Source of the DNA: Liolophura sinensis
Taxonomy: Eukaryota; Mollusca; Polyplacophora; Chitonida; Chitonidae
Assembly: GCF_032854445.1 (NCBI RefSeq)
Contig: NC_088295.1
Coordinates: 65,143,249-65,207,248 of the forward strand
Direction: 5' to 3'
Length of the DNA stretch: 64,000 nucleotides
In this document: positions 1 through 64,000 of the stretch, in pieces
How the letters are laid out: each line of letters starts with the position of its first letter
Numbering within the stretch: the stretch's first letter is position 1
Position numbers and translations under genes: made by a program
The notes under the pieces: generated by a model
Databases searched by the model: none
What the model was told of the DNA's origin: nothing
The model's input: the letters and a program-made list of their open reading frames with translations, nothing else

Positions 1-639
1 TGTAGGTAATACAACACGTATAAGCGGTACATTGTATCTGATGTAGATTTGCACTCGTCACTACTTTAAATCCTATCCAGACATGGATATAATGTACGTA
101 ATCCCTGACTTAACTGTGTTGTGTAAATGCATTGAAAAGACGTGTGGTTTTAGCTGGTACCAGTTATACTGGAATCATAACATTGAAATATATACTTGAC
201 TATACATGGGGAAATTAAACCTTTGGGGGCCGCACCCCACTTCCCACAAATCCAATAATTAATCTTTTTGGCCTATTAATCCTCCTAAACAGATACTACG
301 AAAAGAAAGCAATTTTTAGGGTAAAAAAAAACGAAGGTTTAAGTACCATGTGTACGAGAATTCTGAAATTCGACATCTAAAGTTACACAGTGGGGAACTT
401 TTTAAAACTAAAGTAACTCTGACCTAAGATGTGTAGTCTGTTCATTACCGCCTTTGAGATGATGAGTTGTGAGAAAACTGGTGACGTACTACTCATGTGG
501 TACAAGAGAAGAATGGTGAACTAGGCTTGTGTCCCGAGTCGCCTTTGTGCAGGCAAAGATACTTCCTTGACTGACGGTTCATGTGACCTTGTGTGTAACA
601 CTCCCAGCTGAAAGAGCCATAAGCTTTTATGCGCTGAAT
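1..639. other. intergenic DNA, no gene seen
   Basis: AT-rich single-copy-looking sequence. I see no coding exon, RNA gene or recognisable repeat before the minisatellite. Confidence 0.5.
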
Positions 640-835
640 TAATTCGTTCGAACAGTTAAGAATCAAGCGCTGAATTACTGACTTCTTCACGGTACAGTTA
701 AGAACCAAGCGCCGAATCATCGACTTCTTCTCCGTACAGTTAAGAACCAAGCGCTGAATTATTGACTTCTTCTCCGTACAGTTAAGAAGCAAGCGCAGAA
801 TTATTGTCTTCTTCTCCGTAGAATTAAGAACTTGC
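640..835. repeat. 42-bp minisatellite, about 4.5 copies
   Basis: Copies start near 654, 696, 738, 780 and 822, so the period is exactly 42 bp. Each copy has a GTTAAGAA block followed by CAAGCGC and CTTCTTC blocks. Because 42 is a multiple of three, one minus-strand frame stays open and spells a 14-residue repeat of the type LNCTEKKS..QRLV. The frame has no recognisable domain or splice context, so I read it as a tandem repeat rather than a protein gene. Confidence 0.8.
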
Positions 836-3039
836 ACTGAATTAGAAATAATTTTTATCCGTAGAGTTTCAGAACGAGTCTATAAAGCTTAGTTTTGTGA
901 TTCAGTGTTAATGTACATGGTAAATCATGATATGGAGAATTGTAATCGAAACTGTTTTTTAATTTTGGACGTGGTTTTGTTTTGTATAGGTAACATTTGT
1001 ATGAATTTCGGTTGTGTACATAGATATATACGTATATAGAAGTATTAAAAAATGTTTACTATGTAAGTACAATGAGGAACATAAATACATGTGAATGAAA
1101 GATTCCGATATATGGGCAAATTTGTTAATAAATTGGTTAAATAGTTCCCTCTTTGTGGTTTTTGTTTGGCTTTATGTTTCGGAAGAAAGACGCATTCCTT
1201 TCTGCCAAATGGATGTATATTTTAGTTTTTCTATGGCGTAAGGTGTATTTGAAACATTGGATTATTTGGTGGCCTTTTCCGACCATATTATGACTTAATG
1301 ATGTCAAATCAGGTTGTTGCGCTTTAAGACACACGGGCTTCTGTATTTAAAATGCCTGCACATATTCAGCTATGAATGCATTCGCTCCATAGGCGAACTA
1401 TTTTTCAAAAAAAGACCTATGGATGTGACTTCACTGAAACCCACTGGTTTCTTAAACCACCTCAAAATCCCACGTTGTAGAAGCATACCAGAGCAGTCTT
1501 TATTAATCTTTCATCTGATATATTGTTTTATATGGTCCCTTGAAGTGACTTTGTTTGAACGATAGTACATCGTTCATTTCCTTGGTTCACGTTAACTCTA
1601 ATTTATTTATTTGTTTGATTATTATTTAACACCTTAACCTATCATTTATCACCAATACGATGGTGGTCCGTATTAAAGGTGGAGGAACCGAAGTGTCCCA
1701 TGTAAACCATGGACCTTTGACAAGTTACTGTCGAACTTTCCCACACGTAACGTACAGATACATAACCGCCATATCTGTGGAAAACAAGTGCTCATCAATG
1801 GCCGTTTATATTATCATCAAGGCACCACAAGCAGTTAGGGCGGCAGAATCTGTATATTTCGTGTTATGATGTGTTTGAAATCCACTTCACCACTCGCCGT
1901 TCACTGACAAGTCGTTTACGTCATTGAAGACTGGCCCGTCACCAATGCGGTAAGGTGTGCGTTTTCCAGCACTCCTTGTCGTGGACGCTTTCGTAAAGAA
2001 TGCATATTTTGTACACTGGAGTGAAAAACGCATTGTTTAATTTCATTGTGGCTTCGATCATTTTAGTCTGTTACCAAGAGTAAGCATGTGTTCACTTGTA
2101 AGTTGTTCTTTGTATTGGATTATTTAAAATACATAACCCAGTCTACCGGTTATAGTGATAGGTGTTACTTTTCATAATGCAGATCAAGCATTCAGCTTAA
2201 TATATTTTCAAGTCTAACACGCATTGGCGACAATAAAACCGAACTCCCCACCCCACATCCCATTCCGGAAGGTTGAATGCTATAGATAATGATTGCATGA
2301 AAGATGGACGATAAACTACGAAAGCTCAAAGCTTAGGTTGTTTTCGCCTTTCACGAGAACTGAAAGTTTTTCGTTATTTGTATCGACAGTTCAGTGTGAA
2401 TTATATGACATAAAGGGTCAAAATGACCTTCGAATGTCTCAAGTATGTTGGTGTGTTCAAAAATTACAGTGGTCAAAACTTGCACTGCTGGGAGTGTAAA
2501 TTTGTGTTCGACATTTCAGGCAATTATTGAAAGTTGGGTAGTCGTTAAAACCTTTACCATAAGGAGTATAGAATTTTCATGCAGTTGTTGAAACTCGGAA
2601 AGTGGTTGAACCCTACACATTGAGGAGCTTGGAAAATTGCGGTTTGTCAAACATCGACAGGAGAAGGTAGAGTAACTGCAAACTCAGAATAGTCGATATA
2701 AGTTTGCAATAAGCCACGCGGGTCCACGTTAGGCCAAGAAGTGTAATTAGGAAAATGTCGTAGTAACTACAGTGTGAAATGTTAACTGCTTATTTGAATT
2801 CAATCACAAATGGGCTTCAAAGAGCCCTGTTTAAATAGGTGCATCAACTGGATTTTTTGTCTCCTGGTTATAGACATATCCCCCTGATGACGTGGCTGCA
2901 GTATGACCATAGTCATATTTTGATTCATCTAATGGAATAAGTGGTAATTTGGTCAGAGAAAGTCATAGGAATGCATGTACAGTCTGTCTAAAGCGTATAC
3001 CAGAAAATAAAGTAACGAAAGTAAAGTTACCACATCCGT
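836..3039. other. intergenic DNA, no gene seen
   Basis: Short open frames only (60 to 85 codons), without recognisable domains. I see no tRNA, rRNA or obvious transposon in this stretch. Confidence 0.45.
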
Positions 3040-3175
3040 GCCCAGTTTCACAAAGATGTTGTACATGTACGATAATCGCACCTGTAAGACAATGAAACGG
3101 TATCTGTGACGTAAAAATATCATAGGACAAATGTACGACAAAAAATGTCGTACGCCGCTTTGTGAAATTTGGCCC
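3040..3175. mobile_element. MITE-like foldback element
   Basis: The ends are imperfect inverted repeats: the left end (3040-3055) reads GCCCAGTTTCACAAAG and the right end (3158-3175) reads CTTTGTGAAATTTGGCCC. Inner parts also partly pair (GTACGA near 3068, TCGTAC near 3149). The 136-bp body has no coding capacity. Short non-autonomous elements with this 'gcccagtttcacaaag' end are common in molluscan and other lophotrochozoan genomes as far as I recall; the family name is not assigned. Confidence 0.6.
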
Positions 3176-3500
3176 TGACACGTTCTGTATTTGAAGGGTA
3201 GATCTCAAGTCAATTTAGCTATTAAAACAAAGTACTTTTTAGCTCAGCTTTATAGCTTTGTTGGTCTCTGGAGGAAATATCAAAAATAGAAAATTATCTG
3301 ACAAGGTATTTATTAGTATATTGTATCATCATAATGTGCTGTTTATTTTCGAGTTCTTGAAGGTTTTAAAACCTGAAAAGTTCGTGCACATCCGATGTGT
3401 GCCTTAAGAAACATATTGTAAGTATATTTAAACTGCAATCAAAGTACTATATTTCGATTGCGTATAATATAGTAATTAAAGTTTCTGGATTGTTGGAATT
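3176..3500. other. intergenic DNA, no gene seen
   Basis: AT-rich spacer between the foldback element and the SINE next to the SH3 exon; nothing recognised. Confidence 0.4.
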
Positions 3501-3657
3501 TGGTTGGTGTTTTACGCCGTACTCAAGAATATTTCACTTATACAACGGTGGCATGCATTATGGTGGGAGGAAACGGAGCAGAGCCCGGGGGAAACCCACG
3601 ACCTTCCGCAGGTTGCTGGCAGACCTTTCCACGTACGGCCGAAGAGGAAGCCAGCTG
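3501..3657 (-). mobile_element. SINE (molluscan tRNA-headed family), reverse orientation, head missing
   Basis: Carries the tail block (GGTGTTTTACGCCGTACTC, AAGAATATTTCACTTATAC) and the central block (GGTGGGAGGAAAC, GAGCCCGGGGGAAACCC) found in abundant molluscan SINEs. It runs antisense to the plus strand and stops in the central region near 3657, so the tRNA-like head is absent. The stop codon of the SH3 exon lies 4 bp away at 3661-3663, so this SINE would form the proximal 3' UTR of that gene. Confidence 0.75.
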
Positions 3658-3660
3658 TAA

Positions 3661-4361
3661 CTAGTAAGACAGGGGACAGAGATAGTTGTATGGCACAAAG
3701 CCTTCAACGTTGTCACCCCTTCTAACCCAAACCCATTCCCTGTCCTCCTCGTTTAAACGCACGACAATTTCCCCTCGCCGAACATCGAGATCATTTTCAT
3801 TTTTGGCCCCAAACTCAAACAAGACCATGGAATGTCCCCGTTCTTCCTTCTTGAATGGAAATATTTCGTTGTAGCCATGATTATATCCTCGGCACTGTTT
3901 ACTCTGCAATTCAATGTCGGTCGCGTGGAGGGCCTGGCAATCCGGTAGATGGCGTGCATTTTCTTCCTTGGTGCGCAGTGAGAGATGAGCGGTTGATTCG
4001 TTGAGCGGAGTGGGATCAGCGGGAATCCGTCCGCGACTAGGAATATGACATGAATGCTCCAAGACATCATCACTGGGAACTGACTTCCCTTTACCGCAGA
4101 AGGTCACGGGGATGTAGCCCGTCCGTCCTCCGGGTGTACTGACGTAGAACCACTCATGGTCACGATAAACTATGTAAACTACATCGCCTCTCCGCACCGT
4201 CAACTCTTCCCTGCCACAAGCCGTAAAGTCCTGGATCACCACCCGTCGGGCCGTCGGCTTGAGACCGGATGCCTTTGTTAAACCCACCCGTACGAGTGTG
4301 TCTATGCTGTCACTCCCTGTCATTCGTCCCCACAGATAGCCTGTCTGATTTGAGAGCTCTT
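3661..4361 (-). CDS. two-SH3-domain adaptor protein, probable terminal exon
   Basis: From the ATG at 4321-4323 the open frame is 220 residues and ends with TAG at 3661-3663. SH3 domain 1 spans about residues 25-76, with the ALYDY-like segment VVIQDF, then ELTVRRGD, EWFYV and GRTGYIPVTF. SH3 domain 2 spans about residues 165-216, with MVLFEF, NDLDVRRGE, EWVWV and EGFVPYNYL. Each shows the acidic RT loop, the Trp and the Gly-x-Val/Ile-Pro signature of peptide-binding SH3 folds, which bind proline-rich ligands in the cytoplasm. The frame stays open above the ATG to a good 3' splice site (CTGTTTCAG, 4362-4370), so I extend the exon to 4361 as a phase-1 terminal exon; in that reading the ATG is internal. 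I recognise no upstream exon between 4370 and 6690. The layout recalls small SH3-only adaptors such as Dlish, but that name is a guess. Confidence 0.65.
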
Positions 4362-4370
4362 CTGAAACAG
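4362..4370 (-). promoter_or_regulatory. probable 3' splice acceptor for the SH3 exon
   Basis: Reads TTAAACTGTTTCAG on the minus strand directly above an open frame that runs into the first SH3 domain. An in-frame TAA lies just above it, which fits intron sequence. No transcript evidence is available here. Confidence 0.45.
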
Positions 4371-4726
4371 TTTAATATAAACACAACATGTTTACCGGCC
4401 GGGAATTTTTCCAAAGCAAGCCCAAAGGTACAGGCATCTGTACGGCGTTTTATTATAAGTCGCCAGCTTCGAATTGAAGGTAAAGGGGCGACATATCCGT
4501 ACATCGATTTGTCCAGCACGTCACATTTTAAGCCAAAAACTGACACCTAAACAATGGTAGGATTAGGTAATCAATGAAATCCTGTCTGTTGTCAATTTAC
4601 CTCATGCAATTAGGGTTTTATTTAAACTGTTCATGTAAATACTTCAATTTGACGCAACCGAGCATCGTGTAGAATTATAGGTAACTAAGTATACACAATG
4701 TATTTAAGGGTATGATTTAAATTACA
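4371..4726. other. probable intron or intergenic DNA
   Basis: No upstream SH3-gene exon is recognisable. Open frames here are shadows without domain signal. Confidence 0.35.
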
Positions 4727-4901
4727 GGGAGCCTCCGTAGCCGAGGAGGTTAAGTCAGCCGTGCGTGGGAGGGTCTGTAAGAAATCTGCGGTTGGTCGTG
4801 GGTTCCACAGGGCTCTGCCCAGTTTCCTCCCGTCATAATGCTGGCTGCTGTGGTATAAGTGAAATATTCTTGAGTGCGGCATAAAACACCAATCAAATAA
4901 A
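4727..4901 (+). mobile_element. SINE, nearly full length, tRNA-like head
   Basis: Begins GGGAGCCTCCGTAGCCGAGG, followed by AGGTTAAG, which resembles an A box (TRGCCGAGNGGTTAAG type) of a tRNA-Ser/Leu-like head. The central block (CTCTGCCCAGTTTCCTCCC, then AATGCTGGC) and tail block (GGTATAAGTGAAATATTCTT, GAGTGCGGCATAAAACACC) follow. It is the same family as 3501-3657 and 6697-6818, read in the opposite sense to the former. Confidence 0.75.
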
Positions 4902-6696
4902 GAAATTAATTAAAATTTTAATTAGCTCTCAGAGGCTTTGTGAAACTGGAATTGGAAATCAAGGGACTTGTATAGTAGTCTGACTTGTGCTTTTAGCACA
5001 TACTACGTGACCCTACCAGCACGAAATCTCATAGTTCGTGCATATTATTTGTGACAGCCGATTACAGGTTCTCATATCATAGCACATCGGGAAATACGGA
5101 GGAAAGACAATATAAAGTTTCCTGATTCCTGATTACTGATTGCAGACATACAATCAGAGAATGCGTTCATCTCACTGCGTGACTTTCTGACTCTGTTACT
5201 GTTGTATATATGCGTCAATACGCAGAAACACGTAGTTCGATATTTACGTACATTAATTAAGGTTGTCACAATATTGATTATAGTGACACTTGAACAGTTA
5301 AGTATCGGGCATTTGCGTGAGACACGTGGGTGTGGGCCCACAGCAATAATATCAAGTAAGTTCAACTATGCAAGTCAAACCAAAATGAAGGCCACCACAG
5401 TTAAAAAGAAAAAAAATTGTGAGGAAATAGTTTGAATGTCTTTGTTGGTGGCAAGAAAATACACTACAACTACACTATTATATACCGGTACGATTACACG
5501 TTTCTGCTGGAATTTGTCAGTATTGTGAAGCGTCAGTGGTACTTACCTTTTCTTTTGCCCCGTCGTTTTGATCGGCATAGCAAAGACATTTTTTAAGTCC
5601 TACCGGTGTATACATATATAGTACTTAAATCATGCTACACAGGGTTGCCATGTAGGATGGAGTGACCACTTTGAAACGTTATGAGCGGCACGGACTTATC
5701 CACAGGCCGACAGCACAGGTAGTACTCTTTGTACTCAGTCCGGGGAAGTCATGTAGTCATAGATCTATCGGTATAGCTACCAACCGTGATGTTCTGATAC
5801 AGTCCGTGCCTATAGGCCTACACGATTACAAAAAAGCAATGGCCATTGAACTAGATTAAATGTACTATTCGATCCCACAAAGCGAGTGAACGGAGTAATA
5901 CATGCCTACAGACCTAATCGTCGACATGGTCGGCTTAATCCGTTCATGGTAGGGACTAAGAGATCTGGGAGTACATGCAGCCGTCAGCGGATCGCATAAC
6001 ACACCTCGTATACGTTATATTGCCCGTGTATGGCTAATGCCAAACGTCTATTGTGGTGGCTGTGTCATAGGTTATAAAGGGACCACAGGGTAGTGAGCCC
6101 AAGTTCTATCCCCAGTCGGGTGGTGATTTGGTAAACTTTTCTGAAGATTTAAAATAACAAAACAGATTCATTTATTGGAGAAAAGTTTCGAGGAGAATCA
6201 TCGGTTGTGACATATCTCACTGGCCCCATGTTACTGGAACGGAACTAAATGTAACCCTTTGATAACTGTACTAAAACAATGTACTGATGTCTAAGCATTT
6301 AACACATTCACACATTCAGATTGTGACAATAAGAGTTTATGAAAAAGTTCTTTTGTAGCCCTCTGAAGGCTGGAGGAGAATCTGTGTTGATAAGTTCTCG
6401 TGTTTGCTCCCAATTCCATCTTGAAACTGCAATAACGTGAAAAACAATTCACGGATTGCATCCAAATATGTAGGGGTTATCACACCAACGGAAATGCTGA
6501 TAGACGGATGGACAAAAAGACCGACACATCGCTATATTCATCCGGATAGGGTAGAAGAGTCCTATCGAATTGGTGTGCACTGAATCATTACAGAATACAT
6601 GGGTTGCCTCTAAATGCGTGAAAATAACAGTAAGTCAGTGTCTGTAACCTTGCACAAAACTCTCAGGTGGTCATTACTTACAAGACGTGTTAACTT
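4902..6696. other. intergenic DNA, no gene seen
   Basis: No domain-bearing open frame, RNA gene or clear repeat recognised between the two SINE copies. Confidence 0.4.
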
Positions 6697-6818
6697 GCGG
6701 ACGGTCGCGGGTTTTCCCTAGGCTCTGTCCGGTTTCCTCCCACTATAATGCTGGTCGACGTCGTATAAGTGAAATATTCTGGAGTGCTGTGTAAATCAAC
6801 AATGTAATAAATATATAT
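6697..6818 (+). mobile_element. SINE, 5'-truncated
   Basis: Retains the central block (GGCTCTGTCCGGTTTCCTCC, TAATGCTGG) and tail block (CGTATAAGTGAAATATTCT, GGAGTGCTGTGTAAATCAAC) of the family at 4727-4901, and ends in an AT-rich TATATATA stretch. The tRNA-like head is missing. Confidence 0.7.
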
Positions 6819-6888
6819 ATACGTATGAATATCGCCCAATTCCGTGTTAAAGAAGACAGGCGGCCTTTGGTGTCCCTGCATTCATGCC

Positions 6889-6960
6889 GGTTCTGGCGAG
6901 GTTCGAACTCGCGACATTCTGCTTGTATATCAGACGTGATAACCACTGCACCACGCAACC
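6889..6960 (-). pseudogene. tRNA-Val(TAC)-like pseudogene at the array edge
   Basis: 72-nt cloverleaf-like sequence with the valine body of the array (D arm GTGGTTATCAC, T arm GCGAG/CTCGC). The anticodon loop reads TATACAA, so position 33 is A instead of the near-universal T, the top anticodon-stem pair is A-G, and acceptor pairs 5 and 6 are mismatched. No T4 run follows closely. Probably an old, inactive member. Confidence 0.7.
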
Positions 6961-7113
6961 AATGATATTTCAGTTGTGTTTATAGCTTACCAGTGTAGAC
7001 GTCTTTGCCATGTCATGAGAAATCATGTGACCCGGGTGGAAAGCACAATCAAAACGTGGCAACAGTTGGTTCCAAATCCATGACTCCAAGGCCGAAGAAG
7101 AAAAACTACGAAG
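6889..7113 (-). repeat. unit 0: diverged, LINE-free edge of the valine-tRNA array
   Basis: Aligns with the TAC-gene-to-CAC-gene part of the later units (shared CCATGTCATGAGAAATCA, AAAACGTGGCAA and AAATCCATGAC blocks) but is clearly diverged. The LINE tail is absent: the single copy of the target sequence lies at 7055-7067. The CAC gene is reduced to a CTACGAAG stub near 7106-7113. Homology to the array begins exactly at the 3' end of the tRNA-like sequence at 6889. Confidence 0.8.
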
Positions 7114-7317
7114 CCCACACTCTTGAAAAGTTATGAGAGGAAGTAATGGAGTGGAAACCAATACTTGTTGTGTACAGTTATAAGCTTAACATGAAGACAA
7201 GACAAGAAACATGATCGGCTCAATCCACACACAACCTGAATGCTCAATACGTGGTGAAGAATCTATTCTCTTGAGCAAAACATGAGAAAAGGCAAAGAAG
7301 AACATTTTTTTTACAGA

Positions 7318-7371
7318 CCTTCGCCACCTTTTGCGTGTTAAGCATACGTGATAACCACTACAATACGGAAC
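7318..7371 (-). pseudogene. tRNA-Val(AAC) fragment, T arm missing (example)
   Basis: Keeps the 5' acceptor half (GTTCCG), D arm (TTGTAGTGGTTATCAC) and an anticodon loop TTAACAC, but the stem is TATGC/GCAAA with a mismatch and the sequence runs out of homology where the T arm should start. Every unit has this fragment; positions are given in the unit entries. Its flanks resemble those of the intact AAC gene (GGCATCTCATGCACGAATGA on one side, GGCAAAGAAGAA on the other), so it is a decayed internal duplicate of that gene. Confidence 0.7.
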
Positions 7372-8452
7372 TATTTCGGTATATGATCTATGTTTTTTGG
7401 CATCTCATGCACGAATGAACTACTGTAAAATACTTATTATTCGCTGCAATTTTACTTTCGCGAATTTTCTACTAAGATTTGTCCGCGGGAATTAATTTTC
7501 GCGTATCTTAGAGAATACTTAAAGAAAAAAAACGGATGCGAAAGTCTTCAAATTTTCCAAGATATAATATGGCCGAAATTATTCAAGCACGTAAAACATG
7601 TATCATCATGGGTGGCTTTTATCCCGCTTTGTTGCCTGCAGTGTTGCTAATTCTCGTGATCTGGATCAAAGATTAAAACAATTGAGGATGGAATGTCACT
7701 TCGTGAAAAGATTACTTGCGCACCCACTTAAATCAATAATGAGCACTTTTAAACACCTGGCAAAGTCACCTTTTCAAGGGTTCAAGGCGAAACATATGAA
7801 TTTACCATTATCGGCGCCACTCACTCATTATTTATCAAGCAACACAGTATGTTGGTTATTGTTTTCCGTTTTTATCGCCCTCTGTAGCAGGTCAGAAACC
7901 GCACACATTGCCGTAGCTGTCAAATGGCCATTGTCTTGTTGTACACACTTCACAGTTTGTTAGAAGCTCACTCATTTGATCACAGGAAACACACAGCCAA
8001 TGGGATAGTGTGTATCAGAGCGACACTCATTAGGAGCCAACAAGCGCTGGTGTCTACTTTTCTTTCACCTGGCATAGCGAAGACTGATCAAACTAAAGAC
8101 GAATAAACTCCCACGTTGTTTTATACCCACCAAGAATTAGCACCAGAGTTTGTATGCATTTAAACCATAATTTCCCTTCAGTGCGGTTCAAAAATGTAAC
8201 TAGCCCGTCGGGCTTTCTTAGCGCGACTGCCGACACCTTGGCAAAGATTTCACTTCATTATTACTACTAACTGTAGTATATGATTCAGTGTTGGACATTT
8301 ATTTGGCTGGAATTATTTTTGGCGCTAAATTATTAGGTACTCCACAGTATAACTTTGGGGGAAAGAAACTCATTTGGTGCAACTGACCGAAAGGAAATCG
8401 CCACTAAGGCCGTTAACACATCTTTGTGATAACTTCGCTTGAGATAAAAAAA

Positions 8453-8524
8453 GGTTGTGGCGAAGTTCGAACTCGCCACCTTCTGCGTGTAAAGCAGAAG
8501 TGATAACCACTAAACTACCAAAAG
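8453..8524 (-). pseudogene. decayed tRNA-Val(TAC), unit 1 (example)
   Basis: D arm, anticodon arm (loop TTTACAC) and T arm (GCGAG TTCGAAC TTCGC) are kept, but the acceptor strands CTTTTGG and CACAACC pair at only three of seven positions. A T-run follows at once, so it might still be transcribed but should not mature to a normal tRNA. Its downstream 100 bp resembles that of the intact TAC gene, so it is a decayed duplicate. Confidence 0.75.
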
Positions 8525-8546
8525 GCAAAGAAGAAAAAATAGAAAA

Positions 8547-8567
8547 GGTTCGGAACACTACGGAACC
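8547..8567 (-). pseudogene. deletion remnant of tRNA-Val(AAC), unit 1
   Basis: Only the two acceptor ends survive (GGTTC then GGAACACTACGGAACC on the plus strand). The position matches the AAC gene of all later units, so this is a loss or an imperfect ancestral state. Confidence 0.65.
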
Positions 8568-8721
8568 ATTTCGACGAAAACTCTATGTTATTGGGCATCT
8601 CATGCACGAATGAAGTGTAACGTTTTGGGGGGGAAAAACTCATTTCGTGGCTTTGACCAAAATGAAATCTCCAATACGACCATTAAGACATCTTTGTGAG
8701 GACTTCAATTGAGATAAAACA

Positions 8722-8793
8722 GGTTCTGGCGAGGTTCGAACTCGCGACCTTCTGCGTGTAAAGCAGACGTGATAACCACTACACCACAGAACC
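8722..8793 (-). tRNA. tRNA-Val(TAC), unit 1
   Basis: 72 nt in gene sense: acceptor GGTTCTG pairs with CAGAACC (7 bp), D arm GTGTAGTGGTTATCAC, anticodon stem TCTGC/GCAGA with loop TTTACAC (anticodon TAC, decoding GUA and probably GUG), variable AGGTC, T stem GCGAG/CTCGC with loop TTCGAAC. The A box (TGGTGTAGTGG) and B box (AGTTCGAACCT) are intact. T at the discriminator position is unusual. A Pol III stop (TTTT) follows two bases later. No intron. Confidence 0.85.
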
Positions 8794-8888
8794 AATAGGT
8801 TTTCGTATGTGTTTATGGCTTACTTGTGTAGAAGTGTTTGCCATGTCATGAGAAATCAATATGTCCCACGTGGAGGCCACAAGCAAAA

Positions 8889-8901
8889 CGTGGCAAGAGT
8901 T
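8889..8901. repeat. target-site duplication, left copy (unit 1)
   Basis: CGTGGCAAGAGTT borders the poly(T) side of the LINE tail; the partner CGTGGCCAGAGTT lies at 9304-9316. The unoccupied counterpart in unit 0 is at 7055-7067. Confidence 0.75.
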
Positions 8902-9303
8902 TTTTTTTGAAAATTGTTGAGTTTATTCCCAATTTGTCATCAAATACACAAGATTTAACCATGACCGGCTTTCACAAACTTTTGAAATCACAAAGCAGTC
9001 TTAATTAAAATAAAATATCACAGAGAAGATGACTGCTTTGTGAATAGAACAATTGCACATTAGCCGCTCATTTCAATAAATACACTAATTTATCATTGCG
9101 TAATGTACAGAAGACTTTTTTTACACAACAGATTTTCTCACAAGATGGCCTATCTAGCCGAAAAAAGTCAACATGAATATGTGTTTTAATAATTCCTTTG
9201 GCAGCCTTAACGATGGCAACAGCATCCCTGTTCCTTTTCTAAAATATTGTGCCGTTGCGTGCACACCAAATACTAAACTGAAGAACACATATGACATACA
9301 CCC
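8902..9303 (-). mobile_element. 5'-truncated LINE tail, unit 1 (example)
   Basis: About 400 bp of a non-LTR retrotransposon in minus sense, ending in poly(A) (T8 at 8901-8908) and preceded by a GGGAATAAA-like 3' end. The decoded C-terminus of ORF2 starts YVICVLQFSIWCARNG and runs to a stop in FFRLDR-type sequence. It matches the C-terminus of the longer LINE at 61311-62348 (YLITVCLFCVWCARNE..., FCRLS). The 13-bp target-site duplications on both sides show a genuine retrotransposition event with strong 5' truncation. Confidence 0.85.
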
Positions 9304-9316
9304 CGTGGCCAGAGTT
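9304..9316. repeat. target-site duplication, right copy (unit 1)
   Basis: CGTGGCCAGAGTT, one mismatch from the left copy at 8889-8901. Marks the 5' truncation point of the LINE tail. Confidence 0.75.
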
Positions 9317-9380
9317 GCTTCTAAATCCATGACCCAAAGGCCCAAGAAGTTTGAAAAGAATTAAAGAAATATACCTTACA

Positions 9381-9452
9381 GGTTTCGGCGAGGTTCGAAC
9401 TCGCGACCTTCTGCGTGTGAAGCAGACGTGATAACCACTACACTACGAAACC
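9381..9452 (-). tRNA. tRNA-Val(CAC), unit 1
   Basis: 72 nt: acceptor GGTTTCG/CGAAACC fully paired, D arm GTGTAGTGGTTATCAC, anticodon stem TCTGC/GCAGA with loop TTCACAC (anticodon CAC, decoding GUG), T arm GCGAG TTCGAAC CTCGC. A and B boxes are intact. The discriminator is T. The first T4 run is 24 nt downstream, next to the truncated end of the LINE tail's target site, so the primary transcript would have a longer trailer than the TAC gene. Confidence 0.85.
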
Positions 9453-9707
9453 CTCTCTCTAGAGAACTTATGAGAGGAAGTAATGGAGTGGAAATCGATA
9501 CTTGTTGTGTACAATTACAAACTTAACATGATGGCAAGACAAGAAACATAATCGGCTAAATCCACACACAGCCTGAATTTCTCAATACGTGATGAAGAAT
9601 CTATTCTCTTGAGCAAAACATGAGAAAAGGCAAAGAAGAACATTTTTTACAGACCTTCGCCACCTTTTGCGTGTTAAGCATACGTGATAACCACTACAAT
9701 ACGGAAC

Positions 9708-10794
9708 TATTGCGGTATATGATCTATGTTTTTTGGCATCTCATGCACGAATGATCTACTGTAAAATACTTATTATTCGCTGCAATTTTACTTTCGCGAA
9801 TTTTCTACTAAGATTTGTCCGCGAGAATTAATTTTCGCGTATGTAAGAGAATACTTAGAAAATAAAAACGGATGTGAAAGTCTTAACATTTTCCAAGATA
9901 TAATATGGCCGAAATGATTCAAGCACGTAAAGCATGTATCATCATGGGTGGCTTTTATCCCGCTTTGTTGCCTGCAGTGTCGCTAATTCTCGTGATCTGG
10001 ATCAAAGATTAAAACAATTGAAAATGGATTATGACTTCGTGAGAAGATTACTTTCGCACCCACTTAAATCAATAATGAGCACTTTTAAACACCTGGCAAA
10101 GGGATCTGTCACCTTTTCAACGGTTCAAGGGAAAACATATGAATTTACCATTATCGGCGCCACTCACTCATTATTTATCAAGCAACACAGAAAGTTGTGT
10201 ATTGTTTTCCGTTTTTATCGCCCTCTGTAGCAGGTCAGAAACCGCACACATTGCCGTAGCTGTCAAATGGCCATTGTCTTGTTGTACACACTTCACAGTT
10301 TGTTAGAAGCTCACCCATTTAATCACAGGAAACACACAGCCAATGGGATAGTGTGTATCAGAGCGACATTCATTAGAAGCCAACAAGTGCTGGTGTCTAC
10401 TTTTCTTTCAACTTGCATAGCGAAGACTGATCAAACCAAAGACAAATAAACTCCCACGTTGTTTTATACCCAGCAAGCAATAGCACCAGAGTGTGTATGC
10501 ATTTAAACCATAATTTCCCTTCAGTGCGGTTCAAAAATGTAACTAGCCCGTCGGGCTTTCTTAGCGCAACTGCCGACACCTTGGCAAAGATTTCACTTCA
10601 TTATTACTACTAACTGTAGTATATGATTCAGTGTTGGACATTTATTCGGCTGGAATTATTTTTGGCGGTATATTATTAGGTACTCCACAGTATAACTTTG
10701 GGGGAAAGAAACTCATTTGGTGCAACTGACCAAAAGGAAATCGCCACTAAGGCCGTTAACACATCTTTGTGATAACTTCGCTTGAGATAAAAAA
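9708..10794. other. unit spacer without recognised gene (example, unit 2)
   Basis: About 1.1 kb present in every unit. Contains TTTCGCGAATTTT and GTCCGCGAGAATTAATTTTCG, which partly fold on each other, and two plus-strand open frames of 98 and 60 codons (9934-10230, 10267-10449). These frames shift in units 1, 8, 10, 11, 12, 17 and 18, and I recognise no family, so I do not call them genes. It may be a remnant of another transposon or merely spacer. Confidence 0.5.
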
Positions 10795-10866
10795 GGTTGT
10801 GGCGAAGTTCGAACTCGCCACCTTCTGCGTGTAAAGCAGAAGTGATAACCACTAAACTACCAAAAG
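10795..10866 (-). pseudogene. decayed tRNA-Val(TAC), unit 2
   Basis: Same unpaired acceptor (CTTTTGG against CACAACC) as in unit 1. Confidence 0.75.
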
Positions 10867-10889
10867 GCAAAGAAGAAAAACATACAATA

Positions 10890-10961
10890 GGTTCCGGCGA
10901 AGCTCGAACTCGCGGCCTTCTGCGTGTTAAGCAGACGTGATAACCACTACACTACGGAACC
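10890..10961 (-). tRNA. tRNA-Val(AAC), unit 2
   Basis: 72 nt: acceptor GGTTCCG/CGGAACC fully paired, D arm GTGTAGTGGTTATCAC, anticodon stem TCTGC/GCAGA with loop TTAACAC (anticodon AAC; A34 is expected to become inosine and read GUU, GUC and GUA), T arm GCGAG TTCGAGC. This copy has a G-T pair at the top of the T stem (CTCGC to TTCGC), shared with units 6 and 7. The discriminator is T; a T5 stop lies nine bases downstream. Confidence 0.85.
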
Positions 10962-11116
10962 ATTTCGAAGAAAACTCTATATTATTGGGCATCTCATGCA
11001 CGAATGAAGTATAACGTTTTGGGGGTGAAAAAACTCATTTCGTGACTCTGACCAAGATAAAATCTCCAGTACGACCATTAACACATCTTCGTGAGGACTT
11101 CAATTGAGATAAAACA

Positions 11117-11188
11117 GGTTCTGGCGAGGTTCGAACTCGCGACCTTCTGCGTGTAAAGCAGACGTGATAACCACTACACCACAGAACC
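11117..11188 (-). tRNA. tRNA-Val(TAC), unit 2
   Basis: Consensus copy with paired arms, T at the discriminator position and an immediate TTTT stop. Confidence 0.85.
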
Positions 11189-11296
11189 AATAGGTTTTCG
11201 TATGTGTTTATGGCTTACTTGTGTAGAAGTGTTTGCCATGTCATGAGAAATCAATATGTCCCACGTGGAGGCCACAAGCAAAACGTGGCAAGAGTT

Positions 11297-11697
11297 TTTT
11301 TTGAAAATTGTTGAGTTTATTCCCAATTTGTCATCAAATACACAAGATTTAACCATGACCGGCTTTCACAAACTTTTGAAATCACAAAGCAGTCTTAATT
11401 AAAATAAAATATCACAGAGAAGATGACTGCTTTGTGAATAGAACAATTGCACATTAGCCGCTCATTTCAATAAATACACTAATTTATCATTGCGTAATGT
11501 ACAGAAGACTTTTTTTACACAACAGATTTTCTCACAAGATGGCCTATCTAGCCGAAAAAAGTCAACATGAATATGTGTTTTAATAATTCCTTTGGCAGCC
11601 TTAACGATGGCAACAGCATCCCTGTTCCTTTTCTAAAATATTATGCCGTTGCGTGCACACCAAATACTAAACTGAAGAACACATATGACATACAACC
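11297..11697 (-). mobile_element. LINE tail, unit 2
   Basis: Same insertion as in unit 1; target duplications at 11284-11296 and 11698-11710. Confidence 0.8.
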
Positions 11698-11774
11698 CGT
11701 GGCCAGAGTTGCTTCTAAATCCATGACCCAAAGGCCCAAGAAGTTTGAAAAGAATTAAAGAAATATACCTTACA

Positions 11775-11846
11775 GGTTTCGGCGAGGTTCGAACTCGCGA
11801 CCTTCTGCGTGTGAAGCAGACGTGATAACCACTACACTACGAAACC
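11775..11846 (-). tRNA. tRNA-Val(CAC), unit 2
   Basis: Consensus copy with fully paired arms. Confidence 0.85.
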
Positions 11847-13188
11847 CTCTCTCTAGAGAACTTATGAGAGGAAGTAATGGAGTGGAAATCGATACTTGTT
11901 GTGTACAATTACAAACTTAACATGAAGACAAGACAAGAAACATGATCGGCTAAATCCACACACAGCCTGAATTTCTCAATACGTGATGAAGAATCTATTC
12001 TCTTGAGCAAAACATGAGAAAAGGCAAAGAAGAACATTTTTTACAGACCTTCGCCACCTTTTGCGTGTTAAGCATACGTGATAACCACTACAATACGGAA
12101 CTATTGCGGTATATGATCTATGTTTTTTGGCATCTCATGCACGAATGATCTACTGTAAAATACTTATTATTCGCTGCAATTTTACTTTCGCGAATTTTCT
12201 ACTAAGATTTGTCCGCGAGAATTAATTTTCGCGTATGTCAGAGAATACTTAGAAAATAAAAACGGATGTGAAAGTCTTAACATTTTCCAAGATATAATAT
12301 GGCCGAAATGATTCAAGCACGTAAAGCATGTATCATCATGGGTGGCTTTTATCCCGCTTTGTTGCCTGCAGTGTCGCTAATTCTCGTGATCTGGATCAAA
12401 GATTAAAACAATTGAAAATGGATTATGACTTCGTGAGAAGATTACTTTCGCACCCACTTAAATCAATAATGAGCACTTTTAAACACCTGGCAAAGGGATC
12501 TGTCACCTTTTCAACGGTTCAAGGGAAAACATATGAATTTACCATTATCGGCGCCACTCACTCATTATTTATCAAGCAACACAGAAAGTTGTGTATTGTT
12601 TTCCGTTTTTATCGCCCTCTGTAGCAGGTCAGAAACCGCACACATTGCCGTAGCTGTCAAATGGCCATTGTCTTGTTGTACACACTTCACAGTTTGTTAG
12701 AAGCTCACCCATTTAATCACAGGAAACACACAGCCAATGGGATAGTGTGTATCAGAGCGACATTCATTAGAAGCCAACAAGTGCTGGTGTCTACTTTTCT
12801 TTCAACTTGCATAGCGAAGACTGATCAAACCAAAGACAAATAAACTCCCACGTTGTTTTATACCCAGCAAGCAATAGCACCAGAGTGTGTATGCATTTAA
12901 ACCATAATTTCCCTTCAGTGCGGTTCAAAAATGTAACTAGCCCGTCGGGCTTTCTTAGCGCAACTGCCGACACCTTGGCAAAGATTTCACTTCATTATTA
13001 CTACTAACTGTAGTATATGATTCAGTGTTGGACATTTATTCGGCTGGAATTATATTTGGCGGTATATTATTAGGTACTCCACAGTATAACTTTGGGGGAA
13101 AGAAACTCATTTGGTGCAACTGACCAAAAGGAAATCGCCACTAAGGCCGTTAACACATCTTTGTGATAACTTCGCTTGAGATAAAAAA

Positions 13189-13260
13189 GGTTGTGGCGAA
13201 GTTCGAACTCGCCACCTTCTGCGTGTAAAGCAGAAGTGATAACCACTAAACTACCAAAAG
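13189..13260 (-). pseudogene. decayed tRNA-Val(TAC), unit 3
   Basis: Acceptor unpaired as in unit 1. Confidence 0.75.
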
Positions 13261-13283
13261 GCAAAGAAGAAAAACATACAATA

Positions 13284-13355
13284 GGTTCCGGCGAGGCTCG
13301 AACTCGCGGCCTTCTGCGTGTTAAGCAGACGTGATAACCACTACACTACGGAACC
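13284..13355 (-). tRNA. tRNA-Val(AAC), unit 3
   Basis: Consensus AAC copy with a standard CTCGC T stem and a T5 stop nine bases downstream. Confidence 0.85.
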
Positions 13356-13510
13356 ATTTTGACGAAAACTCTATATTATTGGGCATCTCATGCACGAATG
13401 AAGTATAACGTTTTGGGGGTGAAAAAACTCATTTCGTGACTCTGACCAAGATAGAATCTCCAGTACGACCATTAACACATCTTCGTGAGGACTTCAATTG
13501 AGATAAAACA

Positions 13511-13535
13511 GGTTCTGGCGAGGTTCGAACTCGCG
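13511..13535 (-). pseudogene. partial duplicate of the TAC gene 3' end, unit 3
   Basis: 25 bp covering the T arm and 3' acceptor strand (including the B box), followed by a repeat of the 87-bp downstream flank. It is the extra piece created by the 112-bp duplication; the same piece occurs in units 8, 10, 13, 14, 18, 19 and 21. Confidence 0.8.
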
Positions 13536-13622
13536 AAAACTCATTTCGTGACTCTGACCAAGATAGAATCTCCAGTACGACCATTAACACATCTTCGTGA
13601 GGACTTCAATTGAGATAAAACA

Positions 13623-13691
13623 GGTTCTGGCGAGGTTCGAACTCGCGACCTTCTGCGTGTAAAGCAGACGTGATAACCACTACACCATACC
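13623..13691 (-). pseudogene. tRNA-Val(TAC) with broken acceptor, unit 3
   Basis: 69 nt: anticodon and T arms are consensus, but the 5' acceptor strand reads GGTA instead of GGTTCTG after loss of 3 nt, so the stem can pair at only a few positions. Promoter boxes remain largely intact. Confidence 0.75.
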
Positions 13692-13799
13692 AATAGGTTT
13701 TCATATGTGTTTATGGCTTACTTGTGTAGAAGTGTTTGCCATGTCATGAGAAATCAATATGTCCCACGTGGAGGCCACAAGCAAAACGTGGAAAGAGTT

Positions 13800-14199
13800 T
13801 TTTTTGAAAATTGTTGAGTTTATTCCCAATTTGTCATCAAATACACAAGATTTAACCATGACCGGCTTTCACAAACTTTTGAAATCACAAAGCAGTCTTC
13901 ATTAAAATAAAATATCACAGAGAAGATGACTGTTTGTGAATAGAACAATTGCACATTAGCCGCTCATTTCAATAAATACACTAATTTATCATTGCGTAAT
14001 GTACAGAAGACTTTGTTTATATAACAGATTTTCTCACAAGATGGCCTATCTAGCCGAAAAAAGTCAACATGAATACGTGTTTTAACATTTCCTTTGGCAG
14101 CCTTAACGATGGCAACAGCATCCCTGTTCCTTTTCTAAAATATTATGCCGTTGCGTGCATACCAAATACTAAACTGAAGAACACATATGACATACAACC
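13800..14199 (-). mobile_element. LINE tail, unit 3
   Basis: Left target duplication CGTGGAAAGAGTT at 13787-13799 carries a C-to-A change; right copy 14200-14212. Confidence 0.8.
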
Positions 14200-14276
14200 C
14201 GTGGCCAGAGTTGCTTCTAAATCCATGACCCAAAGGCCCAAGAAGTTTGAAAAGAATTAAAGAAATATACCTTACA

Positions 14277-14348
14277 GGTTTCGGCGAGGTTCGAACTCGC
14301 GACCTTCTGCGTGTGAAGCAGACGTGATAATCACTACACTACGAAACC
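14277..14348 (-). tRNA. tRNA-Val(CAC), unit 3, D-loop variant
   Basis: Conserved D-loop GG (G18 G19) is reduced to GA, which also changes the last base of the A box. Tertiary D-T loop contact and transcription could both suffer. Confidence 0.7.
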
Positions 14349-15608
14349 CTCTCTCTAGAGAAATTATGAGAGGAAGTAATGGAGTGGAAATCGATACTTG
14401 TTGTGTACAATTACAAACTTAACATGAAGACAAGACAAGAAACATGATCGGCTAAATCCACACACAGCCTGAATTTCTCAATACGTGATGAAGAATCAAT
14501 TCTCTTGAGCAAAACATGAGAAAAGGCAAAGAAGAACATTTTTTACAGACCTTCGCCACCTTTTGCGTGTTAAGCATACGTGATAACCACTACAATACGG
14601 AACTATTGCGGTATATGATCTATGTTTTATGGCATCTCATGCACGAATGATCTACTGTAAAATACTTATTATTCGCTGCAATTTTACTTTCGCGAATTTT
14701 CTACTAAGATTTTACTAATGATTTACTAATGATTCAAGCACGTAAAGCATGTATCATCGTGGGTGGCTTTTATCCCGCTTTGTTGCCTGCAGTGTCGCTA
14801 ATTCTCGTGATCTGGATCAAAGATTAAAACAATTGAAAATGGATTATGACTTCGTGAGAAGATTACTTTCGCACCCACTTAAATCAATAATGAGCACTTT
14901 TAAACACCTGGCAAAGGTATCTGTCACCTTTTCAACGGTTCAAGGGAAAACATATGAATTTACCATTATCGGCGCCACTCACTCATTATTTATCAAGCAA
15001 CACAGAAAGTTGTGTATTGTTTTCCGTTTTTATCGCCCTCTGTAGCAGGTCAGAAACCGCACACATTGCCGTAGCTGTCAAATGGCCATTGTCTTGTTGT
15101 ACACACTTCACAGTTTGTTAGAAGCTCACCCATTTAATCACAGGAAACACACAGCCAATGGGATAGTGTGTATCAGAGCGACATTCATTAGAAGCCAACA
15201 AGTGCTGGTGTCTACTTTTCTTTCAACTTGCATAGCGAAGACTGATCAAACCAAAGACAAATAAACTCCCACGTTGTTTTATACCCAGCAAGCAATAGCA
15301 CCAGAGTGTGTATGCATTTAAACCATAATTTCCCTTCAGTGCGGTTAAAAAATGTAACTACCCCGTCGGGCTTTCTTAGCGCAACTGCCGACACCTTGGC
15401 AAAGATTTCACTTCATTATTACTACTAACTGTAGTATATGATTCAGTGTTGGACATTTATTCGGCTGAATTATTTTTGGCGGTATATTATTAGGTACTCC
15501 ACAGTATAACTTTGGGGGAAAGAAACTCATTTGGTGCAACTGACCAAAAGGAAATCGCCACTAAGGCCGTTAACACATCTTTGTGATAACTTCGCTTGAG
15601 ATAAAAAA

Positions 15609-15680
15609 GGTTGTGGCGAAGTTCGAACTCGCCACCTTCTGCGTGTAAAGCAGAAGTGATAACCACTAAACTACCAAAAG
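15609..15680 (-). pseudogene. decayed tRNA-Val(TAC), unit 4
   Basis: Acceptor unpaired as in unit 1. Confidence 0.75.
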
Positions 15681-15703
15681 GCAAAGAAGAGAAACATACA
15701 ATA

Positions 15704-15775
15704 GGTTCCGGCGAGGCTCGAACTCGCGGCCTTCTGCGTGTTAAGCAGACGTGATAACCACTACACTACGGAACC
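15704..15775 (-). tRNA. tRNA-Val(AAC), unit 4
   Basis: Body is consensus, but the downstream T5 is interrupted (TTTCTC), so the usual Pol III stop is weakened. Unit 12 shares this. Confidence 0.8.
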
Positions 15776-15930
15776 ATTTCGACGAAAACTCTATATTATT
15801 GGGCATCTCATGCACGAATGAAGTATAACGTTTTGGGGGTGAAAAAACTCATTTCGTGACTCTGACCAAAATAAAATCTCCAGTACGACCATTAACACAT
15901 CTTCGTGAGGACTTCAATTGAGATAAAACA

Positions 15931-16002
15931 GGTTCTGGCGAGGTTCGAACTCGCGACCTTCTGCGTGTAAAGCAGACGTGATAACCACTACACCACAGAA
16001 CC
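15931..16002 (-). tRNA. tRNA-Val(TAC), unit 4
   Basis: Consensus copy. Confidence 0.85.
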
Positions 16003-16106
16003 AATAGGTTTTCGTATGTGTTACTTACTTGTGTAGAAGTGTTTGCCATGTCATGAGAAATCAATATGTCCCACGTGGAGGCCACAAGCAAAACGTGGCA
16101 AGAGTT

Positions 16107-16499
16107 TTTTTTTGAAAATTGTTGAGTTTATTCCCAATTTGTCATCAAATACACAAGATTTAACCATGACCGGCTTTCACAAACTTTTGAAATCACAAAG
16201 CAGTCTTAATTAAAATAAAATATCACAGAGAAGATGACTGCTTTGTGAATAGAACAATTGCACATTAGCCGCTCATTTCAATAAATACACTAATTTATCA
16301 TTGCGTAATGTACAGAAGACTTTGTTTACACAACAGATTTTCTCACTATCTAGCCGAAAAAAGTCAACATGAATATGTGTTTTAATAATTCCTTTGGCAG
16401 CCTTAACGATGGCAACAGCATCCCTGTTCCTTTTCTAAAATATTATGCCGTTGCGTGCACACCAAATACTAAACTGAAGAACACATAAGACATACACCC
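16107..16499 (-). mobile_element. LINE tail, unit 4
   Basis: Shorter by a 9-bp loss (AAGATGGCC) that cuts the 3' UTR region; target duplications at 16094-16106 and 16500-16512. Confidence 0.8.
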
Positions 16500-16576
16500 C
16501 GTGGCCAGAGTTGCTTCTAAATCCATGACCCAAAGGCCCAAGAAGTTTAAAAAGAATTAAAGAAATATACCTTACA

Positions 16577-16648
16577 GGTTTCGGCGGGGTTCGAACTCGC
16601 GACCTTCTGCGTGTGAAGCAGACGTGATAACCACTACACTACGAAACC
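16577..16648 (-). tRNA. tRNA-Val(CAC), unit 4, T-stem variant
   Basis: T stem CTCGC changed to CCCGC, giving an A-C mismatch in the middle of the stem; shared only with unit 12. Confidence 0.75.
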
Positions 16649-17990
16649 CTCTCTCTAGAGAACTTATGAGAGGAAGTAATGGAGTGGAAATCGATACTTG
16701 TTGTGTACAATTACAAACTTAACATGAAGACAAGACAAGAAACATGATCGGCTAAATCCACACACAGCCTGAATTTCTCAATACGTGATGAAGAATCTAT
16801 TCTCTTGAGCAAAACATGAGAAAAGGCAAAGAAGAACATTTTTTACAGACCTTCGCCACCTTTTGCGTGTTAAGCAAACGTGATAACCACTACAATACGG
16901 AACTATTGCGGTATATGATCTATGTTTTTTGGCATCTCATGCACGAATGATCTACTGTAAAATACTTATTATTCGCTGCATTTTTACTTTCGCGAATTTT
17001 CTACTAAGATTTGTCCGCGAGAATTAATTTTCGCGTATGTAAGAGAATACTTAGAAAATAAAAACGGATGTGAAAGTCTTAACATTTTCCAAGATATAAT
17101 ATGGCCGAAATGATTCAAGCACGTAAAGCATGTATCATCATGGGTGGCTTTTATCCCGCTTTGTTGCCTGCAGTGTCGCTAATTCTCGTGATCTGGATCA
17201 AAGATTAAAACAATTGAAAATGGATTATGACTTCGTGAGAAGATTACTTTCGCACCCACTTAAATCAATAATGAGCACTTTTAAACACCTGGCAAAGGGA
17301 TCTGTCACCTTTTCAACGGTTCAAGGGAAAACATATGAATTTACCATTGTCGGCGCCACTCACTCATTATTTATCAAGCAACACAGAAAGTTGTGTATTG
17401 TTTTCCGTTTTTATCGCCCTCTGTAGCAGGTCAGAAACCGCACACATTGCCGTAGCTGTCAAATGGCCATTGTCTTGTTGTACACACTTCACAGTTTGTT
17501 AGAAGCTCACCCATTTAATCACAGGAAACACACAGCCAATGGGATAGTGTGTATCAGAGCGACATTCATTAGAAGCCAACAAGTGCTGGTGTCTACTTTT
17601 CTTTCAACTTGCATAGCGAAGACTGATCAAACCAAAGACAAATAAACTCCCACGTTGTTTTATACCCAGCAAGCAATAGCACCAGAGTGTGTATGCATTT
17701 AAACCATAATTTCCCTTCAGTGCGGTTCAAAAATGTAACTAGCCCGTCGGGCTTTCTTAGCGCAACTGCCGACACCTTGGCAAAGATTTCACTTCATTAT
17801 TACTACTAACTGTAGTATATGATTCAGTGTTGGACATTTATTCGGCTGGAATTATTTTTGGCGGTATATTATTAGGTACTCCACAGTATAACTTTGGGGG
17901 AAAGAAACTCATTTGGTGCAACTGACCAAAAGGAAATCGCCACTAAGGCCGTTAACACATCTTTGTGATAACTTCGCTTGAGATAAAAAA

Positions 17991-18062
17991 GGTTGTGGCG
18001 AAGTTCAAACTCGCCACCTTCTGCGTGTAAAGCAGAAGTGATAACCACTAAACTACCAAAAG
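17991..18062 (-). pseudogene. decayed tRNA-Val(TAC), unit 5
   Basis: Besides the unpaired acceptor, the T loop reads TTTGAAC, so the core of the B box is also lost. Confidence 0.75.
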
Positions 18063-18085
18063 GCAAAGAAGAAAAACATACAATA

Positions 18086-18157
18086 GGTTCCGGCGAGGCT
18101 CGAACTCGCGGCCTTCTGCGTGTTAAGCAGACGTGATAACCACTACACTACGGAACC
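18086..18157 (-). tRNA. tRNA-Val(AAC), unit 5
   Basis: Consensus AAC copy. Confidence 0.85.
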
Positions 18158-18313
18158 ATTTCGACGAAAACTCTATATTATTGGGCATCTCATGCACGAA
18201 TGAAGTATAACGTTTTGGGGGTGAAAAAAACTCATTTCGTGACTCTGACCAAGATAAAATCTCCAGTACGACCATTAACACATCTTCGTGAGGACTTCAA
18301 TTGAGATAAAACA

Positions 18314-18385
18314 GGTTCTGGCGAGGTTCGAACTCGCGACCTTCTGCGTGTAAAGCAGACGTGATAACCACTACACCACAGAACC
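18314..18385 (-). tRNA. tRNA-Val(TAC), unit 5
   Basis: Consensus copy. Confidence 0.85.
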
Positions 18386-18493
18386 AATAGGTTTTCGCAT
18401 GTGTTTATGGCTTACTTGTGTAGAAGTGTTTGCCATGTCATGAGAAATCAATATGTCCCACGTGGAGGCCACAAGCAAAACGTGGCAAGAGTT

Positions 18494-18895
18494 TTTTTTT
18501 GAAAATTGTTGAGTTTATTCCCAATTTGTCATCAAATACACAAGATTTAACCATGACCGGCTTTCACAAACTTTTGAAATCACAAAGCAGTCTTAATTAA
18601 AATAAAATATCACAGAGAAGATGACTGCTTTGTGAATAGAACAATTGCACATTAGCCGCTCATTTCAATAAATACACTAATTTATCATTGCGTAATGTAC
18701 AGAAGACTTTTTTTACACAACAGATTTTCTCACAAGATGGCCTATCTAGCCGAAAAAAGTCAACATGAATATGTGTTTTAATAATTCCTTTGGCAGCCTT
18801 AACGATGGCAACAGCATCCCTGTTCCTTTTCTAAAATATTATGCCGTTGCGTGCACACCAAATACTAAACTGAAGAACACATATGACATACAACC
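18494..18895 (-). mobile_element. LINE tail, unit 5
   Basis: Right target copy is CGAGGCCAGAGGT (18896-18908), a two-base variant shared with units 6 and 17. Confidence 0.8.
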
Positions 18896-18972
18896 CGAGG
18901 CCAGAGGTGCTTCTAAATCCATGACCCAAAGGCCCAAGAAGTTTGAAAAGAATTAAAGAAATATACCTTACA

Positions 18973-19044
18973 GGTTTCGGCGAGGTTCGAACTCGCGACC
19001 TTCTGCGTGTGAAGCAGACGTGATAACCACTACACTACGAAACC
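18973..19044 (-). tRNA. tRNA-Val(CAC), unit 5
   Basis: Consensus copy. Confidence 0.85.
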
Positions 19045-20384
19045 CTCTCTCTAGAGAACTTATGAGAGGAAGTAATGGAGTGGAAATCGATACTTGTTGT
19101 GTACAATTACAAACTTAACATGATGGCAAGACAAGAAATATAATCGGCTAAATCCACACACAGCCTGAATTTCTCAATACGTGATGAAGAATCTATTCTC
19201 TTGAGGAAAACATGAGAAAAGGCAAAGAAGAACATTTTTTACAGACCTTCGCCACCTTTTGCGCGTTAAGCATACGTGATAACCACTACAATACGGAACT
19301 ATTGCGGTATATGATCTATGTTTTTTGGCATCTCATGCACGAATGATCTACTGTAAAATACTTATTATTCGCTGCAATTTTACTTTCGCGAATTTTCTAC
19401 TAAGATTTGTCCGCGAGAATTAATTTTCGCGTATCTAAGAGAATACTTAGAAAATAAAAACACATGTGAAAGTCTTAACATTTTCCAAGATATAATATGG
19501 CCGAAATGATTCAAGCACGTAAAGCATGTATCATCATGGGTGGCTTTTATCCCGCTTTGTTGCCTGCAGTGTCGCTAATTCTCGTGATCTGGATCAAAGA
19601 TTAAAACAATTGAAAATGGATTATGACTTCGTGAGAAGATTACTTTCGCACCCACTTAAATCAATAATGAGCACTTTTAAACACCTGGCAAAGGGATCTG
19701 TCACCTTTTCAACGGTTCAAGGGAAAACATGAATTTACCATTATCGGCGCCACTCACTCATTATTTATCAAGCAACACAGAAAGTTGTGTATTGTTTTCC
19801 GTTTTTATCGCCCTCTGTAGCAGGTCAGAAACCGCACACATTGCCGTAGCTGTCAAATGGCCATTGTCTTGTTGTACACACTTCACAGTTTGTTAGAAGC
19901 TCACCCATTTAATCACAGGAAACACACAGCCAATGGGATAGTGTGTATCAGAGCGACATTCATTAGAAGCCAACAAGTGCTGGTGTCTACTTTTCTTTCA
20001 ACTTGCATAGCGAAGACTGATCAAACCAAAGACAAATAAACTCCCACGTTGTTTTATACCCAGCAAGCAATAGCACCAGAGTGTGTATGCATTTAAACCA
20101 TAATTTCCCTTCAGTGCGGTTCAAAAATGTAACTAGCCCGTCGGGCTTTCTTAGCGCAACTGCCGACACCTTGGCAAAGATTTCACTTCATTATTACTAC
20201 TAACTGTAGTATATGATTCAGTGTTGGACATTTATTCGGCTGGAATTATTTTTGGCGGTATATTATTAGGTACTCCACAGTATAACTTTGGGGGAAAGAA
20301 ACTCATTTGGTGCAACTGACCAAAAGGAAATCGCCACTAAGGCCGTTAACACATCTTTGTGATAACTTCGCTTGAGATAAAAAA

Positions 20385-20456
20385 GGTTGTGGCGAAGTTC
20401 GAACTCGCCACCTTCTGCGTGTAAAGCAGAAGTGATAACCACTTAACTACCAAAAG
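20385..20456 (-). pseudogene. decayed tRNA-Val(TAC), unit 6
   Basis: Acceptor unpaired; additional A-to-T change in the D stem (CACTTAAC on the plus strand). Confidence 0.75.
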
Positions 20457-20479
20457 GCAAAGAAGAAAAACATACAATA

Positions 20480-20551
20480 GGTTCCGGCGAAGCTCGAACT
20501 CGCGGCCTTCTGCGTGTTAAGCAGACGTGATAACCACTACACTACGGAACC
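20480..20551 (-). tRNA. tRNA-Val(AAC), unit 6
   Basis: G-T pair at the top of the T stem, as in unit 2. Confidence 0.85.
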
Positions 20552-20707
20552 ATTTCGACGAAAACTCTATATTATTGGGCATCTCATGCACGAATGAAGT
20601 ATAACGTTTTGGGGGTGAAAAAAACTCATTTCGTCACTCTGACCAAGATAAAATCTCCAGTACGACCATTAACACATCTTCGTGAGGACTTCAATTGAGA
20701 TAAAACA

Positions 20708-20779
20708 GGTTCTGGCGAGGTTCGAACTCGCGACCTTCTGCGTGTAAAGCAGACGTGATAACCACTACACCACAGAACC
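20708..20779 (-). tRNA. tRNA-Val(TAC), unit 6
   Basis: Consensus copy. Confidence 0.85.
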
Positions 20780-20887
20780 AATAGGTTTTCGTATGTGTTT
20801 ATGGCTTACTTGTGTAGAAGTGTTTGCCATGTCATGAGAAATCAATATGTCCCACGTGGAGGCCACAAGCAAAACGTGGCAAGAGTT

Positions 20888-21288
20888 TTTTTTTGAAAAT
20901 TGTTGAGTTTATTCCCAATTTGTCATCAAATACACAAGATTTAACCATGACCGGCTTTCACAAACTTTTGAAATCACAAAGCAGTCTTAATTAAAATAAA
21001 ATATCACAGAGAAGATGACTGCTTTGTGAATAGAACAATTGCACATTAGCCGCTCATTTCAATAAATACACTAATTTATCATTGCGTAATGTACAGAAGA
21101 CTTTTTTACACAACAGATTTTCTCACAAGATGGCCTATCTAGCCGAAAAAAGTCAACATGAATATGTGTTTTAATAATTCCTTTGGCAGCCTTAACGATG
21201 GCAACAGCATCCCTGTTCCTTTTCTAAAATATTATGCCGTTGCGTGCACACCAAATACTAAACTGAAGAACACATATGACATACAACC
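20888..21288 (-). mobile_element. LINE tail, unit 6
   Basis: Right target copy (21289-21301) has the CGAGG..AGAGGT variant of unit 5. Confidence 0.8.
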
Positions 21289-21365
21289 CGAGGCCAGAGG
21301 TGCTTCTAAATCCATGACCCAAAGGCCCAAGAAGTTTGAAAAGAATTAAAGAAATATACCTTACA

Positions 21366-21437
21366 GGTTTCGGCGAGGTTCGAACTCGCGACCTTCTGCG
21401 TGTGAAGCAGACGTGATAACCACTACACTACGAAACC
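21366..21437 (-). tRNA. tRNA-Val(CAC), unit 6
   Basis: Consensus copy. Confidence 0.85.
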
Positions 21438-22779
21438 CTCTCTCTAGAGAACTTATGAGAGGAAGTAATGGAGTGGAAATCGATACTTGTTGTGTACAAT
21501 TACAAACTTAACATGAAGACAAGACAAGAAACATAATCGGCTAAATCCACACACAGCCTGAATTTCTCAATACGTGATGAAGAATCTATTCTCTTGAGCA
21601 AAACATGAGAAAAGGCAAAGAAGAACATTTTTTACAGACCTTCGCCACCTTTTGCGTGTTAAGCATACGTGATAACCACTACAATACGGAACTATTGCGG
21701 TATATGATCTATGTTTTTTGGCATCTCATGCACGAATGATCTACTGTAAAATACTTATTATTCGCTGCAATTTTACTTTCGCGAATTTTCTACTAAGATT
21801 TGTCCGCGAGAATTAATTTTCGCGTATGTAAGAGAATACTTAGAAAATAAAAACGGATGTGAAAGTCTTAACATTTTCCAAGATATAATATGGCCGAAAT
21901 GATTCAAGCACGTAAAGCATGTATCATCATGGGTGGCTTTTATCCCGCTTTGTTGCCTGCAGTGTCGCTAATTCTCGTGATCTGGATCAAAGATTAAAAC
22001 AATTGAAAATGGAGTATGACTTCGTGAGAAGATTACTTTCGCACCCACTGAAATCAATAATGAGCACTTTTAAACACCTGGCAAAGGGATCTGTCACCTT
22101 TTCAACGGTTCAAGGGAAAACATATGAATTTACCATTATCGGCGCCACTCACTCATTATTTATCAAGCAACACAGAAAGTTGTGTATTGTTTTCCGTTTT
22201 TATCGCCCTCTGTAGCAGGTCAGAAACCGCACACATTGCCGTAGCTGTCAAATGGCCATTGTCTTGTTGTACACACTTCACAGTTTGTTAGAAGCTCACC
22301 CATTTAATCACAGGAAACACACAGCCAATGGGATAGTGTGTATCAGAGCGACATTCATTAGAAGCCAACAAGTGCTGGTGTCTACTTTTCTTTCAACTTG
22401 CATAGCGAAGACTGATCAAACCAAAGACAAATAAACTCCCACGTTGTTTTATACCCAGCAAGCAATAGCACCAGAGTGTGTATGCATTTAAACCATAATT
22501 TCCCTTCAGTACGGTTCAAAAATGTAACTAGCCCGTCGGGCTTTCTTAGCGCAACTGCCGACACCTTGGCAAAGATTTCACTTCATTATTACTACTAACT
22601 GTAGTATATGATTCAGTGTTGGACATTTATTCGGCTGGAATTATTTTTGGCGGTATATTATTAGGTACTCCACAGTATAACTTTGGGGGAAAGAAACTCA
22701 TTTGGTGCAACTGACCAAAAGGAAATCGCCACTAAGGCCGTTAACACATCTTTGTGATAACTTCGCTTGAGATAAAAAA

Positions 22780-22851
22780 GGTTGTGGCGAAGTTCGAACT
22801 CGCCACCTTCTGCGTGTAAAGCAGAAGTGATAACCACTAAACTACCAAAAG
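22780..22851 (-). pseudogene. decayed tRNA-Val(TAC), unit 7
   Basis: Acceptor unpaired as in unit 1. Confidence 0.75.
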
Positions 22852-22874
22852 GCAAAGAAGAAAAACATACAATA

Positions 22875-22946
22875 GGTTCCGGCGAAGCTCGAACTCGCGG
22901 CCTTCTGCGTGTTAAGCAGACGTGATAACCACTACACTACGGAACC
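22875..22946 (-). tRNA. tRNA-Val(AAC), unit 7
   Basis: G-T pair at the top of the T stem, as in units 2 and 6. Confidence 0.85.
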
Positions 22947-23103
22947 ATTTCGACGAAAACTCTATATTATTGGGCATCTCATGCACGAATGAAGTATAAC
23001 GTTTTGGGGGTGAAAAAAACTCATTTCGTGACTCTGACCAAGATAAAATCTCCAGTACGACCATTAACACATCTTCGTGAGGACTTCAATTGAGATAAAA
23101 ACA

Positions 23104-23175
23104 GGTTCTGGCGAGGTTCGAACTCGCGACCTTCTGCGTGTAAAGCAGACGTGATAACCACTACACCACAGAACC
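23104..23175 (-). tRNA. tRNA-Val(TAC), unit 7
   Basis: Consensus body with a T5 stop instead of T4. Confidence 0.85.
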
Positions 23176-23287
23176 AATAGGTTTTCGTATGTGTTTATGG
23201 CTTACTTGTGTAGAAGTGTTTGCCATGTCATGAGAAATCAATGTGTCCCACGTGGAGGCAACCACGAAGCAAAACGTGGCAAGAGTT

Positions 23288-23688
23288 TTTTTTGAAAATT
23301 GTTGAGTTTATTCCCAATTTGTCATCAAATACACAAGATTTAACCATGACCGGCTTTCACAAACTTTTGAAATCACAAAGCAGTCTTAATTAAAATAAAA
23401 TATCACAGAGAAGATGACTGCTTTGTGAATAGAACAATTGCACATTAGCCGCTCATTTCAATAAATACACTAATTTATCATTGCGTAATGTACAGAAGAC
23501 TTTGTTTATACAACAGATTTTCTCACAAGATGGCCTATCTAGCCGAAAAAAGTCAACATGAATATGTGTTTTAATAATTCCTTTGGCAGCCTTAACGATG
23601 GCAATAGCATCCCTGTTCCTTTTCTAAAATATTATGCCGTTGCGTGCACACCAAATACTAAACTGAAGAACACATATGACATACAACC
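23288..23688 (-). mobile_element. LINE tail, unit 7
   Basis: Target duplications at 23275-23287 and 23689-23701. Confidence 0.8.
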
Positions 23689-23765
23689 CGTGGCCAGAGT
23701 TGCTTCTAAATCCATGACCCAAAGGCCCAAAAAGTTTGAAAAGAATAAAAGAAATATACCTTAAA

Positions 23766-23837
23766 GGTTTCGGCGAGGTTCGAACTCGCGACCTTCTGCG
23801 CGTGAAGCAGACGTGATAACCACTACACTACGAAACC
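23766..23837 (-). tRNA. tRNA-Val(CAC), unit 7
   Basis: Position 37 is G instead of A (loop TTCACGC); otherwise consensus. Confidence 0.8.
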
Positions 23838-24853
23838 CTCTCTCTAGAGAACTTATGAGAGGAAGTAATGGAGTGGAAATCGATACTTGTTGTGTACAAT
23901 TACAAACATGAAGACAAGACAAGAAACATGATCGGCTAAATCCACACACAGCCTGAATTTCTCAATACGTGATGAAGAATCTATTCTCTAGAGCAAAACA
24001 TGAGAAAAGGCAAAGAAGAACATTTTTTACATACCTTCGCCACCTTTTGCGTGTTAAGCATACGTGATAACCACTACAATACGGAACTATTGCGGTATAT
24101 GATCTATGTTTTTTGGCATCTCATGCACGAATGATCTACTGTAAAATACTTATTATTCGCTGCAATTTTACTTTCGCGAATTTTCTACTAAGATTTGTCC
24201 GCGAGAATTAATTTTCGCGTATCTAAGAGAATACTTAGAAAATAAAAACGGATGTGAAAGTCTTAACATTTTCCAAGATATAATATGCCGAAATGATTCA
24301 AACACGTAAAGCATGTATCATCATGGGTGGCTTTTATCCCGCTTTGTTGCCTGCCAGTGTCGCTAATTCTCGTGATCTGGATCAAAGATTAAAACAATTG
24401 AAAATGGATTATGACTTCGTGAGAAGATTACTTTCGCACCCACTTAAATCAATAATGAGCACTTTTAAACACCTGGCAAAGGGATCTGTCACCTTTTCAA
24501 CGGTTCAAGGGAAAACATATGAATTTACCATTATCGGCGCCACTCACTCATTATTTATCAAGCAACACAGAAAGTTGTGTATTGTTTTCCGTTTTTTATC
24601 GCCCTCTGTAGCAGGTCAGAAACCGCACACATTGCCGTAGCTGTCAAATGGCCATTGTCTTGTTGTACACACTTCACAGTTGTTAGAAGCTCACCCATTT
24701 AAACACAGGAAACACACAGCCAATGGGATAGTGTGTATCAGAGCGACATTCATTAGAAGCCAACAAGTGCTGGCGTCTACTTTTCTTTCAACTTGCATAG
24801 CGAAGACTGATCAAACCAAAGACAAATACAAAAAATAAAAAAAACATACAATA

Positions 24854-24925
24854 GGTTCCGGCGAGGCTCGAACTCGCGGCCTTCTGCGTGTTAAGCAGAC
24901 GTGATAACCACTACACTACGGAACC
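24854..24925 (-). tRNA. tRNA-Val(AAC), unit 8
   Basis: Consensus body; the deletion upstream on the plus strand brings an A8 run close, giving a long T-run stop. Confidence 0.85.
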
Positions 24926-25192
24926 ATTTCGACGAAAACTCTATATTATTGGGCATCTCATGCACGAATGAAGTATAACGTTTTGGGGGTGAAAAAACTC
25001 ATTTCGTGACTCTGACCAAGATAGAATCTCCAGTACGACCATTAACACATCTTCGTGAGGACTTCAATTGAGATAAAACAGGTTCTGGCGAGGTTCGAAC
25101 TCGCGAAAACTCATTTCGTGACTCTGACCAAGATAGAATCTCCAGTACGACCATTAACACATCTTCGTGAGGACTTCAATTGAGATAAAACA

Positions 25193-25261
25193 GGTTCTGG
25201 CGAGGTTCGAACTCGCGACCTTCTGCGTGTAAAGCAGACGTGATAACCACTACACCATATC
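25193..25261 (-). pseudogene. tRNA-Val(TAC) with broken acceptor, unit 8
   Basis: Same 3-nt loss as unit 3 but the 5' acceptor strand now reads TGATA; cannot pair with CAGAACC. Confidence 0.75.
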
Positions 25262-25369
25262 AATAGGTTTTCATATGTGTTTATGGCTTACTTGTGTAGA
25301 AGTGTTTGTCATGTCATGAGAAATCAATATGTCCCACGTGGAGGCCACAAGCAAAACGTGGAAAGAGTT

Positions 25370-25769
25370 TTTTTTGAAAATTGTTGAGTTTATTCCCAAT
25401 TTGTCATCAAATACACAAGATTTAACCATGACCGGCTTTCACAAACTTTTAAAATCACAAAGCAGTCTTCATTAAAATAAAATATCACAGAGAAGATGAC
25501 TGTTTGTGAATAGAACAATTGCACATTAGCCGCTCATTTCAATAAATACACTAATTTATCATTGCGTAATGTACAGAAGACTTTGTTTATACAACAGATT
25601 TTCTCACAAGATGGCCTATCTAGCCGAAAAAAGTCAACATGAATACGTGTTTTAATAATTCCTTTGGCAGCCTTAACGATGGCAACAGCATCCCTGTTCC
25701 TTTTCTAAAATATTATGCCGTTGCGTGCATATCAAATACTAAACTGAAGAACACATATGACATACAACC
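25370..25769 (-). mobile_element. LINE tail, unit 8
   Basis: Target duplications at 25357-25369 and 25770-25782. Confidence 0.8.
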
Positions 25770-25846
25770 CGTGGCCAGAGTTGCTTCTAAATCCATGACC
25801 CAAAGGCCCAAGAAGTTTGAAAAGAATTAAAGAAATATACCTTACA

Positions 25847-25918
25847 GGTTTCGGCGAGGTTCGAACTCGCGACCTTCTGCGTGTGAAGCAGACGTGATAA
25901 CCACTACACTACGAAACC
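25847..25918 (-). tRNA. tRNA-Val(CAC), unit 8
   Basis: Consensus copy. Confidence 0.85.
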
Positions 25919-27180
25919 CTCTCTCTAGAGAACTTATGAGAGGAAGTAATGGAGTGGAAATCGATACTTGTTGTGTACAATTACAAACTTAACATGAAGA
26001 CAAGACAAGAAACATGATCGGCTAAATCCACACACAGCCTGAATTTCTCAATACGTGATGAAGAATCTATTCTCTAGAGCAAAACATGAGAAAAGGCAAA
26101 GAAGAACATTTTTTACAGACCTTCGCCACCTTTTGCGTGTTAAGCATACGTGATAACCACTACAATACGGAACTATTGCGGTATATGATCTATGTTTTAT
26201 GGCATCTCATGCACGAATGATCTACTGTAAAATACTTATTATTCGCTGCAATTTTACTTTCGCGGAATTTCTACTAAGATTTTACTAATGATTTACTAAT
26301 GATTCAAGCACGTAAAGCATGTATCATCATGGGTGGCTTTTATCCCGCTTTGTTGCCTGCAGTGTCGCTAATTCTCGTGATCTGGATCAAAGATTAAAAC
26401 AATTGAAAATGGAGTATGACTTCGTGAGAAGATTACTTTCGCACCCACTTAAATCAATAATGAGCACTTTTAAACACCTGGCAAAGGGATCTGTTACCTT
26501 TTCAACGGTTCAAGGGAAAACATATGAATTTACCATTATCGGCGCCACTCACTCATTATTTATCAAGCAACACAGAAAGTTGTGTATTGTTTTCCGTTTT
26601 TATCGCCCTCTGTAGCAGGTCAGAAACCGCACACATTGCCGTAGCTGTCAAATGGCCAGTGTCTTGTTGTACACACTTCACAGTTTGTTAGAAGCTCACC
26701 CATTTAATCACAGGAAACACACAGCCAATGGGATAGTGTGTATCAGAGCGACATTCATTAGAAGCCAACAAGTGCTGGTGTCTACTTTTCTTTCAACTTG
26801 CATAGCGAAGACTGATCAAACCAAAGACAAATAAACTCCCACGTTGTTTTATACCCAGCAAGCAATAGCACCAGAGTGTGTATGCATTTAAACCATAATT
26901 TCCCTTCAGTGCGGTTCAAAAATGTAACTAGCCCGTCGGGCTTTCTTAGCGCAACTGCCGACACCTTGGCAAAGATTTCACTTCATTATTACTACTAACT
27001 GTAGTATATGATTCAGTGTTGGACATTTATTCGGCTGGAATTATATTTGGCGGTATATTATTAGGTACTCCACAGTATAACTTTGGGGGAAAGAAACTCA
27101 TTTGGTGCAACTGACCAAAAGGAAATCGCCACTAAGGCCGTTAACACATCTTTGTGATAACTTCGCTTGAAATAAAAAAT

Positions 27181-27252
27181 GGTTGTTGCGAAGTTCGAAC
27201 TCGCCACCTTCTGCGTGTAAAGCAGAAGTGATAACCACTAAACTACCAAAAG
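27181..27252 (-). pseudogene. decayed tRNA-Val(TAC), unit 9
   Basis: Acceptor unpaired; one more change (GTTGTTGCG on the plus strand) shared with units 11, 19 and 22. Confidence 0.75.
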
Positions 27253-27275
27253 GCAAAGAAGAAAAACATACAATA

Positions 27276-27347
27276 GGTTCCGGCGAGGCTCGAACTCGCG
27301 GCCTTCTGCGTGTTAAGCAGACGTGATAACCACTACACTACGGAACC
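27276..27347 (-). tRNA. tRNA-Val(AAC), unit 9
   Basis: Consensus copy. Confidence 0.85.
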
Positions 27348-27502
27348 ATTTCGACGAAAACTCTATATTATTGGGCATCTCATGTACGAATGAAGTATAA
27401 CGTTTTGGGGGTGAAAAAACTCATTTCGTGACTCTGACCAACATAAAATCTCCAGTACGACCATTAACACATCTTCGTGAGGACTTCAATTGAGATAAAA
27501 CA

Positions 27503-27574
27503 GGTTCTGGCGAGGTTCGAACTCGCGACCTTCTGCGTGTAAAGCAGACGTGATAACCACTACAACACAGAACC
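27503..27574 (-). tRNA. tRNA-Val(TAC), unit 9, D-stem variant
   Basis: First D-stem base G10 is T, which breaks the G10-C25 pair and a conserved A-box G; shared with unit 11. Confidence 0.7.
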
Positions 27575-27686
27575 AATAGGTTTTCATATGTGTTTATGGC
27601 TTACTTGTGTAGAAGTGTTTGCCATGTCATGAGAAATCAATGTGTCCCACGTGGAGGCAACCACGAAGCAAAACGTGGCAAGAGTT

Positions 27687-28088
27687 TTTTTTGAAAATTG
27701 TTGAGTTTATTCCCAATTTGTCATCAAATACACAAGATTTAACCATGACCGGCTTTCACAAACTTTTGAAATCACAAAGCAGTCTTAATTAAAATAAAAT
27801 ATCACAGAGAAGATGACTGCTTTGTGAATAGAACAATTGCACATTAGCCGCTCATTTCAATAAATACACTAATTTATCATTGCGTAATGTACAGAAGACT
27901 TTGTTTATACAACAGATTTTCTCACAAGATGGCCTATCTAGCCGAAAAAAAGTCAACATGAATATGTGTTTTAATAATTCCTTTGGCAGCCTTAACGATG
28001 GCAATAGCATCCCTGTTCCTTTTCTAAAATATTATGCCGTTGCGTGCACACCAAATACTAAACTGAAGAACACATATGACATACAACC
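27687..28088 (-). mobile_element. LINE tail, unit 9
   Basis: Target duplications at 27674-27686 and 28089-28101. Confidence 0.8.
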
Positions 28089-28165
28089 CGTGGCCAGAGT
28101 TGCTTCTAAATCCATGACCCAAAGGCCCAAAAAGTTTGAAAAGAATAAAAGAAATATACCTTAAA

Positions 28166-28237
28166 GGTTTCGGCGAGGTTCGAACTCGCGACCTTCTGCG
28201 TGTGAAGCAGACGTGATAACCACTACACTACGAAACC
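28166..28237 (-). tRNA. tRNA-Val(CAC), unit 9
   Basis: Consensus body; trailer variant (CCTTTAAGG) shared with units 7, 11, 19 and 21. Confidence 0.85.
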
Positions 28238-29253
28238 CTCTCTCTAGAGAACTTATGAGAGGAAGTAATGGAGTGGAAATCGATACTTGTTGTGTACAAT
28301 TACAAACATGAAGACAAGACAAGAAACATGATCGGCTAAATCCACACACAGCCTGAATTTCTCAATACGTGATGAAGAATCTATTCTCTAGAGCAAAACA
28401 TGAGAAAAGGCAAAGAAGAACATTTTTTACATACCTTCGCCACCTTTTGCGTGTTAAGCATACGTGATAACCACTACAATACGGAACTATTGCGGTATAT
28501 GATCTATGTTTTTTGGCATCTCATGCACGAATGATCTACTGTAAAATACTTATTATTCGCTGCAATTTTACTTTCGCGAATTTTCTACTAAGATTTGTCC
28601 GCGAGAATTAATTTTCGCGTATCTAAGAGAATACTTAGAAAATAAAAACGGATGTGAAAGTCTTAACATTTTCCAAGATATAATATGGCCGAAATGATTC
28701 AAACACGTAAAGCATGTATCATCATGGGTGGCTTTTATCCCGCTTTGTTGCCTGCAGTGTCGCTAATTCTCGTGATCTGGATCAAAGATTAAAACAATTG
28801 AAAATGGATTATGACTTCGTGAGAAGATTACTTTCGCACCCACTTAAATCAATAATGAGCACTTTTAAACACCTGGCAAAGGGATCTGTCACCTTTTCAA
28901 CGGTTCAAGGGAAAACATATGAATTTACCATTATCGGCGCCACTCACTCATTATTTATCAAGCAACACAGAAAGTTGTGTATTGTTTTCCGTTTTATCGC
29001 CCTCTGTAGCAGGTCAGAAACCGCACACATTGCCGTAGCTGTCAAATGGCCATTGTCTTGTTGTACACACTTCACAGTTTGTTAGAAGCTCACCCATTTA
29101 AACACAGGAAACACACAGCCAATGGGATAGTGTGTATCAGAGCGACATTCATTAGAAGCCAACAAGTGCTGGCGTCTACTTTTCTTTCAACTTGCATAGC
29201 GAAGACTGATCAAACCAAAGACAAATACAAAAAAATAAAAAAAACATACAATA

Positions 29254-29325
29254 CGTTCCGGCGAGGCTCGAACTCGCGGCCTTCTGCGTGTTAAGCAGAC
29301 GTGATAACCACTACACTACGGAACC
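29254..29325 (-). tRNA. tRNA-Val(AAC), unit 10, acceptor variant
   Basis: Last acceptor base is G instead of C, so pair 1-72 is G-G. May be a sequencing error given the indel-rich unit. Confidence 0.65.
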
Positions 29326-29593
29326 ATTTCGACGAAAACTCTATATTATTGGGCATCTCCATGCACGAATGAAGTATAACGTTTTGGGGGTGAAAAAACT
29401 CATTTCGTGACTCTGACCAAGATAGAATCTCCAGTACGACCATTAACACATCTTCGTGAGGACTTCAATTGAGATAAAACAGGTTCTGGCGAGGTTCGAA
29501 CTCGCGAAAACTCATTTCGTGACTCTGACCAAGATAGAATCTCCAGTACGACCATTAACACATCTTCGTGAGGACTTCAATTGAGATAAAACA

Positions 29594-29663
29594 GGTTCTG
29601 GCGAGGTTCGAACTCGCGACCTTCCTGCGTGTAAAGCAGACGTGATAACCACTACACCATATC
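29594..29663 (-). pseudogene. tRNA-Val(TAC) with broken acceptor, unit 10
   Basis: Broken acceptor as in unit 8, plus an extra base in the anticodon-arm flank (CTTCCTGCG on the plus strand). Confidence 0.75.
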
Positions 29664-29771
29664 AATAGGTTTTCATATGTGTTTATGGCTTACTTGTGTA
29701 GAAGTGTTTGTCATGTCATGAGAAATCAATATGTCCCACGTGGAGGCCACAAGCAAAACGTGGAAAGAGTT

Positions 29772-30168
29772 TTTTTTGAAATTGTTGAGTTTATTCCAAT
29801 TTGTCATCAAATACACAAGATTTAACCATGACCGGCTTTCACAAACTTTTAAAATCACAAAGCAGTCTTCATTAAAATAAAATATCACAGAGAAGATGAC
29901 TGTTTGTGAATAGAACAATTGAACATTAGCCGCTCATTTCAATAAATACACTAATTTATCATTGCGTAATGTACAGAAGACTTTGTTTATACAACAGATT
30001 TTCTCACAAGATGGCCTATCTAGCCGAAAAAAGTCAACATGAATACGTGTTTTAATAATTCCTTTGCAGCCTTAACGATGGCAACAGCATCCCTGTTCCT
30101 TTTCTAAAATATTATGCCGTTGCGTGCATATCAAATACTAAACTGAAGAACACATATGACATACAACC
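29772..30168 (-). mobile_element. LINE tail, unit 10
   Basis: Has several single-base losses against unit 8; right target copy begins at 30169. Confidence 0.8.
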
Positions 30169-30245
30169 CGTGGCCAGAGTTGCTTCTAAATCCATGACCC
30201 AAAGGCCCAAGAAGTTTGAAAAGAATTAAAGAAATATACCTTACA

Positions 30246-30317
30246 GGTTTCGGCGAGGTTCGAACTCGCGACCTTCTGCGTGTGAAGCAGACGTGATAAC
30301 CACTACACTACGAAACC
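30246..30317 (-). tRNA. tRNA-Val(CAC), unit 10
   Basis: Consensus copy. Confidence 0.85.
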
Positions 30318-31580
30318 CTCTCTCTAGAGAACTTATGAGAGGAAGTAATGGAGTGGAAATCGATACTTGTTGTGTACAATTACAAACTTAACATGAAGAC
30401 AAGACAAGAAACATGATCGGCTAAATCCACACACAGCCTGAATTTCTCAATACGTGATGAAGAATCTATTCTCTAGAGCAAAACATGAGAAAAGGCAAAG
30501 AAGAACATTTTTTACAGACCTTCGCCACCTTTTGCGTGTTAAGCATACGTGATAACCACTACAATACGGAACTATTGCGGTATATGATCTATGTTTTATG
30601 GCATCTCATGCACGAATGGATCTACTGTAAAATACTTATTATTCGCTGCAATTTTACTTTCGCGGAATTTCTACTAAGATTTTACTAATGATTTACTAAT
30701 GATTCAAGCACGTAAAGCATGTATCATCATGGGTGGCTTTTATCCCGCTTTGTTGCCTGCAGTGTCGCTAATTCTCGTGATCTGGATCAAAGATTAAAAC
30801 AATTGAAAATGGAGTATGACTTCGTGAGAAGATTACTTTCGCACCCACTTAAATCAATAATGAGCACTTTTAAACACCTGGCAAGGGATCTGTTACCTTT
30901 TCAACGGTTCAAGGGAAAACATATGAATTTACCATTATCGCGCCACTCACTCATTATTTATCAAGCAACACAGAAAGTTGTGTATTGTTTTCCGTTTTTT
31001 AATCGCCCTCTGTAGCAGGTCAGAAACCGCACACATTGCCGTAGCTGTCAAATGGCCAGTGTCTTGTTGTACACACTTCACAGTTTGTTAGAAGCTCACC
31101 CATTTATTCACAGGAAACACACAGCCAATGGGATAGTGTGTATCAGAGCGACATTCATTAGAAGCCAACAAGTGCTGGTGTCTACTTTTCTTTCAACTTG
31201 CATAGCGAAGACTGATCAAACCAAAGACAAATAAACTCCCACGTTGTTTTATACCCAGCAAGCAATAGCACCAGAGTGTGTATGCATTTAAACCATAATT
31301 TCCCTTCAGTGCGGTTCAAAAATGTAACTAGCCCGTCGGGCTTTCTTAGCGCAACTGCCGACACCTTGGCAAAGATTTCACTTCATTATTACTACTAACT
31401 GTAGTATATGATTCAGTGTTGGACATTTATTCGGCTGGAATTATATTTGGCGGTATATTATTAGGTACTCCACAGTATAACTTTGGGGGAAAGAAACTCA
31501 TTTGGTGCAACTGACCAAAAGGAAATCGCCACTAAGGCCGTTAACACATCTTTGTGATAACTTCGCTTGAAATAAAAAAT

Positions 31581-31652
31581 GGTTGTTGCGAAGTTCGAAC
31601 TCGCCACCTTCTGCGTGTAAAGCAGAAGTGATAACCACTAAACTACCAAAAG
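31581..31652 (-). pseudogene. decayed tRNA-Val(TAC), unit 11
   Basis: As unit 9. Confidence 0.75.
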
Positions 31653-31675
31653 GCAAAGAAGAAAAACATACAATA

Positions 31676-31747
31676 GGTTCCGGCGAGGCTCGAACTCGCG
31701 GCCTTCTGCGTGTTAAGCAGACGTGATAACCACTACACTACGGAACC
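31676..31747 (-). tRNA. tRNA-Val(AAC), unit 11
   Basis: Consensus copy. Confidence 0.85.
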
Positions 31748-31902
31748 ATTTCGACGAAAACTCTATATTATTGGGCATCTCATGTACGAATGAAGTATAA
31801 CGTTTTGGGGGTGAAAAAACTCATTTCGTGACTCTGACCAACATAAAATCTCCAGTACGACCATTAACACATCTTCGTGAGGACTTCAATTGAGATAAAA
31901 CA

Positions 31903-31974
31903 GGTTCTGGCGAGGTTCGAACTCGCGACCTTCTGCGTGTAAAGCAGACGTGATAACCACTACAACACAGAACC
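31903..31974 (-). tRNA. tRNA-Val(TAC), unit 11, D-stem variant
   Basis: G10 to T as in unit 9. Confidence 0.7.
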
Positions 31975-32086
31975 AATAGGTTTTCATATGTGTTTATGGC
32001 TTACTTGTGTAGAAGTGTTTGCCATGTCATGAGAAATCAATGTGTCCCACGTGGAGGCAACCACGAAGCAAAACGTGGCAAGAGTT

Positions 32087-32487
32087 TTTTTGTAAAATTG
32101 TTGAGTTTATTCCCAATTTGTCATCAAATACACAAGATTTAACCATGACCGGCTTTCACAAACTTTTGAAATCACAAAGCAGTCTTAATTAAAATAAAAT
32201 ATCACAGAGAAGATGACTGCTTTGTGAATAGAACAATTGCACATTAGCCGCTCATTTCAATAAATACACTAATTTATCATTGCGTAATGTACAGAAGACT
32301 TTGTTTATACAACAGATTTTCTCACAAGATGGCCTATCTAGCCGAAAAAAGTCAACATGAATATGTGTTTTAATAATTCCTTTGGCAGCCTTAACGATGG
32401 CAATAGCATCCCTGTTCCTTTTCTAAAATATTATGCCGTTGCGTGCACACCAAATACTAAACTGAAGAACACATATGACATACAACC
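32087..32487 (-). mobile_element. LINE tail, unit 11
   Basis: Target duplications at 32074-32086 and 32488-32500. Confidence 0.8.
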
Positions 32488-32564
32488 CGTGGCCAGAGTT
32501 GCTTCTAAATCCATGACCCAAAGGCCCAAAAAGTTTGAAAAGAATAAAAGAAATATACCTTAAA

Positions 32565-32636
32565 GGTTTCGGCGAGGTTCGAACTCGCGACCTTCTGCGT
32601 GTGAAGCAGACGTGATAACCACTACACTACGAAACC
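32565..32636 (-). tRNA. tRNA-Val(CAC), unit 11
   Basis: Consensus copy; last tRNA before the assembly gap. Confidence 0.85.
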
Positions 32637-32678
32637 CTCTCTCTAGAGAACTTATGAGAGGAAGTAATGGAGTGGAAA

Positions 32679-32878
32679 NNNNNNNNNNNNNNNNNNNNNN
32701 NNNNNNNNNNNNNNNNNNNNNNNNNNNNNNNNNNNNNNNNNNNNNNNNNNNNNNNNNNNNNNNNNNNNNNNNNNNNNNNNNNNNNNNNNNNNNNNNNNNN
32801 NNNNNNNNNNNNNNNNNNNNNNNNNNNNNNNNNNNNNNNNNNNNNNNNNNNNNNNNNNNNNNNNNNNNNNNNNNNNNN
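32679..32878. other. assembly gap, 200 N
   Basis: Exactly 200 N. The left side ends 42 bp past a CAC gene and the right side starts inside another CAC gene with different flank variants (CTCTCTTTAGAGAAATTATG against CTCTCTCTAGAGAACTTATG). Missing sequence is therefore likely at least one whole unit; real size unknown. Confidence 0.95.
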
Positions 32879-32889
32879 ACTACGAAACC
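32879..32889 (-). pseudogene. gap-truncated tRNA-Val(CAC)
   Basis: Only the 5' acceptor end and start of the D arm of a CAC gene is present; the rest lies in the gap, so its state is unknown. Confidence 0.6.
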
Positions 32890-34153
32890 CTCTCTTTAGA
32901 GAAATTATGAGAGGAAGTAATGGAGTGGAAATCGATACTTGTTGTGTACAATTACAAACTTAACATGAAGACAAGACAAGAAACATGATCGCGTAAATCC
33001 ACACACAGCCTGAATTTCTCAATACGTGATGAAGAAATCAATTCTCTTGAGCAAAACATGAGAAAAGGCAAAGAAGAACATTTTTTACAGACCTTCGCCA
33101 CCTTTTGCGTGTTAAGCATACGTGATAACCACTACAATACGGAACTATTGCGGTATATGATCTATGTTTTATGGCATCTCATGCACGAATGATCTACTGT
33201 AAAATACTTATTATTCGCTGCAATTTTACTTTCGCGAATTTTCTACTAAGATTTTACTAATGATTTACTAATGATTCAAGCACGTAAAGCATGTATCATC
33301 GTGGGTGGCTTTTATCCCGCTTTGTTGCCTGCAGTGTCGCTAATTCTCGTGATCTGGATCAAAAGATTAAAACAATTGAAAATGGAGTATGACTTCGTGA
33401 GAAGATTACTTTCGCACCCACTGAAATCAATAATGAGCACTTTTAAACACCTGGCAAAGGTATCTGTCACCTTTTCAACGTTCAAGGGAAAACATATGAA
33501 TTTACCATTATCGGCGCCACTCACTCATTATTTATCAAGCAACACAGAAAAGTTGTGTATTGTTTTCCGTTTTTATCGCCCTCTGTAGCAGGTCAGAAAC
33601 CGCACACATTGCCGTAGCTGTCAAATGGCCATTGTCTTGTTGTACACACTTCACAGTTTGTTAGAAGCTCACCCATTAATCACAGGAAACACACAGCCAA
33701 TGGGATAGTGTGTATCAGAGCGACATTCATTAGAAGCCAACAAGTGCTGGTGTCTACTTTTCTTTCAACTTGCATAGCGAAGACTGATCAAACCAAAGAC
33801 AAATAAACTCCCACGTTGTTTTATACCCAGCAAGCAATAGCACCAGAGTGTGTATGCATTTAAACCATAATTTCCCTTCAGTGCGGTTCAAAAATGTAAC
33901 TAGCCCGTCGGGCTTTCTTAGCGCAAACTGCCGACACCTTGGCAAAGATTTCACTTCTTATTACTACTAACTGTAGTATATGATTCAGTGTTGGACATTT
34001 ATTCGGCTGGAATTATTTTTGGCGGTATATTATTAGGTACTCCACAGTATAACTTTGGGGGAAAGAAACTCATTTGGTGCAAACTGACCAAAAGGAAAAT
34101 CGCCACTAAGGCCGTTAACACATCTTTGTGATAACTTCGCTTGAGATAAAAAA

Positions 34154-34225
34154 GGTTGTGGCGAAGTTCGAACTCGCCACCTTCTGCGTGTAAAGCAGAA
34201 GTGATAACCACTAAACTACCAAAAG
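34154..34225 (-). pseudogene. decayed tRNA-Val(TAC), unit 12
   Basis: Acceptor unpaired as in unit 1. Confidence 0.75.
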
Positions 34226-34248
34226 GCAAAGAAGAGAAACATACAATA

Positions 34249-34320
34249 GGTTCCGGCGAGGCTCGAACTCGCGGCCTTCTGCGTGTTAAGCAGACGTGAT
34301 AACCACTACACTACGGAACC
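34249..34320 (-). tRNA. tRNA-Val(AAC), unit 12
   Basis: Consensus body; downstream T5 broken to TTTC as in unit 4. Confidence 0.8.
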
Positions 34321-34475
34321 ATTTCGACGAAAACTCTATATTATTGGGCATCTCATGCACGAATGAAGTATAACGTTTTGGGGGTGAAAAAACTCATTTC
34401 GTGACTCTGACCAAAATAAAATCTCCAGTACGACCATTAACACATCTTCGTGAGGACTTCAATTGAGATAAAACA

Positions 34476-34547
34476 GGTTCTGGCGAGGTTCGAACTCGCG
34501 ACCTTCTGCGTGTAAAGCAGACGTGATAACCACTACACCACAGAACC
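34476..34547 (-). tRNA. tRNA-Val(TAC), unit 12
   Basis: Consensus copy. Confidence 0.85.
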
Positions 34548-34651
34548 AATAGGTTTTCGTATGTGTTACTTACTTGTGTAGAAGTGTTTGCCATGTCATG
34601 AGAAATCAATATGTCCCACGTGGAGGCCACAAGCAAAACGTGGAAAGAGTT

Positions 34652-35052
34652 TTTTTTGAAAATTGTTGAGTTTATTCCCAATTTGTCATCAAATACACAA
34701 GATTTAACCATGACCGGCTTTCACAAACTTTTGAAATCACAAAGCAGTCTTAATTAAAATAAAATATCACAGAGAAGATGACTGCTTTGTGAATAGAACA
34801 ATTGCACATTAGCCGCTCATTTCAATAAATACACTAATTTATCATTGCGTAATGTACAGAAGACTTTTTTTACACAACAGATTTTCTCACAAGATGGCCT
34901 ATCTAGCCGAAAAAAGTCAACATGAATATGTGTTTTAATAATTCCTTTGGCAGCCTTAACGATGGCAACAGCATCCCTGTTCCTTTTCTAAAATATTATG
35001 CCGTTGCGTGCACACCAAATACTAAACTGAAGAACACATAAGACATACACCC
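34652..35052 (-). mobile_element. LINE tail, unit 12
   Basis: Left target copy has the GGAAAGAGTT form of the duplication-type units although the TAC gene is intact, a sign of mosaicism. Confidence 0.8.
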
Positions 35053-35129
35053 CGTGGCCAGAGTTGCTTCTAAATCCATGACCCAAAGGCCCAAGTAGTT
35101 TAAAAAGAATTAAAGAAATATACCTTACA

Positions 35130-35201
35130 GGTTTCGGCGGGGTTCGAACTCGCGACCTTCTGCGTGTGAAGCAGACGTGATAACCACTACACTACGAAAC
35201 C
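35130..35201 (-). tRNA. tRNA-Val(CAC), unit 12, T-stem variant
   Basis: A-C mismatch in the T stem as in unit 4. Confidence 0.75.
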
Positions 35202-36543
35202 CTCTCTTTAGAGAAATTATGAGAGGAAGTAATGGAGTGGAAATCGATACTTGTTGTGTACAATTACAAACTTAACATGAAGACAAGACAAGAAACATGA
35301 TCGGCTAAATCCACACACAGCCTGAATTTCTCAATACGTGATGAAGAATCTATTCTCTTGAGCAAAACATGAGAAAAGGCAAAGAAGAACATTTTTTACA
35401 GACCTTCGCCACCTTTTGCGTGTTAAGCAAACGTGATAACCACTACAATACGGAACTATTGCGGTATATGATCTATGTTTTTTGGCATCTCATGCACGAA
35501 TGATCTACTGTAAAATACTTATTATTCGCTGCAATTTTACTTTCGCGAATTTTCTACTAAGATTTGTCCGCGAGAATTAATTTTCGCGTATGTAAGAGAA
35601 TACTTAGAAAATAAAAACGGATGTGAAAGTCTTAATATTTTCCAAGATATAATATGGCCGAAATGATTCAAGCACGTAAAGCATGTATCATCATGGGTGG
35701 CTTTTATCCCGCTTTGTTGCCTGCAGTGTCGCTAATTCTCGTGATCTGGATCAAAGATTAAAACAATTGAAAATGGATTATGACTTCGTGAGAAGATTAC
35801 TTTCGCACCCACTTAAATCAATAATGAGCACTTTTAAACACCTGGCAAAGGTATCTGTCACCTTTTCAACGGTTCAAGGGAAAACATATGAATTTACCAT
35901 TATCGGCGCCACTCACTCATTATTTATCAAGCAACACAGAAAGTTGTGTATTGTTTTCCGTTTTTATCGCCCTCTGTAGCAGGTCAGAAACCGCACACAT
36001 TGCCGTAGCTGTCAAATGGCCATTGTCTTGTTGTACACACTTCACAGTTTGTTAGAAGCTCACCCATTTAATCACAGGAAACACACAGCCAATGGGATAG
36101 TGTGTATCAGAGCGACATTCATTAGAAGCCAACAAGTGCTGGTGTCTACTTTTCTTTCAACTTGCATAGCGAAGACTGATCAAACCAAAGACAAATAAAC
36201 TCCCACGTTGTTTTATACCCAGCAAGCAATAGCACCAGAGTGTGTATGCATTTAAACCATAATTTCCCTTCAGTGCGGTTCAAAAATGTAACTAGCCCGT
36301 CGGGCTTTCTTAGCGCAACTGCCGACACCTTGGCAAAGATTTCACTTCATTATTACTACTAACTGTAGTATATGATTCAGTGTTGGACATTTATTCGGCT
36401 GGAATTATATTTGGCGGTATATTATTAGGTACTCCACAGTATAACTTTGGGGGAAAGAAACTCATTTGGTGCAACTGACCAAAAGGAAATCGCCACTAAG
36501 GCCGTTAACACATCTTTGTGATAACTTCGCTTGAGATAAAAAA

Positions 36544-36615
36544 GGTTGTGGCGAAGTTCGAACTCGCCACCTTCTGCGTGTAAAGCAGAAGTGATAACCA
36601 CTAAACTACCAAAAG
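36544..36615 (-). pseudogene. decayed tRNA-Val(TAC), unit 13
   Basis: Acceptor unpaired as in unit 1. Confidence 0.75.
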
Positions 36616-36638
36616 GCAAAGAAGAAAAACATACAATA

Positions 36639-36710
36639 GGTTCCGGCGAGGCTCGAACTCGCGGCCTTCTGCGTGTTAAGCAGACGTGATAACCACTACA
36701 CTACGGAACC
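36639..36710 (-). tRNA. tRNA-Val(AAC), unit 13
   Basis: Consensus copy. Confidence 0.85.
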
Positions 36711-36977
36711 ATTTTGACGAAAACTCTATATTATTGGGCATCTCATGCACGAATGAAGTATAACGTTTTGGGGGTGAAAAAACTCATTTCGTGACTCTGA
36801 CCAAGATAGAATCTCCAGTACGACCATTAACACATCTTCGTGAGGACTTCAATTGAGATAAAACAGGTTCTGGCGAGGTTCGAACTCGCGAAAACTCATT
36901 TCGTGACTCTGACCAAGATAGAATCTCCAGTACGACCATTAACACATCTTCGTGAGGACTTCAATTGAGATAAAACA

Positions 36978-37046
36978 GGTTCTGGCGAGGTTCGAACTCG
37001 CGACCTTCTGCGTGTAAAGCAGACGTGATAACCACTACACCATACC
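36978..37046 (-). pseudogene. tRNA-Val(TAC) with broken acceptor, unit 13
   Basis: GGTA form as in unit 3. Confidence 0.75.
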
Positions 37047-37154
37047 AATAGGTTTTCATATGTGTTTATGGCTTACTTGTGTAGAAGTGTTTGCCATGTC
37101 ATGAGAAATCAATATGTCCCACGTGGAGGCCACAAGCAAAACGTGGAAAGAGTT

Positions 37155-37554
37155 TTTTTTGAAAATTGTTGAGTTTATTCCCAATTTGTCATCAAATACA
37201 CAAGATTTAACCATGACCGGCTTTCACAAACTTTTGAAATCACAAAGCAGTCTTCATTAAAATAAAATATTACAGAGAAGATGACTGTTTGTGAATAGAA
37301 CAATTGCACATTAGCCGCTCATTTCAATAAATACACTAATTTATCATTGCGTAATGTACAGAAGACTTTGTTTATATAACAGATTTTCTCACAAGATGGC
37401 CTATCTAGCCGAAAAAAGTCAACATGAATACGTGTTTTAACATTTCCTTTGGCAGCCTTAACGATGGCAACAGCATCCCTGTTCCTTTTCTAAAATATTA
37501 TGCCGTTGCGTGCATACCAAATACTAAACTGAAGAACACATATGACATACAACC
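37155..37554 (-). mobile_element. LINE tail, unit 13
   Basis: ATATTACAGAG variant shared with unit 14; right target copy starts at 37555. Confidence 0.8.
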
Positions 37555-37631
37555 CGTGGCCAGAGTTGCTTCTAAATCCATGACCCAAAGGCCCAAGAAG
37601 TTTGAAAAGAATTAAAGAAATATACCTTACA

Positions 37632-37703
37632 GGTTTCGGCGAGGTTCGAACTCGCGACCTTCTGCGTGTGAAGCAGACGTGATAACCACTACACTACTAA
37701 ACC
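37632..37703 (-). tRNA. tRNA-Val(CAC), unit 13, acceptor variant
   Basis: 5' acceptor reads GGTTTAG, giving an A-G mismatch at pair 6; shared with unit 14. Confidence 0.7.
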
Positions 37704-38964
37704 CTCTCTCTAGAGAAATTATGAGAGGAAGTAATGGAGTGGAAATCGATACTTGTTGTGTACAATTACAAACTTAACATGAAGACAAGACAAGAAACAT
37801 GATCGGCTAAATCCACACACAGCCTGAATTTCTCAATACGTGATGAAGAATCAATTCTCTTGAGCAAAACATGAGAAAAGGCAAAGAAGAACATTTTTTA
37901 CAGACCTTCGCCACCTTTTGCGTGTTAAGCATACGTGATAACCACTACAATACGGAACTATTGCGGTATATGATCTATGTTTTATGGCATCTCATGCACG
38001 AATGATCTACTGTAAAATACTTATTATTCGCTGCAATTTTACTTTCGCGAATTTTCTACTAAGATTTTACTAATGATTTACTAATGATTCAAGCACGTAA
38101 AGCATGTATCATCCTGGGTGGCTTTTATCCCGCTTTGTTGCCTGCAGTGTCGCTAATTCTCGTGATCTGGATCAAAGATTAAAACAATTGAAAATGGAGT
38201 ATGACTTCGTGAGAAGATTACTTTCGCACCCACTTAAATCAATAATGAGCACTTTTAAACACCTGGCAAAGGTATCTGTCACCTTTTCAACGGTTCAAGG
38301 GAAAACATATGAATTTACCATTATCGGCGCCACTCACTCATTATTTATCAAGCAACACAGAAAGTTGTGTATTGTTTTCCGTTTTTATCGCCCTCTGTAG
38401 CAGGTCAGAAACCGCACACATTGCCGTAGCTGTCAAATGGCCATTGTCTTGTTGTACACACTTCACAGTTTGTTAGAAGCTCACCCATTTAATCACAGGA
38501 AACACACAGCCAATGGGATAGTGTGTATCAGAGCGACATTCATTAGAAGCCAACAAGTGCTGGTGTCTACTTTTCTTTCAACTTGCATAGCGAAGACTGA
38601 TCAAACCAAAGACAAATAAACTCCCACGTTGTTTTATACCCAGCAAGCAATAGCACCAGAGTGTGTATGCATTTAAACCATAATTTCCCTTCAGTGCGGT
38701 TCAAAAATGTAACTAGCCCGTCGGGCTTTCTTAGCGCAACTGCCGACACCTTGGCAAAGATTTCACTTCATTATTACTACTAACTGTAGTATATGATTCA
38801 GTGTTGGACATTTATTCGGCTGGAATTATATTTGGCGGTATATTATTAGGTACTCCACAGTATAACTTTGGGGGAAAGAAACTCATTTGGTGCAACTGAC
38901 CAAAAGGAAATCGCCACTAAGGCCGTTAACACATCTTTGTGATAACTTCGCTTGAGATAAAAAA

Positions 38965-39036
38965 GGTTGTGGCGAAGTTCGAACTCGCCACCTTCTGCGT
39001 GTAAAGCAGAAGTGATAACCACTAAACTACCAAAAG
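38965..39036 (-). pseudogene. decayed tRNA-Val(TAC), unit 14
   Basis: Acceptor unpaired as in unit 1. Confidence 0.75.
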
Positions 39037-39059
39037 GCAAAGAAGAAAAACATACAATA

Positions 39060-39131
39060 GGTTCCGGCGAGGCTCGAACTCGCGGCCTTCTGCGTGTTAA
39101 GCAGACGTGATAACCACTACACTACGGAACC
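39060..39131 (-). tRNA. tRNA-Val(AAC), unit 14
   Basis: Consensus copy. Confidence 0.85.
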
Positions 39132-39398
39132 ATTTTGACGAAAACTCTATATTATTGGGCATCTCATGCACGAATGAAGTATAACGTTTTGGGGGTGAAA
39201 AAACTCATTTCGTGACTCTGACCAAGATAGAATCTCCAGTACGACCATTAACACATCTTCGTGAGGACTTCAATTGAGATAAAACAGGTTCTGGCGAGGT
39301 TCGAACTCGCGAAAACTCATTTCGTGACTCTGACCAAGATAGAATCTCCAGTACGACCATTAACACATCTTCGTGAGGACTTCAATTGAGATAAAACA

Positions 39399-39467
39399 GG
39401 TTCTGGCGAGGTTCGAACTCGCGACCTTCTGCGTGTAAAGCAGACGTGATAACCACTACACCATACC
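39399..39467 (-). pseudogene. tRNA-Val(TAC) with broken acceptor, unit 14
   Basis: GGTA form as in units 3 and 13. Confidence 0.75.
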
Positions 39468-39575
39468 AATAGGTTTTCATATGTGTTTATGGCTTACTTG
39501 TGTAGAAGTGTTTGCCATGTCATGAGAAATCAATATGTCCCACGTGGAGGCCACAAGCAAAACGTGGAAAGAGTT

Positions 39576-39975
39576 TTTTTTGAAAATTGTTGAGTTTATT
39601 CCCAATTTGTCATCAAATACACAAGATTTAACCATGACCGGCTTTCACAAACTTTTGAAATCACAAAGCAGTCTTCATTAAAATAAAATATTACAGAGAA
39701 GATGACTGTTTGTGAATAGAACAATTGCACATTAGCCGCTCATTTCAATAAATACACTAATTTATCATTGCGTAATGTACAGAAGACTTTGTTTATATAA
39801 CAGATTTTCTCACAAGATGGCCTATCTAGCCGAAAAAAGTCAACATGAATACGTGTTTTAACATTTCCTTTGGCAGCCTTAACGATGGCAACAGCATCCC
39901 TGTTCCTTTTCTAAAATATTATGCCGTTGCGTGCATACCAAATACTAAACTGAAGAACACATATGACATACAACC
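39576..39975 (-). mobile_element. LINE tail, unit 14
   Basis: Nearly identical to the unit 13 copy. Confidence 0.8.
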
Positions 39976-40052
39976 CGTGGCCAGAGCTGCTTCTAAATCC
40001 ATGACCCAAAGGCCCAAGAAGTTTGAAAAGAATTAAAGAAATATACCTTACA

Positions 40053-40124
40053 GGTTTCGGCGAGGTTCGAACTCGCGAACTTCTGCGTGTGAAGCAGACG
40101 TGATAACCACTACACTACTAAACC
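40053..40124 (-). tRNA. tRNA-Val(CAC), unit 14, acceptor variant
   Basis: A-G mismatch at acceptor pair 6 (as unit 13) and a G-to-T change in the variable region. Confidence 0.65.
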
Positions 40125-41385
40125 CTCTCTCTAGAGAAATTATGAGAGGAAGTAATGGAGTGGAAATCGATACTTGTTGTGTACAATTACAAACTTAACA
40201 TGAAGACAAGACAAGAAACATGATCGGCTAAATCCACACACAGCCTGAATTTCTCAATACGTGATGAAGAATCAATTCTCTTGAGCAAAACATGAGAAAA
40301 GGCAAAGAAGAACATTTTTTACAGACCTTCGCCACCTTTTGCGTGTTAAGCATACGTGATAACCACTACAATACGGAACTATTGCGGTATATGATCTATG
40401 TTTTATGGCATCTCATGCACGAATGATCTACTGTAAAATACTTATTATTCGCTGCAATTTTACTTTCGCGAATTTTCTACTAAGATTTTACTAATGATTT
40501 ACTAATGATTCAAGCACGTAAAGCATGTATCATCGTGGGTGGCTTTTATCCCGCTTTGTTGCCTGCAGTGTCGCTAATTCTCGTGATCTGGATCAAAGAT
40601 TAAAACAATTGAAAATGGAGTATGACTTCGTGAGAAGATTACTTTCGCACCCACTGAAATCAATAATGAGCACTTTTAAACACCTGGCAAAGGTATCTGT
40701 CACCTTTTCAACGGTTCAAGGGAAAACATATGAATTTACCATTATCGGCGCCACTCACTCATTATTTATCAAGCAACACAGAAAGTTGTGTATTGTTTTC
40801 CGTTTTTATCGCCCTCTGTAGCAGGTCAGAAACCGCACACATTGCCGTAGCTGTCAAATGGCCATTGTCTTGTTGTACACACTTCACAGTTTGTTAGAAG
40901 CTCACCCATTTAATCACAGGAAACACACAGCCAATGGGATAGTGTGTATCAGAGCGACATTCATTAGAAGCCAACAAGTGCTGGTGTCTACTTTTCTTTC
41001 AACTTGCATAGCGAAGACTGATCAAACCAAAGACAAATAAACTCCCACGTTGTTTTATACCCAGCAAGCAATAGCACCAGAGTGTGTATGCATTTAAACC
41101 ATAATTTCCCTTCAGTGCGGTTCAAAAATGTAACTAGCCCGTCGGGCTTTCTTAGCGCAACTGCCGACACCTTGGCAAAGATTTCACTTCATTATTACTA
41201 CTAACTGTAGTATATGATTCAGTGTTGGACATTTATTCGGCTGGAATTATTTTTGGCGGTATATTATTAGGTACTCCACAGTATAACTTTGGGGGAAAGA
41301 AACTCATTTGGTGCAACTGACCAAAAGGAAATCGCCACTAAGGCCGTTAACACATCTTTGTGATAACTTCGCTTGAGATAAAAAA

Positions 41386-41457
41386 GGTTGTGGCGAAGTT
41401 CGAACTCGCCACCTTCTGCGTGTAAAGCAGAAGTGATAACCACTAAACTACCAAAAG
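41386..41457 (-). pseudogene. decayed tRNA-Val(TAC), unit 15
   Basis: Acceptor unpaired as in unit 1. Confidence 0.75.
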
Positions 41458-41480
41458 GCAAAGAAGAAAAACATACAATA

Positions 41481-41552
41481 GGTTCCGGCGAGGCTCGAAC
41501 TCGCGGCCTTCTGCGTGTTAAGCAGACGTGATAACCACTACACTACGGAACC
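41481..41552 (-). tRNA. tRNA-Val(AAC), unit 15
   Basis: Consensus copy. Confidence 0.85.
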
Positions 41553-41707
41553 ATTTCGACGAAAACTCTATATTATTGGGCATCTCATGCACGAATGAAG
41601 TATAACGTTTTGGGGGTGAAAAAACTCATTTCGTGACTCTGACCAAGATAAAATCTCCAGTACGACCATTAACACATCTTCGTGAGGACTTCAATTGAGA
41701 TAAAACA

Positions 41708-41779
41708 GGTTCTGGCGAGGTTCGAACTCGCGACCTTCTGCGTGTAAAGCAGACGTGATAACCACTACACCACAGAACC
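41708..41779 (-). tRNA. tRNA-Val(TAC), unit 15
   Basis: Consensus copy. Confidence 0.85.
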
Positions 41780-41887
41780 AATAGGTTTTCGTATGTGTTT
41801 ATGGCTTACTTGTGTAGAAGTGTTTGCCATGTCATGAGAAATCAATATGTCCCACGTGGAGGCCACAAGCAAAACGTGGCAAGAGTT

Positions 41888-42289
41888 TTTTTTTGAAAAT
41901 TGTTGAGTTTATTCCCAATTTGTCATCAAATACACAAGATTTAACCATGACCGGCTTTCACAAACTTTTGAAATCACAAAGCAGTCTTAATTAAAATAAA
42001 ATATCACAGAGAAGATGACTGCTTTGTGAATAGAACAATTGCACATTAGCCGCTCATTTCAATAAACACACTAATTTATCATTGCGTAATGTACAGAAGA
42101 CTTTTTTTACACAACAGATTTTCTCACAAGATGGCCTATCTAGCCGAAAAAAGTCAACATGAATATGTGTTTTAATAATTCCTTTGGCAGCCTTAACGAT
42201 GGCAACAGCATCCCTGTTCCTTTTCTAAAATATTATGCCGTTGCGTGCACACCAAATACTAAACTGAAGAACACATATGACATACAACC
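41888..42289 (-). mobile_element. LINE tail, unit 15
   Basis: Target duplications at 41875-41887 and 42290-42302. Confidence 0.8.
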
Positions 42290-42366
42290 CGTGGCCAGAG
42301 TTGCTTCTAAATCCATGACCCAAAGGCCCAAGAAGTTTGAAAAGAATTAAAGAAATATACCTTACA

Positions 42367-42438
42367 GGTTTCGGCGAGGTTCGAACTCGCGACCTTCTGC
42401 GTGTGAAGCAGACGTGATAACCACTACACTACGAAACC
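42367..42438 (-). tRNA. tRNA-Val(CAC), unit 15
   Basis: Consensus copy. Confidence 0.85.
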
Positions 42439-43780
42439 CTCTCTCTAGAGAACTTATGAGAGGAAGTAATGGAGTGGAAATCGATACTTGTTGTGTACAA
42501 TTACAAACTTAACATGAAGACAAGACAAGAAACATAATCGGCTAAATCCACACACAGCCTGAATTTCTCAATACGTGATGAAGAATCTATTCTCTTGAGC
42601 AAAACATGAGAAAAGGCAAAGAAGAACATTTTTTACAGACCTTCGCCACCTTTTGCGTGTTAAGCATACGTGATAACCACTACAATACGGAACTATTGCG
42701 GTATATGATCTATGTTTTTTGGCATCTCATGCACGAATGATCTACTGTAAAATACTTATTATTCGCTGCAATTTTACTTTCGCGAATTTTCTACTAAGAT
42801 TTGTCCGCGAGAATTAATTTTCGCGTATGTAAGAGAATACTTAGAAAATAAAAACACATGTGAAAGTCTTAACATTTTCCAAGATATAATATGGCCGAAA
42901 TGATTCAAGCACGTAAAGCATGTATCATCATGGGTGGCTTTTATCCCGCTTTGTTGCCTGCAGTGTCGCTAATTCTCGTGATCTGGATCAAAGATTAAAA
43001 CAATTGAAAATGGATTATGACTTCGTGAGAAGATTACTTTCGCACCCACTTAAATCAATAATGAGCACTTTTAAACACCTGGCAAAGGGATCTGTCACCT
43101 TTTCAACGGTTCAAGGGAAAACATATGAATTTACCATTATCGGCGCCACTCACTCATTATTTATCAAGCAACACAGAAAGTTGTGTATTGTTTTCCGTTT
43201 TTATCGCCCTCTGTAGCAGGTCAGAAACCGCACACATTGCCGTAGCTGTCAAATGGCCATTGTCTTGTTGTACACACTTCACAGTTTGTTAGAAGCTCAC
43301 CCATTTAATCACAGGAAACACACAGCCAATGGGATAGTGTGTATCAGAGCGACATTCATTAGAAGCCAACAAGTGCTGGTGTCTACTTTTCTTTCAACTT
43401 GCATAGCGAAGACTGATCAAACCAAAGACAAATAAACTCCCACGTTGTTTTATACCCAGCAAGCAATAGCACCAGAGTGTGTATGCATTTAAACCATAAT
43501 TTCCCTTCAGTGCGGTTCAAAAATGTAACTAGCCCGTCGGGCTTTCTTAGCGCAACTTCCGACACCTTGGCAAAGATTTCACTTCATTATTACTACTAAC
43601 TGTAGTATATGATTCAGTGTTGGACATTTATTCGGCTGGAATTATTTTTGGCGGTATATTATTAGGTACTCCACAGTATAACTTTGGGGGAAAGAAACTC
43701 ATTTGGTGCAACTGACCAAAAGGAAATCGCCACTAAGGCCGTTAACACATCTTTGTGATAACTTCGCTTGAGATAAAAAA

Positions 43781-43852
43781 GGTTGTGGCGAAGTTCGAAC
43801 TCGCCACCTTCTGCGTGTAAAGCAGAAGTGATAACCACTAAACTACCAAAAG
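43781..43852 (-). pseudogene. decayed tRNA-Val(TAC), unit 16
   Basis: Acceptor unpaired as in unit 1. Confidence 0.75.
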
Positions 43853-43875
43853 GCAAAGAAGAAAAACATACAATA

Positions 43876-43947
43876 GGTTCCGGCGAGGCTCGAACTCGCG
43901 GCCTTCTGCGTGTTAAGCAGACGTGATAACCACTACACTACGGAACC
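43876..43947 (-). tRNA. tRNA-Val(AAC), unit 16
   Basis: Consensus copy. Confidence 0.85.
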
Positions 43948-44102
43948 ATTTCGACGAAAACTCTATATTATTGGGCATCTCATGCACGAATGAAGTATAA
44001 CGTTTTGGGGGTGAAAAAACTCATTTCGTGACTCTGACCAAGATAAAATCTCCAGTACGACCATTAACACATCTTCGTGAGGACTTCAATTGAGATAAAA
44101 CA

Positions 44103-44174
44103 GGTTCTGGCGAGGTTCGAACTCGCGACCTTCTGCGTGTAAAGCAGACGTGATAACCACTACACCACAGAACC
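44103..44174 (-). tRNA. tRNA-Val(TAC), unit 16
   Basis: Consensus copy. Confidence 0.85.
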
Positions 44175-44282
44175 AATAGGTTTTCGTATGTGTTTATGGC
44201 TTACTTGTGTAGAAGTGTTTGCCATGTCATGAGAAATCAATATGTCCCACGTGGAGGCCACAAGCAAAACGTGGCAAGAGTT

Positions 44283-44685
44283 TTTTTTTGAAAATTGTTG
44301 AGTTTATTCCCAATTTGTCATCAAATACACAAGATTTAACCATGACCGGCTTTCACAAACTTTTGAAATCACAAAGCAGTCTTAATTAAAATAAAATATC
44401 ACAGAGAAGATGACTGCTTTGTGAATAGAACAATTGCACATTAGCCGCTCATTTCAATAAATACACTAATTTATCATTGCGTAATGTACAGAAGACTTTT
44501 TTTACACAACAGATTTTCTCACAAGATGGCCTATCTAGCCGAAAAAAGTCAACATGAATATGTGTTTTAATAATTCCTTTGGCAGCCTTAACGATGGCAA
44601 CAGCATCCCTGTTCCTTTTCTAAAATATTATGCCGTTGCGTGCACACCAAATTACTAAACTGAAGAACACATATGACATACAACC
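44283..44685 (-). mobile_element. LINE tail, unit 16
   Basis: One extra T near 44651 shifts the residual ORF2 frame. Confidence 0.8.
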
Positions 44686-44762
44686 CGTGGCCAGAGTTGC
44701 TTCTAAATCCATGACCCAAAGGCCCAAGAAGTTTGAAAAGAATTAAAGAAATATACCTTACA

Positions 44763-44834
44763 GGTTTCGGCGAGGTTCGAACTCGCGACCTTCTGCGTGT
44801 GAAGCAGACGTGATAACCACTACACTACGAAACC
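44763..44834 (-). tRNA. tRNA-Val(CAC), unit 16
   Basis: Consensus copy. Confidence 0.85.
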
Positions 44835-46184
44835 CTCTCTCTAGAGAACTTATGAGAGGAAGTAATGGAGTGGAAATCGATACTTGTTGTGTACAATTAC
44901 AAACTTAACATGAAGACAAGACAAGAAACATAATCGGCTAAATCCACACACAGCCTGAATTTCTCAATACGTGATGAAGAATCTATTCTCTTGAGCAAAA
45001 CATGAGAAAAGGCAAAGAAGAACATTTTTTACAGACCTTCGCCACCTTTTGCGTGTTAAGCATACGTGATAACCACTACAATACGGAACTATTGCGGTAT
45101 ATGATCTATGTTTTTTGGCATCTCATGCACGAATGATCTACTGTAAAATACTTATTATTCGCTGCAATTTTACTTTCGCGAATTTTCTACTAAGATTTGT
45201 CCGCGAGAATTAATTTTCGCGTATGTAAGAGAATACTTAGAAAATAAAAACGGATGTGAAAGTCTTAACATTTTCCAAGATATAATATGGCCGAAATGAT
45301 TCAAGCACGTAAAGCATGTATCATCATGGGTGGCTTTTATCCCGCTTTGTTGCCTGCAGTGTCGCTAATTCTCGTGATCTGGATCAAAGATTAAAACAAT
45401 TGAAAATGGATTATGACTTCGTGAGAAGATTACTTTCGCACCCACTTAAATCAATAATCAGCACTTTTAAACACCTGGCAAAGGGATCTGTCACCTTTTC
45501 AACGGTTCAAGGGAAAACATATGAATTTACCATTATCGGCGGCCACTCACTCATTATTTATCAAGCAACACAGAAAGTTGTGTATTGTTTTCCGTTTTTA
45601 TCGCCCTCTGTAGCAGGTCAGAAACCGCACACATTGCCGTAGCTGTCAAATGGCCATTGTCTTGTTGTACACACTTCACAGTTTGTTTAGAAGCTCACCC
45701 ATTTAATCAACAGGAAACACACAGCCAATGGGATAGTGTGTATCAGAGCGACATTCATTAGAAGCCAACAAGTGCTGGTGTCTACTTTTCTTTCAACTTG
45801 CATAGCGAAGACTGATCAAACCAAAGACAAATAAACTCCCACGTTGTTTTATACCCAGCAAGCAATAGCACCAGAGTGTGTATGCATTTAAACCATAATT
45901 TCCCTTCAGTGCGGTTCCAAAAATGTAACTAGCCCGTCGGGCTTTCTTAGCGCAAACTGCCGACACCTTGGCAAAGATTTCACTTCATTATTACTACTAA
46001 CTGTAGTATATGATTCAGTGTTGGACATTTATTTCGGCTGGAATTATTTTTGGCGGTATATTATTAGGTACTCCACAGTATAAACTTTGGGGGGAAAGAA
46101 ACTCATTTGGTGCAACTGACCAAAAGGAAATCGCCACTAAGGCCGTTAACACATCTTTGTGATAACTTCGCTTGAGATAAAAAA

Positions 46185-46256
46185 GGTTGTGGCGAAGTTC
46201 GAACTCGCCACCTTCTGCGTGTAAAGCAGAAGTGATAACCACTAAACTACCAAAAG
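46185..46256 (-). pseudogene. decayed tRNA-Val(TAC), unit 17
   Basis: Acceptor unpaired as in unit 1. Confidence 0.75.
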
Positions 46257-46279
46257 GCAAAGAAGAAAAACATACAATA

Positions 46280-46351
46280 GGTTCCGCCGAGGCTCGAACT
46301 CGCGGCCTTCTGCGTGTTAAGCAGACGTGATAACCACTACACTACGGAACC
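46280..46351 (-). tRNA. tRNA-Val(AAC), unit 17, T-stem variant
   Basis: T stem ends CTCGG, giving a G-G mismatch at the base of the stem. Confidence 0.7.
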
Positions 46352-46506
46352 ATTTCGACGAAAACTCTATATTATTGGGCATCTCATGCACGAATGAAGT
46401 ATAACGTTTTGGGGGTGAAAAAACTCATTTCGTGACTCTGACCAAGATAAAATCTCCAGTACGACCATTAACACATCTTCGTGAGGGCTTCAATTGAGAT
46501 AAAACA

Positions 46507-46578
46507 GGCTCTGGCGAGGTTCGAACTCGCGACCTTCTGCGTGTAAAGCAGACGTGATAACCACTACACCACAGAACC
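46507..46578 (-). tRNA. tRNA-Val(TAC), unit 17
   Basis: Acceptor strand CAGAGCC gives a T-G wobble at pair 3; otherwise consensus. Confidence 0.8.
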
Positions 46579-46686
46579 AATAGGTTTTCGTATGTGTTTA
46601 TGGCTTACTTGTGTAGAAGTGTTTGCCATGTCATGAGAAATCAATATGTCCCACGTGGAGGCCACAAGCAAAACGTGGCAAGAGTT

Positions 46687-47088
46687 TTTTTTTGAAAATT
46701 GTTGAGTTTATTCCCAATTTGTCATCAAATACACAAGATTTAACCATGACCGGCTTTCACAAACTTTTGAAATCACAAAGCAGTCTTAATTAAAATAAAA
46801 TATCACAGAGAAGATGACTGCTTTGTGAATAGAACAATTGCACATTAGCCGCTCATTTCAATAAATACACTAATTTATCATTGCGTAATGTACAGAAGAC
46901 TTTTTTTACACAACAGATTTTCTCACAAGATGGCCTATCTAGCCGAAAAAAGTCAACATGAATATGTGTTTTAATAATTCCTTTGGCAGCCTTAACGATG
47001 GCAACAGCATCCCTGTTCCTTTTCTAAAATATTATGCCGTTGCGTGCACACCAAATACTAAGCTGAAGAACACATATGACATACAACC
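46687..47088 (-). mobile_element. LINE tail, unit 17
   Basis: Right target copy has the CGAGG..AGAGGT variant seen in units 5 and 6. Confidence 0.8.
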
Positions 47089-47165
47089 CGAGGCCAGAGG
47101 TGCTTCTAAATCCATGACCCAAAGGCCCAAGAAGTTTGAAAAGAATTAAAGAAATATACCTTACA

Positions 47166-47237
47166 GGTTTCGGCGAGGTTCGAACTCGCGACCTTCTGCG
47201 TGTGAAGCAGACGTGATAACCACTACACTACGAAACC
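47166..47237 (-). tRNA. tRNA-Val(CAC), unit 17
   Basis: Consensus copy. Confidence 0.85.
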
Positions 47238-48582
47238 CTCTCTCTAGAGAACTTATGAGAGGAAGTAATGGAGTGGAAATCGATACTTGTTGTGTACAAT
47301 TACAAACTTAACATGATGGCAAGACAAGAAATATAATCGGCTAAATCCACACACAGCCTGAATTTCTCAATACGTGATGAAGAATCTATTCTCTTGAGCA
47401 AAACATGAGAAAAAGGCAAAGAAGAACATTTTTTTACAGACCTTCGCCACCTTTTGCGTGTTAAGCATACGTGATAACCACTACAATACGGAACTATTGC
47501 GGTATATGATCTATGTTTTATGGCATCTCATGCACGAATGATCTACTGTAAAATACTTATTATTCGCTGCAATTTTACTTTCGCGAATTTTCTACTAAGA
47601 TTTGTCCGCGAGAATTAATTTTCGCGTATGTAAGAGAATACTTAGAAAATAAAAACGGATGTGAAAGTCTTAACATTTTCCAAGATATAATATGGCCGAA
47701 ATGATTCAAGCACGTAAAGCATGTATCATCATGGGTGGCTTTTATCCCGCTTTGTTGCCTGCAGTGTCGCTAATTCTCGTGATCTGGATCAAAGATTAAA
47801 ACAATTGAAAATGGATTATGACTTTGTGAGAAGATTACTTTCGCACCCACTTAAATCAATAATGAGCACTTTTAAACACCTGGCAAAGGGATCTGGTCAC
47901 CTTTTCAACGGTTCAAGGGAAAACATATGAATTTACCATTATCGGCGCCACTCACTCATTATTTATCAAGCAACACAGAAAGTTGTGTATTGTTTTCCGT
48001 TTTTATCGCCCTCTGTAGCAGGTCAGAAACCGCACACATTGCCGTAGCTGTCAAATGGCCATTGTCTTGTTGTACACACTTCACAGTTTGTTAGAAGCTC
48101 ACCCATTTAATCACAGGAAACACACAGCCAATGGGATAGTGTGTATCAGAGCGACATTCATTAGAAGCCAACAAGTGCTGGTGTCTACTTTTCTTTCAAC
48201 TTGCATAGCGAAGACTGATCAAACCAAAGACAAATAAACTCCCACGTTGTTTTATACCCAGCAAGCAATAGCACCAGAGTGTGTATGCATTTAAACCATA
48301 ATTTCCCTTCAGTGCGGTTCAAAAATGTAACTAGCCCGTCGGGCTTTCTTAGCGCAACTGCCGACACCTTGGCATAGATTTCACTTCATTATTACTACTA
48401 ACTGTAGTATATGATTCAGTGTTGGACATTTATTCGGCTGGAATTATTTTTGGCGGTATATTATTAGGTACTCCACAGTATAACTTTGGGGGAAAGAAAC
48501 TCATTTGGTGCAACTGACCAAAAGGAAATCGCCACTAAGGCCGTTAACACATCTTTGTGATAACTTCGCTTGAGATAAAAAA

Positions 48583-48654
48583 GGTTGTGGCGAAGTTCGA
48601 ACTCGCCACCTTCTGCGTGTAAAGCAGAAGTGATAACCACTAAACTACCAAAAG
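48583..48654 (-). pseudogene. decayed tRNA-Val(TAC), unit 18
   Basis: Acceptor unpaired as in unit 1. Confidence 0.75.
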
Positions 48655-48677
48655 GCAAAGAAGAAAAACATACAATA

Positions 48678-48749
48678 GGTTCCGGCGAGGCTCGAACTTG
48701 CGGCCTTCTGCGTGTTAAGCAGACGTGATAACCACTACACTACGGAACC
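48678..48749 (-). tRNA. tRNA-Val(AAC), unit 18, T-stem variant
   Basis: T stem GCGAG changed to GCAAG, an A-C mismatch in the middle of the stem. Confidence 0.7.
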
Positions 48750-49016
48750 ATTTCGACGAAAACTCTATATTATTGGGCATCTCATGCACGAATGACGTAT
48801 AACGTTTTGGGGGTGAAAAAACTCATTTCGTGACTCTGACCAAGATAGAATCTCCAGTACGACCATTAACACATCTTCGTGAGGACTTCAATTGAGATAA
48901 AACAGGTTCTGGCGAGGTTCGAACTCGCGAAAACTCATTTCGTGACTCTGACCAAGATAGAATCTCCAGTACGACCATTAACACATCTTCGTGAGGACTT
49001 CAATTGAGATAAAACA

Positions 49017-49085
49017 GGTTCTGGCGAGGTTCGAACTCGCGACCTTCTGCGTGTAAAGCAGACGTGATAACCACTACACCATATC
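49017..49085 (-). pseudogene. tRNA-Val(TAC) with broken acceptor, unit 18
   Basis: TGATA form as in unit 8. Confidence 0.75.
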
Positions 49086-49193
49086 AATAGGTTTTCATAT
49101 GTGTTTATGGCTTACTTGTGTAGAAGTGTTTGTCATGTCATGAGAAATCAATATGTCCCACGTGGAGGCCACAAGCAAAACGTGGAAAGAGTT

Positions 49194-49594
49194 TTTTTTG
49201 AAAATTGTTGAGTTTATTCCCAATTTGTCATCAAATACACAAGATTTAACCATGACCGGCTTTCACAAACTTTTGAAATCACAAAGCAGTCTTCATTAAA
49301 ATAAAATATCACAGAGGAGATGACTGCTTTGTGAATAGAACAATTGCACATTAGCCGCTCATTTCAATAAATACACTAATTTATCATTGCGTAATGTACA
49401 GAAGACTTTGTTTATACAACAGATTTTCTCACAAGATGGCCTATCTAGCCGAAAAAAGTCAACATGAATACGTGTTTTAACATTTCCTTTGGCAGCCTTA
49501 ACGATGGCAACAGCATCCCTGTTCCTTTTCTAAAATATTATGCCGTTGCGTGCATACCAAATACTAAACTGGAGAACACATATGACATACAACC
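49194..49594 (-). mobile_element. LINE tail, unit 18
   Basis: Left target copy in the GGAAAGAGTT form. Confidence 0.8.
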
Positions 49595-49671
49595 CGTGGC
49601 CAGAGTTGCTTCTAAATCCATGACCCAAAGGCCCAAGAAGTTTAAAAAGAATTAAAGAAATATACCTTACA

Positions 49672-49743
49672 GGTTTCGGCGAGGTTCGAACTCGCGACCT
49701 TCTGCGTGTGAAGCAGACGTGATAACCACTACACTACGAAACC
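49672..49743 (-). tRNA. tRNA-Val(CAC), unit 18
   Basis: Consensus copy. Confidence 0.85.
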
Positions 49744-51005
49744 CTCTCTCTAGAGAACTTATGAGAGGAAGTAATGGAGTGGAAATCGATACTTGTTGTG
49801 TACAATTACAAACTTAACATGAAGACAAGACAAGAAACATGATCGGCTAAATCCACACACAGCCTGAATTTCTCAATACGTGATGAAGAATCTATTCTCT
49901 AGAGCAAAACATGAGAAAAGGCAAAGAAGAACATTTTTTACAGACCTTCGCCACCTTTTGCGTGTTAAGCATACGTGATAACCACTACAATACGGAACTA
50001 TTGCGGTATATGATCTATGTTTTATGGCATCTCATGCACGAATGATCTACTGTAAAATACTTATTATTCGCTGCAATTTTACTTTCGCGGATTTTCTACT
50101 AAGATTTTACTAATGATTTACTAATGATTCAAGCACGTAAAGCATGTATCATCATGGGTGGCTTTTATCCCGCTTTGTTGCCTGCAGTGTCGCTAATTCT
50201 CGTGATCTGGATCAAAGATTAAAACAATTGAAAATGGATTATGACTTCGTGAGAAGATTACTTTCGCACCCACTTAAATCAATAATGAGCACTTTTAAAC
50301 ACCTGGCAAAGGGATCTGTCACCTTTTCAACGGTTCAAGGGAAAACATATGAATTTACCATTATCGGCGCCACTCACTCATTATTTATCAAGCAACACAG
50401 AAAGTTGTGTATTGTTTTCCGTTTTTATCGCCCTCTGTAGCAGGTCAGAAACCGCACACATTGCCGTAGCTGTCAAATGGCCAGTGTCTTGTTGTACACA
50501 CTTCACAGTTTGTTAGAAGCTCACCCATTTAATCACAGGAAACACACAGCCAATGGGATAGTGTGTATCAGAGCGACATTCATTAGAAGCCAACAAGTGC
50601 TGGTGTCTACTTTTCTTTCAACTTGCATAGCGAAGACTGATCAAACCAAAGACAAATAAACTCCCACGTTGTTTTATACCCAGCAAGCAATAGCACCAGA
50701 GTTTGTATGCATTTAAACCATAATTTCCCTTCAGTGCGGTTCAAAAATTTAACTAGCCCATCGGGCTTTCTTAGCGCAACTGCCGACACCTTGGCAAAGA
50801 TTTCACTTCATTATTACTACTAACTGTAGTATATGATTCAGTGTTGGACATTTATTCGGCTGGAATTATATTTGGCGGTATATTATTAGGTACTCCACAG
50901 TATAACTTTGGGGGAAAGAAACTCATTTGGTGCAACTGACCAAAAGGAAATCGCCACTAAGGCCGTTAACACATCTTTGTGATAACTTCGCTTGAAATAA
51001 AAAAT

Positions 51006-51077
51006 GGTTGTTGCGAAGTTCGAACTCGCCACCTTCTGCGTGTAAAGCAGAAGTGATAACCACTAAACTACCAAAAG
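51006..51077 (-). pseudogene. decayed tRNA-Val(TAC), unit 19
   Basis: GTTGTTGCG variant as in unit 9. Confidence 0.75.
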
Positions 51078-51100
51078 GCAAAGAAGAAAAACATACAATA

Positions 51101-51172
51101 GGTTCCGGCGAGGCTCGAACTCGCGGCCTTCTGCGTGTTAAGCAGACGTGATAACCACTACACTACGGAACC
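51101..51172 (-). tRNA. tRNA-Val(AAC), unit 19
   Basis: Consensus copy. Confidence 0.85.
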
Positions 51173-51439
51173 ATTTCGACGAAAACTCTATATTATTGGG
51201 CATCTCATGCACGAATGAAGTATAACGTTTTGGGGGTGAAAAAACTCATTTCGTGACTCTGACCAACATAAAATCTCCAGTACGACCATTAACACATCTT
51301 CGTAAGGACTTCAATTGAGATAAAACAGGTTCTGGCGAGGTTCGAACTCGCGAAAACTCATTTCGTGACTCTGACCAAGATAGAATCTCCAGTACGACCA
51401 TTAACACATCTTCGTGAGGACTTCAATTGAGATAAAACA

Positions 51440-51508
51440 GGTTCTGGCGAGGTTCGAACTCGCGACCTTCTGCGTGTAAAGCAGACGTGATAACCACTAC
51501 ACCATATC
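51440..51508 (-). pseudogene. tRNA-Val(TAC) with broken acceptor, unit 19
   Basis: TGATA form as in unit 8. Confidence 0.75.
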
Positions 51509-51616
51509 AATAGGTTTTCATATGTGTTTATGGCTTACTTGTGTAGAAGTGTTTGTCATGTCATGAGAAATCAATATGTCCCACGTGGAGGCCACAAGCA
51601 AAACGTGGAAAGAGTT

Positions 51617-52016
51617 TTTTTTGAAAATTGTTGAGTTTATTCCCAATTTGTCATCAAATACACAAGATTTAACCATGACCGGCTTTCACAAACTTTTGAA
51701 ATCACAAAGCAGTCTTCATTAAAATAAAATATCACAGAGAAGATGACTGTTTGTGAATAGAACAATTGCACATTAGCCGCTCATTTCAATAAATACACTA
51801 ATTTATCATTGCGTAATGTACAGAAGACTTTGTTTATACAACAGATTTTCTCACAAGATGGCCTATCTAGCCGAAAAAAGTCAACATGAATACGTGTTTT
51901 AACATTTCCTTTGGCAGCCTTAACGATGGCAATAGCATCCCTGTTCCTTTTCTAAAATATTATGCCGTTGCGTGCACACCAAATACTAAACTGAAGAACA
52001 CATATGACATACAACC
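51617..52016 (-). mobile_element. LINE tail, unit 19
   Basis: Target duplications at 51604-51616 and 52017-52029. Confidence 0.8.
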
Positions 52017-52093
52017 CGTGGCCAGAGTTGCTTCTAAATCCATGACCCAAAGGCCCAAGAAGTTTGAAAAGAATAAAAGAAATATACCTTAAA

Positions 52094-52165
52094 GGTTTCG
52101 GCGAGGTTCGAACTCGCGACCTTCTGCGTGTGAAGCAGACGTGATAACCACTACACTACGAAACC
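52094..52165 (-). tRNA. tRNA-Val(CAC), unit 19
   Basis: Consensus body. Confidence 0.85.
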
Positions 52166-53181
52166 CTCTCTCTAGAGAACTTATGAGAGGAAGTAATGGA
52201 GTGGAAATCGATACTTGTTGTGTACAATTACAAACATGAAGACAAGACAAGAAACATGATCGGCTAAATCCACACACAGCCTGAATTTCTCAATACGTGA
52301 TGAAGAATCTTTTCTCTAGAGCAAAACATGAGAAAAGGCAAAGAAGAACATTTTTTACATACCTTCGCCACCTTTTGCGTGTTAAGCATACGTGATAACC
52401 ACTACAATACGGAACTATTGCGGTATATGATCTATGTTTTTTGGCATCTCATGCACGAATGATCTACTGTAAAATACTTATTATTCGCTGCAATTTTACT
52501 TTCGCGAATTTTCTACTAAGATTTGTCCGCGAGAATTAATTTTCGCGTATCTAAGAGAATACTTAGAAAATAAAAACACATGTGAAAGTCTTAACATTTT
52601 CCAAGATATAATATGGCCGAAATGATTCAAGCACGTAAAGCATGTATCATCATGGGTGGCTTTTATCCCGCTTTGTTGCCTGCAGTGTCGCTAATTCTCG
52701 TGATCTGGATCAAAGATTAAAACAATCGAAAATGGATTATGACTTCGTGAGAAGATTACTTTCGCACCCACTGAAATCAATAATGAGCACTTTTAAACAC
52801 CTGGCAAAGGGATCTGTCACCTTTTCAACGGTTCAAGGGAAAACATATGAATTTACCATTATCGGCGCCACTCACTCATTATTTATCAAGCAACACAGAA
52901 AGTTGTGTATTGTTTTCCGTTTTTATCGCCCTCTGTAGCAGGTCAGAAACCGCACACATTGCCGTAGCTGTCAAATGGCCATTGTCTTGTTGTACACACT
53001 TCACAGTTTGTTAGAAGCTCACCCATTTAATCACAGGAAACACACAGCCAATGGGATAGTGTGTATCAGAGCGACATTCATTAGAAGCCAACAAGTGCTG
53101 GCGTCTACTTTTCTTTCAACTTGCATAGCGAAGACTGATCAAACCAAAGACAAATACAAAAAATAAAAAAAACATACAATA

Positions 53182-53253
53182 GGTTCCGGCGAGGCTCGAA
53201 CTCGCGGCCTTCTGCGTGTTAAGCAGACGTGATAACCACTACACTACGGAACC
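53182..53253 (-). tRNA. tRNA-Val(AAC), unit 20
   Basis: Consensus body with the long T-run stop created by the deletion, as in unit 8. Confidence 0.85.
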
Positions 53254-53408
53254 ATTTCGACGAAAACTCTATATTATTGGGCATCTCATGCACGAATGAA
53301 GTATAACGTTTTGGGGGTGAAAAAACTCATTTCGTGACTCTGACCAAGATAAAATCTCCAGTACGACCATTAACACATCTTCGTGAGGACTTCAATTGAG
53401 ATAAAACA

Positions 53409-53480
53409 GGTTCTGGCGAGGTTCGAACTCCCGACCTTCTGCGTGTAAAGCAGACGTGATAACCACTACACCACAGAACC
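53409..53480 (-). tRNA. tRNA-Val(TAC), unit 20, T-stem variant
   Basis: T stem GCGAG changed to GGGAG, a G-G mismatch at pair 2 of the stem. Confidence 0.7.
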
Positions 53481-53588
53481 AATAGGTTTTCATATGTGTT
53501 TATGGCTTACTTGTGTAGAAGTGTTTGCCATGTCATGAGAAATCAATATGTCCCACGTGGAGGCCACAAGCAAAACGTGGCAAGAGTT

Positions 53589-53990
53589 TTTTTTTGAAAA
53601 TTGTTGAGTTTATTCCCAATTTGTCATCAAATACACAAGATTTAACCATGACCGGCTTTCACAAACTTTTGAAATCACAAAGCAGTCTTAATTAAAATAA
53701 AATATCACAGAGAAGATGACTGCTTTGTGAATAGAACAATTGCACATTAGCCGCTCATTTCAATAAATACACTAATTTATCATTGCGTAATGTACAGAAG
53801 ACTTTTTTTACACAACAGATTTTCTCACAAGATGGCCTATCTAGCCGAAAAAAGTCAACATGAATACGTGTTTTAATAATTCCTTTGGCAGCCTTAACGA
53901 TGGCAACAGCATCCCTGTTCCTTTTCTAAAATATTATGCCGTTGCGTGCACACCAAATACTAAACTGAAGAACACATATGACATACAACC
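53589..53990 (-). mobile_element. LINE tail, unit 20
   Basis: Target duplications at 53576-53588 and 53991-54003. Confidence 0.8.
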
Positions 53991-54067
53991 CGTGGCCAGA
54001 GTTGCTTCTAAATCCATGACCCAAAGGCCCAAGAAGTTTGAAAAGAATTAAAGAAATATACCTTACA

Positions 54068-54089
54068 GGTTTCGGCGAGGTTCGAAACC
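54068..54089 (-). pseudogene. tRNA-Val(CAC) internal deletion, unit 20
   Basis: Only 22 of 72 bp remain. The junction lies at a CGAA shared by the T loop and the 5' acceptor end, pointing to a 50-bp deletion through microhomology that removes D and anticodon arms. Confidence 0.85.
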
Positions 54090-55432
54090 CTCTCTCTAGA
54101 GAACTTATGAGAGGAAGTAATGGAGTGGAAATCGATACTTGTTGTGTACAATTACAAACTTAACATGAAGACAAGACAAGAAACATGATCGGCTAAATCC
54201 ACACACAGCCTGAATTTCTCAATACGTGATGAAGAATCTATTCTCTTGAGCAAAACATGAGAAAAGGCAAAGAAGAACATTTTTTACAGACCTTCGCCAC
54301 CTTTTGCGTGTTAAGCATACGTGATAACCACTACAATACGGAACTATTGCGGTATATGATCTATGTTTTTTGGCATCTCATGCACGAATGATCTACTGTA
54401 AAATACTTATTATTCGCTGCAATTTTACTTTCGCGAATTTTCTACTAAGATTTGTCCGCGAGAATTAATTTTCGCGTATGTAAGAGAATACTTAGAAAAT
54501 AAAAACGGATGTGAAAGTCTTAACATTTTCCAAGATATAATATGGCCGAAATGATTCAAGCACGTAAAGCGTGTATCATCATGGGTGGCTTTTATCCCGC
54601 TTTGTTGCCTGCAGTGTCGCTAATTCTCGTGATCTGGATCAAAGATTAAAACAATTGAAAATGGATTATGACTTCGTGAGAAGATTACTTTCGCACCCAC
54701 TTAAATCAATAATGAGCACTTTTAAACACCTGGCAAAGGGATCTGTCACCTTTTCAACGGTTCAAGGGAAAACATATGAATTTACCATTATCGGCGCCAC
54801 TCACTCATTATTTATCAAGCAACACAGAAAGTTGTGTATTGTTTTCCGTTTTTATCGCCCTCTGTAGCAGGTCAGAAACCGCACACATTGCCGTAGCTGT
54901 CAAATGGCCATTGTCTTGTTGTACACACTTCACAGTTTGTTAGAAGCTCACCCATTTAATCACAGGAAACACACAGCCAATGGGATAGTGTGTATCAGAG
55001 CGACATTCATTAGAAGCCAACAAGTGCTGGTGTCTACTTTTCTTTCAACTTGCATAGCGAAGACTGATCAAACCAAAGACAAATAAACTCCCATGTTGTT
55101 TTATACCCAGCAAGCAATAGCACCAGAGTGTGTATGCATTTAAACCATAATTTCCCTTCAGTGCGGTTCAAAAATTTAACTAGCCCATCGGGCTTTCTTA
55201 GCGCAACTGCCGACACCTTGGCAAAGATTTCACTTCATTATTTCACTTCAACTGTAGTATATGATTCAGTGTTGGACATTTATTCGGCTGGAATTATATT
55301 TGGCGGTATATTATTAGGTACTCCACAGTATAACTTTGGGGGAAAGAAACTCATTTGGTGCAACTGACCAAAAGGAAATCGCCACTAAGGCCGTTAACAC
55401 ATCTTTGTGATAACTTCGCTTGAGATAAAAAA

Positions 55433-55504
55433 GGTTGTGGCGAAGTTCGAACTCGCCACCTTCTGCGTGTAAAGCAGAAGTGATAACCACTAAACTACCA
55501 AAAG
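55433..55504 (-). pseudogene. decayed tRNA-Val(TAC), unit 21
   Basis: Acceptor unpaired as in unit 1. Confidence 0.75.
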
Positions 55505-55527
55505 GCAAAGAAGAAAAACATACAATA

Positions 55528-55599
55528 GGTTCCGGCGAGGCTCGAACTCGCGGCCTTCTGCGTGTTAAGCAGACGTGATAACCACTACACTACGGAACC
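55528..55599 (-). tRNA. tRNA-Val(AAC), unit 21
   Basis: Consensus copy. Confidence 0.85.
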
Positions 55600-55866
55600 A
55601 TTTCGACGAAAACTCTATATTATTGGGCATCTCATGCACGAATGAAGTATAACGTTTTGGGGGTGAAAAAACTCATTTCGTGACTCTGACCAAGATAGAA
55701 TCTCCAGTACGACCATTAACACATCTTCGTGAGGACTTCAATTGAGATAAAACAGGTTCTGGCGAGGTTCGAACTCGCGAAAACTCATTTCGTGACTCTG
55801 ACCAAGATAGAATCTCCAGTACGACCATTAACACATCTTCGTGAGGACTTCAATTGAGATAAAACA

Positions 55867-55935
55867 GGTTCTGGCGAGGTTCGAACTCGCGACCTTCTGC
55901 GTGTAAAGCAGACGTGATAACCACTACACCATATC
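55867..55935 (-). pseudogene. tRNA-Val(TAC) with broken acceptor, unit 21
   Basis: TGATA form as in unit 8. Confidence 0.75.
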
Positions 55936-56043
55936 AATAGGTTTTCATATGTGTTTATGGCTTACTTGTGTAGAAGTGTTTGCCATGTCATGAGAAATCA
56001 ATATGTCCCACGTGGAGGCCACAAGCAAAACGTGGAAAGAGTT

Positions 56044-56444
56044 TTTTTTGAAAATTGTTGAGTTTATTCCCAATTTGTCATCAAATACACAAGATTTAAC
56101 CATGACCGGCTTTCACAAACTTTTGAAATCACAAAGCAGTCTTCATTAAAATAAAATATCACAGAGAAGATGACTGCTTTGTGAATAGAACAATTGCACA
56201 TTAGCCGCTCATTTCAATAAATACACTAATTTATCATTGCGTAATGTACAGAAGACTTTGTTTATACAACAGATTTTCTCACAAGATGGCCTATCTAGCC
56301 GAAAAAAGTCAACATGAATACGTGTTTTAACATTTCCTTTGGCAGCCTTAACGATGGCAATAGCATCCCTGTTCCTTTTCTAAAATATTATGCCGTTGCG
56401 TGCACACCAAATACTAAACTGAAGAACACATATGACATACAACC
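56044..56444 (-). mobile_element. LINE tail, unit 21
   Basis: Target duplications at 56031-56043 and 56445-56457. Confidence 0.8.
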
Positions 56445-56521
56445 CGTGGCCAGAGTTGCTTCTAAATCCATGACCCAAAGGCCCAAGAAGTTTGAAAAGA
56501 ATAAAAGAAATATACCTTAAA

Positions 56522-56593
56522 GGTTTCGGCGAGGTTCGAACTCGCGACCTTCTGCGTGTGAAGCAGACGTGATAACCACTACACTACGAAACC
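56522..56593 (-). tRNA. tRNA-Val(CAC), unit 21
   Basis: Consensus body. Confidence 0.85.
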
Positions 56594-57930
56594 CTCTCTC
56601 TAGAGAACTTATGAGAGGAAGTAATGGAGTGGAAATCAATACTTGTTGTGTACAATTACAAACATGAAGACAAGACAAGAAACATGATCGGCTAAATCCA
56701 CACACAGCCTGAATTTCTCAATACGTGATGAAGAATCTATTCTCTAGAGCAAAACATGAGAAAAGGCAAAGAAGAACATTTTTTACATACCTTCGCCACC
56801 TTTTGCGTGTTAAGCATACGTGATAACCACTACAATACGGAACTATTGCGGTATATGATCTATGTTTTTTGGCATCTCATGCACGAATGATCTACTGTAA
56901 AATACTTATTATTCGCTGCAATTTTACTTTCGCGAATTTTCTACTAAGATTTGTCCGCGAGAATTAATTTTCGCGTATCTAAGAGAATACTTAGAAAATA
57001 AAAACGGATGTGAAAGTCTTAACATTTTCCAAGATATAATATGGCCGAAATGATTCAAGCACGTAAAGCATGTATCATCATGGGTGGCTTTTATCCCGCT
57101 TTGTTGCCTGCAGTGTCGCTAATTCTCGTGATCTGGATCAAAAATTAAAACAATTGAAAATGGATTATGACTTCGTGAGAAGATTACTTTCGCACCCACT
57201 GAAATCAATAATGAGCACTTTTAAACACCTGGCAAAGGGATCTGTCACCTTTTCAACGGTTCAAGGGAAAACATATGAATTTACCATTATCGGCGCCACT
57301 CACTCATTATTTATCAAGCAACACAGAAAGTTGTGTATTGTTTTCCGTTTTTATCGCCCTCTGTAGCAGGTCAGAAACCGCACACATTGTCGTAGCTGTC
57401 AAATGGCCATTGTCTTGTTGTACACACTTCACAGTTTGTTAGCAGCCCACCCATTTAATCACAGGAAACACACAGCCAATGGGATAGTGTGTATCAGAGC
57501 GACATTCATTAGAAGCCAACAAGTGCTGGCGTCTACTTTTCTTTCAACTTGCATAGCGAAGACTGATCAAACCAAAGACAAATAAACTCCCACGTTGTTT
57601 TATACCCAGCAAGCAATAGCACCAGAATTTGTATGCATTTAAACCATAATTTCCCTTCAGTGCGGTACAAAAATTTAACTAGCCCATCGGGCTTTCCTAG
57701 CGCAACTGCCGACACCTTGGCAAAGATTTCACTTCATTATTACTACTAACTGTAGTATATGATTCAGTGTTGGACATTTATTCGGCTGGAATTATTTTTG
57801 GCGGTATATTATTAGGTACTCCACAGTATAACTTTGGGGGAAAGAAACTCATTTGGTGCAACTGACCAAAAGGAAATCGCCACTAAGGCCGTTAACACAT
57901 CTTTGTGATAACTTCGCTTGAGATAAAAAA

Positions 57931-58002
57931 GGTTGTTGCGAAGTTCGAACTCGCCACCTTCTGCGTGTAAAGCAGAAGTGATAACCACTAAACTACCAAA
58001 AG
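57931..58002 (-). pseudogene. decayed tRNA-Val(TAC), unit 22
   Basis: GTTGTTGCG variant as in unit 9. Confidence 0.75.
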
Positions 58003-58025
58003 GCAAAGAAGAAAAACATACAATA

Positions 58026-58097
58026 GGTTCCGGCGAGGCTCGAACTCGCGGCCTTCTGCGTGTTAAGCAGACGTGATAACCACTACACTACGGAACC
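58026..58097 (-). tRNA. tRNA-Val(AAC), unit 22
   Basis: Consensus copy. Confidence 0.85.
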
Positions 58098-58252
58098 ATT
58101 TCGACGAAAATTCTATATTATTGGGCATCTCATGCACGAATGAAGTATAACGTTTTGGGGGTGAAAAAACTCATTTCGTGACTCTGACCAAGATAAAATC
58201 TCCAGTACGACCATTAACACATCTTCGTGAGGACTTCAATTGAGATAAAACA

Positions 58253-58324
58253 GGTTCTGGAGAGGTTCGAACTCGCGACCTTCTGCGTGTAAAGCAGACG
58301 TGATAACCACTACACCACAGAACC
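58253..58324 (-). tRNA. tRNA-Val(TAC), unit 22, T-stem variant
   Basis: T stem CTCGC changed to CTCTC, a C-T mismatch. Confidence 0.7.
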
Positions 58325-58432
58325 AATAGGTTTTCATATGTGTTTATGGCTTACTTGTGTAGAAGTGTTTGCCATGTCATGAGAAATCAATATATCCCAC
58401 GTGGAGGCCACAAGCAAAACGTGGCAAGAGTT

Positions 58433-58832
58433 TTTTTGAAAATTGTTGAGTTTATTCCCAATTTGTCATCAAATACACAAGATTTAACCTTGACCGGCTT
58501 TCACAAACTTTTGAAATCACAAAGCAGTCTTAATTAAAATAAAATATCACAGAGAAGATGACTGCTTTGTGAATAGAACAATTGCACATTAGCCGCTCAT
58601 TTCAATAAATACACTAATTTATCATTGCGTAATGTACAGAAGACTTTGTTTATACAGCAGATTTTCTCACAAGATGGCCTATCTAGCCGAAAAAAGTCAA
58701 CATGAATACGTGTTTTAATAATTCCTTTGGCAGCCTTAACGATGGCAACAGCATCCCTGTTCCTTTTCTGAAATATTATGCCGTTGCGTGCACACCAAAT
58801 ACTAAACTGAAGAACACATATGACATACAACC
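58433..58832 (-). mobile_element. LINE tail, unit 22
   Basis: Keeps an open residual ORF2 frame (58597-58832) ending in the YVICVLQF...FFRLDRPSC segment. Confidence 0.8.
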
Positions 58833-58909
58833 CGTGGCCAGAGTTGCTTCTAAATCCATGACCCAAAGGACCAAGAAGTTTGAAAAGAATTAAAGAAATA
58901 TAAATTACA

Positions 58910-58981
58910 GGTTTCGGCGAGGTTCGAACTCGCGACCTTCTGCGTGTGAAGCAGACGTGATAACCACTACACTACGAAACC
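58910..58981 (-). tRNA. tRNA-Val(CAC), unit 22
   Basis: Consensus body; last CAC gene of the array. Confidence 0.85.
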
Positions 58982-60323
58982 CTCTCTCTAGAGAACTTAT
59001 GAGAGGAAGTAATGGAGTGGAAATCGATACTTGTTGTGTACAATTACAAACTTAACATGAAGACAAGACAAGAAACATGATCGGCTAAATCCACACACAG
59101 CCTGAATTTCTCAATACGTGATGAAGAATCTATTCTCTTGAGCAAAACATGAGAAAAGGCAAAGAAGAACATTTTTTACAGACCTTCGCCACCTTTTGCG
59201 CGTTAAGCATACGTGATAACCACTACAATACGGAACTATTGCGGTATATGATCTATGTTTTTTGGCATCTCATGCACGAATGATCTACTGTAAAATACTT
59301 ATTATTCGCTGCAATTTTACTTTCGCGAATTTTCTACTAAGATTTGTCCGCGAGAATTAATTTTCGCGTATCTAAGAGAATACTTAGAAAATAAAAACGG
59401 ATGTGAAAGTCTTAACATTTTCCAAGATATAATATGGCCGAAATGATTCAAGCACGTAAAGCATGTATCATCATGGGTGGCTTTTATCCCACTTTGTTGC
59501 CTGTAGTGTCGCTAATTCTCGTGATCTGGATCAAAGATTAAAACAATTGAAAATGGATTATGACTTCGTGAGAAGATTACTTTCGCACCCACTGAAATCA
59601 ATAATGAGCACTTTTAAACACCTGGCAAAGGGATCTGTCACCTTTTCAACGGTTCAAGGGAAAACATATGAATTTACCATTATCGGCGCCACTCACTCAT
59701 TATTTATCAAGCAACACAGAAAGTTGTGTATTGTTTTCCGTTTTGATCGCCCTCTGTAGCAGGTCAGAAACCGCACACATTGCCGTAGCTGTCAAATGGC
59801 CATTGTCTTGTTGTACACACTTCACAGTTTGTTAGAAGCTCACCCATTTAATCACAGGAAACACACAGCCAATGGGATAGTGTGTATCAGAGCGACATTC
59901 ATTAGAAGCCAACAAGTGCTGGTGTCTACTTTTCTTTCAACTTGCATAGCGAAGACTGATCAAACCAAAGACAAATAAACTCCCACGTTGTTTTATACCC
60001 AGCAAGCAATAGCACCAGAGTTTGTATGCATTTAAACCATAATTTCCCTTCAGTGCGGTTCAAAAATTTAACTAGCCCGTCGGGCTTTCTTAGCGCAACT
60101 GCCGACACCTTGGCAAAGATTTCACTTCATTATTACTACTAACTGTAGTATATGATTCAGTGTTGGACATTTATTCGGCTGGAATTATTTTTGGCGGTAT
60201 ATTATTAGGTACTCCACAGTATAACTTTGGGGGAAAGAAACTCATTTGGTGCAACTGACCAAAAGGAAATCGCCACTAAGGCCGTTAACACATCTTTGTG
60301 ATAACTTCGTTTGAGATAAAAAA

Positions 60324-60395
60324 GGTTGTGGCGAAGTTCGAACTCGCCACCTTCTGCGTGTAAAGCAGAAGTGATAACCACTAAACTACCAAAAG
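60324..60395 (-). pseudogene. decayed tRNA-Val(TAC), unit 23
   Basis: Acceptor unpaired as in unit 1. Confidence 0.75.
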
Positions 60396-60417
60396 GCAAA
60401 GAAGTAAACATACAATA

Positions 60418-60489
60418 GGTTCCGGCGAGGCTCGAACTCGCGGCCTTCTGCGTGTTAAGCAGACGTGATAACCACTACACTACGGAACC
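60418..60489 (-). tRNA. tRNA-Val(AAC), unit 23
   Basis: Consensus body, but the downstream T5 is reduced to TTT (GTAAAC on the plus strand), so the stop is weak. Confidence 0.8.
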
Positions 60490-60746
60490 ATTTCGACGAA
60501 AACTCTATGTTATTGGGCATCTCATGCACGAATGAAGTATAACGTTTTGGGGGTGAAAAAACTCATTTCGTGACTCTGACCAAGATAAAATCTCCAGTAC
60601 GACCATTAACACATCTTCGTGAGGACTTCCACAGAACCAATAGGTTTTCATATGTGTTTATGGCTTACTTGTGTAGAAGTGTTTGCCATGTCATGAGAAA
60701 TCAATATGTCCCACGTGGAGGCCACAAGCAAAACGTGGCAAGAGTT

Positions 60747-61078
60747 TTTTTTTGAAAATTGTTGAGTTTATTCCCAATTTGTCATCCAATACACAAGATT
60801 TAACCATGACCGGCTTTCACAAACTTTTGAAATCACAAAGCAGTCTTAATTAAAATAAAATATCACAGAGAAGATGACTTCTTTGTGAATAGAACAATTG
60901 CACATTAGCCGCTCATTTCAATAAATACACTAATTTATCATTGCGTAATGTACAGAAGACTTTGTTTATACAACAGATTTTCTCACAAGATGGCCTATCT
61001 AGCCGAAAAAAGTGAACATGAATACGTGTTTTAATAATTCCTTTGGCAGCCTTAACGATGGCGACAGCATCTTTGTTC
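60747..61078 (-). mobile_element. LINE tail, unit 23, interrupted
   Basis: 3' part of the usual LINE tail; the 5' part is replaced by the poly(A) end of the longer LINE. Left target copy at 60734-60746. Confidence 0.8.
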
Positions 61079-61089
61079 TTTTTTTTTTT

Positions 61090-61310
61090 GAAAATAAAAT
61101 AATTTATTCCCAATAAACAAATACAGAGTTGACATTATAATACATCAGCCGAATTAAAACAATATGTTTATCACAGTAGATGTGGGCTGTTGTCTTTTTA
61201 CATTTATGCACGGTATACGTATTTACAACAGATCAAGTATTCCATTACAGAAAGAACTTAAGGTTTGAGTTGTCAATAGCACATATAACGTTTCCTCTGG
61301 CCCATGTTTT
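61090..61310 (-). other. LINE 3' UTR
   Basis: Non-coding stretch between the ORF2 stop at 61311-61313 and the poly(A) tract; the last 30 bp are similar to the 3' end of the LINE tail in the array units. Confidence 0.7.
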
Positions 61311-63998
61311 CTAAAAGTTGACTTTACTGAGACGGCAGAAGTCTGAACAAAATCGTGATTTTACACATGACTTAACAGAAGTAACTATGCTTGCAACAGA
61401 TTTCCTTTTACCTTGAAAAACAGCCTCATTTCTAGCGCACCATACACAAAACAAACAAACTGTTATAAGATATGTGTACATTGAATTCTCGTCCTTTGAT
61501 AACGGAACACCAAACAATTTGTGAATTAGATCCTTCTCTGAAAAATCAGGGAAAAAGCTTCCATACATCCAAAAAAGCCTTTGAAAATTCAACAGTACCT
61601 GTTGTGTAACGTCGCATTCTACAAACAAATGATTCCTGGTTTCGGATTTACCATAAAAGCTACACAAATCATCTGTGCATTTATTTCTTCTTAAGAGAAT
61701 CTCCTTGACAGGCAGAATATTATGAACTAATTTAAATGAAAAATTTATAAGATTGTTATCCAGGAAGGCGATAAACACTGTACGCCATATCCCAGGCCAC
61801 GGTAACATTGGTTGAGAAGCTACAACTCTCGGAGGTTCAGAAATCTTGGACAGAAAGGCACTATATATAAATTTATTGTGAAACATTGCTGGAGATAACT
61901 GTTGACCACGATCAAATTCTTTCCAGGCAGACAACACAAACCTATAAAAGGCTGGGAGCATTAACGAGTGCGGTAGGCTTGACCTCGCAAACTCTGGCTT
62001 AACCTGGTTTAGTGAAATTCCAAGCCAGTAAGTAGCAAAATATCTCCAATCCGCTTCAGTGTCATTCAATAATTTTAAGACATGTTTGACTGCAAATACC
62101 TTCAGTTTGCAAAAAATATTGTGGATATTTAACCCACCGTTATCATATGCATTAAACAAAACAGATCTCTTAATAGCTTCTGGTTTGCCATTCCAAAGAA
62201 ACTTAAAGACATGCTGAGTACAGTGTAAAATACATTTTGGTGTGAAGATAAAACATTGGCCAATATACCACAGAACAGACAAGGCAACAGTGTTAATTAT
62301 AACAGCCCGACCCCACATTGTAAGGTACCTGTCACCACAACATGACACATTTTTTTTTTACTTTCTTGAGTACACTTCAATGTTTAGATCTTCCTGGTTT
62401 TCACCAAAATATACACCACATATTTTAATGTTTTCCACAGTCCTAAAGCCGGCTACAGTATCGTCACTGACCTTCCATGTACCAATAGGAAGTACCACAC
62501 TTTTAGCCACATTAAGTTTAGCCCCTGATGCTCTCCCAAATTCATGGACCAATTTAATAACATGATGAGCTGATTCTTCATCAGACACAATAATCGTGGC
62601 GTCGTCAGCATGTGCAGCAATCTTAGACTGTCTGCTTGTACCAGGCATAGGTATACCTCTAATTCTTTCACACTGCCTGACAGCCTTTATAAAGGGTTCT
62701 AAAGTAAGTATGTACAGTAATGGTGATAATGCACATCCTTGTCTAGCAACTCTTTCTAGAGCAAACTGTTCAGTAACATAACCATTAACAAATACAGAGC
62801 TATTTATATCAGTATATAATAACCTCACCCATCTGCAAAATGATGGGCCAAAATTATACTTTTCTAAACAATTAAATAAGAAAGACCATTCAACCCTATC
62901 AAATGCTTTTTCTTGGTCTAAGCTAATAAAGCACCCATCCAATTCTTTTTGACCTACATAGTCGTATGTACTGCTTAATAGATGCAGGTTATCCAAAATT
63001 GATCTGCCAGGAACACCAGATGTCTGGCATTTGTCTACAACACTAGCCACCACTACTTTGAGACGATTACATAAGGCTCTAGACAATATCTTGTAATCTA
63101 CATTTAACAGAGAGATAGGATGCCAGTTCTTTATCATATTCGAATTTTCAGTATCTTTACACAGCAATGTTATCAAACCTGACTTCTGGCTTAAGCTCAA
63201 GCAGCCCTGGCTGAAGCATTGATTTATAACCTGGGTATATGTGTCTCCAATAACTGACCAATAGTGAAGATAAAATTCACATGGCAAACCATCACTGCCT
63301 GGTGACTTATATTTAGACATACCTTTAAGGGCAGCAAATAATTCATCATTTGACATAATTCCTTCACAGGCACCCCTATCAGCGCCGTTTAAAGAGGGCA
63401 AGGAGGACAAAAACTTATTTTGGGCATCTGTGTCAACCCCTTGGAAGAATACAAACTCTTATAATAACTGCACACACATTTAGAGATGTCTGCTTGTTTG
63501 TCATGTATACATGATTCGTCTCTATGACATTTCATAGATTTTATCATTTTCTTCTTAGAACGCCCAGATTCACGTTGTAGAAAGTACCTTGTTGGCTTTT
63601 CGTTGTCTAGAAAATGGGTAGCCTTAGCTTGAATTATTGAGCCCCTTTTACCTTCTGCCTGGATGTCGTTTATAGTGGCTTTCAGTCTAGAAATTTCATT
63701 TTTGTTCCCTACTGGGTCAGATTTCAGACTGTTCAGTTCTTGATTTAAATCCCTTAGCTTTTGCTTTGATACCTTATTTTTCTTTCCAGAGTATTCTTGA
63801 ATTATCTGTTTGGCTTTGGCTTTGAAATAATCCCACTTTTCAATAATGTCTACTACACAGTCCCAAAAATGTCCTCATGCAATTTCTCAATACTATGTAA
63901 CAATTCTGCTTCCCCTAGCACAGACACATTACACTTCCAATAGCTTGGACCCCACACAAAGGCATTTCTAAAAGACAAATCAATAAAAATACATGAGT
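61311..63998 (-). pseudogene. LINE ORF2 (linker, reverse transcriptase, C-terminal region), frameshifted
   Basis: Read with three frameshifts (about 63861-63871, 63440-63455 and 62350-62362). The linker has FLDNEKPTRYFLQRESGR, typical before LINE RT domains. The RT block (63410-62358) shows KSPGSDGLPCEFY, GRSILDNLHLL, motif A SLDQEKAFDRVEW, motif B ARQGCALSPLLY and motif C as HADD, where most RTs have YADD. The C-terminal part (62348-61311) has WGRAVIINTVALSVLWY, FLWNGK and a Cys/His knuckle region, LCSFYGKSETRNHLFVEC, in which a Tyr sits where a second Cys is expected. RT would prime on nicked target DNA in the nucleus. The frameshifts make this copy inactive as read. Confidence 0.8.
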
Positions 63999-64000
63999 GG

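Follow-up and report, generated by a model that had tools for sequence, protein, structure and literature searches.

The chiton Liolophura sinensis carries in its nuclear genome a block of repeats, roughly 60 kb overall, most units of which hold a full set of valine tRNA genes. The observation of this array, made from a window of 64,000 nt (the whole stretch of DNA that was analysed), is confirmed here. Taken as a whole, the best explanation, and one that we hold to be likely, is that of a real nuclear tRNA-Val array that is homogenised by recombination and presumably transcribed, with U73 accepted at the discriminator position. Coordinates given below are positions within the window, and are termed "window-equivalent" where the numbering is continued past its end.

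A tandem array of valine tRNA genes

ARAGORN identified 79 tRNA genes in the window, spanning 8452–60489, all of which were tRNA-Val and on the minus strand, and the 86 tRNA matches to Rfam RF00005 at or above the gathering score (6888–60489) also lay without exception on that strand. The initial annotation, in which the array had been described as restricted to valine and to one strand, was borne out on both points. By hand count, the Rfam matches comprised 57 full-length copies (56.6–69.4 bits), 20 degenerate copies of what we call class A (29.6–42 bits) and 9 other partial or altered copies. A separate script, which required at least six of the seven acceptor pairs with G-T counted as a pair, also returned 57 full-length copies (AAC 22, CAC 21 and TAC 14), so that the number previously given as at least 57 is exactly 57 by either method; all seven pairs were present in 54 of them. 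The only anticodons in the array were AAC, TAC and CAC, that is, valine anticodons with A35. The covariance scores of the 57 full-length tRNAs rule out chance or a simple repeat as the identity of the array.

Within the window the array (6888–61078, minus strand) begins with a degenerate copy at its left edge, followed by 22 complete units and by the initial portion of unit 23. The left-edge copy (6888–6960, minus strand; 41.5 bits) lies outside the regular units, and on the right the array meets a LINE at 61078; the ends proposed earlier, 6889 and 61078, were right. As claimed, no intervening protein gene was seen; a 99-aa open reading frame, the only one in the array that was scanned against Pfam, gave no match (E 0.01).

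The whole units lie head to tail in one orientation and are 1924–2506 bp long, mostly about 2.4 kb. With a 23rd unit split by the LINE at 61079, this agrees with the earlier estimate of about 23 tandem units of 2.4 kb, and the description of the unit as a composite of several genes also held. Pairwise identity among units 2–23 was 97.2–99.9% (mean 98.5%; ungapped columns only), and unit 1 (7120–9453, minus strand) is a diverged edge unit with 94.1% identity to unit 2.

Unit 2 (9454–11847, minus strand; 2,394 bp) was taken as the reference, and all its tRNA-like sequences are on the minus strand. Class D (11774–11846) is a tRNA-Val(CAC) of 68.3 bits, with T73 and, across the class, a TTTT run that begins 14 or 22 nt downstream. 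Class C (11116–11188) is a tRNA-Val(TAC) of 69.4 bits with T73 and a TTTT run 1 nt downstream, and class B (10889–10961) a tRNA-Val(AAC) with T73 that scores 60.1 bits in unit 2 and 65.9 bits in 16 of 22 copies, the TTTT run lying 8 nt downstream in 19 of 22. A regular unit therefore holds all three Val anticodons, enough to read all four valine codons. The fourth and fifth tRNA-like sequences of the unit are both degenerate: class A (10794–10861), which has 20 Rfam matches in the window, is a 68-nt Val(TAC) copy of 32.3 bits with a broken acceptor stem and is probably a pseudogene, and relic E (9650–9712) is a fragment derived from Val(AAC) that has no T arm. Class C is truncated or altered by a 112-bp tandem duplication present in eight copies (one at 13424–13648, minus strand), the halves of which are 100% identical in seven copies and 97% in one. 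Paralogues within the unit have common flanks of about 46 bp (B/E) and 105 bp (A/C). A SINE family was ruled out, as the copies are tandem on one strand and the paralogues share flanks as in DNA duplication.

The LINE (RVT_1, zf-RVT; 61079–64000, minus strand) is inserted in unit 23 and extends beyond the window; unit 23 picks up again at about window-equivalent 66279, and the array ends near 68270. Neither this continuation nor the T at position 73 had been noted in the initial annotation, and the fraction of all Val copies that lies in the array had also been missed. A relic of a LINE 3' end also lies between classes C and D (11290–11740, minus strand; approximate, hand-set bounds), recognised in the sequence of unit 22 by 49 aa with 39% identity to the LINE C-terminus. 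The presence of LINE 3' sequence within the units, together with a LINE interrupting the last one, led us to consider an element that targets tRNA genes; this was not supported, as, judged by eye, the insertions lie at two different points, both of them outside the tRNA genes.

Evidence of recombination between units

Of 3,321 pairs of informative sites, 957 showed all four combinations, a result that recurrent mutation can raise, and the Hudson–Kaplan Rm was 16. A deletion of about 96 bp and the 112-bp duplication were likewise found in all four combinations among the units. Units 8–9 and 10–11 (23839–32637, minus strand) form a two-unit block repeated at 99.9% identity, evidently by recent duplication. 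At the edges, spacers differed from the core consensus at 70 of 1,581 sites in unit 1 and 69 of 1,418 in the partial unit 24. Diversity was 0.0071, 0.0196 and 0.0114 for the full-length classes B, C and D, 0.0083 and 0.0104 for the degenerate A and E, and 0.0153 for the spacer; there was no sign of selection on individual copies, as the diversity of the tRNA classes was not clearly below that of the spacer and that of class C was above it. The sequences support a history in which the Val copies within the unit would have arisen by local DNA duplication that carried their flanks along, and the units would then have multiplied; unequal exchange and gene conversion would keep them similar, with drift at the edges.

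Valine and other tRNA genes elsewhere in the genome

A genome-wide search with a Val core pattern placed 113 of 128 matches, degenerate copies included, at the array locus. Outside the array, 13 Val genes were read on other chromosomes and two single genes nearby, against 57 in the window; those read elsewhere cover all three anticodons, and C10 carries a Val cluster. The TAC body of class C has the same 72-nt sequence as five dispersed TAC genes (C10 and C12), while the 45-nt flanks on either side of it gave no match at E values up to 1. The majority array sequences differ from the dispersed genes at three sites in AAC (array-specific A9, C47 and G59, counted from the first base) and at two in CAC (A9 and A59); the dispersed sequence is not found in any array copy of either class. 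The commonest array scores, compared with those of dispersed genes, were 69.4 and 69.4 bits for TAC, 68.3 and 66.2 for CAC, and 65.9 and 65.1 for AAC.

Clusters of Thr and of Arg-TCG genes, as well as an array in which Arg-TCT and Thr-CGT are mixed, were also read in the genome, and a core-pattern search showed arrays of Lys and Glu; a search with an Ile pattern gave no match and is uninformative. The view that a composite array of this size for a single amino acid is unusual was thus overstated, with tandem clusters of Thr, Arg-TCG, Lys and Glu present in the same genome. Since such clusters for other amino acids occur too, the array counts as a large example of a kind already known, its units having been homogenised by recombination with one another.

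The discriminator base

T73 was found in all 57 full-length array copies and, with the register of position 73 anchored on the GTTC of the T loop, in 17 of the 17 Val genes counted outside the window, two further copies with fewer than six acceptor pairs being left out. Neither set has A73, the discriminator expected of a functional tRNA-Val and described as a universal valine determinant in eukaryotes (PMC9976931, Table 1), and this departure could impair charging. With the register anchored in this way, genes of six other amino acids mostly had the expected or usual base at this position.

A relaxed Val pattern of 31 places, allowing up to one mismatch, found no A73 Val gene genome-wide: its 14 forward matches were the genes read elsewhere, and its 112 reverse matches equalled in number the local count at the array locus. 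A separate A73 family was therefore not detected by this pattern, which a divergent gene could escape and which should also fit human and fly Val genes. A search for Val genes of other organisms by exact patterns gave no matches in the viral contig and genome contig collections, so that the occurrence of A73 in other organisms rests on the review (PMC9976931). Because no A73 Val gene was found, we infer that the valyl-tRNA synthetase (ValRS) of L. sinensis accepts U73. Matches to exons of this synthetase were obtained at two places on C13; they have no bearing on base 73.

The U73 set of tRNA-Val genes covers all three anticodons and six places in the genome. The chances seem to us evenly balanced that the valine identity rule has shifted in the lineage of this chiton, such that the cytosolic tRNA-Val set carries U73 and not A73. 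If so, the chiton ValRS must ignore or prefer U73, the acceptor end of tRNA-Val (G1-C72, U73) resembles the chiton's own Thr tRNAs in these two features, and the anticodon, together with other stem pairs, would have to distinguish Val from Thr. A broader idea, that Val has three of the four acceptor determinants listed for threonine, was narrowed, as the chiton Thr genes, examined by eye, have C3-G70 and not U3-A70. A literature search of titles and abstract openings returned nothing on U73 tRNA-Val or on nuclear tRNA arrays in chitons.

Function of the array and alternative readings

The 57 full-length copies have an intact cloverleaf and signals for RNA polymerase III: the commonest form of the A-box region is kept in 54 of them, and all 57 are followed by a TTTT run that begins no more than 23 nt downstream. 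They would thus be transcribed by RNA polymerase III and, given their number in the window compared with those on other chromosomes and nearby, may well be a main source of cytosolic tRNA-Val.

It is possible, though we think it doubtful, that the array is mostly silent, satellite-like DNA spread by recombination, and that the dispersed Val genes and the C10 cluster serve translation. Constraint on the full-length copies is no stronger than that on spacer or degenerate copies, the genes elsewhere cover all three anticodons, and an Arabidopsis Ser/Tyr cluster is reportedly silenced in most tissues (PMC12308677). However, recent homogenisation alone can mask constraint, and the nearly universal retention of complete acceptor stems, the downstream TTTT runs and a TAC body unchanged relative to the dispersed genes argue against silence. 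Alternatively, the array might serve mainly to mark a chromatin boundary or to stop replication forks, and supply tRNA only in second place. Such a role has a precedent in a human tRNA tandem repeat that binds CTCF and is proposed as a boundary (PMC4041453), but we consider it improbable.

We regard as very improbable that the array was produced by misassembly, such as the joining of haplotype contigs at the gap of exactly 200 N (32679–32878) that starts after a class D gene and ends inside the next class D copy. This gap lies within the array, the published coverage is 14x with a heterozygosity of 1.22–1.26%, and several unit pairs are alike across the gap (units 3 and 13, 99.6%; units 2 and 16, 99.7%). 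However, at a 99.5% identity cut-off the sole run of consecutive matching units, 8–9 with 10–11, is left of the gap and none crosses it; on this ground an array simply duplicated across the gap was rejected. A search with the reference unit gave no long match in the left flank that was fetched, and past 68,270 on the right it picked up only two single tRNA genes. Outside the gap an artefact is unlikely because no exact repeat within the array exceeds 1,787 bp, and the HiFi reads, with a published mean of 8,347 bp, are much longer. The gap had been taken to mean a higher true copy number, which a run of exactly 200 N does not itself show.

Comparison with known arrays and significance

The human tRNA repeat at 1q23.3 has a unit in which several amino acids are mixed. 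Like the chiton unit it bears tRNA genes and is several kb long, with 9–43 units per allele, but it is 7.3 kb and GC-rich, whereas the chiton unit is about 2.4 kb, about 39–40% GC and valine only (PMC4041453). Homogeneous tRNA gene clusters are a described class in eukaryotes, with large clusters in some animals and few in their relatives (Bermudez-Santana et al., 2010; PMC2888827; the word mollus- is absent from its main text). The chiton array shares with them neighbouring genes of one amino acid in mostly parallel orientation, but departs from their definition by gaps below 1 kb in having a unit of several genes over about 2.4 kb with one spacer of more than 1 kb. In Entamoeba histolytica almost all tRNA genes are in tandem arrays, also with several genes (up to five) per unit (PMC2652664); short tandem repeats between genes and, in some units, 5S RNA are described there and not for the chiton, and the chiton arrays examined, short of a full census, mostly hold one amino acid. 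Arabidopsis clusters (Ser/Tyr, PMC12308677; Cys, PMC10701932) are likewise tandem units with one or two amino acids, but the Cys cluster has four genes in 0.4-kb units, and the three anticodons of one amino acid in the chiton unit set it apart from these clusters as described.

Should the T73 genes prove to be the valine tRNAs in use, this animal would break a rule that has been called universal. In its genome, tRNA genes for several amino acids are grouped into tandem arrays, most of them devoted to a single amino acid, and these arrays are a good setting for studies of tRNA dosage and concerted evolution.

Layout and gene content of the array

The tRNA-Val array (window 6888-61078, minus strand) lies on sequence C1 of the 609-Mb genome (the window is G000:C1:65143249-65207248) and consists of a composite unit repeated head-to-tail, mostly about 2.4 kb in length. 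Twenty-two whole units (1924-2506 bp) were found and a 23rd is interrupted by a LINE at 61079, in agreement with the initial annotation of about 23 tandem 2.4-kb units. The unit resumes beyond the LINE at window-equivalent 66279 (coordinates continued past the window end) and the array ends near 68270; about 12 and 14 kb beyond that are two single Val genes. ARAGORN called 79 tRNAs in the window, all of them Val and all on the minus strand, and the 86 Rfam tRNA matches there were likewise all on the minus strand, which bears out the earlier statement that every tRNA-like sequence is valine and on one strand. Taking at least 6/7 acceptor pairs as the criterion for full length, a script counted exactly 57 copies in the window, the number previously proposed as a minimum (AAC, class B, 22; CAC, class D, 21; TAC, class C, 14), and 54 of these have 7/7 acceptor pairs when G-T is counted. 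Class A is degenerate (68 nt; 20 Rfam matches at 29.6-42 bits) and is absent from three units (U08, U10 and U20), relic E is a tRNA-derived component of the unit that is degenerate like class A, and a 112-bp duplication altering class C is present in eight units.

Within one unit, the A and C segments are paralogous together with their flanks (175 bp, 83%), as are the B and E segments (98 bp, 83%). Because the paralogy takes in the flanks, it points to local DNA duplication as the probable source of the unit's tRNA copies. A LINE 3' remnant between C and D shares 39% over 49 aa with the LINE inserted in the last unit, which has RVT_1 and zf-RVT domains. The inserted LINE spans window 61079-64000, continues into the fetched stretch L009 to about 2280 and shows a short target duplication. 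In the window its reading frame is broken into several ORFs.

Several other features were seen. Left of the array, a 236-aa open frame (window 3661-4371, minus strand) with two SH3 domain matches is likely to be an exon of a protein gene, and a 42-bp tandem repeat of 4.3 copies (window 652-831) lies within a minus-strand open frame of 128 aa. Window 3500-3660, 4737-4910 and 6690-6800 resemble what we take to be copies of a dispersed mollusc SINE. A 99-aa open frame (window 9931-10230, plus strand) recurs at the same place in many units; the one copy scanned had no Pfam match, and the frame may be kept open by homogenisation alone.

Assembly and homogenisation of the units

The array contains a single gap, of 200 N. 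This had been read as meaning a higher true copy number, which is not implied, as the gap allows the number to go either way. PMC11068029 gives a mean HiFi read of 8,347 bp at 14x for the Liolophura japonica assembly and, since the longest exact repeat within the array is 1,787 bp, the units outside the gap should be resolvable.

Units 2-23 are 97.2-99.9% identical (mean 98.5%), with no steady rise of divergence with distance; divergence is higher in the edge units (unit 1 and partial unit 24). Units 8-9 and 10-11 form a dimer at 99.9%. All four combinations were present in 957 of 3,321 informative site pairs (Rm = 16), and also for a ~96-bp deletion (with ~15 bp in its place) against the 112-bp duplication. 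This pattern fits unequal exchange and gene conversion, which would keep the units alike; recurrent mutation could be an added source of the four-combination signal.

Val copies and other tRNA arrays in the genome

A genome-wide search with a Val core pattern (32 places, up to 2 mismatches, degenerate copies included) gave 128 matches, 15 forward and 113 reverse, and 0 with the backward-pattern control. A local count reproduced the 113 reverse matches, all at the array locus: the window has 106 of them, the remainder of the array 5 and the single genes 2. Fourteen of the 15 matches elsewhere were listed, 12 on C10 (24.657-24.679 Mb) and one each on C12 and C13; of these, 13 are full length and L054 is truncated.

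The fetched stretches also contained Thr clusters (C10 35.308-35.331 Mb; C1 39.937-39.951 Mb), an Arg-TCG cluster on C9, and a many-times repeated mixed array in which Arg-TCT and Thr-CGT genes lie on opposite strands (C12:24440001-24490000, L015-L019). Lys and Glu arrays are indicated by core-pattern matches: 37 of 41 Lys matches lie at C1:70388244-70430346, mostly about 900 bp apart, and 35 of 39 Glu matches at C6:11245914-11277054, often about 566 bp apart (controls, 0 each). The tRNA-Val array is genuine and large, though it belongs to a type already known, and the initial description of such a single-amino-acid array as unusual overstates the case, since Thr, Arg, Lys and Glu genes also form clusters in this genome.

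Evidence on function

The commonest form of the A-box region is retained in 54 of the 57 full-length copies, and every one of the 57 is followed by a TTTT run no more than 23 nt downstream. The commonest array scores resemble those of Val genes outside the array, and the body of 9/14 TAC copies is identical to that of five C10 and C12 genes, the flanks of which show no match to array flanks. Lower diversity in genes than in relics or spacer was not clearly found, and none of the AAC or CAC array copies equals a dispersed gene; both results count against a functional array. The array genes are predicted to be expressed.

Discriminator base

T73 was found in 57/57 full-length array copies (window 8721-60489). 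Outside the window, base 73 was read by a T-loop-anchored script in 46 fetched stretches, covering 94 of 103 ARAGORN calls (9 were dropped for having no anchor or a poor stem). Val had T73 in 17/17 (L049-L062, L009 and L010), made up of 2 at the right end of the array, the 2 single C1 genes and 13 on C10, C12 and C13. Thr had T73 in 39/41 and Arg G73 in 28/30; the counts were small for Ala (A73, 2/2), Cys (T73, 2/2), Phe (A73, 1/1) and Pro (C73, 1/1). The eukaryotic determinants given in PMC9976931 are A73 with A35 for Val, U73 for Thr and Cys, A73 for Phe and C73 for Pro, its table giving no required base 73 for Ala or Arg. The same paper terms A73 of tRNA-Val conserved and universal, and reports A73 to be without effect when a Val tRNA-like structure of viral origin is charged by wheat ValRS. 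Thr, Cys, Phe and Pro mostly carry the listed bases, whereas the chiton Val genes lack the A73 determinant, so that Val alone departs among the seven amino acids read. ValRS exon matches were found at two places on C13. The presence of T73 in the Val genes is a firm sequence fact here.
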